64,000 bases of DNA from contig NC_091104.1 in the NCBI RefSeq assembly GCF_024713975.1, forward strand, positions 8,885,580 to 8,949,579, in the 5' to 3' direction. A program made the position numbers and the translations under genes. Below, piece by piece: positions 1 through 64,000 of this stretch. Every line of letters starts with the position of its first letter. Position 1 is the first letter of the stretch. The notes beneath the pieces were generated by a model. That model was given only the letters and a program-made list of their open reading frames with translations. It did not search any database and had not been told where the DNA came from. This stretch comes from Paralichthys olivaceus. Its lineage: Eukaryota > Chordata > Actinopteri > Pleuronectiformes > Paralichthyidae.

Positions 1-172
1 TGAACTCGCGTGGTGACCGTCTTTCTCTGAGCCCGTCCCCGGGTGAATGATGAGCACCAGGACGATGCCGACGATGACGGCGATGAAGGTCGTCCACAGG
101 TAGTAGGTGATGGTCAGGACTCCGAGCCGGCCGCTCGCCCTCGTGTCCATGGCTGATAGGCCGGACATAAGA
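1..172 (-). CDS. slc1a7: SLC1A (EAAT5-like) glutamate transporter, coding exon 3 (partial)
   Basis: Read on the minus strand, this exon follows an AG acceptor (complement of 173-174). It encodes a segment beginning LMSGLSAMDTRASGRLGVLT, then a hydrophobic transmembrane helix, then IIHPGTGSEKDGHH. This matches the SLC1A region with the 'SGLxxLD.. ASGRLG' loop and the 'HPG' after the third transmembrane helix. SLC1A proteins are sodium-coupled glutamate/aspartate transporters of the plasma membrane. Residue choices (GVLT..YYLWTTF.AVIVGI) recall EAAT5/SLC1A7, but teleosts carry additional EAAT paralogues, so the exact orthologue is uncertain. The exon is in phase with exon 2 (split Ser codon). 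It continues past the left edge of the window, so its 3' end is not seen. Confidence 0.85.
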
Positions 173-858
173 CTGGAGGGGAAAACAGGAGATGTCGAAA
201 AACTGTAAAATGCTTTGTTTCAGATTTCAGACTATTAGAGTTGCATGTGTTGATTAATTGTTCATTAGCCGCTTTAGAAAAAATTTAATTTTGGGGAATA
301 ATCAAGAAAAACATTCCAGTCTCAACAAAAGATCAGTTTGGAAGAAAAATAAATTTAAAAGACATATTCATGTTTTAATTTTGGGCATTACATACAAATT
401 TGATCAGTTGCAGATATATTCTTATCACATTATCTTAAAAGTTAATTACATTAAACTGAATATACTGGGAGAAGGAGAGAGTAATGTTTCCAGCAACAAA
501 TTCCAGACCAGATTCAACGTCAACTCATCTTGTCTAAACAAAGCATCATGAACTACCAGACACACCTCTCACCTCCGCCGTGTATATTTTCACTTCAATT
601 AGGAATCAATCAGGAAAACGTTGCAAAACACAGTTACACAAATGTCTTCATGCTTAATATCGCAAACAAAACACCCTGTACTTATGAACGGGATTGTGAG
701 TTTGATGGTAAATCTCTCAGTAGTGATGCATTCATAGTCTCCTCTATCTCCCTTATATCTTACCCATGACCAGAGCAAGATAGAAGGTGACAGTTTTATT
801 ATAACAGCTTCACAACGTGTTCATTCAAGTTCCTGATGCAGGGGAGAGTGTTTCTTAC
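173..858 (-). other. SLC1A intron 2
   Basis: The stretch lies between the exon 2 donor (GTAAG, complement near 854-858) and the exon 3 acceptor. It is AT-rich. The small open frames here have no family resemblance. I see nothing else in it. Confidence 0.75.
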
Positions 859-938
859 CTGGAGGTGATGAGCGGCAGAATCAACATCTTTAACATCCTC
901 ATCAGCAGCTCTCCAGGGAACGAGAAGTAGATCTTGGC
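859..938 (-). CDS. slc1a7: SLC1A (EAAT5-like) glutamate transporter, coding exon 2
   Basis: This 80-nt minus-strand exon encodes AKIYFSFPGELLMRMLKML followed by ILPLITS. That is the highly conserved SLC1A signature around transmembrane helix 2 ('FPGELLMRMLKMLxLPLI'). It starts after an AG acceptor and ends at a canonical GTAAG donor. Its reading phase fits exon 1 (codon boundary) and exon 3 (split Ser codon). The motif makes the family call strong; the paralogue call is weaker. Confidence 0.92.
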
Positions 939-2187
939 CTTTGTGAGAAGCAAAACGTATATATTTCCCTGTTGCAGAGTTTAGCATCATGTAACGACCA
1001 AATAAAAAAGGAAACAGGACCTGGGACAGTTTGTGCACTTCAACAACATACTTACAACATATACAATTTACAATGTTAGTAAAATAAATCAGATATTGAG
1101 CAGTTCCCTTTAGTTTATTATATTATTTTATATTATATGTTTTGCAGATACTGTCGATAATATCTATACTTACTGATAAAAAATTAATCTAAATTCTAAT
1201 GATTTTCTTATTTTTGTTGATATTTTAACAAGTGCATCAGTAAGGACCAATTTTGTTTTTGCTTGATCTTAAATTAAATATAACCCTGTTTTAAATTATT
1301 TTGCCAAATCATTTGTTTATTTGCCTCCTTTGAGTGTTGCTTGTGTCTAAATATATATTTCAGATTCCAGACCTTTATATTTTTTCACGCCAATATTTAT
1401 TTGCCTCAAACCTTAACAAATATGAATTTAAGTGGGGATTCAATACGATCAGGAAGTTGTCTTCAAAGGAAAGACATCCATGTCAAACATGTCAACTTGG
1501 TTATCAATGACTGATTCAACATGGTAAAAACATTATTGTTTGTATTCCCAACAATATTGGCAGGTATTTGCTCAGCAGATGAAGATTTTTACAGGATGTC
1601 TGCAAAGATACAAAGGTCAAAGGTTACTTAGCGCTTAGTGCGTGGGATGCTAATCGCTGACTAAGTCTGTTTCCAATTAGATCTTCTTACATCACAGTAA
1701 CATGATAGCAGGATTACATGTGGCCTCTACGAGACATTTAAACACTTCAAAATCAGTTGTTGAATAGGTGGAGAAAAAACTAATCAATGTAATTAATAAT
1801 GAAATGATAACATGAAGCTTTTAAACCCACAACAGATTTGCTTTGGGTGGAAACTGACATGTTAATACATTTGCCTTTTTTTTTTTTTACACAAATGTGT
1901 AAATGTGTATTCCTTCTCTTTGAGCTCAGTTTTGGTCTCCTCCTCCTGAGGGAAATATCAGCAGCTAAATTCATTATGTTCACCAGCTTGTTGCTAACTT
2001 TGTGTGTCTGACAGCTCTTTAGCAACTCTCTGTGGGTTCACCTCCTACATACAAGCAGTCATTGGTGTTAAAATATTAATGATGGTAGCTTAAACTCTTT
2101 CTCAGCCTCCTCTGGTAACTCTGGTTGCTCTGTTGTACCTGATACTTCACATCCTCACTGAACATCCATCCTTTTATTCATCCATAC
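939..2187 (-). other. SLC1A intron 1
   Basis: This is the AT-rich intron between coding exons 1 and 2. It contains a T12 homopolymer near 1868. No gene or clear transposon was recognised. Confidence 0.7.
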
Positions 2188-2352
2188 CTGTGTGGACAGG
2201 TTGAGCGACCGGAGGAGGAATCCGAGCACGCAGCCCGTCACCACGGCAAAGACTGAGAGAGTCAGAAGGCCATTCCTCTTGCAGTAGTCCTTCACGTACT
2301 CCCTGATTTTCCTTGACACCATGGTTTTCATGCATTTCTTCAGCCCCTCCAT
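2188..2352 (-). CDS. slc1a7: SLC1A (EAAT5-like) glutamate transporter, first coding exon
   Basis: The exon has 55 codons from ATG at 2352 (minus strand) to a GTATG donor after 2188. The product starts MEGLKKCMKTMVSRK. It then has a basic cytoplasmic segment (REYVKDYCKRNGLL) and the first transmembrane helix ending GCVLGFLLRSLNLSTQ. The 'CxRNGLLxLSV..VxxGCxLGFxLR' pattern is that of EAAT5 N-termini. The open frame extends upstream to 2592, but that extension has no SLC1A resemblance. M1 or M11 (ATG at 2322) gives a normal N-terminus; I chose M1 because it keeps the lysine-rich tail. The gene reads away from the IGL array. Confidence 0.85.
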
Positions 2353-4126
2353 CCAGATACAGTATCGGTCGGCTTCCCCCCCTCCCCCCTGAGCGACTAC
2401 AGATGTCCGGATCTCCCAGTTGAGTTGAGTGAGGTAGATCAGTGTGCGTCCCACAAGATATGAGGCGGAGGACAGAATCAGATCCAGTGGGGCTCCTGTC
2501 TCGCACTGAATGAACTCACCCAGTCTGAGAGAGGAAGCGTTAACTAATTGATTCCTGGTAAAGTGCAGCCTGCAAGGATTATCCCTATCCAATGGTAACA
2601 GTCTCCTTCACAGCCACTCAGGCTCATTTAAGAGGCTCAAGAATAAGGCACTGATGAGCTCCTCCATTGATAGATCATTGTGAGCTGTCACTACCCACCC
2701 CCAATTCATCCCATTTTTCTCTGGATACTCCAGCTTCCTCCAAAAATCCAAAGACATGCAGATCTGGTTTCGATCCAGACTGGCAGTAGGTGAGAATGGT
2801 TTGTCTCTGCATGTTGATCCTGTGATACACTGGTGACCTGTGCAGACTGGGATTGTCTTCAAATTTAAACTGCCTTAGATTTTTGCTATGTTTTTTCAAT
2901 CCGGGTTTTTTGCTTGTTTTTTGTTGTTGTTGCTTTTCTTTCATTGATTTAATCCTAGCTTCTGTTGTACACTTAGTTTGGACAGTATGCAAGTATCCAT
3001 ATATTCATATGCATTGATATTTGTTATTATAAAATAGTTCCTTTTATTTTTCCTTTCAGGTTGCCTTTAAAAACACTGGCAACTGACAAGAGTTGAAGAG
3101 TGCAGAACATCTATCTATCTTATTGCATAAATAACCGCTGCAACATTTGTTGTTTTCCACAGATGCACAGTGACATCCACTGTGTAACAGTGAAGAACCT
3201 GAACTGTGCAGGCGGGATTACTAGAGGGCAGACGTAAAGGTAAGGACATGTCCAACTCTTTGTAGTCCTTTTGATCTGAGCATGACGTTAGGCTGTGTCA
3301 TGTGCTCAGGGGTCAGGCCGTGTACTAACAGGCCTTAGCGTCAGGACTTGGCATTTTACCGGGTGAATAATTCCTCTCTGGCCCAGAGAAGCAGCCTTAA
3401 GCAAACCTGAAGTCGCCGGCGTGACCTTGCACCAAGCAGGCTGGTGAGAGAAGTGTGTTTGAGACATTACCACAGCCAGAAATGGCATGGGTTAACTGCA
3501 CTTTTTCTCTCTCTAAAAAGGTGGAATTAGAGTTTCTTGCATATAATTGTTTATAAAAGGTAAAGCTGATAAAGCTGTGAAAAGAAATGATGGCATGCCA
3601 GTGTTGTCAGTCGTCCAAGATGTCTGTCTTATTCTCGTGTGTTGTTTGCATGCCTTGTTAATTCTGTAGTCGCCCTTCGTCTGCTGATGTCACCGTGTCC
3701 ATCCTGACCTGGGAACAGATCCAAAGTTGACTCTCTCCTATGCAACAGTGTCTGTGCCTACGTCACCTGTAACCAATCCAATAACATTTAATCCTTGCCT
3801 TGAACAATGCACGCAGCAACATCAAGGAACAGAAGAAAAGAAGAGGACACTTTATCTCTGTTTGTTTGCAAACCAAAATATGTATTCTCGAACCATGTGC
3901 TTGCATTAAAAAACAGTTACCCAAATATAAACTTAATTCTGTTTCTTTGTTTCTTTGTCAACATGATCAAACAAAAACTAATGAAATGATTTCCACAAAC
4001 TTTGTTCAATTAAATAAAAATGTGGTTTTGTAAGGGACCAGTTGAACTTTGGTTGAAGTACTGCATTTTAGTTTTACATCCATCTACATGTTGAGAAGCC
4101 GCTGGGTATAATAAATAGCAATGGTA
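2353..4126. other. Intergenic region between SLC1A gene and IGL array
   Basis: This holds the 5' flank of the SLC1A gene and unique sequence up to where array homology begins (about 4127). Apart from the dispersed-repeat fragment at about 2700-2866 I recognise nothing. The short open frames at 3306-3488 and 3727-4033 lack family features. Confidence 0.6.
2700..2866 (-). repeat. Fragment of a common teleost dispersed repeat
   Basis: The stretch reads like a decayed copy of an interspersed repeat found widely in fish genomes. Recognisable blocks are 'tctggatactccagcttcct', 'ccaaagacatgcag', 'gtgagaatggtttgtctct' and 'cctgtgatacactggtgacc'. I recognise the motifs from memory and cannot name the transposon family with certainty. 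A repeat-library search would settle it. Confidence 0.5.
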
Positions 4127-4392
4127 TTATTTCAAAATCTAGAACAAGAAACTGGAACTTTTGGTTTGGACTGATGTAAGGTGCCAGGTTATGTCAGTAG
4201 CTTCAGAGAGGGAACTGAATGAAGTTAGTTCAAAATGAGAAGTGTGTGTGGGCTTTGTTTCAGTTAAGATTCTTCTGCTTGAAGACTCGTGTGTTGTGTT
4301 CACTGGACCAGTTATTCTCTGTGCAGCTGCAGTGGACCAGTTTCACTTCAGTCAAACTGAGGGAGGTTTTTGTACGACTCTAAATCACTGTG

Positions 4393-4846
4393 TGAACGTG
4401 TAATCGCTATGATAGCCGAGACAGTAATAATCTCCAACATCTTCAGCCTGAACACCACTGATAGTTAAGGTGTAACTAGAACCAGATCTACTGCCACTGA
4501 ATCGAGACGGAGTTCCTGAATAACGAGTTGATGCAGAATATATAAGAAGCTTGGGAGCCTGTCCAGGTTTCTGAAGGTACCAACTGAGATCAGCACCAAT
4601 ATCTGAACTCCCTCTGGCTCCGATGTTCACAGTCCCTCCAAGACTAACAGACTTGACTGTGTCGGTCTGAGTCAGAAAATTGTTGGCAGCAGACTCTGAA
4701 ATCAGAAATGAATGAAAGAGCATCAGAGGAAAGAGTTCCAACAGCCTGTGGAGGAAAATAAAGACAACACATTAACACCATGTTCAAAATCTCTCACCCT
4801 GACTCAGAAAAACCATCATGACACTCAGAGTTACTGTCAACATCAT
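4393..4846 (-). CDS. IGL variable segment VA1 (L3/F-like, family A)
   Basis: Germline light-chain V gene. The leader exon (4798-4846) encodes [16 protein letters not shown], with a GTGAG donor. The 102-bp intron ends at TTTCAG, and the V exon (4393-4695) opens [16 protein letters not shown]. Framework marks include [35 protein letters not shown] and [12 protein letters not shown]1 core is SDIGAD, CDR2 is SAS, CDR3 germline end is LGYHSDYTF. The RSS at 4365-4392 is CACAGTG, a 12-bp spacer and ACAAAAACC (minus strand). The first disulfide cysteine is missing: framework 1 reads [10 protein letters not shown] where a Cys would stand in place of Ala, as in all VA copies. An octamer-like TTTTGCAT lies upstream near 4933-4940. 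No JA lies next to it, but it could join JB1 by inversion. Its upstream flank lacks about 146 bp found in most units. Confidence 0.93.
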
Positions 4847-5527
4847 CCTGATGCAGTTTTCTGTGCGAGTGCGTGAAAACTGCTCGGACTCTGTGTGACT
4901 TTAACTCTGAGGAGCAGCGATGCATACAATTCATGCAAAATACATTTGAGTACACCTGTCTTGATGAAACCCAGAGGAAGAGGTGAGGTTGAGTGAGAAC
5001 ATGTGGACATCACATGAAGGAACTTTCACTTCTGGTTCTGACTTTGAAACGTTCTGGTCTGCACACATGGGAGAAGTTTGTCTTCAAGGCTTTTTACTGT
5101 CTCTTCATGTCTATAAGTAGATGCACACTGCCCTCTGCTGACACTTCACCATCATCAATAACTCCATCATGGTTGAGACTGATTTGGTTTTCTGTCCTTG
5201 TTCAATCTATCATCACCGTGTACATCAGTCATTTCATTCAGCTCTGATATCAGGGAAAGAAGTCAGTAAGTACACGTCATCTAACCTCAGTGACCCCAGA
5301 CCTCTGTTTTATTGAAGTACTCTCCCCCTCTGAGAATACTCTGAGTATCAATAAGACTTGATGTGACAGTGAAGTCTACGAGTATCAGTCTCATTTGATT
5401 GCTCTGTAAAAAACTAAAGTTTAACATGTACAGTTCCAATAAAACTGAGCAAAGTGCGTCTGCTAATGAAGATAAAACCATGTGAATAAAAAGAGCTGCA
5501 AAATGCATCATGAGGCCTAAAGAGACC

Positions 5528-5866
5528 TTAGTTAGATAGACTGTCTATATGAACACAGTCTGGTTGCTATATAATGATATATAAGGTCTATATAGATATA
5601 CATGCAATCTGTTGACTAAATAATTTATTTCTCATATAATCTATGTTTAATATAATAATATATGATTCACGTATGTATATACAGTCTACATAAAGATGTT
5701 GACAGTCTATATGAAATATGTAGAATATATAGACTATCACTATAAATAAATGTCTTTAAAAACTGTTTATACAAAGATAAAGTCCACAAACAATGTATAT
5801 AATGATTATATACAACTTATGGAATGCACCTTGCTCTATAAAGGATTTTTGAATATACTACAAATA
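5528..5866. repeat. AT-rich satellite-like block, unit 1
   Basis: An AT-rich stretch with degenerate recurrences of 'agtctatat', 'tctatatagatatac' and 'ataatatatg', lying between VA1 and VB1. The same block recurs in units 2, 3, 5, 6 and 7. It is deleted in units 4 and 8, and an expanded version lies at the right array edge. Confidence 0.7.
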
Positions 5867-6228
5867 CATCATGAATGTATTGACTGTAATTACTGCACTT
5901 GAGAAAAATCTATGTTGTACATATTTAGAAATATCCCACTGACACTCCTGTGGAAAATCAGAGAATAAGTAAAGCTTGTGGTAAAATGATATTCAAATAT
6001 TACAAACTGGTCATTCATTTGTAGTAATAAATGGATGTAGTCAGTAAAAGCAACTTTTTAAGAGTTTCATCTTAGGTCTGAAAGTGTGTGATTGTGAATG
6101 TTGTGCTTGGTGAGGTTCCTGTCAGTCTCTGTGTTCACTGGTCTGTGTCACACTCTCTTCCTGCTGTAACAGCTCAGTGTCTCTGCCTCTGACTGAGGGA
6201 GGTTTTTGTACGACTGTGATTCACTGTG

Positions 6229-6688
6229 TCAACACTCCACTGCCATGATCAGTGAGACAGTAATAATCTCCAACATCTTCACTCTGAACTCCACTGATGG
6301 TCAAAGAGAAGTCAGTTCTGCTTCCACTGCCACTAAACCGAGCTGGTGCTCCTGAATATCTATTGGTCGCTCTGTATATTAGGAGCTTTGGAGTCTGTCC
6401 AGGTTTCTGCTGGTACCAGGACATACATGGTTGACTATAACACGTTCCAACATTGGAATTGGTTTTACAGGTCAGAGTGACAGTGGATCCTGGAGTAAAG
6501 GTCATGACTGGAGGCTGAGTCACAGTCACCTGGCCGCTGCATCCTGCAGACAAACACAAATCATACAAGTCTCAGCGGAGGTGAAGAGAGAGAACAGGCA
6601 GCGCATCACGTCTGAAATGTTGCTGAGTGACTGAACCTGTGAAGCTGCAGCAGGCCAGCGTCCAGATGAGGAGGGCGATGAGAGTCAT
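6229..6688 (-). CDS. IGL variable segment VB1 (L1/G-like, family B)
   Basis: Germline V gene. The leader exon (6637-6688) encodes [18 protein letters not shown] 93-bp intron follows, then the V exon (6229-6543) opening [12 protein letters not shown]. Both disulfide cysteines are present (TLTCKT and DYYC), with [15 protein letters not shown] and [14 protein letters not shown]1 holds two more cysteines (GTCYSQPC), which could form a loop disulfide. CDR3 germline end is LTDHGSGV, unlike most VB copies and like VA3. The RSS at 6201-6228 has a 12-bp spacer. Upstream on the minus strand lie TATA-like TTTATA (6741-6750) and octamer-like CTTTGCAT (6780-6787). The gene lies 0.6 kb from JB1 in the opposite orientation, so joining requires inversion of about 1.1 kb. 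Confidence 0.95.
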
Positions 6689-6779
6689 GGTGGTTGTGGT
6701 CGACTGACGGGTCTGAGTCCTGCAGAGCTGAAGTCACAGGACTATAAAGCTTCTCGGTTCAGTGGAGGATCAGCTGACG

Positions 6780-6787
6780 ATGCAAAG
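6780..6787 (-). promoter_or_regulatory. Octamer-like element of VB1 promoter
   Basis: CTTTGCAT on the minus strand matches the Ig octamer ATTTGCAT at 7 of 8 positions. It sits about 40 bp upstream of a TTTATA motif and about 92 bp from the VB1 start codon. The same arrangement recurs at each VB gene (for example 15413-15420). It matches the known layout of Ig V promoters bound by Oct factors. Confidence 0.55.
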
Positions 6788-6942
6788 CCTCCTCTCTATG
6801 GAAATGATTCCTCTGCTCTGAGCGGACTGAAGGTGACGTGGGACACAAACTCAGGAGCGTTACTGTTTGGATTTACACTAAATATGAAGAAGCACAATTG
6901 AGGGTCATCAGCATCTGGATTCAAATTGTGTCACTTTCATTG

Positions 6943-6950
6943 ATGCAAAT
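6943..6950 (+). promoter_or_regulatory. Perfect octamer ATGCAAAT between VB1 and JB1
   Basis: This is an exact Ig octamer, in the direction of J and C. It lies between the divergently placed VB and JB and is conserved in other units. It could serve germline J-C transcription, or act as a distal element for VB. In unit 7 (47367-47374) it is changed to ATTCAAAT. Confidence 0.4.
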
Positions 6951-7288
6951 ATGTTTATTTCATTCCCTTGAATTACAGAGTGAGTAGAAGTACAATAGAA
7001 CTTTAAAAGCTTTTTGTTTAAATTGTGTTTTTCAAATTCTGTTGAGGTTTCCTGTTTGTTTTACAGATTTTAAATGATGTTAAACTATTTTGAAGTATTA
7101 ATTTATGACAAAGTTAAATCAACTGTTTGTGTCTCAATGTTTAGAAGTAACAAAAATGATTGAAATTATTTCAAATCATGATGAAATGTCAGGCCACATT
7201 AGCTCAATATAAATATGAAGTGTCAATTGTGTAGTTTTACCATAAAAAGTGAATCTTCAGTGGACAGACTGTTGTTCACGGTGCAGGA

Positions 7289-7365
7289 GGTTTTTGTACG
7301 AGCACCTAATGAGTCTGTATCACTGTGGTACACTTTCGGTGGAGGAACCAAACTCGTCAGTGACT
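7289..7365 (+). CDS. JB1 joining segment with 23-RSS
   Basis: The nonamer GGTTTTTGT is at 7289-7297, followed by a 23-bp spacer and the heptamer CACTGTG at 7321-7327. The J coding part (7328-7365, 38 nt) encodes [12 protein letters not shown] and ends at a GTAAGT donor in a split codon. It has the canonical FGXG motif. It splices to CB1 at 8147 (split Leu codon, giving SDLGVVRP). Confidence 0.93.
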
Positions 7366-8146
7366 GTAAGTACCAGAGATTTTGACTTTGTGCAATAATA
7401 ACTTTGATCTAATAATGAAGAAGAATTTGATCAAGTTCAGAGATTGACTGGCTGATAATTTTGTTGAGTTTTGATCAATCAGAGTTAATCTCATATCCTG
7501 AGAAAAAGAAATGCTGATCAATATTTATTGATTGTAATGAATTTCTGTAGATTATTACATTTATAGAAACATACAAAAACAAATGTTTCATCTATTTTCA
7601 TGTTCACTAATGATTTGAATTCACATGTGTAGAACATTTTAAAATAGAATTTGCTCAAGCTTCAAACTGAATCACAAAGTGTTTCAAATGTTTACTTTGA
7701 AATGATCAAACATATTCTGGCACAAAAATCTGATGTTGAACACAAACAGGATTTTATCAGTAAATGCAGCTCAGCTTTGTGTTCACGGTTCATGTGGTGA
7801 AAAGGAAGTGAAAGAAACAGACGACAACGGTTTGAACTGTTTTCACACCAGTGTTTCAGCTCTGTGACTTCAAACAGAAGAAAATCATCTCAGGGACGAG
7901 TTCTTCACTGTCACACGTTGAGAAACAGACATGAAGACGTCATCAATAATCATCAATAATCATTATCAGTGAACCTTCTCAGCCACATTGACACTTGAAC
8001 CCTGCGGCTGATGGTCTGACACTGAGTGAAGATGTTAAACAGTAGAAGTTCTTCTGTTTTATTTTATAACGTGCAAGAAATCACCTGGACGTCATTTTGC
8101 TTCATCCTCATCCCTTTGTCTTTTCTCCCCCCTCTCTCTCCTCCAG
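7366..8146 (+). other. JB1-CB1 intron
   Basis: A 781-bp intron. It contains the tandem short repeat 'catcaataat' (about 7941-7960) next to a CRE-like 'gacgtcat', and a polypyrimidine tract before the acceptor. It could hold an intronic enhancer, by analogy with mammalian kappa, but nothing here proves that. Confidence 0.5.
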
Positions 8147-8469
8147 TGGGTGTGGTGCGGCCCACCCTGACCGTCCTCCCCCCCTCCAGTGCAGAGCTGC
8201 AGCAGGGCAGTGCCACTCTGGTGTGTCTGGCCAGCGGGGGCTTCCCCTCGGCCTGGAGCCTGGGCTGGAAGGTGGGGGGCAGCAGCAGCTCCTCGGGGGC
8301 GTCTCACAGCCTAGAGGTCCTGGGGAAGGACGGCCACTACAGCTGGAGCAGCACCCTGAGCCTCCCTGTGGAGCAGTGGAGCAAGGCGGCCTCAGTGAGC
8401 TGTGAGGCCAGTCTGAACGGACAGAGCCCTGTCACTCAAACCCTGGACCCTGACCGCTGCTCGGAGTAG
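8147..8469 (+). CDS. CB1 light-chain constant exon (L1/G-like)
   Basis: A single C-domain exon encoding 106 residues after the split codon. It starts [20 protein letters not shown], the typical teleost L1 opening. The intradomain disulfide cysteines are in TLVCLAS and SVSCEAS, with the C-domain tryptophan in LGWKVGG and [11 protein letters not shown] downstream. It ends DPDRCSE, whose Cys would pair with the heavy chain. The acceptor is CTCCAG. A polyadenylation signal AATAAA lies at 8614-8619, with a second near 8672. This copy carries SHSLEV where most have SHSPEV, a variant shared with CB3. Confidence 0.96.
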
Positions 8470-9847
8470 AGAGACGACAGGATGGAGTCATTGTGCTCTA
8501 CTGTGGGTCTGTTTGATTTACGTGTGTTCTACTGCAGCTCTGCACGTCTTCATATCTTTGCTTCAACATATTATCACAGTTCAATGTTGTATTGTGCTAC
8601 TTTTTAAACAAGAATAAATATTTCATGTCATATGTCATTTGTTTTTCACATTTCTATTCTTACTTTACTGAAATAAAAGAAATCATCACTAACATCTGCT
8701 TCTGTTTTATTTCTTCTGCAAGATATTAATGTAAATCTGTGTTTTACTTCCACTTATAAGATAATTTCTCTTGTGTGGATCTGCATGAAAACCATGTTCC
8801 TCACTTCTGAGATGAACAATTCACTTCATTCAAATTATAAAAATCACATATTTCATTAGTTTGTAGGACTTTCCTCATAATTCATATTATTGTCAACAAA
8901 AGTGTCACAAGTAAAAACTTCAAATGAAACCTGAGAAGTTAGAGGGAGATGACACATTTAGCATAAGAGTTATTTAGATATTTAGTTCCATCCATGTTCT
9001 GATGTGTGAGTGCTTAATGGTAAAACACCTTTGAATGTGTGATTATAATATTCATCATATCACTATTTAATAAAGTTTAACAGAATCTAAATGACAATTA
9101 AAGTCGACAAACAAACATTTAGTCATCAAATGAAATTGATTAATAACCAGAACTTTCTGATTATTCTTGTTTTAAACTTGTTGGTTGTATCATCTCAATG
9201 TGTTTATAATACATCGTACACATCACTACATATATTCTCTGTGTTCACTGTAGTTTTCTGTTAGAGCTCATTCTGTAGAGCAACTAGTTGACGCAGGTTT
9301 TTCACGATACAGCTCCGTTTACAACACGTGCAACTCGGCCGGTCGACGCAGCGTTCACTGCTCCGCCAGAGAATCACCATGAAAAATCATTTGTGGGACT
9401 CCAGGGGCGTTTCAAGGGACTTTAGGGGCCTCGGGCAAAAGGGACCTGGGGGAGCCTGCATTGAATCAAACACCCCCCTACAAAGAAACACATGAACCAC
9501 ATCATTACAATCTTCAAACTAATCTTTTCTCATCAATATTAAAAGTGCAGACCCGTGCATCCACGTAAATGATAGTGAAGCAATAAAGTTTAACTTCAAA
9601 CCTCCCCCCCACCATCTCAGGCTCATCTTACACACACATTTAGACGTTCAAGTCTTCAACCAATCATCTAAAAGGACAACGTTGGTTGCATGGGGCCTTG
9701 TTTGTTGATTTATGAACATTTAAAACTTTAGTTTAGTTTGTTTCAGTTAAGATTCTTCTGCTTGAAGACTCGTGTGTTGTGTTCACTGGACCAGTTATTC
9801 TCTGTGCAGCTGCAGTGGACCAGTTTCACTTCAATCAAACTGAGGGA
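8470..9847. other. CB1 3' region and spacer to VA2
   Basis: The 3' UTR is followed by AT-rich spacer. It holds a kappaB-like AGGACTTTCC at 8865-8874, which recurs 3' of each CB, and a GC-richer block at about 9290-9480. That block is found only in long units. Confidence 0.6.
9290..9480. repeat. Possible transposon remnant in long-unit spacer (copy 1)
   Basis: A GC-rich block with 'ggggcgtttcaagggacttt' and 'ggggcctcgggcaaaaggga', embedded in AT-rich spacer. The wording resembles dispersed-repeat fragments seen in fish genomes; I cannot assign a family. Copies lie at about 22920-23125, 31160-31365 and 49700-49905. Confidence 0.35.
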
Positions 9848-9875
9848 GGTTTTTGTACGACTCTAAATCACTGTG

Positions 9876-10329
9876 TGAACATTCCACTGCCATGAGCACC
9901 AAGACAGTAATAATCTCCAACATCTTCAGCCTGAACACCACTGATAGTTAAGGTGTAACTAGAACCAGATCTACTGCCACTGAATCGAGACGGAGTTCCT
10001 GAATTAAGAGTTGATGTTGTGTATATAAGAAGCTTGGGAGCCTGTCCAGGTTTCTGAAGGTACCAACTGAGATCAGCACCAATATTTGAACTCCCTCTGG
10101 CTCCGATGTTCACAGTCCCTCCAAGTCTAACAGACTTGACTGTGTCGGTCTGAGTCAGAAAATTGTTGGCAGCAGACTCTGAAATCAGAAATGAATGAAA
10201 GAGCATCAGAGGAAAGAGTTCCAACAGCCTGTGGAGGAAAATAAAGACAACACATTAACACCATGTTCAAAATCTCTCACCCTGACTCAGAAAAACCAAC
10301 ATGACACTCAGAGTTACTGTCAACATCAT
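9876..10329 (-). CDS. IGL variable segment VA2 (family A), next to JA1
   Basis: Leader exon 10281-10329 ([16 protein letters not shown]), V exon 9876-10178, RSS 9848-9875 intact. CDR1 is SNIGAD, CDR2 TTS, CDR3 end LGAHGSGMF. Framework 1 reads VRLGG and the Cys23 site is Ala. The upstream flank differs from that of VA1-type copies; an octamer-like ATGCAAAC lies near 10426. VA genes beside JA (VA2, 5, 7, 11) share this flank type. Almost identical to VA7. Confidence 0.93.
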
Positions 10330-11019
10330 CCTGATGCAGTTTTCTGTGCGAGCGTGTGAAAACTGCTCGGACTCTGTGTGAGGCAGGAGAACTTAAACTC
10401 TGGAGCAGCGATGCACAAAAGTCATGCAAACACACACCTGCGGATGTGAAACAGAAAAAGCAGAGTTCATCTCCCTCTGGATCATTCGACCATTTCAAAT
10501 CTGTCCATAGAAAACTTAAACATGTCTCACATGTTCTCCCAATGCCAACTCTATGGATTATTATTATTATTTATTTTAATTGTATTAGTTTTTCTAGGGT
10601 GAGGAAAATAAAATGCAAGAACAGCCCAGACATTCAACTTGCAGTTGAGCAGTTGAACTTATTCATATATTTAATTTACCAGCTTTTTTTATTTCATTTT
10701 ACAAAAATGATTCAAAGTTCTTCTCTCCAATGTCCTGTAGTTTCATGTCAAATAATCTCAGCCACATTGAATAATGATGTGAAGGGTCTCCTCAGTTTGC
10801 AGCTGGTTAAATGCTCATCAGTTGTGGAATCATCCTGTTTCATTGAATTTTGACATATATCAGAAAACAAAGCAAAATCATGAACGTTTTCAAGGTGGAT
10901 GTTATTTTTGTAATAATAAAATCCTTTAGATGACAGAGATTGTTTCTGCATCTGTTAACACAGATGACAGTTTGTCACTGACATGACTTTGTGCTTTGTG
11001 CTCACTGTTGTGTGAAGGA

Positions 11020-11096
11020 GGTTTTTGTACAGCGACTTAACAGACTTCTATCACTGTGGTACACGTTCGGCGGAGGCACCAAACTCATCATTCACA
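11020..11096 (+). CDS. JA1 joining segment with intact 23-RSS
   Basis: Nonamer GGTTTTTGT at 11020-11028, 23-bp spacer, heptamer CACTGTG at 11052-11058. J coding 11059-11096 encodes [12 protein letters not shown] with a GTAAGT donor. It splices to CA1 as IIH-S-GPMVRP. VA2 is 0.7 kb away in inverted orientation. Confidence 0.93.
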
Positions 11097-11599
11097 GTAA
11101 GTCTGGCTTCATGGTGGATCAAACTTTGCACATAATGTATTTCTCAATAGATAAATAAATGTGTCTCTATGTTTTATTACATCCGGTAGTTATCAGACAA
11201 CAATCATATTTGAAAGGGGAAAAAAAGTGAATATGAATTTCAGTCTGTTAATAAGCAACAACGATTAGAAGTTGAAAAGTTCAATCATGACTTTGCCAAA
11301 TTGAAACAATAGGTCTCTGAATTATGTCAGCACATGAAATGATTGTATTCTGAATGAGGATGCGAATGGACATTTTCTGTAGACGATGTAAAGAAGCTTG
11401 AATTAAGTTTATATCAAAGTTCAGCTCATTGGAAACTTGATTTTTTTAACCCTGCGTGTATAAAAATGACTGTTAAAGAGTTTCATACTCCAGATTTTCT
11501 TGATGGCTCTTGTCTCGGTTAAGATTCGATTAGGTAACGCTAAGATGAGATAAGATAAGTGACTCTCATCTTCTTGTGTGTCTCTACTCTCCCCTCCAG
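11097..11599 (+). other. JA1-CA1 intron
   Basis: A 503-bp AT-rich intron. About 50 bp before the acceptor is 'gatgagataagataagtgac', with two overlapping GATA motifs. These recur in all four JA-CA introns. Confidence 0.5.
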
Positions 11600-11919
11600 G
11601 TGGCCCCATGGTCAGGCCCTCGGTCTCTCTGCTTCCCCCTTCCTCTGAGCAGCTCTCTGGGGGCTCGGCCATGCTGGCCTGCCTGTTGACTGGCTACTCT
11701 CCTCAGGGAGCTGTGGTGAGCTGGGACGTGGACGGCACAGAGGTGACGGAGGGGGTCCTTACCAGCTCGGAGCAGGAGAAGAGCGGACGCTTCAGCAGCA
11801 GCAGCACCCTGACCCTGAGCCGGGAGCACTGGGAGACAGGGGAGCTGTACTCCTGCAGGGTCCTCCACCACGGACACAGTCAGACCCAGTCCCTCACCAG
11901 GAGCCAGTGTCAGGGCTAG
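11600..11919 (+). CDS. CA1 light-chain constant exon (L3/F-like)
   Basis: Constant exon of about 105 residues after a split Ser codon: GPMVRPSVSLLPPSSEQLSG, then MLACLLTGYSPQGAVVSW (disulfide Cys and the core Trp), SSSTLTLSREHW and LYSCRVLHHGH. It ends RSQCQG; the Cys near the end would bind the heavy chain. The acceptor is CCTCCAG. An AATAAA signal lies near 12080. The 'GYSPQGAxVSW' and 'LxRSxCQG' features recall teleost L3/F chains, not sigma or lambda. The isotype label is from memory. Confidence 0.95.
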
Positions 11920-12842
11920 AGGGGCCGACTGAAGCCCAGGACAGGAGCTCTGTCTGGGGGGAGGGGGCAGGAGAAGCAGACCTGCAGCTCTGATCAAATA
12001 TGAGTTTGGATGTTTGTAGAGGTTTGTTCTGTGTGGAGCTCAACTTTAATAACTGTCACGCTCACAAATGAGGTTTTGCTAATAAAGTTTGTATTGATGC
12101 ATAACACCAAAGTGTTTGGTCTTTAATCTTTTTACATGGTTTTAAATCTTCACTTGATGCTCCTCCTCTGGGCAGATATCTTGGAATTTAAATCGGTTGG
12201 TAAAAATAAAAGTTACTACTTCTTTTAATTGGTAAGAACAATGATGACATATTAGTGATCGTTTTATCAAGATTGGAAACATGCTTCCTTTTCAGCGAAG
12301 CAAAACCAATGATAGAAATAACTAACGGCCAATATTTGTCTGTCAATGTGACTGTTAATGTAATCATTAGATCTTATTAAATCTCATTTTCAAATGATTC
12401 CTCTAAAACTCAACTCAACTAATCATCATTGAATAAAACTGTGTGTCACAACAAATCGGTGTCTTTTTTTTTGCTTTCAACATTTTACACATTGCAAAAC
12501 CTCCATTCTTAATCATTCCAGTGTCAGAAAGTGCAGGAGATGGTTTCAGTTGTGTCACTTCTCTGCACGTCAGTGGAGATACAACATATCAAGCATTAAA
12601 ACATTGATTTCAAAATCTAGAACAAGAAACTGGAGCTTTTGGTTTGGACTGATGTAAGGTGCCAGGTTATGTCAGTAGCTTCAGAGAGGGAACTGAATGA
12701 GGAGAATACAAAATGAGAAGTGTGTGTGGGCTTTGTTTCAGTAAAGATTCTTCTGCTTGAAGACTCGTGTGTTGTGTTCACTGGACCAGTTATTCTCTGT
12801 GCAGCTGCAGTGGACCAGTTTCACTTCAGTCAAACTGAGGGA
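11920..12842. other. CA1 3' region and spacer to VA3
   Basis: 3' UTR and AT-rich spacer. The part from about 12609 is homologous to the left edge of the array (about 4127). No gene seen. Confidence 0.6.
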
Positions 12843-12870
12843 GGTTTTTGTACGACTCTAAATCACTGTG

Positions 12871-13324
12871 TGAACACTCCACTGCCATGATCACCGAAAC
12901 AGTAATAATCTCCAACATCTTCAGCCTGAACACCACTGATAGTTAAGGTGTAACTAGAACCAGATCTACTGCCACTGAATCGAGACGGAGTTCCTGAATT
13001 AAGAGTTGATGCTCTGTATATAAGAAGCTTGGGAGCCTGTCCAGGTTTCTGAAGGTACCAACTGAGATCAGCACCAATATCTGAACTCCCTCTGGCTCCG
13101 ATGTTCACAGTCCCTCCAAGTCTAACAGACTTGACTGTGTCGGTCTGAGTCAGAAATTTGTTGGCAGCAGACTCTGAAATCAGAAATGAATGAAAGAGCA
13201 TCAGAGGAAAGAGTTCCAACAGCCTGTGGAGGAAAATAAAGACAACACATTAACACCATGTTCAAAATCTCTCACCCTGACTCAGAAAAACCATCATGAC
13301 ACTCAGAGTTACTGTCAACATCAT
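12871..13324 (-). CDS. IGL variable segment VA3 (family A)
   Basis: Leader exon 13276-13324, V exon 12871-13173, RSS 12843-12870 intact. It opens [13 protein letters not shown]1 is SDIGAD, CDR2 RAS, CDR3 end FGDHGSGVF. The Cys23 site is Ala. The CDR3 end is shared with VA8 and, at DNA level, with VB1. It lies between CA1 and VB2 and could join JA1 on its left or JB2 on its right. Confidence 0.93.
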
Positions 13325-14152
13325 CCTGATGCAGTTTTCTGTGCGAGTGCGTGAAAACTGCTCGGACTCTGTGTGACTTTAACTCTGAGGAGCAGCGATG
13401 CAAACAATTCATGCAAAATACATTTGAGTACACCTGTCTTGATGAAACCCAGAGGAAGAGGTGAGGTTGAGTGAGAACATGTGGACATCACATGAAGGAA
13501 CTTTCACTTCTGGTTCTGACTTTGAAACGTTCTGGTCTGCACACATGGGAGAAGTTTGTCTTCAAGGCTTTTTACCAGAAAACCTTTGAATGTGATTGTT
13601 GTTCATGGACTCTTTCATCCCAAAACACCAAATGTATCAAAATCGAACCAAGTGATTTTGTTTCCTCAACTGAATCAAAGTGTGACTGAAAACTGAAGCC
13701 AGCAGCTCCTCTGGGAGTAACTGTCTCTTCATGTCTATAAGTAGATGCACACTGCCCTCTGCTGACACTTCACCATCATCAATAACTCCATCATGGTTGA
13801 GACTGATTTGGTTTTCTGTCCTTGTTCAATCTCTCATCACCGTGTACATCAGTCATTTCATTCAGCTCTGATATCAGGGAAAGAAGTCAGTAAGTACACG
13901 TCATCTAACCTCAGTGACCCCAGACCTCTGTTTTATTGAAGTACTCTCCCCCTCTGAGAATACTCTGAGTATCAATAAGACTTCATGTGACAGTGAAGTC
14001 TACGAGTATCAGTCTCATTTGATTGCTCTGTAAAAAACTAAAGTTTAACATGTACAGTTCCAATAAAACTGAGCAAAGTGCGTCTGCTAATGAAGATAAA
14101 ACCATGTGAATAAAAAGAGCTGCAAAATGCATCATGAGGCCTAAAGAGACCT

Positions 14153-14495
14153 TAGTTAGACAGACTGTCTATATGAACACAGTCTGGTTGCTATATAATG
14201 ATATATAAGGTCTATATAGATATACATGCAATCTGTTGACTAAATAATATATTTATCATATAATCTATGTTTAATATAATAATATATGATTCACATATGT
14301 ATATACATTCTACATAAAGATGTTGACAGTCTATATGAAATATGTAGAATATATAGACTATCACTATAAATAAATGTCTTTAAAAACTGTTTATACAAAG
14401 ATAAAGTCCACAAACAATGTATATAATGATTGTATACAACCTATGGAATGCACTTTGCTCTATAAAGGATTCTTGAATATACTACAAATACATCA
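14153..14495. repeat. AT-rich satellite-like block, unit 2
   Basis: Copy of the block described at 5528, between VA3 and VB2. Confidence 0.65.
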
Positions 14496-14852
14496 TGAAT
14501 GTATTGACTGTAATTACTGCACTTGAGAAAAATCTATTTTGTACATATTTAGAAATATCCCACTGACACTCCTGTGGAAAATCAGAGAATAAGTAAAGCT
14601 TGTGGTAAAATGATATTCAAATATTACAAACTGGTCATTCATTTGTAGTAATAAATGGATGTAGTCAGTAAAAGCAACTTTTTAAGAGTTTCATCTTAGG
14701 TCTGAAAGTGTGTGATTGTGAATGTTGTGCTTGGTGAGGTTCCTGTCAGTCTCTGTGTTCACTGGTCTGTGTCACACTCTCTTCCTGCTGTAACAGCTCA
14801 GTGTCTCTGCCTCTGACTGAGGGAGGTTTTTGTACGACTGTGATTCACTGTG

Positions 14853-15321
14853 TCAACACACTCGCTCCATTTATTACATGGCCACTGAAACAGTAGTAAA
14901 CTGCTGCATCTTCACTCTGAACTCCACTGATGGTCAAAGAGAAGTCAGAGCTGCTTCCACCGCCACTAAATCGAGCTGGTGCTCCTGAATGTCTATTGGT
15001 CGCTCTGTATATTAGGAGCTTTGGAGTCTGTCCAGGTTTCTGCTGGTACCAGGACATACATGGTTGACTATAACACGTTCCAACATTGGAATCGGTTTTA
15101 CAGGTCAGAGTGACAGTGGATCCTGGAGTAATGGTCACGACTGGAGGCTGAGTCACAGTCACCTGGCCGCTGCATCCTGCAGACAAACACAAATCATACA
15201 AGTCTCAGCGGAGGTGAAGAGAGAGAACAGGCAGCGCATCACGTCTGAAATGTTGCTGAGTGACTGAACCTGTGAAGCTGCAGCAGGCCAGCGTCCAGAT
15301 GAGGAGGGCGATGAGAGTCAT
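14853..15321 (-). CDS. IGL variable segment VB2 (family B)
   Basis: Leader exon 15270-15321, V exon 14853-15176, RSS 14825-14852. CDR1 has the Cys pair (GTCYSQPC). Framework 3 reads SEDAAVYYC and CDR3 ends [11 protein letters not shown]. With VB7 it is one of only two VB copies that keep this framework-3 end; other VB copies read SEDVGDYYC as VA genes do. It also carries GGGSS in place of GSGSS. Confidence 0.95.
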
Positions 15322-15921
15322 GGTGGTTGTGGTCGACTGACGGGTCTGAGTCCTGCAGAGCTGAAGTCACAGGACTATAAAGCTTCTCGGTTCAGTGGAG
15401 GATCAGCTGACGATGCAAAGCCTCATCTCTATGGAAATGATTCCTCTGCTCTGAACGGACTGAAGGTGACGTGGGACACAAACTCAGGAGCGTTACTGTT
15501 TGGATTTACACTAAATATGAAGAAGCACAATTGAGGGTCGTCAGCATCTGGATTCAAATTGTGTCACTTTCATTGATGCAAATATGTTTATTTCATTCCC
15601 TTGAATTACAGAGTGAGTAGAAGTACAATAGAACTTTAAAAGCTTTTTGTTTAAATTGTGTTTTTCAAATTCTGTTGAGGTTTCCTGTTTGTTTTACAGA
15701 TTTTAAATGATGTTAAACTATTTTGAAGTATTAATTTATGACAAAGTTAAATCAACTGTTTGTGTCTCAATGTTTAAAAGTAACAAAAATGATTGAAATT
15801 ATTTCAAATCATGATGAAATGTCAAGCCACATTAGCTCAATATAAATATGAAGTGTCAATTGTGTAGTTTTACCATAAAAAGTGAATCTTCAGTGGACAG
15901 ACTGTTGTTCACGGTGCAGGA

Positions 15922-15998
15922 GGTTTTTGTACGAGCACCTAATGAGTCTGTATCACTGTGGTGGACTTTCGGTGGAGGAACCAAACTCGTCAGTGACT
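15922..15998 (+). CDS. JB2 joining segment with 23-RSS
   Basis: Nonamer 15922-15930, 23-bp spacer, heptamer 15954-15960, J 15961-15998 encoding [12 protein letters not shown]. The first residue is Trp where JB1 has Tyr. Confidence 0.93.
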
Positions 15999-16779
15999 GT
16001 AAGTACCAGAGATTTTGACTTTGTGCAATAATAACTTTGATCTAATAATGAAGAAGAATTTGATCAAGTTCAGAGATTGACTGGCTGATAATTTTGTTGA
16101 GTTTTGATCAATCAAAGTTAATCTCATATCCTGAGAAAAAGAAATGCTGATCAATATTTATTGATTGTAATGAATTTCTGTAGATTATTACATTTATAGA
16201 AACATACAAAAACAAATGTTTCATCTATTTTCATGTTCACTAATGATTCGAATTCACATGTGTAGAACATTTTAAAATAGAATTTGCTCAAGCTTCAAAC
16301 TGAATCACAAAGTGTTTCAAATGTTTACTTTGAAATGATCAAACATATTCTGGCACAAAAATCTGAGGTTGAACACAAACAGGATTTTATCAGTAAATGC
16401 AGCTCAGCTTTGTGTTCACGGTTCATGTGGTGAAAAGGAAGTGAAAGAAACAGACGACAACGGTTTGAACTGTTTTCACACCAGTGTTTCAGCTCTGTGA
16501 CTTTAAACAGAAGAAAATCATCTCAGGGACGAGTTCTTCACTGTCACACGTTGAGAAACAGACATGAAGACGTCATCAATAATCATCAATAATCATTATC
16601 AGTGAACCTTCTCAGCCACATTGACACTTGAACCCTGCGGCTGATGGTCTGACACTGAGTGAAGATGTTAAACAGTAGAAGTTCTTCTGTTTTATTTTAT
16701 AACGTGCAAGAAATCACCTGGACGTCATTTTGCTTCATCCTCATCCCTTTGTCTTTTCTCCCCCCTCTCTCTCCTCCAG

Positions 16780-17102
16780 TGGGTGTGGTGCGGCCCACCC
16801 TGACCGTGCTCCCCCCCTCCAGTGCAGAGCTGCAGCAGGGCAGTGCCACTCTGGTGTGTCTGGCCAGCGGGGGCTTCCCCTCGGCCTGGAGCCTGGGCTG
16901 GAAGGTGGGGGGCAGCAGCAGCTCCTCGGGGGCGTCTCACAGCCCAGAGGTCCTGGGGAAGGACGGCCACTACAGCTGGAGCAGCACCCTGAGCCTCCCT
17001 GTGGAGCAGTGGAGCAAGGCGGCCTCAGTGAGCTGTGAGGCCAGTCTGAACGGACAGAGCCCTGTCACTCAAACCCTGGACCCTGACCGCTGCTCGGAGT
17101 AG
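16780..17102 (+). CDS. CB2 light-chain constant exon
   Basis: Open, with both disulfide cysteines, and ends DPDRCSE. It carries SHSPEV. A silent difference (ACCGTGCTC) is shared with CB6 only. AATAAA follows near 17247. Confidence 0.96.
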
Positions 17103-17860
17103 AGAGACGACAGGATGGAGTCATTGTGCTCTACTGTGGGTCTGTTTGATTTACGTGTGTTCTACTGCAGCTCTGCACGTCTTCATATCTTTGCTTCAAC
17201 ATATTATCACAGTTCAATGTTGTATTGTGCTACTTTTTAAACAAGAATAAATATTTCATGTCATATGTCATTTGTTTTTCACATTTCTATTCTTACTTTA
17301 CTGAAATAAAAGAAATCATCACTAACATCTGCTTCTGTTTTGTTTCTTCTGCAAGATATTAATGTAAAAGATCTAATTTCTCTTGTGTGGATCTGCATGA
17401 AAACCATGTTCCTCACTTCTGAGATGAACAATTCACTTCATTCAAATGATGAAAATCACATATTTCATTAGTTTGTAGGACTTTCCTCATAATTCATATT
17501 ATTGTCAACAAAAGTGTCACAAGTAAAAACTTCAAATGAAACCTGAGAAGTTAGAGGGAGATGACACATTTAGCATAAGAGTTATTTAGATATTTAGTTC
17601 CATCCATGTTCTGATGTGTGAGTGCTTAATGGTAAAACACCTTTGAATGTGTGATTATAATATTCATCATATCACTATTTAATAAAGTCAGAGTAGCTTC
17701 AGAGATGGAACTGAATGAGGAGAATACAAAACGAGAAGTGTGTGTGGGCTTTGTTTCAGTTAAGATTCTTCTGCTTGAAGACTCGTGTGTTGTGTTCACT
17801 GGACCAGTTATTCTCTGTGCAGCTGCAGTGGACCAGTTTCACTTCAGTCAAACTGAGGGA
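17103..17860. other. CB2 3' region and short-unit deletion junction
   Basis: The 3' UTR and spacer run into the junction 'aataaagt|cagagtagcttc' near 17688. Here the VA-JA-CA block of long units is missing. A kappaB-like AGGACTTTCC lies near 17476. Confidence 0.7.
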
Positions 17861-17888
17861 GGTTTTTGTACGACTCTAAATCACTGTG

Positions 17889-18342
17889 TGAACGTGTTAC
17901 CGCTATGATAGCCGAGACAGTAATAATCTCCAACATCTTCAGCCTGAACACCACTGATAGTTAAGGTGTAACTAGAACCAGAGCTACTGCCACTGAATCG
18001 AGACGGAGTTCCTGAATAACGAGTTGATGCTTTGTATATAAGAAGCTTGGGAGCCTGTCCAGGTTTCTGAAGGTACCAACTGAGATCATCCTCAATATCT
18101 GAACTCCCTCTGGCTCCGATGTTCACAGTCCCTCCAAGACTAACAGACTTGACTGTGTCGGTCTGAGTCAGAAATTTGTTGGCAGCAGACTCTGAAATCA
18201 GAAATGAATGAAAGAGCATCAGAGGAAAGAGTTCCAACAGCCTGTGGAGGAAAATAAAGACAACACATTAACACCATGTTCAAAATCTCTCACCCTGACT
18301 CAGAAAAACCATCATGACACTCAGAGTTACTGTCAACATCAT
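17889..18342 (-). CDS. IGL variable segment VA4 (family A)
   Basis: Leader exon 18294-18342, V exon 17889-18191, RSS 17861-17888. CDR1 is SDIEDD, CDR2 KAS, CDR3 end LGYHSGNTF. Framework 3 has SSSGSS where others have SRSGSS, shared with VA9 and VA12. The Cys23 site is Ala. No JA is adjacent; the nearest J segments are JB2 and JB3. Confidence 0.93.
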
Positions 18343-19166
18343 CCTGATGCAGTTTTCTGTGCGAGTGCGTGAAAACGGTTCAGACTCTGTGAGACTTTAA
18401 CTCTGAGGAGCAGCGATGCATACAATTCATGCAAAATACATTTGAGTACACCTGTCTTGATGAAACCCAGAGGAAGAGGTGAGGTTGAGTGAGAACATGT
18501 GGACATCACATGAAGGAACTTTCACTTCTGGTTCTGACTTTGAAACGTTCTGGTCTGCACACATGGGAGAAGTTTGTCTTCAAGGCTTTTTACCAGAAAA
18601 CCTTTGAATGTGATTGTTGTTCATGGACTCTTTCATCCCAAAACACCAAATGTATCAAAATCGAACCAAGTGATTTTGTTTCCTCAACTGAATCAAAGTG
18701 TGACTGAAAACTGAAGCCAGCAGCTCCTCTGGGAGTAACTGTCTCTTCATGTCTATAAGTAGATGCACACTGCCCTCTGCTGACACTTCACCATCATCAA
18801 TAACTCCATCATGGTTGAGACTGATTTGGTTTTCTGTCCTTGTTCAATCTTTCATCACCGTGTACATCAGTCATTTCATTCAGCTCTGATATCAGGGAAA
18901 GAAGTCAGTAAGTACACGTCATCTAACCTCAGTGACCCCAGACCTCTGTTTTATTGAAGTACTCTCCCCCTCTGAGAATACTCTGAGTATCAATAAGACT
19001 TGATGTGACAGTGAAGTCTACGAGTATCAGTCTCATTTGATTGCTCTGTAAAAAACTAAAGTTTAACATGTACAGTTCCAATAAAACTGAGCAAAGTGCG
19101 TCTGCTAATGAAGATAAAACCATGTGAATAAAAAGAGCTGCAAAATGCATCATGAGGCCTAAAGAG

Positions 19167-19515
19167 ACCTTAGTTAGATAGACTGTCTATATGAACACAG
19201 TCTGGTTGCTATATAATGATATATAAGGTCTATATAGATATACATGCAATCTGTTGACTAAATAATATATTTCTCATATAATCTATGTTTAATATAATAA
19301 TATATGATTCACATATGTATATACAGTCTACATAAAGATGTTGACAGTCTATATGAAATATGTAGAATATATAGACTATCACTATAAATAAATGTCTTTA
19401 AAAACTGTTTATACAAAGATAAAGTCCACAAACAATGTATATAATGATTGTATACAACTTATGGAATGCACCTTGCTCTATATAGGATTCTTGAATATAC
19501 TACAAATACATCATG
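19167..19515. repeat. AT-rich satellite-like block, unit 3
   Basis: Copy of the block described at 5528, between VA4 and VB3. Confidence 0.65.
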
Positions 19516-19870
19516 AATGTATTGACTGTAATTACTGCACTTGAGAAATATCTATTTTGTACATATTTAGAAATATCCCACTGACACTCCTGTGGAAAAT
19601 CAGAGAATAAGTAAAGCTTGTGGTAAAATGATATTCAAATATTACAAACTGGTCATTCATTTGTAGTAATAAATGGATGTAGTCAGTAAAAGCAACTTTT
19701 TAAGAGTTTCATCTTAGGTCTGAAAGTGTGTGATTGTGAATGTTGTGCTTGGTGAGGTTCCTGTCAGTCTCTGTGTTCACTGGTCTGTGTCACACTCTCT
19801 TCCTGCTGTAACAGCTCAGTGTCTCTGCCTCTGACTGAGGGAGGTTTTTGTACGACTCTAAATCACTGTG

Positions 19871-20342
19871 TCAACACACTCTGTCCATTTATTACATGGC
19901 CACTGTGACAGTAATAATCTCCAACATCTTCACTCTGAACTCCACTGATGGTCAAAGAGAAGTCAGAGCTGCTTCCACTGCCACTAAACCGAGCTGGTGC
20001 TCCTGAATGTCTATTGGTCGCTCTGTATATTAGGAGCTTTGGAGTCTGTCCAGGTTTCTGCTGGTACCAGTACATACATGGTTCACTATTACTACACGTT
20101 CCAACACTGGGGTTGGTTTTACAGGTCAGAGTGACAGTGGATCCTGGAGTAATGGTCACGACTGGAGGCTGAGTCACAGTCACCTGGCCGCTGCATCCTG
20201 CAGACAAACACAAATCATACAAGTCTCAGCGGAGGTGAAGAGAGAGAACAGGCAGCGCATCACGTCTGAAATGTTGCTGAGTGACTGAACCTGTGAAGCT
20301 GCAGCAGGCCAGCGTCCAGATGAGGAGGGCGATGAGAGTCAT
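19871..20342 (-). CDS. IGL variable segment VB3 (family B) with VA-type RSS spacer
   Basis: Leader exon 20291-20342, V exon 19871-20197. CDR1 is one residue longer (GTCSNSEPC) and still carries the Cys pair; it reads CMYWYQQ. CDR3 ends [11 protein letters not shown]. The RSS (19843-19870) has the spacer acgactctaaat, identical to VA genes. All other VB copies have acgactgtgatt. This suggests a conversion tract from a VA gene. Confidence 0.95.
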
Positions 20343-20942
20343 GGTGGTTGTGGTCGACTGACGGGTCTGAGTCCTGCAGAGCTGAAGTCACAGGACTATA
20401 AAGCTTCTCGGTTCAGTGGAGGATCAGCTGACGATGCAAAGCCTCATCTCTATGGAAATGATTCCTCTGCTCTGAGCGGACTGAAGGTGACGTGGGACAC
20501 AAACTCAGGAGCGTTACTGTTTGGATTTACACTAAATATGAAGAAGCACAATTGAGGGTCGTCAGCATCTGGATTCAAATTGTGTCACTTTCATTGATGC
20601 AAATATGTTTATTTTATTCCCTTGAATTACAGAGTGAGTAGAAGTACAATAGAACTTTAAAAGCTTTTTGTTTAAATTGTGTTTTTCAAATTCTGTTGAG
20701 GTTTCCTGTTTGTTTTACAGATTTTAAATGATGTTAAACTATTTTGAGATATTAATTTATGACAAAGTTAAATCAACTGTTTGTGTCTCAATGTTTAAAA
20801 GTAACAAAAATGATTGAAATTATTTCAAATCATGATGAAATGTCAAGCCACATTAGCTCAATATAAATATGAAGTGTCAATTGTGTAGTTTTACCATAAA
20901 AAGTGAATCTTCAGTGGACAGACTGTTGTTCATGGTGCAGGA

Positions 20943-21019
20943 GGTTTTTGTACGAGCACCTAATGAGTCTGTATCACTGTGGCTCACTTTCGGTGGAGGA
21001 ACCAAACTCGTCAGTGACT
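20943..21019 (+). CDS. JB3 joining segment with 23-RSS
   Basis: Nonamer 20943-20951, heptamer 20975-20981, J 20982-21019 encoding [12 protein letters not shown] (Leu first). GTAAGT donor. Confidence 0.93.
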
Positions 21020-21794
21020 GTAAGTACCAGAGATTTTGACTTTGTGCAATAATAACTTTGATCTAATAATGAAGAAGAATTTGATCAAGTTCAGAGATTG
21101 ACTGGCTGATAATTTTGTTGAGTTTTGATCAATCAAAGTTAATCTCATATCCTGAGAAAAAGAATTGCTGATCAATATTTATTGATTGTAATGAATTTCT
21201 GTAGATTATTACATTTATAGAAACATACAAAAACAAATGTTTCATCTATTTTCATGTTCAATAATGATTTGAATGTGTAGAACATTTTAAAATAGAATTT
21301 GCTCAAGCTTCAAACTGAATCACAAAGTGTTTCAAATGTTTACTTTGAAATGATCAAACATATTCTGGCACAAAAATCTGATGTTGAACACAAACAGGAT
21401 TTTATCAGTAAATGCAGCTCAGCTTTGTGTTCACGGTTCATGTGGTGAAAAGGAAGTGAAAGAAACAGACGACAACGGTTTGAACTGTTTTCACACCAGT
21501 GTTTCAGCTCTGTGACTTTAAACAGAAGAAAATCATCTCAGGGACGAGTTCTTCACTGTCACACGTTGAGAAACAGACATGAAGACGTCATCAATAATCA
21601 TCAATAATCATTATCAGTGAACCTTCTCAGCCACATTGACACTTGAACCCTGCGGCTGATGGTCTGACACTGAGTGAAGATGTTAAACAGTAGAAGTTCT
21701 TCTGTTTTATTTTATAACGTGCAAGAAATCACCTGGACGTCATTTTGCTTCATCCTCATCCCTTTGTCTTTTCTCCCCCCTCTCTCTCCTCCAG

Positions 21795-22117
21795 TGGGTG
21801 TGGTGCGGCCCACCCTGACCGTCCTCCCCCCCTCCAGTGCAGAGCTGCAGCAGGGCAGTGCCACTCTGGTGTGTCTGGCCAGCGGGGGCTTCCCCTCGGC
21901 CTGGAGCCTGGGCTGGAAGGTGGGGGGCAGCAGCAGCTCCTCGGGGGCGTCTCACAGCCTAGAGGTCCTGGGGAAGGACGGCCACTACAGCTGGAGCAGC
22001 ACCCTGAGCCTCCCTGTGGAGCAGTGGAGCAAGGCGGCCTCAGTGAGCTGTGAGGCCAGTCTGAACGGACAGAGCCCTGTCACTCAAACCCTGGACCCTG
22101 ACCGCTGCTCGGAGTAG
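21795..22117 (+). CDS. CB3 light-chain constant exon
   Basis: Open constant exon, carrying the SHSLEV variant shared with CB1. The disulfide and terminal cysteines are intact. AATAAA near 22262. Confidence 0.96.
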
Positions 22118-23495
22118 AGAGACGACAGGATGGAGTCATTGTGCTCTACTGTGGGTCTGTTTGATTTACGTGTGTTCTACTGCAGCTCTGCACGTCTTCA
22201 TATCTTTGCTTCAACATATTATCACAGTTCAATGTTGTATTGTGGTACTTTTTAAACAAGAATAAATATTTCATGTCATATGTCATTTGTTTTTCACATT
22301 TCTATTCTTACTTTACTGAAATAAAAGAAATCATCACTAACATCTGCTTCTGTTTTATTTCTTCTGCAAGATATTAATGTAAATCTGCATTTTACTTCCA
22401 CTTATACAATAATTTCTCTTGTGTGGATCTGCATGAAAACCATGTTCCTCACTTCTGAAATGAACAATTCACTTCATTCAAATGATGAAAATCACATATT
22501 TCATTAGTTTGTAGGACTTTCCTCATAATTCATATTATTGTCAACAAAAGTGTCACAAGTAAAAACTTCAAATGAAACCTGAGAAGTTAGAGGGAGATGA
22601 CACATTTAGCATAAGAGTTATTTAGATATTTAGTTCCATCCATGTTCTGATGTGTGAGTGCTTAATGGTAAAACACCTTTGAATGTGTGATTATAATATT
22701 CATCATATCACTATTTAATAAAGTTTAACAGAATCTAAATGACAATTAAAGTCGACAAACAAACATTTAGTCATCAAATGAAATTGATTAATAAACAGAA
22801 CTTTCTGATTATTCTTGTTTTAAACTTGTTGGTTGTATCATCTCAATGTGTTTATAATACATCGTACACATCACTACATATATTCTCTGTGTTCACTGTA
22901 GTTTTCTGTTAGAGCTCATTCTGCAGAGCAACTAGTTGACGTAGGTTTGTCACGATACAGCTCCGTTTACAACACGTGCAACTCGGCCGGTCGACGCAGC
23001 GTTCACTGCTCCGCCAGAGAATCACCATGAAAAATCATTTGTGGGACTCCAGGGGCGTTTCAAGGGACTTTAGGGGCCTCGGGCAAAAGGGATCTGGGGG
23101 AGCCTGCATTGAATCAAACACCCCCCTACAAAGAAACACATGAACCACATCATTACAATCTTCAAACTAATCTTTTCTCATCAACATTAAAAGTGCAGAC
23201 CCGTGCATCCACGTAAATGATAGTGAAGCAATAAAGTTTAACTTCAAACCCCCCCCCCACCATCTCAGGCTCATCTTACACACACATTTAGACGTTCAAG
23301 TCTTCAACCAATCATCTAAAAGGACAAAGTTGGTTGCGTGGGGCCTTGTTTGTTGATTTATGAACATTTAAAACTTTAGTTTAGTTTGTTTCAGTTAAGA
23401 TTCTTCTGCTTGAAGACTCGTGTGTTGTGTTCACTGGACCAGTTATTCTCTGTGCAGCTGCAGTGGACCAGTTTCACTTCAGTCAAACTGAGGGA
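22118..23495. other. CB3 3' region and long-unit spacer
   Basis: Same content as 8470-9847: kappaB-like site near 22513 and the GC-rich possible transposon remnant at about 22920-23125. No gene. Confidence 0.6.
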
Positions 23496-23523
23496 GGTTT
23501 TTGTACGACTCTAAATCACTGTG

Positions 23524-23974
23524 TGAACGTTCCACCATGATCACCAAGACAGTAATAATCTCCAACATCTTCAGCCTGAACACCACTGATAGTTAAGGTG
23601 TAACTAGAACCAGATCTACTGCCACTGAATCGAGACGGAGTTCCTGAATTACGAGTTGATGTTGTGTATATAAGAAGCTTGGGAGCCTGTCCAGGTTTCT
23701 GAAGGTACCAACTGAGATCATCATCAATATCTGAACTCCCTCTGGCTCCGATGTTCACAGTCCCTCCAAGACTAACAGACTTGACTGTGTCGGTCTGAGT
23801 CAGAAAATTGTTGGCAGCAGACTCTGAAATCAGAAATGAATGAAAGAGCATCAGAGGAAAGAGTTCCAACAGCCTGTGGAGGAAAATAAAGACAACACAT
23901 TAACACCATGTTCAAAATCTCTCACCCTGACTCAGAAAAACCATCATGACACTCAGAGTTACTGTCAACATCAT
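23524..23974 (-). CDS. IGL variable segment VA5 (family A), shortest CDR3
   Basis: Leader exon 23926-23974, V exon 23524-23823, RSS 23496-23523. CDR1 is SDIDDD, CDR2 TTS with TRNS, CDR3 end LGDHGGTF, one codon shorter than other VA genes. The Cys23 site is Ala. Its neighbour JA2 lacks a nonamer, so local joining is probably impaired. Confidence 0.93.
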
Positions 23975-24657
23975 CCTGATGCAGTTTTCTGTGTGAGCGT
24001 GTGAAAACTGCTCGGACTCTGTGTAAGGCAGGAGAACTTAAACTCTGGAGCAGCGATGCACAAAAGTCATGCAAACACACACCTGCGGATGTGAAACAGA
24101 AAAAGCAGAGTTCATCTCCCTCTGGATCATTCGACCATTTCAAATCTGTCCATAGAAAACTTAAACATGTCTCACATGTTCTCCCAATGCCAACTCTATG
24201 GATTATTATTATTATTTATTTTAATTTTATTAGTTTTTCTAGGGTGAGGAAAATAAAATGCAAGAACAGCCCAGACATTCAACTTGCACATGAGCAGTTG
24301 AACTTATTGATATATTTAATTTACCAGCTTTTTTTATTTCATTTTACAAAAATGATTCAAAGTTCTTCTCTCCAATGTCCTGTAGTTTCATGTCAAATAA
24401 TCTCAGCCACATTGAATAATGATGTGAAGGGTCTCCTCAGTTTGCAGCTGGTTAAATGCTCATCAGTTGTGGAATCATCCTGTTTCATTGAATTTTGACA
24501 TATATCAGAAAACAAAGCAAAATCATGAACGTTTTCAAGGTGGATGTTATTTTTGTAATAATAAAATCCTTTAGATGACAGAGATTGTTTCTGCATCTGT
24601 TAACACAGATGACAGTTTGTCACTGACATGACTTTGTGCTTTTTAACAGACTTCTAT

Positions 24658-24702
24658 CACTGTGGTACACGTTCGGCGGAGGCACCAAACTCATCATTCA
24701 CA
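24658..24702 (+). CDS. JA2 joining segment with defective RSS
   Basis: The heptamer CACTGTG is at 24658-24664 and J coding at 24665-24702 ([18 protein letters not shown] donor), but no GGTTTTTGT stands 23 bp upstream. Compared with JA1, 39 bp are missing between 'tgtgcttt' and 'ttaacagac'. The loss takes the nonamer and the first part of the spacer. RAG-mediated joining should be weak or absent, although the coding part is intact. Confidence 0.88.
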
Positions 24703-25215
24703 GTAAGTCTGGCTTCATGGTGGATCAAACTTTGCACATAATGTATTTCTCAATAGATAAATAAATGTGTCTCTATGTTTTATTACATCCGGTAGTTATC
24801 AGACAACAATCATATTTGAAAGGGGAAAAAAAGTGAATATGAATTTCAGTCTGTTAATAAGCAACAACGATTAGAAGTTGAAAAGTTCAATCATGACTTT
24901 GCCAAATTGAAACAATAGGTCTCTGAATTATGTCAGCACATGAAATGATTGTATTCTGAATGAGGATGCGAATGGACATTTTCTGTAGACGATGTAAAGA
25001 AGCTTGAATTAAGTTTATATCAAAGTTCAGCTCATTGGAAACTTGATTTTTTTAACCCTGCGTGTATAAAAATGACTGTTAAAGAGTTTCATACTCCAGA
25101 TTTTCTTAATGGGTCTTGTCTCGGTTAAGATACGATATGATACAATTAGGTAACGCTAAGATGAGATAAGATAAGTGACTCTCATCTTCTTGTGTGTCTC
25201 TACTCTCCCCTCCAG

Positions 25216-25535
25216 GTGGCCCCATGGTCAGGCCCTCGGTCTCTCTGCTTCCCCCTTCCTCTGAGCAGCTCTCTGGGGGCTCGGCCATGCTGGCCTGCCT
25301 GTTGACTGGCTACTCTCCTCAGGGAGCTGTGGTGAGCTGGGACGTGGACGGCACAGAGGTGACGGAGGGGGTCCTTACCAGCTCGGAGCAGGAGAAGAGC
25401 GGACGCTTCAGCAGCAGCAGCACCCTGACCCTGAGCCGGGAGCACTGGGAGACAGGGGAGCTGTACTCCTGCAGGGTCCTCCACCACGGACACAGTCAGA
25501 CCCAGTCCCTCACCAGGAGCCAGTGTCAGGGCTAG
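25216..25535 (+). CDS. CA2 light-chain constant exon
   Basis: Encodes the same protein as CA1 as far as I can read it, ending RSQCQG. Because JA2 lacks a nonamer, this exon may be reached only by unusual joining or splicing. AATAAA near 25697. Confidence 0.93.
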
Positions 25536-26458
25536 AGGGGCCGACTGAAGCCCAGGACAGGAGCTCTGTCTGGGGGGAGGGGGCAGGAGAAGCAGACCTG
25601 CAGCTCTGATCAAATATGAGTTTGGATGTTTGTAGAGGTTTGTTCTGTGTGGAGCTCAACTTTAATAACTGTCACGCTCACAAATGAGGTTTTGCTAATA
25701 AAGTTTGTATTGATGCATAACACCAAAGTGTTTGGTCTTTAATCTTTTTACATGGTTTTAAATCTTCACTTGATGCTCCTCCTCTGGGCAGATATCTTGG
25801 AATTTAAATCGGTTGGTAAAAATAAAAGTTACTACTTCTTTTAATTGGTAAGAACAATGATGACATATTAGTGATCGTTTTATCAAGATTGGAAACATGC
25901 TTCCTTTTCAGCGAAGCAAAACCAATGATAGAAATAACTAACGGCCAATATTTGTCTGTCAATGTGACTGTTAATGTAATCATTAGATCTTATTAAATCT
26001 CATTTTCAAATGATTCCTCTAAAACTCAACTCAACTAATCATCATTGAATAAAACTGTGTGTCACAACAAATCGGTGTCTTTTTTTTTGCTTTCAACATT
26101 TTACACATTGCAAAACCTCCATTCTTGATCATTCCAGTGTCAGAAAGTGCAGGAGATGGTTTCAGTTGTGTCACTTCTCTGCACGTCAGTGGAGATACAA
26201 CATATCAAGCATTAAAACATTGATTTCAAAATCTAGAACAAGAAACTGGAGCTTTTGGTTTGGACTGATGTAAGGTGCCAGGTTATGTCAGTAGCTTCAG
26301 AGAGGGAACTGAATGAGGAGAATACAAAATGAGAAGTGTGTGTGGGCTTTGTTTCAGTAAAGATTCTTCTGCTTGAAGACTCGTGTGTTGTGTTCACTGG
26401 ACCAGTTATTCTCTGTGCAGCTGCAGTGGACCAGTTTCACTTCAGTCAAACTGAGGGA
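25536..26458. other. CA2 3' region and spacer to VA6
   Basis: 3' UTR and AT-rich spacer like 11920-12842. No gene seen. Confidence 0.6.
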
Positions 26459-26486
26459 GGTTTTTGTACGACTCTAAATCACTGTG

Positions 26487-26940
26487 TGAACGTGTAATCG
26501 CTATGAGCACCAAGACAGTAATAATCTCCAACATCTTCAGCCTGAACACCACTGATAGTTAAGGTGTAACTAGAACCAGATCTACTGCCACTGAATCGAG
26601 ACGGAGTTCCTGAATTAAGAGTTGATGCTCTGTATATAAGAAGCTTGGGAGCCTGTCCAGGTTTCTGAAGGTACCAACTGAGATCAGCACCAATATCTGA
26701 ACTCCCTCTGGCTCCGATGTTCACAGTCCCTCCAAGTCTAACAGACTTGACTGTGTCGGTCTGAGTCAGAAATTTGTTGGCAGCAGTCTCTGAAATCAGA
26801 AATGAATGAAAGAGCATCAGAGGAAAGAGTTCCAACAGCCTGTGGAGGAAAATAAAGACAACACATTAACACCATGTTCAAAATCTCTCACCCTGACTCA
26901 GAAAAACCATCATGACACTCAGAGTTACTGTCAACATCAT
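26487..26940 (-). CDS. IGL variable segment VA6 (family A)
   Basis: Leader exon 26892-26940, V exon 26487-26789, RSS 26459-26486. It opens [10 protein letters not shown], shared with VA8 only. CDR1 is SDIGAD, CDR2 RAS, CDR3 end LGAHSDYTF. The Cys23 site is Ala. The AT-rich block upstream is deleted in this unit (junction near 27750). Confidence 0.93.
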
Positions 26941-28107
26941 CCTGATGCAGTTTTCTGTGCGAGTGCGTGAAAACGGTTCAGACTCTGTGAGACTTTAACT
27001 CTGAGGAGCAGCGATGCATACAATTCATGCAAAATACATTTGAGTACACCTGTCTTGATGAAACCCAGAGGAAGAGGTGAGGTTGAGTGAGAACATGTGG
27101 ACATCACATGAAGGAACTTTCACTTCTGGTTCTGACTTTGAAACGTTCTGGTCTGCACACATGGGAGAAGTTTGTCTTCAAGGCTTTTTACCAGAAAACC
27201 TTTGAATGTGATTGTTGTTCATGGACTCTTTCATCCCAAAACACCAAATGTATCAAAATCGAACCAAGTGATTTTGTTTCCTCAACTGAATCAAAGTGTG
27301 ACTGAAAACTGAAGCCAGCAGCTCCTCTGGGAGTAACTGTCTCTTCATGTCTATAAGTAGATGCACACTGCCCTCTGCTGACACTTCACCATCATCAATA
27401 ACTCCATCATGGTTGAGACTGATTTGGTTTTCTGTCCTTGTTCAATCTTTCATCACCGTGTACATCAGTCATTTCATTCAGCTCTGATATCAGGGAAAGA
27501 AGTCAGTAAGTACACGTCATCTAACCTCAGTGACCCCAGACCTCTGCTTTATTGAAGTACTCTCCCCCTCTGAGAATACTCTGAGTATCAATAAGACTTC
27601 ATGTGACAGTGAAGTCTACGAGTATCAGTCTCATTTGATTGCTCTGTAAAAAACTAAAGTTTAACATGTACAGTTCCAATAAAACTGAGCAAAGTGCGTC
27701 TGCTAATGAAGATAAAACCATGTGAATAAAAAGAGCTGCAAAATGCATCATGAATGTATTGACTGTAATTACTGCACTTGAGAAATATCTATTTTGTACA
27801 TATTTAGAAATATCCCACTGACACTCCTGTGGAAAATCAGAGAATAAGTAAAGCTTGTGGTAAAATGATATTCAAATATTACAAACTGGTCATTCATTTG
27901 TAGTAATAAATGGATGTAGTCAGTAAAAGCAACTTTTTAAGAGTTTCATCTTAGGTCTGAAAGTGTGTGATTGTGAATGTTGTGCTTGGTGAGGTTCCTG
28001 TCAGTCTCTGTGTTCACTGGTCTGTGTCACACTCTCTTCCTGCTGTAACAGCTCAGTGTCTCTGCCTCTGACTGAGGGAGGTTTTTGTACGACTGTGATT
28101 CACTGTG

Positions 28108-28576
28108 TCAACACACTCTGTCCATTTATTACATGGCCACTAAAACAGTAATAATCTCCAACATCTTCACTCTGAACTCCATTGATGGTCAAAGAGAAGT
28201 CAGAGCTGCTTCCACTGCCACTAAATCGAGCTGGTGCTCCTGAATGTCTATTGGTCGCTCTGTATATTAGGAGCTTTGGAGTCTGTCCAGGTTTCTGCTG
28301 GTACCAGGACATACATGGTTGACTATAACACGTTCCAACACTGGGGTTGGTTTTACAGGTCAGAGTGACAGTGGATCCTGGAGTAAAGGTCACGACTGGA
28401 GGCTGAGTCACAGTCACCTGGCCGCTGCATCCTGCAGACAAACACAAATCATACAAGTCTCAGCGGAGGTGAAGAGAGAGAACAGGCAGCGCATCACGTC
28501 TGAAATGTTGCTGAGTGACTGAACCTGTGAAGCTGCAGCAGGCCAGCGTCCAGATGAGGAGGGCGATGAGAGTCAT
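28108..28576 (-). CDS. IGL variable segment VB4 (family B)
   Basis: Leader exon 28525-28576, V exon 28108-28431, RSS 28080-28107. CDR1 reads [12 protein letters not shown] (Cys pair). Framework 3 has [15 protein letters not shown]; the Asn is unique to this copy. CDR3 ends [11 protein letters not shown]. Confidence 0.95.
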
Positions 28577-29176
28577 GGTGGTTGTGGTCGACTGACGGGT
28601 CTGAGTCCTGCAGAGCTGAAGTCACAGGACTATAAAGCTTCTCGGTTCAGTGGAGGATCAGCTGACGATGCAAAGCCTCCTCTCTATGGAAATGATTCCT
28701 CTGCTCTGAGCGGACTGAAGGTGACGTGGGACACAAACTCAGGAGCGTTACTGTTTGGATTTACACTAAATATGAAGAAGCACAATTGAGGGTCGTCAGC
28801 ATCTGGATTCAAATTGTGTCACTTTCATTGATGCAAATATGTTTATTTTATTCCCTTGAATTACAGAGTGAGTAGAAGTACAATAGAACTTTAAAAGCTT
28901 TTTGTTTGAATTGTGTTTTTCAAATTCTACTGAGGTTTCCTGTTTGTTTTACAGATTTTAAATGATGTTAAACTATTTTGAAGTATTAATTTATGACAAA
29001 GTTAAATCAACTGTTTGTGTCTCAATGTTTAGAAGTAACAAAAATGATTGAAATTATTTCAAATCATGATGAAATGTCAGGCCACATTAGCTCAATATAA
29101 ATATGAAGTGTCAATTGTGTAGTTTTACCATAAAAAGTGAATCTTCAGTGGACAGACTGTTGTTCACGGTGCAGGA

Positions 29177-29253
29177 GGTTTTTGTACGAGCACCTAATGA
29201 GTCTGTATCACTGTGGTACACTTTCGGTGGAGGAACCAAACTCGTCAGTGACT
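29177..29253 (+). CDS. JB4 joining segment with 23-RSS
   Basis: Nonamer 29177-29185, heptamer 29209-29215, J 29216-29253 encoding [12 protein letters not shown], as JB1. Confidence 0.93.
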
Positions 29254-30034
29254 GTAAGTACCAGAGATTTTGACTTTGTGCAATAATAACTTTGATCTAA
29301 TAATGAAGAAGAATTTGATCAAGTTCAGAGATTGACTGGCTGATAATTTTGTTGAGTTTTGATCAATCAAAGTTAATCTCATATCCTGAGAAAAAGAAAT
29401 GCTGATCAATATTTATTGATTGTAATGAGTTTCTGTAGATTATTACATTTATAGAAACATACAAAAACAAATGTTTCATCTATTTTCATGTTCACTAATG
29501 ATTTGAATTCACATGTGTAGAACATTTTAAAATAGAATTTGCTCAAGCTTCAAACTGAATCACAAAGTGTTTCAAATGTTTACTTTGAAATGATCAGACA
29601 TATTCTGGCACAAAAATCTGATGTTGAACACAAACAGGATTTTATCAGTAAATGCAGCTCAGCTTTGTGTTCACGGTTCATGTGGTGAAAAGGAAGTGAA
29701 AGAAACAGACGACAACGGTTTGAACTGTTTTCACACCAGTGTTTCAGCTCTGTGACTTCAAACAGAAGAAAATCATCTCAGGGACGAGTTCTTCACTGTC
29801 ACACGTTGAGAAACAGACATGAAGACGTCATCAATAATCATCAATAATCATTATCAGTGAACCTTCTCAGCCACATTGACACTTGAACCCTGCGGCTGAT
29901 GGTCTGACACTGAGTGAAGATGTTAAACAGTAGAAGTTCTTCTGTTTTATTTTATAACATGCAAGAAATCACCTGGACGTCATTTTGCTTCATCCTCATC
30001 CATTTGTCTTTTCTCCCCCCTCTCTCTCCTCCAG

Positions 30035-30357
30035 TGGGTGTGGTGCGGCCCACCCTGACCGTCCTCCCCCCCTCCAGTGCAGAGCTGCAGCAGGGCAGTG
30101 CCACTCTGGTGTGTCTGGCCAGCGGGGGCTTCCCCTCGGCCTGGAGCCTGGGCTGGAAGGTGGGGGGCAGCAGCAGCTCCTCGGGGGCGTCTCACAGCCC
30201 AGAGGTCCTGGGGAAGGACGGCCACTACAGCTGGAGCAGCACCCTGAGCCTCCCTGTGGAGCAGTGGAGCAAGGCGGCCTCAGTGAGCTGTGAGGCCAGT
30301 CTGAACGGACAGAGCCCTGTCACTCAAACCCTGGACCCTGACCGCTGCTCGGAGTAG
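30035..30357 (+). CDS. CB4 light-chain constant exon
   Basis: Open constant exon with SHSPEV and all cysteines. AATAAA near 30502; the second signal reads aataaaataaa, as in CB5 and CB8. Confidence 0.96.
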
Positions 30358-31735
30358 AGAGACGACAGGATGGAGTCATTGTGCTCTACTGTGGGTCTGT
30401 TTGATTTACGTGTGTTCTACTGCAGCTCTGCACGTCTTCATATCTTTGCTTCAACATATTATCACAGTTCAATGTTGTATTGTGCTACTTTTTAAACAAG
30501 AATAAATATTTCATGTCATATGTCATTTGTTTTTCACATTTCTATTCTTACTTTACTGAAATAAAATAAATCATCACTAACATCTGCTTCTGTTTTATTT
30601 CTTCTGCAAGATATTAATGTAAATCTGTGTTTTACTTCCACTTATACAATAATTTCTCTTGTGTGGATCTGCATGAAAACCATGTTCCTCACTTCTGAAA
30701 TGAACAATTCACTTCATTCAAATGATGAAAATCACATATTTCATTAGTTTGTAGGACTTTCCTCATAATTCATATTATTGTCAACAAAAGTGTCACAAGT
30801 AAAAACTTCAAATGAAACCTGAGAAGTTAGAGGGAGATGACACATTTAGCATAAGAGTTATTTAGATATTTAGTTCCATCCATGTTCTGATGTGTGAGTG
30901 CTTAATGGTAAAACACCTTTGAATGTGTGATTATAATATTCATCATATCACTATTTAATAAAGTTTAACAGAATCTAAATGACAATTAAAGTCGACAAAC
31001 AAACATTTAGTCATCAAATGAAATTGATTAATAACCAGAACTTTCTGATTATTCTTGTTTTAAACTTGTTGGTTGTATCATCTCAATGTGTTTATAATAC
31101 ATCGTGCACATCACTACATATATTCTCTGTGTTCACTGTAGTTTTCTGTTAGAGCTCATTCTGTAGAGCAACTAGTTGACGCAGGTTTTTCACGATACAG
31201 CTCCGTTTACAACACGTGCAACTCGGCCGGTCGACGCAGCGTTCACTGCTCCGCCAGAGAATCACCATGAAAAATCATTTGTGGGACTCCAGGGGCGTTT
31301 CAAGGGACTTTAGGGGCCTCGGGCAAAAGGGACCTGGGGGAGCCTGCATTGAATCAAACACCCCCCTACAAAGAAACACATGAACCACATCATTACAATC
31401 TTCAAACTAATCTTTTCTCATCAACATTAAAAGTGCAGACCCGTGCATCCACGTAAATGATAGTGAAGCAATAAAGTTTAACTTCAAACCTCCCCCCCAC
31501 CATCTCAGGCTCATCTTACACACACATTTAGACGTTCAAGTCTTCAACCAATCATCTAAAAGGACAAAGTTGGTTGCATGGGGCCTTGTTTGTTGATTTA
31601 TGAACATTTAAAACTTTAGTTTAGTTTGTTTCAGTTAAGATTCTTCTGCTTGACGACTCGTGTGTTGTGTTCACTGGACCAGTTATTCTCTGTGCAGCTG
31701 CAGTGGACCAGTTTCACTTCAGTCAAACTGAGGGA
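30358..31735. other. CB4 3' region and long-unit spacer
   Basis: Same layout as 8470-9847: kappaB-like site near 30753, possible transposon remnant at about 31160-31365. No gene. Confidence 0.6.
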
Positions 31736-31763
31736 GGTTTTTGTACGACTCTAAATCACTGTG

Positions 31764-32217
31764 TGAACATTCCACTGCCATGAGCACCAAGACAGTAATA
31801 ATCTCCAACATCTTCAGCCTGAACACCACTGATAGTTAAGGTGTAACTAGAACCAGATCTACTGCCACTGAATCGAGACGGAGTTCCTGAATTAAGAGTT
31901 GATGTTGTGTATATAAGAAGCTTGGGAGCCTGTCCAGGTTTCTGAAGGTACCAACTGAGATCATCACCAATATTTGAACTCCCTCTGGCTCCGATGTTCA
32001 CAGTCCCTCCAAGTCTAACAGACTTGACTGTGTCGGTCTGAGTCAGAAAATTGTTGGCAGCAGACTCTGAAATCAGAAATGAATGAAAGAGCATCAGAGG
32101 AAAGAGTTCCAACAGCCTGTGGAGGAAAATAAAGACAACACATTAACACCATGTTCAAAATCTCTCACCCTGACTCAGAAAAACCAACATGACACTCAGA
32201 GTTACTGTCAACATCAT
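31764..32217 (-). CDS. IGL variable segment VA7 (family A)
   Basis: Leader exon 32169-32217 ([16 protein letters not shown] as VA2), V exon 31764-32066, RSS 31736-31763. CDR1 is SNIGDD, CDR2 TTS, CDR3 end LGAHGSGMF. It differs from VA2 at one CDR1 residue by eye. The Cys23 site is Ala. Its neighbour JA3 lacks the nonamer. Confidence 0.93.
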
Positions 32218-32900
32218 CCTGATGCAGTTTTCTGTGTGAGCGTGTGAAAACTGCTCGGACTCTGTGTGAGGCAGGAGAACTTAAACTCTGGAGCAGCGAT
32301 GCACAAAAGTCATGCAAACACACACCTGCGGATGTGAAACAGAAAAAGCAGAGTTCATCTCCCTCTGGATCATTCGACCATTTCAAATCTGTCCATAGAA
32401 AACTTAAACATGTCTCACATGTTCTCCCAATGCCAACTCCATGGATTATTATTATTATTTATTTTAATTTTATTAGTTTTTCTAGGGTGAGGAAAATAAA
32501 ATGCAAGAACAGCCCAGACATTCAACTTGCAGTTGAGCAGTTGAACTTATTCATATATTTAATTTACCAGCTTTTTTTATTTCATTTTACAAAAATGATT
32601 CAAAGTTCTTCTCTCCAATGTCCTGTAGTTTCATGTCAAATAATCTCAGCCACATTGAATAATGATGTGAAGGGTTTCCTCAGTTTGCAGCTGGTTAAAT
32701 GCTCATCAGTTGTGGAATCATCCTGTTTCATTGAATTTTGACATATATCAGAAAACAAAGCAAAATCATGAACGTTTTCAAGGTGGATGTTATTTTTGTA
32801 ATAATAAAATCCTTTAGATGACAGAGATTGTTTCTGCATCTGTTAACACAGATGACAGTTTGTCACTGACATGACTTTGTGCTTTTTAACAGACTTCTAT

Positions 32901-32945
32901 CACTGTGGTACACGTTCGGCGGAGGCACCAAACTCATCATTCACA
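32901..32945 (+). CDS. JA3 joining segment with defective RSS
   Basis: Heptamer 32901-32907, J 32908-32945 ([12 protein letters not shown]). It shows the same 39-bp loss of nonamer and 5' spacer as JA2, with the same endpoints, so the two derive from one event. The coding part and GTAAGT donor are intact. Confidence 0.88.
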
Positions 32946-33458
32946 GTAAGTCTGGCTTCATGGTGGATCAAACTTTGCACATAATGTATTTCTCAATAGA
33001 TAAATAAATGTGTCTCTATGTTTTATTACATCCGGTAGTTATCAGACAACAATCATATTTGAAAGGGGAAAAAAAGTGAATATGAATTTCAGTCTGTTAA
33101 TAAGCAACAACGATTAGAAGTTGAAAAGTTCAATCATGACTTTGCCAAATTGAAACAATAGGTCTCTGAATTATGTCAGCACATGAAATGATTGTATTAT
33201 GAATGAGGATGCGAATGGACATTTTCTGTAGACGATGTAAAGAAGCTTGAATTAAGTTTATATCAAAGTTCAGCTCATTGGAAACTTGATTTTTTTAACC
33301 CTGCGTGTATAAAAATGACTGTTAAAGAGTTTCATACTCCAGATTTTCTTGATGGGTCTTGTCTCGGTTAAGATACGATATGATACAATTAGGTAACGCT
33401 AAGATGAGATAAGATAAGTGACTCTCATCTTCTTGTGTGTCTCTACTCTCCCCTCCAG

Positions 33459-33778
33459 GTGGCCCCATGGTCAGGCCCTCGGTCTCTCTGCTTCCCCCTT
33501 CCTCTGAGCAGCTCTCTGGGGGCTCGGCCATGCTGGCCTGCCTGTTGACTGGCTACTCTCCTCAGGGAGCTGTGGTGAGCTGGCACGTGGACGGCACAGA
33601 GGTGACGGAGGGGGTCCTTACCAGCTCGGAGCAGGAGAAGAGCGGACGCTTCAGCAGCAGCAGCACCCTGACCCTGAGCCGGGAGCACTGGGAGACAGGG
33701 GAGCTGTACTCCTGCAGGGTCCTCCACCACGGACACAGTCAGACCCAGTCCCTCACCAGGAGCCAGTGTCAGGGCTAG
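33459..33778 (+). CDS. CA3 light-chain constant exon with D-to-H change
   Basis: As CA1, except VVSWHVDG where the other three copies have VVSWDVDG. It lies behind the nonamer-less JA3, so relaxed constraint is possible. AATAAA near 33940. Confidence 0.93.
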
Positions 33779-34701
33779 AGGGGCCGACTGAAGCCCAGGA
33801 CAGGAGCTCTGTCTGGGGGGAGGGGGCAGGAGAAGCAGACCTGCAGCTCTGATCAAATATGAGTTTGGATGTTTGTAGAGGTTTGTTCTGTGTGGAGCTC
33901 AACTTTAATAACTGTCACGCTCACAAATGAGGTTTTGCTAATAAAGTTTGTATTGATGCATAACACCAAAGTGTTTGGTCTTTAATCTTTTTACATGGTT
34001 TTAAATCTTCACTTGATGCTCCTCCTCTGGGCAGATATCTTGGAATTTAAATCGGTTGGTAAAAATAAAAGTTACTACTTCTTTTAATTGGTAAGAACAA
34101 TGATGACATATTAGTGATCGTTTTATCAAGATTGGAAACATGCTTCCTTTTCAGCGAAGCAAAACCAATGATAGAAATAACTAACGGCCAATATTTGTCT
34201 GTCAATGTGACTGTTAATGTAATCATTAGATCTTATTAAATCTCAATTTAAAATGATTCCTCTAAAACTCAACTCAACTAATCATCATTGAATAAAACTG
34301 TGTGTCACAACAAATCGGTGTCTTTTTTTTTGCTTTCAACATTTTACACATTGCAAAACCTCCATTCTTGATCATTCCAGTGTCAGAAAGTGCAGGAGAT
34401 GGTTTCAGTTGTGTCACTTCTCTGCACGTCAGTGGAGATACAACATATCAAGCATTAAAACATTGATTTCAAAATCTAGAACAAGAAACTGGAGCTTTTG
34501 GTTTGGACTGATGTAAGGTGCCAGGTTATGTCAGTAGCTTCAGAGAGGGAACTGAATGAGGAGAATACAAAATGAGAAGTGTGTGTGGGCTTTGTTTCAG
34601 TAAAGATTCTTCTGCTTGAAGACTCGTGTGTTGTGTTCACTGGACCAGTTATTCTCTGTGCAGCTGCAGTGGACCAGTTTCACTTCAGTCAAACTGAGGG
34701 A
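33779..34701. other. CA3 3' region and spacer to VA8
   Basis: 3' UTR and AT-rich spacer like 11920-12842. No gene seen. Confidence 0.6.
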
Positions 34702-34729
34702 GGTTTTTGTACGACTCTAAATCACTGTG

Positions 34730-35183
34730 TGAACACTCCACTGCCATGATCACCGAAACAGTAATAATCTCCAACATCTTCAGCCTGAACACCACTGATA
34801 GTTAAGGTGTAACTAGAACCAGATCTACTGCCACTGAATCGAGACGGAGTTCCTGAATTAAGAGTTGATGCTCTGTATATAAGAAGCTTGGGAGCCTGTC
34901 CAGGTTTCTGAAGGTACCAACTGAGATCAGCACCAATATCTGAACTCCCTCTGGCTCCGATGTTCACAGTCCCTCCAAGTCTAACAGACTTGACTGTGTC
35001 GGTCTGAGTCAGAAATTTGTTGGCAGCAGTCTCTGAAATCAGAAATGAATGAAAGAGCATCAGAGGAAAGAGTTCCAACAGCCTGTGGAGGAAAATAAAG
35101 ACAACACATTAACACCATGTTCAAAATCTCTCACCCTGACTCAGAAAAACCATCATGACACTCAGAGTTACTGTCAACATCAT
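34730..35183 (-). CDS. IGL variable segment VA8 (family A)
   Basis: Leader exon 35135-35183, V exon 34730-35032, RSS 34702-34729. It opens [10 protein letters not shown] like VA6, but its CDR3 end FGDHGSGVF is that of VA3, so it looks like a mosaic of the two. CDR1 is SDIGAD, CDR2 RAS. The Cys23 site is Ala. Confidence 0.93.
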
Positions 35184-36006
35184 CCTGATGCAGTTTTCTG
35201 TGCGAGTGCGTGAAAACGGTTCAGACTCTGTGAGACTTTAACTCTGAGGAGCAGCGATGCAAACAATTCATGCAAAATACATTTGAGTACACCTGTCTTG
35301 ATGAAACCCAGAGGAAGAGGTGAGGTTGAATGAGAACATGTGGACATCACATGAAGGACCTTTCACTTCTGGTTCTGACTTTGAAACGTTCTGGTCTGCA
35401 CACATGGGAGAAGTTTGTCTTCAAGGCTTTTTACCAGAAAACCTTTGAATGTGATTGTTGTTCATGGACTCTTTCATCCCAAAACACCAAATGTATCAAA
35501 ATCGAACCAAGTGATTTTGTTTCCTCAACTGAATCAAAGTGTGACTGAAAACTGAAGCCAGCAGCTCCTCTGGGAGTAACTGTCTCTTCATGTCTATAAG
35601 TAGATGCACACTGCCCTCTGCTGACACTTCACCATCATCAATAACTCCATCATGGTTGAGACTGATTTGGTTTTCTGTCCTTGTTCAATCTTTCATCACC
35701 GTGTACATCAGTCATTTCATTCAGCTCTGATATCAGGGAAAGAAGTCAGTAAGTACACGTCATCTAACCTCAGTGACCCCAGACCTCTGCTTTATTGAAG
35801 TACTCTCCCCCTCTGAGAATACTCTGAGTATCAATAAGACTTGATGTGACAGTGAAGTCTACGAGTATCAGTCTCATTTGATTGCTCTGTAAAAAACTAA
35901 AGTTTAACATGTACAGTTCCAATAAAACTGAGCAAAGTGCGTCTGCTAATGAAGATAAAACCATGTGAATAAAAAGAGCTGCAAAATGCATCATGAGGCC
36001 TAAAGA

Positions 36007-36355
36007 GACCTTAGTTAGATAGACTGTCTATATGAACACAGTCTGGTTGCTATATAATGATATATAAGGTCTATATAGATATACATGCAATCTGTTGACT
36101 AAATAATATATTTCTCATATAATCTATGTTTAATATAATAATATATGATTCACATATGTATATACAGTCTACATAAAGATGTTGACAGTCTATATGAAAT
36201 ATGTAGAATATATAGACTATCACTATAAATAAATGTCTTTAAAAACTGTTTATACAAAGATAAAGTCCACAAACAATGTATATAATGATTATATACAACT
36301 TATGGAATGCACCTTGCTCTATAAAGGATTCTTGAATATACTACAAATACATCAT
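36007..36355. repeat. AT-rich satellite-like block, unit 5
   Basis: Copy of the block described at 5528, between VA8 and VB5. Nearly identical to that of unit 6. Confidence 0.65.
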
Positions 36356-36711
36356 GAATGTATTGACTGTAATTACTGCACTTGAGAAAAATCAATTTTG
36401 TACATATTTAGAAATATCCCACTGACACTCCTGTGGAAAATCAGAGAATAAGCAAAGCTTGTGGTAAAATGATATTCAAATATTACAAACTGGTCATTCA
36501 TTTGTAGTAATAAATGGATGTAGTCAGTAAAAGCAACTTTTTAAGAGTTTCATCTTAGGTCTGAAAGTGTGTGATTGTGAATGTTGTGCTTGGTGAGGTT
36601 CCTGTCAGTCTCTGTGTTCACTGGTCTGTGTCACACTCTCTTCCTGCTGTAACAGCTCAGTGTCTCTGCCTCTGACTGAGGGAGGTTTTTGTACGACTGT
36701 GATTCACTGTG

Positions 36712-37180
36712 TCAACACACTCTGTCCATTTATTACATGGCCACTGTGACAGTAATAATCTCCAACATCTTCACTCTGAACTCCACTGATGGTCAAAGAG
36801 AAGTCAGAGCTGCTTCCACTGCCACTAAATCGAGCTGGTGCTCCTGAATATCTATTGGTCGCTCTGTATATTAGGAGCTTTGGAGTCTGTCCAGGTTTCT
36901 GCTGGTACCAGGACATACATTGTTCACCACTACACGTTGCAACATTGGAATTGGTTTTACAGGTCAGAGTGACAGTGGATCCTGGAGTAATGGTCACGAC
37001 TGGAGGCTGAGTCACAGTCACCTGGCCGCTGCATCCTGCAGACAAACACAAATCATACAAGTCTCAGCGGAGGTGAAGAGAGAGAACAGGCAGCGCATCA
37101 CGTCTGAAATGTTGCTGAGTGACTGAACCTGTGAAGCTGCAGCAGGCCAGCGTCCAGATGAGGAGGGCGATGAGAGTCAT
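36712..37180 (-). CDS. IGL variable segment VB5 (family B)
   Basis: Leader exon 37129-37180, V exon 36712-37035, RSS 36684-36711. CDR1 reads [12 protein letters not shown] (Cys pair). CDR3 ends [11 protein letters not shown]. It differs from VB6 only near the start of framework 1 (PPVVTIT against PSVVTFT). Confidence 0.95.
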
Positions 37181-37780
37181 GGTGGTTGTGGTCGACTGAC
37201 GGGTCTGAGTCCTGCAGAGCTGAAGTCACAGGACTATAAAGCTTCTCGGTTCAGTGGAGGATCAGCTGACGATGCAAAGCCTCCTCTCTATGGAAATGAT
37301 TCCTCTGCTCTGAGCGGACTGAAGGTGACGTGGGACACAAACTCAGGAGCGTTACTGTTTGGATTTACACTAAATATGAAGAAGCACAATTGAGGGTCGT
37401 CAGCATCTGGATTCAAATTGTGTCACTTTCATTGATGCAAATATGTTTATTTTATTCCCTTGAATTACAGAGTGAGTAGAAGTACAATAGAACTTTAAAA
37501 GCTTTTTGTTTAAATTGTGTTTTTCAAATTCTGTTGAGGTTTCCTGTTTGTTTTACAGATTTTAAATGATGTTAAACTATTTTGAAGTATTAATTTATGA
37601 CAAAGTTAAATCAACTGTTTGTGTCTCAATGTTTAAAAGTAACAAAAATGATTGAAATTATTTCAAATCATGATGAAATGTCAGGCCACATTAGCTCAAT
37701 ATAAATATGAAGTGTCAATTGTGTAGTTTTACCATAAAAAGTGAATCTTCAGTGGACAGACTGTTGTTCACGGTGCAGGA

Positions 37781-37857
37781 GGTTTTTGTACGAGCACCTA
37801 ATGAGTCTGTATCACTGTGGTGGACTTCCGGTGGAGGAACCAAACTCGTCAGTGACT
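37781..37857 (+). CDS. JB5 joining segment with Phe-to-Ser change in FGXG
   Basis: The RSS is intact (nonamer 37781-37789, heptamer 37813-37819). J 37820-37857 reads [12 protein letters not shown] because TTC has become TCC. The Phe of the FGXG motif packs in the V-domain core and is nearly invariant in J segments, so chains made with this J may fold poorly. Confidence 0.9.
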
Positions 37858-38638
37858 GTAAGTACCAGAGATTTTGACTTTGTGCAATAATAACTTTGAT
37901 CTAATAATGAAGAAGAATTTGATCAAGTTCAGAGATTGACTGGCTGATAATTTTGTTGAGTTTTGATCAATCAAAGTTAATCTCATATCCTGAGAAAAAG
38001 AAATGCTGATCAATATTTATTGATTGTAATGAATTTCTGTAGATTATTACATTTATAGAAACATACAAAAACAAATGTTTCATCTATTTTCATGTTCACT
38101 AATGATTTGAATTCACATGTGTAGAACATTTTAAAATAGAATTTGCTCAAGCTTCAAACTGAATCACAAAGTGTTTCAAATGTTTACTTTGAAATGATCA
38201 AACATATTCTGGCACAAAAATCTGATGTTGAACACAAACAGGATTTTATCAGTAAATGCAGCTCAGCTTTGTGTTCACGGTTCATGTGGTGAAAAGGAAG
38301 TGAAAGAAACAGACGACAACGGTTTGAACTGTTTTCACACCAGTGTTTCAGCTCTGTGACTTTAAACAGAAGAAAATCATCTCAGGGACGAGTTCTTCAC
38401 TGTCACACGTTGAGAAACAGACATGAAGACGTCATCAATAATCATCAATAATCATTATCAGTGAACCTTCTCAGCCACATTGACACTTGAACCCTGCGGC
38501 TGATGGTCTGACACTGAGTGAAGATGTTAAACAGTAGAAGTTCTTCTGCTTTATTTTATAACGTGCAAGAAATCACCTGGACGTCATTTTGCTTCATCCT
38601 CATCCCTTTGTCTTTTCTCCCCCCTCTCTCTCCTCCAG

Positions 38639-38961
38639 TGGGTGTGGTGCGGCCCACCCTGACCGTCCTCCCCCCCTCCAGTGCAGAGCTGCAGCAGGGC
38701 AGTGCCACTCTGGTGTGTCTGGCCAGCGGGGGCTTCCCCTCGGCCTGGAGCCTGGGCTGGAAGGTGGGGGGCAGCAGCAGCTCCTCTGGGGCGTCTCACA
38801 GCCCAGAGGTCCTGGGGAAGGACGGCCACTACAGCTGGAGCAGCACCCTGAGCCTCCCTGTGGAGCAGTGGAGCAAGGCGGCCTCAGTGAGCTGTGAGGC
38901 CAGTCTGAACGGACAGAGCCCTGTCACTCAAACCCTGGACCCTGACCGCTGCTCGGAGTAG
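38639..38961 (+). CDS. CB5 light-chain constant exon
   Basis: Open constant exon with SHSPEV. It shares silent and 3' flank differences with CB8 (TCCTCTGGG, 'tttacatgtg'), although unit 5 is otherwise closest to unit 6. This is a mosaic sign. AATAAA near 39106. Confidence 0.96.
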
Positions 38962-39740
38962 AGAGACGACAGGATGGAGTCATTGTGCTCTACTGTGGGT
39001 CTGTTTGATTTACATGTGTTCTACTGCAGCTCTGCACGTCTTCATATCTTTGCTTCAACATATTATCACAGTTCAATGTTGTATTGTGGTACTTTTTAAA
39101 CAAGAATAAATATTTCATGTCATATGTCATTTGTTTTTCACATTTCTATTCTTACTTTACTGAAATAAAATAAATCATCACTAACATCTGCTTCTGTTTT
39201 GTTTCTTCTGCAAGATATTAATGTAAATCTGTGTTTTACTTCCACTTATACAATAATTTCTCTTGTGTGGATCTGCATGAAAACCATGTTCCTCACTTCT
39301 GAGATGAACAATTCACTTCATTCAAATGATGAAAATCACATATTTCATTAGTTTGTAGGACTTTCCTCATAATTCATATTATTGTCAACAAAAGTGTCAC
39401 AAGTAAAAACTTCAAATGAAACCTGAGAAGTTAGAGGGAGATGACACATTTAGCATAAGAGTTATTTAGATATTTAGTTCCATCCATGTTCTGATGTGTG
39501 AGTGCTTAATGGTAAAACACCTTTGAATGTGTGATTATAATATTCATCATATCACTATTTAATAAAGTCAGAGTAGCTTCAGAGAGGGAACTGAATGAGG
39601 AGAATACAAAACGAGAAGTGTGTGTGGGCTTTGTTTCAGTTAAGATTCTTCTGCTTGAAGACTCGTGTGTTGTGTTCACTGGACCAGTTATTCTCTGTGC
39701 AGTTGCAGTGGACCAGTTTCACTTCAGTCAAACTGAGGGA
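38962..39740. other. CB5 3' region and short-unit deletion junction
   Basis: Same junction 'aataaagt|cagagtagcttc' near 39568 as in unit 2. kappaB-like site near 39356. Confidence 0.7.
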
Positions 39741-39768
39741 GGTTTTTGTACGACTCTAAATCACTGTG

Positions 39769-40222
39769 TGAACGTGTAATCGCTATGTTCACCGAGACAG
39801 TAATAATCTCCAACATCTTCAGCCTGAACACCACTGATAGTTAAGGTGTAACTAGAACCAGAGCTACTGCCACTGAATCGAGACGGAGTTCCTGAATTAA
39901 GAGTTGATGCTTTGTATATAAGAAGCTTGGGAGCCTGTCCAGGTTTCTGAAGGTACCAACTGAGATCATCCTCAATATCTGAACTCCCTCTGGCTCCGAT
40001 GTTCACAGTCCCTCCAAGACTAACAGACTTGACTGTGTCGGTCTGAGTCAGAAATTTGTTGGCAGCAGACTCTGAAATCAGAAATGAATGAAAGAGCATC
40101 AGAGGAAAGAGTTCCAACAGCCTGTGGAGGAAAATAAAGACAACACATTAACACCATGTTCAAAATCTCTCACCCTGACTCAGAAAAACCATCATGACAC
40201 TCAGAGTTACTGTCAACATCAT
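39769..40222 (-). CDS. IGL variable segment VA9 (family A)
   Basis: Leader exon 40174-40222, V exon 39769-40071, RSS 39741-39768. CDR1 is SDIEDD, CDR2 KAS, CDR3 end LGEHSDYTF. It has SSSGSS as in VA4 and VA12. The Cys23 site is Ala. No JA is adjacent. Confidence 0.93.
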
Positions 40223-41045
40223 CCTGATGCAGTTTTCTGTGCGAGTGCGTGAAAACGGTTCAGACTCTGTGAGACTTTAACTCTGAGGAGCAGCGATGCA
40301 AACAATTCATGCAAAATACATTTGAGTACACCTGTCTTGATGAAACCCAGAGGAAGAGGTGAGGTTGAATGAGAACATGTGGACATCACATGAAGGACCT
40401 TTCACTTCTGGTTCTGACTTTGAAACGTTCTGGTCTGCACACATGGGAGAAGTTTGTCTTCAAGGCTTTTTACCAGAAAACCTTTGAATGTGATTGTTGT
40501 TCATGGACTCTTTCATCCCAAAACACCAAATGTATCAAAATCGAACCAAGTGATTTTGTTTCCTCAACTGAATCAAAGTGTGACTGAAAACTGAAGCCAG
40601 CAGCTCCTCTGGGAGTAACTGTCTCTTCATGTCTATAAGTAGATGCACACTGCCCTCTGCTGACACTTCACCATCATCAATAACTCCATCATGGTTGAGA
40701 CTGATTTGGTTTTCTGTCCTTGTTCAATCTTTCATCACCGTGTACATCAGTCATTTCATTCAGCTCTGATATCAGGGAAAGAAGTCAGTAAGTACACGTC
40801 ATCTAACCTCAGTGACCCCAGACCTCTGCTTTATTGAAGTACTCTCCCCCTCTGAGAATACTCTGAGTATCAATAAGACTTGATGTGACAGTGAAGTCTA
40901 CGAGTATCAGTCTCATTTGATTGCTCTGTAAAAAACTAAAGTTTAACATGTACAGTTCCAATAAAACTGAGCAAAGTGCGTCTGCTAATGAAGATAAAAC
41001 CATGTGAATAAAAAGAGCTGCAAAATGCATCATGAGGCCTAAAGA

Positions 41046-41395
41046 GACCTTAGTTAGATAGACTGTCTATATGAACACAGTCTGGTTGCTATATAATGAT
41101 ATATAAGGTCTATATAGATATACATGCAATCTGTTGACTAAATAATATATTTCTCATATAATCTATGTTTAATATAATAATATATGATTCACATATGTAT
41201 ATACAGTCTACATAAAGATGTTGACAGTCTATATGAAATATGTAGAATATATAGACTATCACTATAAATAAATGTCTTTAAAAACTGTTTATACAAAGAT
41301 AAAGTCCACAAACAATGTATATAATGATTATATACAACTTATGGAATGCACCTTGCTCTATAAAGGATTCTTGAATATACTACAAATACATCATG
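41046..41395. repeat. AT-rich satellite-like block, unit 6
   Basis: Copy of the block described at 5528, between VA9 and VB6. Confidence 0.65.
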
Positions 41396-41750
41396 AATGT
41401 ATTGACTGTAATTACTGCACTTGAGAAAAATCAATTTTGTACATATTTAGAAATATCCCACTGACACTCCTGTGGAAAATCAGAGAATAAGTAAAGCTTG
41501 TGGTAAAATGATATTCAAATATTACAAACTGGTCATTCATTTGTAGTAATAAATGGATGTAGTCAGTAAAAGCAACTTTTTAAGAGTTTCATCTTAGGTC
41601 TGAAAGTGTGTGATTGTGAATGTTGTGCTTGGTGAGGTTCCTGTCAGTCTCTGTGTTCACTGGTCTGTGTCACACTCTCTTCCTGCTGTAACAGCTCAGT
41701 GTCTCTGCCTCTGACTGAGGGAGGTTTTTGTACGACTGTGATTCACTGTG

Positions 41751-42219
41751 TCAACACACTCTGTCCATTTATTACATGGCCACTGTGACAGTAATAATCT
41801 CCAACATCTTCACTCTGAACTCCACTGATGGTCAAAGAGAAGTCAGAGCTGCTTCCACTGCCACTAAATCGAGCTGGTGCTCCTGAATATCTATTGGTCG
41901 CTCTGTATATTAGGAGCTTTGGAGTCTGTCCAGGTTTCTGCTGGTACCAGGACATACATTGTTCACCACTACACGTTGCAACATTGGAATTGGTTTTACA
42001 GGTCAGAGTGACAGTGGATCCTGGAGTAAAGGTCACGACTGAAGGCTGAGTCACAGTCACCTGGCCGCTGCATCCTGCAGACAAACACAAATCATACAAG
42101 TCTCAGCGGAGGTGAAGAGAGAGAACAGGCAGCGCATCACGTCTGAAATGTTGCTGAGTGACTGAACCTGTGAAGCTGCAGCAGGCCAGCGTCCAGATGA
42201 GGAGGGCGATGAGAGTCAT
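41751..42219 (-). CDS. IGL variable segment VB6 (family B)
   Basis: Leader exon 42168-42219, V exon 41751-42074, RSS 41723-41750. CDR1 reads [12 protein letters not shown]. Framework 1 has QPSVVTFT, the Ser being unique. CDR3 ends [11 protein letters not shown]. Near-twin of VB5. Confidence 0.95.
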
Positions 42220-42819
42220 GGTGGTTGTGGTCGACTGACGGGTCTGAGTCCTGCAGAGCTGAAGTCACAGGACTATAAAGCTTCTCGGTTCAGTGGAGGA
42301 TCAGCTGACGATGCAAAGCCTCCTCTCTATGGAAATGATTCCTCTGCTCTGAGCGGACTGAAGGTGACGTGGGACACAAACTCAGGAGCGTTACTGTTTG
42401 GATTTACACTAAATATGAAGAAGCACAATTGAGGGTCGTCAGCATCTGGATTCAAATTGTGTCACTTTCATTGATGCAAATATGTTTATTTCATTCCCTT
42501 GAATTACAGAGTGAGTAGAAGTACAATAGAACTTTAAAAGCTTTTTGTTTAAATTGTGTTTTTCAAATTCTGTTGAGGTTTCCTGTTTGTTTTACAGATT
42601 TTAAATGATGTTAAACTATTTTGAAGTATTAATTTATGACAAAGTTAAATCAACTGTTTGTGTCTCAATGTTTAAAAGTAACAAAAATGATTGAAATTAT
42701 TTCAAATCATGATGAAATGTCAGGCCACATTAGCTCAATATAAATATGAAGTGTCAATTGTGTAGTTTTACCATAAAAAGTGAATCTTCAGTGGACAGAC
42801 TGTTGTTCACGGTGCAGGA

Positions 42820-42896
42820 GGTTTTTGTACGAGCACCTAATGAGTCTGTATCACTGTGGTGGACTTTCGGTGGAGGAACCAAACTCGTCAGTGACT
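42820..42896 (+). CDS. JB6 joining segment with 23-RSS
   Basis: Nonamer 42820-42828, heptamer 42852-42858, J 42859-42896 encoding [12 protein letters not shown]. It keeps the Phe that JB5 has lost. Confidence 0.93.
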
Positions 42897-43677
42897 GTAA
42901 GTACCAGAGATTTTGACTTTGTGCAATAATAACTTTGATCTAATAATGAAGAAGAATTTGATCAAGTTCAGAGATTGACTGGCTGATAATTTTGTTGAGT
43001 TTTGATCAATCAAAGTTAATCTCATATCCTGAGAAAAAGAAATGCTGATCAATATTTATTGATTGTAATGAATTTCTGTAGATTATTACATTTATAGAAA
43101 CATACAAAAACAAATGCTTCATCTATTTTCATGTTCAATAATGATTTGAATTCACATGTGTAGAACATTTTAAAATAGAATTTGCTCAAGCTTCAAACTG
43201 AATCACAAAGTGTTTCAAATGTTTACTTTGAAATGATCAAACATATTCTGGCACAAAAATCTGATGTTGAACACAAACAGGATTTTATCAGTAAATGCAG
43301 CTCAGCTTTGTGTTCACGGTTCATGTGGTGAAAAGGAAGTGAAAGAAACAGACGACAACGGTTTGAACTGTTTTCACACCAGTGTTTCAGCTCTGTGACT
43401 TTAAACAGAAGAAAATCATCTCAGGGACGAGTTCTTCACTGTCACACGTTGAGAAACAGACATGAAGACGTCATCAATAATCATCAATAATCATTATCAG
43501 TGAACCTTCTCAGCCACATTGACACTTGAACCCTGCGGCTGATGGTCTGACACTGAGTGAAGATGTTAAACAGTAGAAGTTCTTCTGTTTTATTTTATAA
43601 CGTGCAAGAAATCACCTGGACGTCATTTTGCTTCATCCTCATCCCTTTGTCTTTTCTCCCCCCTCTCTCTCCTCCAG

Positions 43678-44000
43678 TGGGTGTGGTGCGGCCCACCCTG
43701 ACCGTGCTCCCCCCCTCCAGTGCAGAGCTGCAGCAGGGCAGTGCCACTCTGGTGTGTCTGGCCAGCGGGGGCTTCCCCTCGGCCTGGAGCCTGGGCTGGA
43801 AGGTGGGGGGCAGCAGCAGCTCCTCGGGGGCGTCTCACAGCCCAGAGGTCCTGGGGAAGGACGGCCACTACAGCTGGAGCAGCACCCTGAGCCTCCCTGT
43901 GGAGCAGTGGAGCAAGGCGGCCTCAGTGAGCTGTGAGGCCAGTCTGAACGGACAGAGCCCTGTCACTCAAACCCTGGACCCTGACCGCTGCTCGGAGTAG
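43678..44000 (+). CDS. CB6 light-chain constant exon
   Basis: Open constant exon with SHSPEV. It shares ACCGTGCTC with CB2. AATAAA near 44145. Confidence 0.96.
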
Positions 44001-44779
44001 AGAGACGACAGGATGGAGTCATTGTGCTCTACTGTGGGTCTGTTTGATTTACGTGTGTTCTACTGCAGCTCTGCACGTCTTCATATCTTTGCTTCAACAT
44101 ATTATCACAGTTCAATGTTGTATTGTGCTACTTTTTAAACAAGAATAAATATTTCATGTCATATGTCATTTGTTTTTCACATTTCTATTCTTACTTTACT
44201 GAAATAAAAGAAATCATCACTAACATCTGCTTCTGTTTTGTTTCTTCTGCAAGATATTAATGTAAATCTGTGTTTTACTTCCACTTATACAATAATTTCT
44301 CTTGTGTGGATCTGCATGAAAACCATGTTCCTCACTTCTGAGATGAACAATTCACTTCATTCAAATGATGAAAATCACATATTTCATTAGTTTGTAGGAC
44401 TTTCCTCATAATTCATATTATTGTCAACAAAAGTGTCACAAGTAAAAACTTCAAATGAAACCTGAGAAGTTAGAGGGAGATGACACATTTAGCATAAGAG
44501 TTATTTAGATATTTAGTTCCATCCATGTTCTGATGTGTGAGTGCTTAATGGTAAAACACCTTTGAATGTGTGATTATAATATTCATCATATCACTATTTA
44601 ATAAAGTCAGAGTTGCTTCAGAGATGGAACTGAATGAGGAGAATACAAAACGAGAAGTGTGTGTGGGCTTTGTTTCAGTTAAGATTCTTCTGCTTGAAGA
44701 CTCGTGTGTTGTGTTCACTGGACCAGTTATTCTCTGTGCAGCTGCAGTGGACCAGTTTCACTTCAGTCAAACTGACGGA
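44001..44779. other. CB6 3' region and short-unit deletion junction
   Basis: Junction 'aataaagt|cagagttgcttc' near 44606, the same endpoint as in units 2, 5 and 8. kappaB-like site near 44396. Confidence 0.7.
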
Positions 44780-44807
44780 GGTTTTTGTACGACTCTAAAT
44801 CATTGTG

Positions 44808-45261
44808 TGAACACTCCACTGCCATGATTGCCGAGACAGTAATAATCTCCAACATCTTCAGCCTGAACACCACTGATAGTTAAGGTGTAACTAGAACCAG
44901 ATCTACTGCCACTGAATCGAGATGGAGTTCCTGAATTAAGAGTTGATGCTCTGTATATAAGAAGCTTGGGAGCCTGTCCAGGTTTCTGAAGGTACCAACT
45001 GAGATCAGCACCAATATTTGAACTCCCTCTGGCTCCGATGTTCACAGTCCCTCCAAGACTAACAGACTTGACTGTGTCGGTCTGAGTCAGAAAATTGTTG
45101 GCAGCAGACTCTGAAATCAGAAATGAATGAAAGAGCATCAGAGGAAAGAGTTCCAACAGCCTGTGGAGGAAAATAAAGACAACACATTAACACCATGTTC
45201 AAAATCTCTCACCCTGACTCAGAAAAACCATCATGACACTCAGAGTTACTGTCAACATCAT
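44808..45261 (-). CDS. IGL variable segment VA10 (family A) with altered heptamer
   Basis: Leader exon 45213-45261, V exon 44808-45110. CDR1 is SNIGAD, CDR2 RAS, CDR3 end LGNHGSGVF. The Cys23 site is Ala. The RSS (44780-44807) has heptamer CACAATG instead of CACAGTG, a change likely to lower joining efficiency; nonamer and 12-bp spacer are normal. The upstream flank shares the 146-bp deletion with VA1. Confidence 0.92.
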
Positions 45262-45939
45262 CCTGATGCAGTTTTCTGTGCGAGTGCGTGAAAACGGTTC
45301 AGACTCTGTGTGACTTTAACTCTGAGGAGCAGCGATGCAAACAATTCATGCAAAATACATTTGAGTACACCTGTCTTGATGAAACCCAGAGGAAGAGGTG
45401 AGGTTGAGTGAGAACATGTGGACATCACATGAAGGAACTTTCACTTCTGGTTCTGACTTTGAAACGTTCTGGTCTGCACACATGGGAGAAGTTTGTCTTC
45501 AAGGCTTTTTACTGTCTCTTCATCTCTATAAGTAGATGCACACTGCCCTCTGCTGACACTTCACCATCATCAATAACTCCATCATGGTTGAGACTGATTT
45601 GGTTTTCTGTCCTTGTTCAATCTTTCATCACCGTGTACATCAGTCATTTCATTCAGCTCTGATATCAGGGAAAGAAGTCAGTAAGTACACGTCATCTAAC
45701 CTCAGTGACCCCAGACCTCTGTTTTATTGAAGTACTCTCCCCCTCTGAGAATACTCTGAGTATCAATAAGACTTCATGTGACAGTGAAGTCTACGAGTAT
45801 CAGTCTCATTTGATTGCTCTGTAAAAAACTAAAGTTTAACATGTACAGTTCCAATAAAACTGAGCAAAGTGCGTCTGCTAATGAAGATAAAACCATGTGA
45901 ATAAAAAGAGCTGCAAAATGCATCATGAGGCCTAAAGAG

Positions 45940-46287
45940 ACCTTAGTTAGATAGACTGTCTATATGAACACAGTCTGGTTGCTATATAATGATATATAAG
46001 GTCTATATAGATATACATGCAATCTGTTGACTAAATAATATATTTATCATATAATCTATGTTTAATATAATAATATATGATTCACATATGTATATACAGT
46101 CTACATAAAGATGATGACAGTCTATATGAAATATGTAGAATATATAGACTATCACTATAAATAAATGTCTTTAAAAACTGTTTATACAAAGATAAAGTCC
46201 ACAAACAATGTATATAATGATTGTATACAACTTATGGAATGCACCTTGCTCTATAAAGGATTTTTGAATATACTACAAATACATCAT
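45940..46287. repeat. AT-rich satellite-like block, unit 7
   Basis: Copy of the block described at 5528, between VA10 and VB7. Confidence 0.65.
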
Positions 46288-46643
46288 GAATGTATTGACT
46301 GTAATTACTGCACTTGAGAAAAATCAATTTTGTACATATTTAGAAATATCCCACTGACACTCCTGTGGAAAATCAGAGAATAAGTAAAGCTTGTGGTAAA
46401 ATGATATTCAAATATTACAAACTGGTCATTCATTTGTAGTAATAAATGGATGTAGTCAGTAAAAGCAACTTTTTAAGAGTTTCATCTTAGGTCTGAAAGT
46501 GTGTGATTGTGAATGTTGTGCTTGGTGAGGTTCCTGTCAGTCTCTGTGTTCACTGGTCTGTGTCACACTCTCTTCCTGCTGTAACAGCTCAGTGTCTCTG
46601 CCTCTGACTGAGGGAGGTTTTTGTACGACTGTGATTCACTGTG

Positions 46644-47112
46644 TCAACACACTCGCTCCATTTATTACATGGCCACTGAAACAGTAGTAAACTGCTGCAT
46701 CTTCACTCTGAACTCCACTGATGGTCAAAGAGAAGTCAGAGCTGCTTCCACTGCCACTAAATCGAGCTGGTGCTCCTGAATGTCTATTGGTCGCTCTGTA
46801 TATTAGGAGCTTTGGAGTCTGTCCAGGTTTCTGCTGGTACCAGGACATACATGGTTGACTATAACACGTTCCAACATTGGAATCGGTTTTACAGGTCAGA
46901 GTGACAGTGGATCCTGGAGTAAAGGTCACGACTGGAGGCTGAGTCACAGTCACCTGGCCGCTGCATCCTGCAGACAAACACAAATCATACAAGTCTCAGC
47001 GGAGGTGAAGAGAGAGAACAGGCAGCGCATCACGTCTGAAATGTTGCTGAGTGACTGAACCTGTGAAGCTGCAGCAGGCCAGCGTCCAGATGAGGAGGGC
47101 GATGAGAGTCAT
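46644..47112 (-). CDS. IGL variable segment VB7 (family B)
   Basis: Leader exon 47061-47112, V exon 46644-46967, RSS 46616-46643. CDR1 reads [12 protein letters not shown]. Framework 3 is [12 protein letters not shown]3 end [11 protein letters not shown], as in VB2. The octamer between this gene and JB7 is mutated (47367-47374). Confidence 0.95.
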
Positions 47113-47712
47113 GGTGGTTGTGGTCGACTGACGGGTCTGAGTCCTGCAGAGCTGAAGTCACAGGACTATAAAGCTTCTCGGTTCAGTGGAGGATCAGCTG
47201 ACGATGCAAAGCCTCCTCTCTATGGAAATGATTCCTCTGCTCTGAGCGGACTGAAGGTGACGTGGGACACAAACTCAGGAGCGTTACTGTTTGGATTTAC
47301 ACTAAATATGAAGAAGCACAATTGAGGGTCGTCAGCATCTGGATTCAAATTGTGTCACTTTCATTGATTCAAATATGTTTATTTTATTCCCTTGAATTAC
47401 AGAGTGAGTAGAAGTACAATAGAACTTTAAAAGCTTTTTGTTTAAATTGTGTTTTTCAAATTCTGTTGAGGTTTCCTGTTTGTTTTACAGATTTTAAATG
47501 ATGTTAAACTATTTTGAAGTATTAATTTATGACAAAGTTAAATCAACTGTTTGTGTCTCAATGTTTAAAAGTAACAAAAATGATTGAAATTATTTCAAAT
47601 CATGATGAAATGTCAAGCCACATTAGCTCAATATAAATATGAAGTGTCAATTGTGTAGTTTTACCATAAAAAGTGAATCTTCAGTGGACAGACTGTTGTT
47701 CACGGTGCAGGA

Positions 47713-47789
47713 GGTTTTTGTACGAGCACCTAATGAGTCTGTATCACTGTGGTGGACTTTCGGTGGAGGAACCAAACTCGTCAGTGACT
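47713..47789 (+). CDS. JB7 joining segment with 23-RSS
   Basis: Nonamer 47713-47721, heptamer 47745-47751, J 47752-47789 encoding [12 protein letters not shown]. Confidence 0.93.
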
Positions 47790-48570
47790 GTAAGTACCAG
47801 AGATTTTGACTTTGTGCATTAATAACTTTGATCTAACAATGAAGAAGAATTTGATCAAGTTCAGAGATTGACTGGCTGATAATTTTGTTGAGTTTTGATC
47901 AATCAAAGTTAATCTCATATCCTGAGAAAAAGAAATGCTGATCAATATTTATTGATTGTAATGAATTTCTGTAGATTATTACATTTATAGAAACATACAA
48001 AAACAAATGTTTCATCTATTTTCATGTTCACTAATGATTTGAATTCACGTGTGTAGAACATTTTAAAATAGAATTTGCTCAAGCTTCAAACTGAATCACA
48101 AAGTGTTTCAAATGTTTACTTTGAAATGATCAAACATATTCTGGCACAAAAATCTGATGTTGAACACAAACAGGATTTTATCAGTAAATGCAGCTCAGCT
48201 TTGTGTTCACGGTTCATGTGGTGAAAAGGAAGTGAAAGAAACAGACGACAACGGTTTGAACTGTTTTCACACCAGTGTTTCAGCTCTGTGACTTTAAACA
48301 GAAGAAAATCATCTCAGGGACGAGTTCTTCACTGTCACACGTTGAGAAACAGACATGAAGACGTCATCAATAATCATCAATAATCATTATCAGTGAACCT
48401 TCTCAGCCACATTGACACTTGAACCCTGCGGCTGATGGTCTGACACTGAGTGAAGATGTTAAACAGTAGAAGTTCTTCTGTTTTATTTTATAACGTGCAA
48501 GAAATCACCTGGACGTCATTTTGCTTCATCCTCATCCCTTTGTCTTTTCTCCCCCCTCTCTCTCCTCCAG

Positions 48571-48893
48571 TGGGTGTGGTGCGGCCCACCCTGACCGTCC
48601 TCCCCCCCTCCAGTGCAGAGCTGCAGCAGGGCAGTGCCACTCTGGTGTGTCTGGCCAGCGGGGGCTTCCCCTCGGCCTGGAGCCTGGGCTGGAAGGTGGG
48701 GGGCAGCAGCAGCTCCTCGGGGGCGTCTCGCAGCCCAGAGGTCCTGGGGAAGGACGGCCACTACAGCTGGAGCAGCACCCTGAGCCTCCCTGTGGAGCAG
48801 TGGAGCAAGGCGGCCTCAGTGAGCTGTGAGGCCAGTCTGAACGGACAGAGCCCTGTCACTCAAACCCTGGACCCTGACCGCTGCTCGGAGTAG
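48571..48893 (+). CDS. CB7 light-chain constant exon with H-to-R change
   Basis: Open constant exon. It reads SRSPEV where other copies have SHSPEV or SHSLEV. Cysteines intact. AATAAA near 49038. Confidence 0.96.
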
Positions 48894-50272
48894 AGAGACG
48901 ACAGGATGGAGTCATTGTGCTCTACTGTGGGTCTGTTTGATTTACGTGTGTTCTACTGCAGCTCTGCACGTCTTCATATCTTTGCTTCAACATATTATTA
49001 CAGTTCAATGTTGTATTGTGCTACTTTTTAAACAAGAATAAATATTTCATGTCATATGTCATTTGTTTTTCACATTTCTATTCTTACTTTACTGAAATAA
49101 AAGAAATCATCACTAACATCTGCTTCTGTTTTATTTCTTCTGCAAGATATTAATGTAAATCTGTGTTTTACTTCCACTTATACAATAATTTCTCTTGTGT
49201 GGATCTGCATGAAAACCATGTTCCTCACTTCTGAGATGAACAATTCACTTCATTCAAATGATGAAAATCACATATTTCATTAGTTTGTAGGACTTTCCTC
49301 ATAATTCATATTATTGTCAACAAAAGTGTCACAAGTAAAAACTTCAAATGAAACCTGAGAAGTTAGAGGGAGATGACACATTTAGCATAAGAGTTATTTA
49401 GATATTTAGTTCCATCCATGTTCTGATGTGTGAGTGCTTAATGGTAAAACACCTTTGAATGTGTGATTATAATATTCATCATATCACTATTTAATAAAGT
49501 TTAACAGAATCTAAATGACAATTAAAGTCGACAAACAAACATTTAGTCATCAAATGAAATTGATTAATAACCAGAACTTTCTGATTATTCTTGTTTTAAA
49601 CTTGTTGGTTGTATCATCTCAATGTGTTTATAATACATCGTACACATCACTACATATATTCTCTGTGTTCACTGTAGTTTTCTGTTAGAGCTCATTCTGT
49701 AGAGCAACTAGTTGACGCAGGTTTTTCACGATACAGCTCCGTTTACAACACGTGCAACTCGGCCGGTCGACGCAGCGTTCACTGCTCCGCCAGAGAATCA
49801 CCATGAAAAATCATTTGTGGGACTCCAGGGGCGTTTCAAGGGACTTTAGGGGCCTCGGGCAAAAGGGATCTGGGGGAGCCTGCATTGAATCAAACACCCC
49901 CCTACAAAGAAACACATGAACCACATCATTACAATCTTCAAACTAATCTTTTCTCATCAACATTAAAAGTGCAGACCCGTGCATCCACGTAAATGATAGT
50001 GAAGCAATAAAGTTTAACTTCAAACCCACCCCCCCACCATCTCAGGCTCATCTTACACACACATTTAGACGTTCTAGTCTTCAACCAATCATCTAAAAGG
50101 ACAAAGTTGGTTGCATGGGGCCTTGTTTGTTGATTTATGAACATTTAAAACTTTAGTTTAGTTTGTTTCAGTTAAGATTCTTCTGCTTGAAGACTCGTGT
50201 GTTGTGTTCACTGGACCAGTTATTCTCTGTGCAGCTGCAGTGGACCAGTTTCACTTCAGTCAAACTGAGGGA
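48894..50272. other. CB7 3' region and long-unit spacer
   Basis: Same layout as 8470-9847: kappaB-like site near 49289, possible transposon remnant at about 49700-49905. No gene. Confidence 0.6.
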
Positions 50273-50300
50273 GGTTTTTGTACGACTCTAAATCACTGTG

Positions 50301-50754
50301 TGAACGTGTTACCGCTATGAGCACCAAGACAGTAATAATCTCCAACATCTTCAGCCTGAACACCACTGATAGTTAAGGTGTAACTAGAACCAGATCTACT
50401 GCCACTGAATCGAGACGGAGTTCCTGAATTACGAGTTGATGTTGTGTATATAAGAAGCTTGGGAGCCTGTCCAGGTTTCTGAAGGTACCAACTGAGATCA
50501 TCATCAATATCTGAACTCCCTCTGGCTCCAATGTTCACAGTCCCTCCAAGTCTAACAGACTTGACTGTGTCGGTCTGAGTCAGAAATTTGTTGGCAGCAG
50601 ACTCTGAAATCAGAAATGAATGAAAGCGCATCAGAGGAAAGAGTTCCAACAGCCTGTGGAGGAAAATAAAGACAACACATTAACACCATGTTCAAAATCT
50701 CTCACCCTGACTCAGAAAAACCATCATGACACTCAGAGTTACTGTCAACATCAT
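50301..50754 (-). CDS. IGL variable segment VA11 (family A), next to JA4
   Basis: Leader exon 50706-50754, V exon 50301-50603, RSS 50273-50300. CDR1 is SDIDDD and CDR2 TTS with TRNS (as VA5), CDR3 end LGAHSGNTF. The Cys23 site is Ala. It faces JA4, which has an intact RSS. Confidence 0.93.
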
Positions 50755-51444
50755 CCTGATGCAGTTTTCTGTGCGAGCGTGTGAAAACTGCTCGGACTCT
50801 GTGTAAGGCAGGAGAACTTAAACTCTGGAGCAGTGATGCACAAAAGTCATGCAAACACACACCTGCGGATGTGAAACAGAAAAAGCAGAGTTCATCTCCC
50901 TCTGGATCATTCGACCATTTCAAATCTGTCCATAGAAAACTTAAACATGTCTCACATGTTCTCCCAATGCCAACTCTATGGATTATTATTATTATTTATT
51001 TTAATTGTATTAGTTTTTCTAGGGTGAGGAAAATAAAATGCAAGAACAGCCCAGACATTCAACTTGCACATGAGCAGTTGAACTTATTGATATATTTAAT
51101 TTACCAGCTTTTTTTATTTCATTTTACAAAAATGATTCAAAGTTCTTCTCTCCAATGTCCTGTAGTTTCATGTCAAATAATCTCAGCCACATTGAATAAT
51201 GATGTGAAGGGTCTCCTCAGTTTGCAGCTGGTTAAATGCTCATCAGTTGTGGAATCATCCTGTTTCATTGAATTTTGACATATATCAGAAAACAAAGCAA
51301 AATCATGAACGTTTTCAAGGTGGATGTTATTTTTGTAATAATAAAATCCTTTAGATGACAGAGATTGTTTCTGCATCTGTTAACACAGATGACAGTTTGT
51401 CACTGACATGACTTTGTGCTTTGTGCTCACTGTTGTGTGAAGGA

Positions 51445-51521
51445 GGTTTTTGTACAGCGACTTAACAGACTTCTATCACTGTGGTACACGTTCGGCGGAG
51501 GCACCAAACTCATCATTCACA
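51445..51521 (+). CDS. JA4 joining segment with intact 23-RSS
   Basis: Nonamer 51445-51453, 23-bp spacer, heptamer 51477-51483, J 51484-51521 encoding [12 protein letters not shown]. With JA1 it is one of only two JA segments here with a complete RSS. Confidence 0.93.
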
Positions 51522-52035
51522 GTAAGTCTGGCTTCATGGTGGATCAAACTTTGCACATAATGTATTTCTCAATAGATAAATAAATGTGTCTCTATGTTTT
51601 ATTACATCCGGTAGTTATCAGACAACAATCATATTTGAAAGGGGAAAAAAAGTGAATATGAATTTCAGTCTGTTAATAAGCAACAACGATTAGAAGTTGA
51701 AAAGTTCAATCATGACTTTGCCAAATTGAAACAATAGGTCTCTGAATTATGTCAGCACATGAAATGATTGTATTCTGAATGAGGATGCGAATGGACATTT
51801 TCTGTAGACGATGTAAAGAAGCTTGAATTAAGTTTATATCAAAGTTCAGCTCATTGGAAACTTGATTTTTTTAACCCTGCGTGTATAAAAATGACTGTTA
51901 AAGAGTTTCATACTCCAGATTTTCTTTATTGGCTCTTGTCTCGGTTAAGATACGATATGATACGATTAGGTAAAGCTAAGATGAGATAAGATAAGTGACT
52001 CTCATCTTCTTGTGTGTCTCTACTCTCCCCTCCAG

Positions 52036-52355
52036 GTGGCCCCATGGTCAGGCCCTCGGTCTCTCTGCTTCCCCCTTCCTCTGAGCAGCTCTCTGGGGGC
52101 TCGGCCATGCTGGCCTGCCTGTTGACTGGCTACTCTCCTCAGGGAGCTGTGGTGAGCTGGGACGTGGACGGCACAGAGGTGACGGAGGGGGTCCTTACCA
52201 GCTCGGAGCAGGAGAAGAGCGGACGCTTCAGCAGCAGCAGCACCCTGACCCTGAGCCGGGAGCACTGGGAGACAGGGGAGCTGTACTCCTGCAGGGTCCT
52301 CCACCACGGACACAGTCAGACCCAGTCCCTCACCAGGAGCCAGTGTCAGGGCTAG
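52036..52355 (+). CDS. CA4 light-chain constant exon
   Basis: Same protein as CA1, ending RSQCQG. AATAAA near 52517. Expected to be usable through JA4. Confidence 0.95.
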
Positions 52356-53278
52356 AGGGGCCGACTGAAGCCCAGGACAGGAGCTCTGTCTGGGGGGAGG
52401 GGGCAGGAGAAGCAGACCTGCAGCTCTGATCAAATATGAGTTTGGATGTTTGTAGAGGTTTGTTCTGTGTGGAGCTCAACTTTAATAACTGTCACGCTCA
52501 CAAATGAGGTTTTGCTAATAAAGTTTGTATTGATGCATAACACCAAAGTGTTTGGTCTTTAATCTTTTTACATGGTTTTAAATCTTCACTTGATGCTCCT
52601 CCTCTGGGCAGATATCTTGGAATTTAAATCGGTTGGTAAAAATAAAAGTTACTACTTCTTTTAATTGGTAAGAACAATGATGACATATTAGTGATTGTTT
52701 TATCAAGATTGGAAACATGCTTCCTTTTCAGCGAAGCAAAACCAATGATAGAAATAACTAACGGCCAATATTTGTCTGTCAATGTGACTGTTAATGTAAT
52801 CATTAGATCTTATTAAATCTCATTTTAAAATGATTCCTCTAAAACTCAACTCAACTAATCATCATTGAATAAAACTGTGTGTCACAACAAATCGGTGTCT
52901 TTTTTTTTGCTTTCAACATTTTACACATTGCAAAACCTCCATTCTTGATCATTCCAGTGTCAGAAAGTGCAGGAGATGGTTTCAGTTGTGTCACTTCTCT
53001 GCACGTCAGTGGAGATACAACATATCAAGCATTAAAACATTGATTTCAAAATCTAGAACAAGAAACTGGAGCTTTTGGTTTGGACTGATGTAAGGTGCCA
53101 GGTTATGTCAGTAGCTTCAGAGAGGGAACTGAATGAGGAGAATACAAAACGAGAAGTGTGTGTGGGCTTTGTTTCAGTTAAGATTCTTCTGCTTGAAGAC
53201 TCGTGTGTTGTGTTCACTGGACCAGTTATTCTCTGTGCAGCTGCAGTGGACCAGTTTCACTTCAGTCAAACTGAGGGA
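52356..53278. other. CA4 3' region and spacer to VA12
   Basis: 3' UTR and AT-rich spacer like 11920-12842. No gene seen. Confidence 0.6.
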
Positions 53279-53306
53279 GGTTTTTGTACGACTCTAAATC
53301 ACTGTG

Positions 53307-53760
53307 TGAACGTGTTACCGCGATGAAGGCCGAGACAGTAATAATCTCCAACATCTTCAGCCTGAACACCACTGATAGTTAAGGTGTAACTAGAACCAGA
53401 GCTACTGCCACTGAATCGAGACGGAGTTCCTGAATTAAGAGTTGATGCTTTGTATATAAGAAGCTTGGGAGCCTGTCCAGGTTTCTGAAGGTACCAACTG
53501 AGATCATCCTCAATATCTGAACTCCCTCTGGCTCCGATGGTCACAGTCCCTCCAAGACTAACAGACTTGACTGTGTCGGTCTGAGTCAGAAATTTGTTGG
53601 CAGCAGACTCTGAAATCAGAAATGAATGAAAGAGCATCAGAGGAAAGAGTTCCAACAGCCTGTGGAGGAAAATAAAGACAACACATTAACACCATGTTCA
53701 AAATCTCTCACCCTGACTCAGAAAAACCATCATGACACTCAGAGTTACTGTCAACATCAT
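53307..53760 (-). CDS. IGL variable segment VA12 (family A)
   Basis: Leader exon 53712-53760, V exon 53307-53609, RSS 53279-53306. CDR1 is SDIEDD, CDR2 KAS, CDR3 end LGLHRGNTF. Framework 1 reads TVTIGARG where others have TVNIGARG, and the Cys23 site is still Ala. The AT-rich block upstream is deleted, as in unit 4. Confidence 0.93.
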
Positions 53761-54927
53761 CCTGATGCAGTTTTCTGTGCGAGTGTGTGAAAACGGTTCA
53801 GACTCTGTGAGACTTTAACTCTGAGGAGCAGCGATGCAAACAATTCATGCAAAATACATTTGAGTACACCTGTCTTGATGAAACCCAGAGGAAGAGGTGA
53901 GGTTGAGTGAGAACATGTGGACATCACATGAAGGAACTTTCACTTCTGGTTCTGACTTTGAAACGTTCTGGTCTGCACACATGGGAGAAGTTTGTCTTCA
54001 AGGCTTTTTACCAGAAAACCTTTGAATGTGATTGTTGTTCATGGACTCTTTCATCCCAAAACACCAAATGTATCAAAATCGAACCAAGTGATTTTGTTTC
54101 CTCAACTGAATCAAAGTGTGACTGAAAACTGAAGCCAGCAGCTCCTCTGGGAGTAACTGTCTCTTCATGTCTATAAGTAGATGCACACTGCCCTCTGCTG
54201 ACACTTCACCATCATCAATAACTCCATCATGGTTGAGACTGATTTGGTTTTCTGTCCTTGTTCAATCTTTCATCACCGTGTACATCAGTCATTTCATTCA
54301 GCTCTGATATCAGGGAAAGAAGTCAGTAAGTACACGTCATCTAACCTCAGTGACCCCAGACCTCTGTTTTATTGAAGTACTCTCCCCCTCTGAGAATACT
54401 CTGAGTATCAATAAGACTTCATGTGACAGTGAAGTCTACGAGTATCAGTCTCATTTGATTGCTCTGTAAAAAACTAAAGTTTAACATGTACAGTTCCAAT
54501 AAAACTGAGCAAAGTGCGTCTGCTAATGAAGATAAAACCATGTGAACAAAAAGAGCTGCAAAATACATCATGAATGTATTGACTGTAATTACTGCACTTG
54601 AGAAATATCTATTTTGTACATATTTAGAAATATCCCACTGACACTCCTGTGGAAAATCAGAGAATAATCAAAGCTTGTGGTAAAATGATATTCAAATATT
54701 ACAAACTGGTCATTCATTTGTAGTAATAAATGGATGTAGTCAGTAAAAGCAACTTTTTAAGAGTTTCATCTTAGGTCTGAAAGTGTGTGATTGTGAATGT
54801 TGTGCTTGGTGAGGTTCCTGTCAGTCTCTGTGTTCACTGGTCTGTGTCACACTCTCTTCCTGCTGTAACAGCTCAGTGTCTCTGCCTCTGACTGAGGGAG
54901 GTTTTTGTACGACTGTGATTCACTGTG

Positions 54928-55387
54928 TCAACACTCCACTGCCATGATCAGTGAGACAGTAGTAATCTCCAACATCTTCACTCTGAACTCCACTGATGGT
55001 CAAAGAGAAGTCAGTTCTGCTTCCACTGCCACTAAACCGAGCTGGTGCTCCTGAATATCTATTGGTCGCTCTGTATATTAGGAGCTTTGGAGTCTGTCCA
55101 GGTTTCTGCTGGTACCAGTACATACATTGTTCACCACCCCACGTTGCAACATTGGAATTAGTTTTACAGGTCAGAGTGACAGTGGATCCTGGAGTAAAGG
55201 TCACGACTGGAGGCTGAGTCACAGTCACCTGGCCGCTGCATCCTGCAGACAAACACAAATCATACAAGTCTCAGCGGAGGTGAAGAGAAAGAACAGGCAG
55301 CGCATCACGTCTGAAATGTTGCTGAGTGACTGAACCTGTGAAGCTGCAGCAGGCCAGCGTCCAGATGAGGAGGGCGATGAGAGTCAT
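54928..55387 (-). CDS. IGL variable segment VB8 (family B), one CDR1 Cys lost
   Basis: Leader exon 55336-55387, V exon 54928-55242, RSS 54900-54927. CDR1 reads [12 protein letters not shown], so the first of the two CDR1 cysteines is Trp and the second is left unpaired. CDR3 ends LTDHGSGV, as VB1 and like the VA3/VA8 end. It has SGSRTDFS as VB1. Confidence 0.95.
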
Positions 55388-55987
55388 GGTGGTTGTGGTC
55401 GACTGACGGGTCTGAGTCCTGCAGAGCTGAAGTCACAGGACTATAAAGCTTCTCGGTTCAGTGGAGGATCAGCTGACGATGCAAAGCCTCCTCTCTATGG
55501 AAATGATTCCTCTGCTCTGAGCGGACTGAAGGTGACGTGGGACACAAACTCAGGAGCGTTACTGTTTGGATTTACACTAAATATGAAGAAGCACAATTGA
55601 GGGTCGTCAGCATCTGGATTCAAATTGTGTCACTTTCATTGATGCAAATATGTTTATTTTATTCCCTTGAATTACAGAGTGAGTAGAAGTACAATAGAAC
55701 TTTAAAAGCTTTTTGTTTAAATTGTGTTTTTCAAATTCTGTTGAGGTTTCCTGTTTGTTTTACAGATTTTAAATGATGTTAAACTGTTTTGAAGTATTAA
55801 TTTATGACAAAGTTTAATCAACTGTTTGTGTCTCAATGTTTAAAAGTAACAAAAATGATTGAAATCATTTCAAATCATGATGAAATGTCAAGCCACATTA
55901 GCTCAATATAAATATGAAGTGTCAATTGTGTAGTTTTACCATTAAAAGTGAATCTTCAGTGGACAGACTGTTGTTCACGGTGCAGGA

Positions 55988-56064
55988 GGTTTTTGTACGA
56001 GCACCTAATGAGTCTGTATCACTGTGGCTCACTTTCGGTGGAGGAACCAAACTCGTCAGTGACT
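55988..56064 (+). CDS. JB8 joining segment with 23-RSS
   Basis: Nonamer 55988-55996, heptamer 56020-56026, J 56027-56064 encoding [12 protein letters not shown], as JB3. Confidence 0.93.
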
Positions 56065-56845
56065 GTAAGTACCAGAGATTTTGACTTTGTGCATTAATAA
56101 CTTTGATCTAATAATGAAGAAGAATTTGATCAAGTTCAGAGATTGACTGGCTGATAATTTTGTTGAGTTTTGATCAATCAAAGTTAATCTCATATCCTGA
56201 GAAAAAGAAATGCTGATCAATATTTATTGATTGTAATGAGTTTCTGTAGATTATTACATTTATAGAAACATACAAAAACAAATGCTTAATCTATTTTCAT
56301 GTTCACTAATGATTTGAATTCACGTGTGTAGAACATTTTAAAATAGAATTTGCTCAAGCTTCAAACTGAATCACAAAGTGTTTCAAATGTTTACTTTGAA
56401 ATGATCAAACATATTCTGGCACAAAAATCTGATGTTGAACACAAACAGGATTTTATCAGTAAATGCAGCTCAGCTTTGTGTTCACGGTTCATGTGGTGAA
56501 AAGGAAGTGAAAGAAACAGACGACAACGGTTTGAACTGTTTTCACACCAGTGTTTCAGCTCTGTGACTTTAAACAGAAGAAAATCATCTCAGGGACGAGT
56601 TCTTCACTGTCACACGTTGAGAAACAGACATGAAGACGTCATCAATAATCATCAATAATCATTATCAGTGAACCTTCTCAGCCACATTGACACTTGAACC
56701 CTGCGGCTGATGGTCTGACACTGAGTGAAGATGTTAAACAGTAGAAGTTCTTCTGCTTTATTTTATAACGTGCAAGAAATCACCTGGACGTCATTTTGCT
56801 TCATCCTCATCCCTTTGTCTTTTCTCCCCCCTCTCTCTCCTCCAG

Positions 56846-57168
56846 TGGGTGTGGTGCGGCCCACCCTGACCGTCCTCCCCCCCTCCAGTGCAGAGCTGCA
56901 GCAGGGCAGTGCCACTCTGGTGTGTCTGGCCAGCGGGGGCTTCCCCTCGGCCTGGAGCCTGGGCTGGAAGGTGGGGGGCAGCAGCAGCTCCTCTGGGGCG
57001 TCTCACAGCCCAGAGGTCCTGGGGAAGGACGGCCACTACAGCTGGAGCAGCACCCTGAGCCTCCCTGTGGAGCAGTGGAGCAAGGCGGCCTCAGTGAGCT
57101 GTGAGGCCAGTCTGAACGGACAGAGCCCTGTCACTCAAACCCTGGACCCTGACCGCTGCTCGGAGTAG
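56846..57168 (+). CDS. CB8 light-chain constant exon
   Basis: Open constant exon with SHSPEV, sharing variants with CB5. AATAAA near 57313. Confidence 0.96.
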
Positions 57169-57947
57169 AGAGACGACAGGATGGAGTCATTGTGCTCTAC
57201 TGTGGGTCTGTTTGATTTACATGTGTTCTACTGCAGCTCTGCACGTCTTCATATCTTTGCTTCAACATATTATCACAGTTCAATGTTGTATTGTGGTACT
57301 TTTTAAACAAGAATAAATATTTCATGTCATATGTCATTTGTTTTTCACATTTCTATTCTTACTTTACTGAAATAAAATAAATCATCACTAACATCTGCTT
57401 CTGTTTTGTTTCTTCTGCAAGATATTAATGTAAATCTGTGTTTTACTTCCACTTATACAATAATTTCTCTTGTGTGGATCTGCATGAAAACCATGTTCCT
57501 CACTTCTGAGATGAACAATTCACTTCATTCAAATGATGAAAATCACATATTTCATTAGTTTGTAGGACTTTCCTCATAATTCATATTATTGTCAACAAAA
57601 GTGTCACAAGTAAAAACTTCAAATGAAACCTGAGAAGTTAGAGGGAGATGACACATTTAGCATAAGAGTTATTTAGATATTTAGTTCCATCCATGTTCTG
57701 ATGTGTGAGTGCTTAATGGTAAAACACCTTTGAATGTGTGATTATAATATTCATCATATCACTATTTAATAAAGTCAGAGTTGCTTCAGAGATGGAACTG
57801 AATGAGGAGAATACAAAATGAGAAGTGTGTGTGGGCTTTGTTTCAGTTAAGATTCTTCTGCTTGAAGACTCGTGTGTTGTGTTCACTGGACCAGTTATTC
57901 TCTGTGCAGCTGCAGTGGACCAGTTTCACTTCAGTCAAACTGAGGGA
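57169..57947. other. CB8 3' region and short-unit deletion junction
   Basis: Junction 'aataaagt|cagagttgcttc' near 57774. kappaB-like site near 57567. Confidence 0.7.
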
Positions 57948-57975
57948 GGTTTTTGTACGACTCTAAATCACTGTG

Positions 57976-58429
57976 TGAACACTCCACCTCCATGATCACC
58001 AAGACAGTAATAATCTCCAACATCTGCAGCCTGAACACCACTGATAGTTAAGGTGTAACTAGAACCAGATCTACTGCCACTGAATCGAGACGGAGTTCCT
58101 GAATAACGAGTTGATGCATCATATATAAGAAGCTTGGGAGCCTGTCCAGGTTTCTGAAGGTACCAACTGAGATCAGCACCAATATCTGAACTCCCTCTGG
58201 CTCCGATGTTCACAGTCCCTCCAAGACTAACAGACTTGACTGTGTCGGTCTGAGTCAGAAAATTGTTGGCAGCAGACTCTGAAATCAGAAATGAATGAAA
58301 GAGCATCAGAGGAAAGAGTTCCAACAGCCTGTGGAGGAAAATAAAGACAACACATTAACACCATGTTCAAAATCTCTCACCCTGACTCAGAAAAACCATC
58401 ATGACACTCAGAGTTACTGTCAACATCAT
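57976..58429 (-). CDS. IGL variable segment VA13 (family A), last V of the array
   Basis: Leader exon 58381-58429, V exon 57976-58278, RSS 57948-57975. CDR1 is SDIGAD, CDR2 DAS with TRYS, CDR3 end LGDHGGGVF. Framework 3 has [10 protein letters not shown] instead of [10 protein letters not shown]. The Cys23 site is Ala. There is no J or C to its right before reep6; it could join J segments to its left by inverting the J-C block. Confidence 0.92.
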
Positions 58430-58960
58430 CCTGATGCAGTTTTCTGTGCGAGTGCGTGAAAACGGTTCAGACTCTGTGAGACTTTAACTCTGAGGAGCAG
58501 CGATGCAAACAATTCATGCAAAATACATTTGAGTACACCTGTCTTGATGAAACCCAGAGGAAGAGGTGAGGTTGAGTGAGAACATGTGGACATCACATGA
58601 AGGAACTTTCACTTCTGGTTCTGACTTTGAAACGTTCTGGTCTGCACACATGGGAGAAGTTTGTCTTCAAGGCTTTTTACCAGAAAACCTTTGAATGTGA
58701 TTGTTGTTCATGGACTCTTTCATCCCAAAACACCAAATGTATCAAAATCGAACCAAGTGATTTTGTTTCCTCAACTGAATCAAAGTGTGACTGAAAACTG
58801 AAGCCAGCAGCTCCTCTGGGAGTAACTGTCTCTTCATGTCTATAAGTAGATGCACACTGCCCTCTGCTGACACTTCACCATCATCAATAACTCCATCATG
58901 GTTGAGACTGATTTGGTTTTCTGTCCTTGTTCAATCTTTCATCACCGTGTACATCAGTCA

Positions 58961-59435
58961 GAGACCTTAGTTAGATAGACTGTCTATATGAAGGTCTATA
59001 TAGATTTACATACAGTCGATATACTGAATATCATATTTATATAGTATTATAAATTATGATAATAAATGTATATACAGTCTATGTAAAGTGAGACAATGTC
59101 GACAGTCTATATACAATATGTAGAATATATCCACTATAAATATATGTGCAGTCTGCATGTCTTTAAAAACAGTTTATATAAAGATAGAGTCCACAAACAA
59201 TCAATGTAAAGATGTATGCAGCCTATAGACACATCTCTGCATGCAGTTCGTATGAAGATGTAGATATTCTACAGACCGTCTCTATGAAGATATACAAAGT
59301 CTATTTGTCTTTTAGAAGACATACACAGTTTTTAGAAAGACAGAGTCCAACAAACTATATAAAGGTGTATACAGCCTACAGATTGTCTCTTTAAATATAT
59401 TTACAGTTTATGCAGTTATATATACCATCATATAA

Positions 59436-59468
<33 letters not shown>

Positions 59469-59470
59469 AA
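58961..59470. repeat. Expanded AT-rich satellite at right array edge
   Basis: At about 58960 unit 9 jumps straight from 'catcagtca' to 'gagaccttagttagatagac'. It omits about 220 bp present in other units, then runs into a longer version of the AT-rich block. At least two diverged passes of a 'tctttaaaaac..agtttatataaagatagagtccacaaac'-like element are visible. It ends in a (TA)n run at about 59436-59460. Confidence 0.65.
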
Positions 59471-59499
59471 ACACAATCTATCTCCGTGATTGGTCAGCG

Positions 59500-59721
59500 G
59501 GTGATATTCGGACTCCTCCCTCCCTGTGGATCATTCTGCAGCCGGCGGCCCGGACAGCGGAGCGTTTTTTCGGGCGAAGCAGCGAGAGAAGGTTCGTAAG
59601 AACAAACCCTCCGTGTTTTTAATTCTGTCTTTAAAAAAACCTGCAGCATCGAGCGTGTGTGACGCAGCTCCGTGTCCTGTGCTGTGTGTGTGTGGCCCAC
59701 AGGAACCTGCCAGGCCCCAGG
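59500..59721 (+). promoter_or_regulatory. GC-rich promoter / 5' UTR region of reep6-like gene
   Basis: After the AT-rich array edge, base composition shifts to GC- and CpG-rich ('gcagccggcggcccgg' and similar) just before the reep6-like start codon. This is consistent with a housekeeping-type promoter. The transcription start is not determined. Confidence 0.4.
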
Positions 59722-59836
59722 ATGAGTCAGCTGAAGGAGCGGTTCGGGTCCGTCCTCCACGAGAAGAACTTTTTCACCGAGCTGCTGGCGACGCTGGAGC
59801 AGAAGAGCGGGGTGAAGAGGGAATATATCAGCCTGG
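59722..59836 (+). CDS. reep6: REEP5/6 family protein, first coding exon
   Basis: ATG at 59722 starts MSQLKERFGSVLHEKNFF. It continues through TELLATLEQKSGV and REYISL to a GTATGT donor. Human REEP5 and REEP6 begin with the same pattern (…RF…FLHEKN..T.LLA.LE.KTGV). REEP5/6 proteins shape tubular ER membranes, and REEP6 serves rod photoreceptor trafficking. The product has 38 codons plus one base. The frame joins exon 2 as LG-ALSFLG. Confidence 0.87.
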
Positions 59837-63616
<3,780 letters not shown>

Positions 63617-63971
63617 TGACGTTTCAATAAACACCAAAACAAAACTAGGTGTAATAAATCAACACATTGTTAACATTCAGTGGAGGTCTGTATCATGTGT
63701 AGACTGTTTAGAAATGGATGTAGACTCCGAGTCCAGAATTTGAAGTCAATACAGAAGTGCCTGAAACTTGTATTCTGTTGAATGACCAGCAGAGGGCAGC
63801 TGCAAAAGGAAGTCTGTGAGAAAATGACTCCACTTCTCACTTGATTTATAACGAGAGTAAAACAAATTGTAAAGAGGTTATGGTATTAAAATCTGATGAG
63901 TTTTAATTCTGCTGGACTGTTTACATTGTGACCTTTTCACTCTCCTTAATCAAACATGTCCTCCCGTTCAG

Positions 63972-64000
63972 CATTAAGGCCATCGAGAGCAATGTGAAGG
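63972..64000 (+). CDS. reep6: REEP5/6 family protein, coding exon 3 (partial)
   Basis: After a TTCAG acceptor the exon completes a Ser codon and reads IKAIESNVK. This matches the conserved SIKAIES motif that follows the first hairpin in REEP5/6. The exon is cut by the end of the window. Confidence 0.85.

Follow-up and report, generated by a model that had tools for sequence, protein, structure and literature searches.

The first conserved cysteine of the V domain (Cys23) is replaced by alanine in every copy of one light-chain V gene family (VA) of Paralichthys olivaceus, which comprised 13 copies in the window (the whole stretch of 64,000 nucleotides analysed) plus one further copy on the same chromosome. 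This kind of loss is already known from torafugu IGLV1 (PMC5241823); what is new here is that the VA gene bodies are near-identical while their flanks have diverged, and yet the CDRs are diverse. To judge from the sequence, VA is probably a working disulfide-free VL family, the counterpart of torafugu IGLV1, whose members would fold, pair, rearrange and be expressed.

Alanine at position 23 and integrity of the VA genes

A motif search of the window located GARGSS at 13 minus-strand sites, one in each VA copy, as follows:

4393..4695, minus strand: VA1 V exon; Ala23 codon 4616-4618; leader exon 4798-4846; RSS 4365-4392
9876..10178, minus strand: VA2 V exon; Ala23 10099-10101; precedes a J3-C3 unit
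12871..13173, minus strand: VA3 V exon; Ala23 13094-13096
17889..18191, minus strand: VA4 V exon; Ala23 18112-18114
23524..23823, minus strand: VA5 V exon; Ala23 23744-23746; CDR3 one codon shorter; precedes J3-C3
26487..26789, minus strand: VA6 V exon; Ala23 26710-26712
31764..32066, minus strand: VA7 V exon; Ala23 31987-31989; precedes J3-C3
34730..35032, minus strand: VA8 V exon; Ala23 34953-34955
39769..40071, minus strand: VA9 V exon; Ala23 39992-39994
44808..45110, minus strand: VA10 V exon; Ala23 45031-45033; heptamer CACAATG
50301..50603, minus strand: VA11 V exon; Ala23 50524-50526; precedes J3-C3
53307..53609, minus strand: VA12 V exon; Ala23 53530-53532
57976..58278, minus strand: VA13 V exon; Ala23 58199-58201; leader exon 58381-58429

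The absence of Cys23 from all 13 copies, claimed in the earlier note, was confirmed. IMGT position 23 is Ala, encoded by GCC, in these copies and in the fourteenth (C12:8860935). It was assigned by ungapped alignment (L4-T5-Q6 ... V19-N20-I21-G22-A23), and HMMER, run with a single VA copy, placed it identically against kappa-type PDB domains (alignments inspected for three chains). The second Cys and the core Trp, which the same note described as retained, are indeed present (Cys104 and Trp41, 13/13 in the window and 14/14 overall). The alternative it had named, a cysteine near position 23, was looked for and is absent from 13/13 window copies; the alignment and this Cys scan rule out a hidden neighbouring Cys. 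N-glycosylation at Asn20 was also rejected, N-I-G not being a sequon. The one VA copy of the 13 that was scored matched the Pfam V-set with 45.6 bits (curated cut-off 26).

Misassembly can occur in tandem arrays, but an alignment or assembly artefact is extremely improbable as the source of Ala23, given an alignment free of gaps, a GCC codon common to the VA copies despite their differing flanks, and the publication of the identical replacement in torafugu (PMC5241823).

The VA genes have an L-PART1 of 49 nt and an intron of 102 nt. Leader, splice sites, open frame and RSS nonamer are intact in 14/14 copies, and the nonamer reads ACAAAAACC in 13/13 copies of the window. The complete 12-spacer RSS (CACAGTG / ACAAAAACC) is exact in 13 of the 14, the heptamer being CACAGTG in 12/13 window copies and CACAATG in VA10. 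Apart from this variant heptamer, the genes are thus as whole as first described, and ordinary pseudogene decay was rejected, again in agreement with the earlier note. Intact frames in 13 copies are nevertheless weak evidence of selection, because conversion keeps the copies similar, and ORF integrity was for this reason set aside as proof. Since the 1st-CYS is absent in 14/14, VA fails the IMGT definition of a functional V gene and would fall into the class ORF, like the complete torafugu V1 genes.

Locus layout and comparison with torafugu IGLV1

The locus is built of eight units [VA VB J1 C1], four units [VA J3 C3] and one lone VA, with both V families on the minus strand and J-C on the plus strand. 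No J-C was found behind VA13 within the window. The remaining elements are:

6230..6535, minus strand: VB1 V coding; Cys23 present
14854..15168, minus strand: VB2 V coding; Cys23 present
19872..20189, minus strand: VB3 V coding; Cys23 present
28109..28423, minus strand: VB4 V coding; Cys23 present
36713..37027, minus strand: VB5 V coding; Cys23 present
41752..42066, minus strand: VB6 V coding; Cys23 present
46645..46959, minus strand: VB7 V coding; Cys23 present
54929..55234, minus strand: VB8 V coding; Cys23 present; Trp in place of one CDR1 Cys
7289..7365, plus strand: J1 with 23-spacer RSS
15922..15998, plus strand: J1 with RSS
20943..21019, plus strand: J1 with RSS
29177..29253, plus strand: J1 with RSS
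37781..37857, plus strand: J1 with RSS; SGGG instead of FGGG
42820..42896, plus strand: J1 with RSS
47713..47789, plus strand: J1 with RSS
55988..56064, plus strand: J1 with RSS
11020..11096, plus strand: J3 with RSS
51445..51521, plus strand: J3 with RSS
24665..24702, plus strand: J3; no recognisable nonamer at 23-bp spacing
32908..32945, plus strand: J3; RSS pattern not found (pattern search, not base-by-base reading)
8147..8469, plus strand: C1 exon, first of eight (other starts 16780, 21795, 30035, 38639, 43678, 48571, 56846); 3 Cys each
11600..11919, plus strand: C3 exon, first of four (other starts 25216, 33459, 52036); 3 Cys each

Two flanking frames gave no Pfam match. C1 and C3 are called L1- and L3-type from the torafugu-like layout.

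VB, which resembles torafugu IGLV3, stands beside the same J1-C1 units as VA, likewise in opposite orientation and with a 12-spacer RSS, but it carries additional CDR1 cysteines, is missing from the J3-C3 units and keeps Cys23 in 9/9 copies. The kappa-type V genes on C20 also have Cys23 (13/13). Both groups keep this residue, so that a single loss on the VA stem is probable.

The earlier note had left open whether the trait was known in other fish; it was already published for the torafugu IGLV1 genes, described as having the "1st-CYS replaced by Ala" and detected in ESTs, of which six were concordant with the L1/L3 loci, a thin body of evidence (PMC5241823). In both torafugu IGLV1 and VA, Ala stands for the 1st-CYS while Trp41 and the 2nd-CYS are kept, CDR1 and CDR2 are short, and the 12-spacer RSS reads CACAGTG-ACAAAAACC. 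Both families lie mostly in opposite orientation to J-C, beside L1- as well as L3-type C, and are intermixed with a Cys-bearing family of long CDR1. The J1 RSS spacer matches that of torafugu J1 at 19/23 bases. The two differ in L-PART1 and intron length (49/102 nt in VA, 40/137 nt in torafugu) and in the promoter: that of torafugu IGLV1 has the octamer ATTTGCAT, 27 nt and the TATA element TTTAAA, whereas the VA octamer and TATA depart from consensus (TTTTGCAT-27-GTTAAA in 9/14 copies, GTTTGCAT with other spacing in 5/14). All 14 VA copies are complete, whereas several torafugu copies are leaderless in their assembly. Orthology of VA and torafugu V1 is judged here from layout and signals; a motif search of published paper texts gave no match. 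In layout and signals, though not in intron lengths, the VA locus is like the torafugu L1/L3 locus, so that the published guess that the replacement is "torafugu-specific" (PMC5241823) looks wrong.

In the literature covered, mainly open, loss of Cys23 in a fish light chain was found only for torafugu (PMC5241823), and further reports may well exist; the main text of a cod paper (PMC11223323) does not contain 'cys'. The salmonid TRAV1 subgroup offers a further precedent: it is, like VA, a germline family lacking the 1st-CYS, is reported to be expressed in salmon and has relatives in several other fish families (PMC8559430). It differs from VA in belonging to T-cell receptor alpha, in having Tyr23 instead of Ala and in representing a separate loss.

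Gene conversion and CDR diversity

The 13 window copies are 96-98% identical to one reference copy over 300 nt. Intron p-distance is 0.0014 versus 0.14-0.45 in the aligned flanks, and in the four-gamete test incompatibility was seen in 26 of 55 informative pairs of sites. Near-identical gene bodies between diverged flanks indicate gene conversion, so that the homogenisation proposed in the earlier note was borne out. Plain low neutral divergence was dropped as an account of the intron/CDR contrast, the aligned flanks being very diverged. Given this identity and concerted evolution, the VA copies represent about one evolutionary event, not thirteen.

Segregating sites are concentrated in the CDRs (10/54, versus 8/213 in FR and 2/151 in leader plus intron; p = 0.0006 and p = 0.00003, respectively), counts that are weakened by the non-independence of the 14 copies under conversion. 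The 50 bases directly before the start codon segregate at 7/50 sites, nearly the CDR level, because the VA promoter types have diverged; this counts against a working family, as does the departure of the VA octamer and TATA from consensus. In the dN/dS comparison that had been proposed for VA, CDR1+2 gave 4.16 (codon bootstrap 2.29-9.43; 179/200 replicates usable; nine codons). Whole V (2.08; 0.73-7.03) and framework (1.27; 0.26-7.48) decide neither way. A ratio of about 4 together with variation sitting in the CDRs argues against VA as dead genes, and of the options considered earlier, a domain maintained as such is favoured over dead genes by this CDR-focused nonsynonymous diversity.

The strong homogenisation of the gene bodies, the incompatible site pairs and a framework ratio compatible with neutrality would also suit a defect fixed by duplication and conversion, in which VA chains are poorly made or ER-retained, the genes stay intact through conversion and VB provides the working light chains. 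This account is unlikely: the diversity is CDR-focused, conversion leaves the excess of CDR over framework and intron differences unexplained, and the family persists in torafugu, where it is seen in ESTs (PMC5241823).

A probable V domain lacking the intradomain disulfide

In antibody V domains the Cys23-Cys104 bridge counts as a hallmark, and Cys104 is normally buried. As functional germline light-chain V genes, the VA copies would rearrange with J1-C1 or J3-C3 through inversion, and their product would be a kappa-like VL domain lacking the bridge. Such a domain would most probably fold through the usual hydrophobic core, formed by Trp41, the small Ala23 and a buried, reduced Cys104, and be held further by VH pairing and the bond between CL and heavy chain. 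Conversion would keep the gene bodies similar and selection the CDRs diverse.

A free Cys104 might instead enter another disulfide, for instance to VH, to a partner chain or to a small thiol, in which case the antibody would be linked differently or be sensitive to redox state. Its retention in 14/14 copies is consistent with this, as are the four Cys of a VA-J1-C1 chain, which leave Cys104 partnerless inside the V domain, and the torafugu V1 ORF genes, footnoted for the 1st-CYS only (PMC5241823). We regard such a bond as quite improbable, since burial is the usual state of this residue, neither VA nor J holds a further Cys as partner, and the VA copies are too similar for constraint on Cys104 to be deduced from them. 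A partner Cys at the J-C junction was rejected, the junction codons, derived by hand, being Leu (J1-C1) and Ser (J3-C3).

The preferred reading, a working domain without the bridge, has parallels in cysteine-less scFvs, which are soluble, and in antibody ABPC48, one of whose VH cysteines is missing (PMC5734687). Like VA these have no intradomain bridge, and they fold or bind; unlike VA they are engineered, or a single antibody with a VH loss, and not a germline family. Antibody domains may function naturally without a supposedly essential disulfide, and an Ala23 family common to at least two fishes would offer a naturally occurring test case for bridge-free V-domain folding. VA could also supply frameworks for antibodies working in reducing environments.

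A broader and rather improbable proposal is that percomorphs keep light chains with a disulfide-free V domain and a free buried thiol as a selected trait, alongside a TCR-alpha-like V family of the same genome in which this Cys went missing independently (Tyr23). If true, the Ig-fold disulfide would be optional in natural antigen receptors, and its loss may bring benefit, e.g. flexibility, cold folding or redox-tuned stability.

VA-like families can be missed by gene finders that demand this Cys, such as VgenExtractor, where it had to lie at positions 15-28; VgeneFinder, which succeeded that program, makes no such demand (PMC6388353).

Alanine in place of Cys23 and layout of the locus

The fish light-chain locus of the window (C12:8885580-8949579) contains 13 copies of the V family VA, all on the minus strand, and genome-wide counts (588 Mb, 25 contigs) include a 14th, plus-strand copy beyond the window on the same contig (C12:8860935). 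The framework motifs TV(N/T)IGARGSS (FR1), WYLQ (FR2) and DYYC (FR3) are present in 13/13 window copies, and the 14th likewise reads GARG. The alignment is ungapped from Leu4-Thr5-Gln6 to position 23, where Ala (GCC in 14/14 copies) occupies the place of the first disulfide cysteine, Cys23. The same placement was obtained with HMMER against kappa-type domains of PDB chains (one VA query, alignments to 3 chains). This confirms the earlier note, which had reported Ala in the Cys place throughout the family. All 14 copies have a leader containing (M/L)VFLSQ and the RSS nonamer ACAAAAACC; in each, the first exon measures 49 nt and the intron after it 102 nt. The heptamer is CACAGTG in 13, the exception (CACAATG) being the copy at 45102.

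The window is organized as eight [VA VB J1 C1] units, four [VA J3 C3] units and a final VA without J-C. V genes lie on the minus strand and J and C segments on the plus strand, so V-J joining must proceed by inversion. No additional Cys was found at the J1-C1 and J3-C3 junction codons; a predicted VA-J1-C1 chain would carry Cys104 (the second conserved Cys of V domains), two cysteines that pair within the C domain, and a terminal one. Two of the four J3 segments have no recognisable nonamer, and hence two C3 units may rearrange poorly. The following individual features were observed; neither flanking frame had a match in Pfam.

44808-45110 (-), VA copy with heptamer CACAATG, whose rearrangement may be reduced
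37781-37857 (+), one of eight J1 segments, TSGGGT for TFGGGT, with the conserved J-Phe gone
24665-24702 (+), J3 with no recognisable RSS nonamer at 23-bp spacing (sequence read)
32908-32945 (+), J3 with no recognisable RSS nonamer at 23-bp spacing (pattern search only)
2155-2607 (-), flanking frame, taken by eye to be a glutamate-transporter (SLC1A) exon
59635-59919 (+), flanking frame, by eye presumably a REEP5/6 exon

Gene conversion and variation among VA copies

Divergence among the 14 VA copies was 0.0014 (p) in the intron, 0.0054 in the leader and 0.0265 in the V exon up to Cys104, versus 0.16 and 0.38 upstream and 0.14 and 0.45 downstream in the aligned 200-base flanks, whose outer stretches are gap-rich and possibly partly unrelated. 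Two diverged promoter types stand above these near-identical gene bodies on C12, the second preceding all four window VA genes of the J3-C3 units and the copy at C12:8860935. Near-identical bodies within long-diverged flanks are the mark of gene conversion, as is the failure of the four-gamete test by 26 of 55 informative site pairs. Gene conversion, which the earlier note had named as a possible means of spreading a fixed defect, is supported as the cause of this uniformity; the intact frames of the 14 copies, which it had held against ordinary pseudogene decay, consequently prove little by themselves.

Segregating sites in VA amounted to 10/54 in the CDRs, 8/213 in the frameworks and 2/151 in leader plus intron, and amino acid codons varied in 7/18 positions of the Kabat CDRs versus 5/71 of the frameworks (p = 0.002). 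The dN/dS comparison that had been proposed as a check gave 4.16 for CDR1+2 (2.29-9.43; nine codons, copies not independent, CDR3 excluded), 1.27 (0.26-7.48) for the frameworks and 2.08 (0.73-7.03) for the whole V, the last two with wide intervals that span 1. This CDR-centred variation is the pattern of working V genes and is not expected of dead ones. Counting against this, the framework and whole-V ratios do not discriminate, and 7/50 sites immediately before the start codon also segregate, because the diverged promoter types extend that far.

Relatives of VA and the probable loss of Cys23

Cys23 is present in 9/9 genomic copies of the second V family, VB, and in all 13 kappa-like V genes recognised by pattern search at a second locus on contig C20, where five C exons share 64-65% identity with C1. 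In a FastTree analysis of 40 V sequences, VA and the C20 genes formed one group with VB outside it; four V genes from contig C5 served as outgroup and only splits were used, rerooting having failed to isolate the outgroup. The VA node had zero support because its copies are so alike. Since both relatives keep Cys23, its absence would most simply reflect a single loss in the VA line.

Two extra CDR1 cysteines (C-x4/5-C) were seen in 8/9 genomic VB copies, e.g. 6230-6535 (-), which suggests a second bridge inside CDR1. The VB copy at 54929-55234 (-) has lost one of them, leaving an odd Cys.

Published counterparts and a probable bridge-free V domain

Light-chain V genes without Cys23 are a kind already in print, as described for torafugu IGLV1 (PMC5241823). 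In those genes, too, Ala takes the place of the first Cys; IGLV1 was detected among ESTs, and the trait was guessed to be particular to torafugu. As far as that description goes, both loci combine a short-CDR Cys-less V family with a long-CDR1 Cys-bearing one, V genes opposite to J-C, and Cys-less V genes also near a second C type. VA shares with IGLV1 the 12-spacer V RSS; the octamer-TATA gap has the same 27 nt in 9/14 copies and another length in the other five, and octamer and TATA depart from the consensus. The 52-nt first exon of VB (9/9) equals that of IGLV3. The J1 RSS spacer is identical to that of torafugu J1 at 19/23 bases (reached in 0/200,000 shuffles), versus 9/23 for J2a. In contrast, introns differ in length: 102 nt in VA versus 137 in IGLV1, and 93 nt in VB versus 84-85. 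If VA and IGLV1 are one family, the trait is not limited to torafugu. The interpretation given in the earlier note is upheld in part. To the published kind, our analysis adds this likely spread, a probable single-loss history, evidence of gene conversion, CDR-focused VA diversity and a parallel Cys23-less TCR-like family in the same genome.

Published work allows V domains to exist without the bridge: cysteine-free scFvs proved soluble, and one VH Cys is absent by nature from ABPC48, an antibody to levan (both described in PMC5734687). Salmonid TRAV1 is described with Tyr in place of Cys23, and related Cys23-less genes are listed for stickleback, lumpfish, goby, flounder and cod (PMC8559430). 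In 20 kb of contig C16 (443001-463000), Tyr was found at position 23 in 7/15 recognised TRAV-like genes (labelled by eye); these carry the motif STVTLSY, keep Cys104 and apparently belong to the TRAV1-like type described in salmonids. On these precedents we consider VA most likely a working VL domain without a bridge and with a buried thiol, presumably expressed, folded and paired with VH in P. olivaceus. The C16 Tyr23 genes have a further Cys near the leader end (GVSCDEL), either in the mature chain or in the leader.
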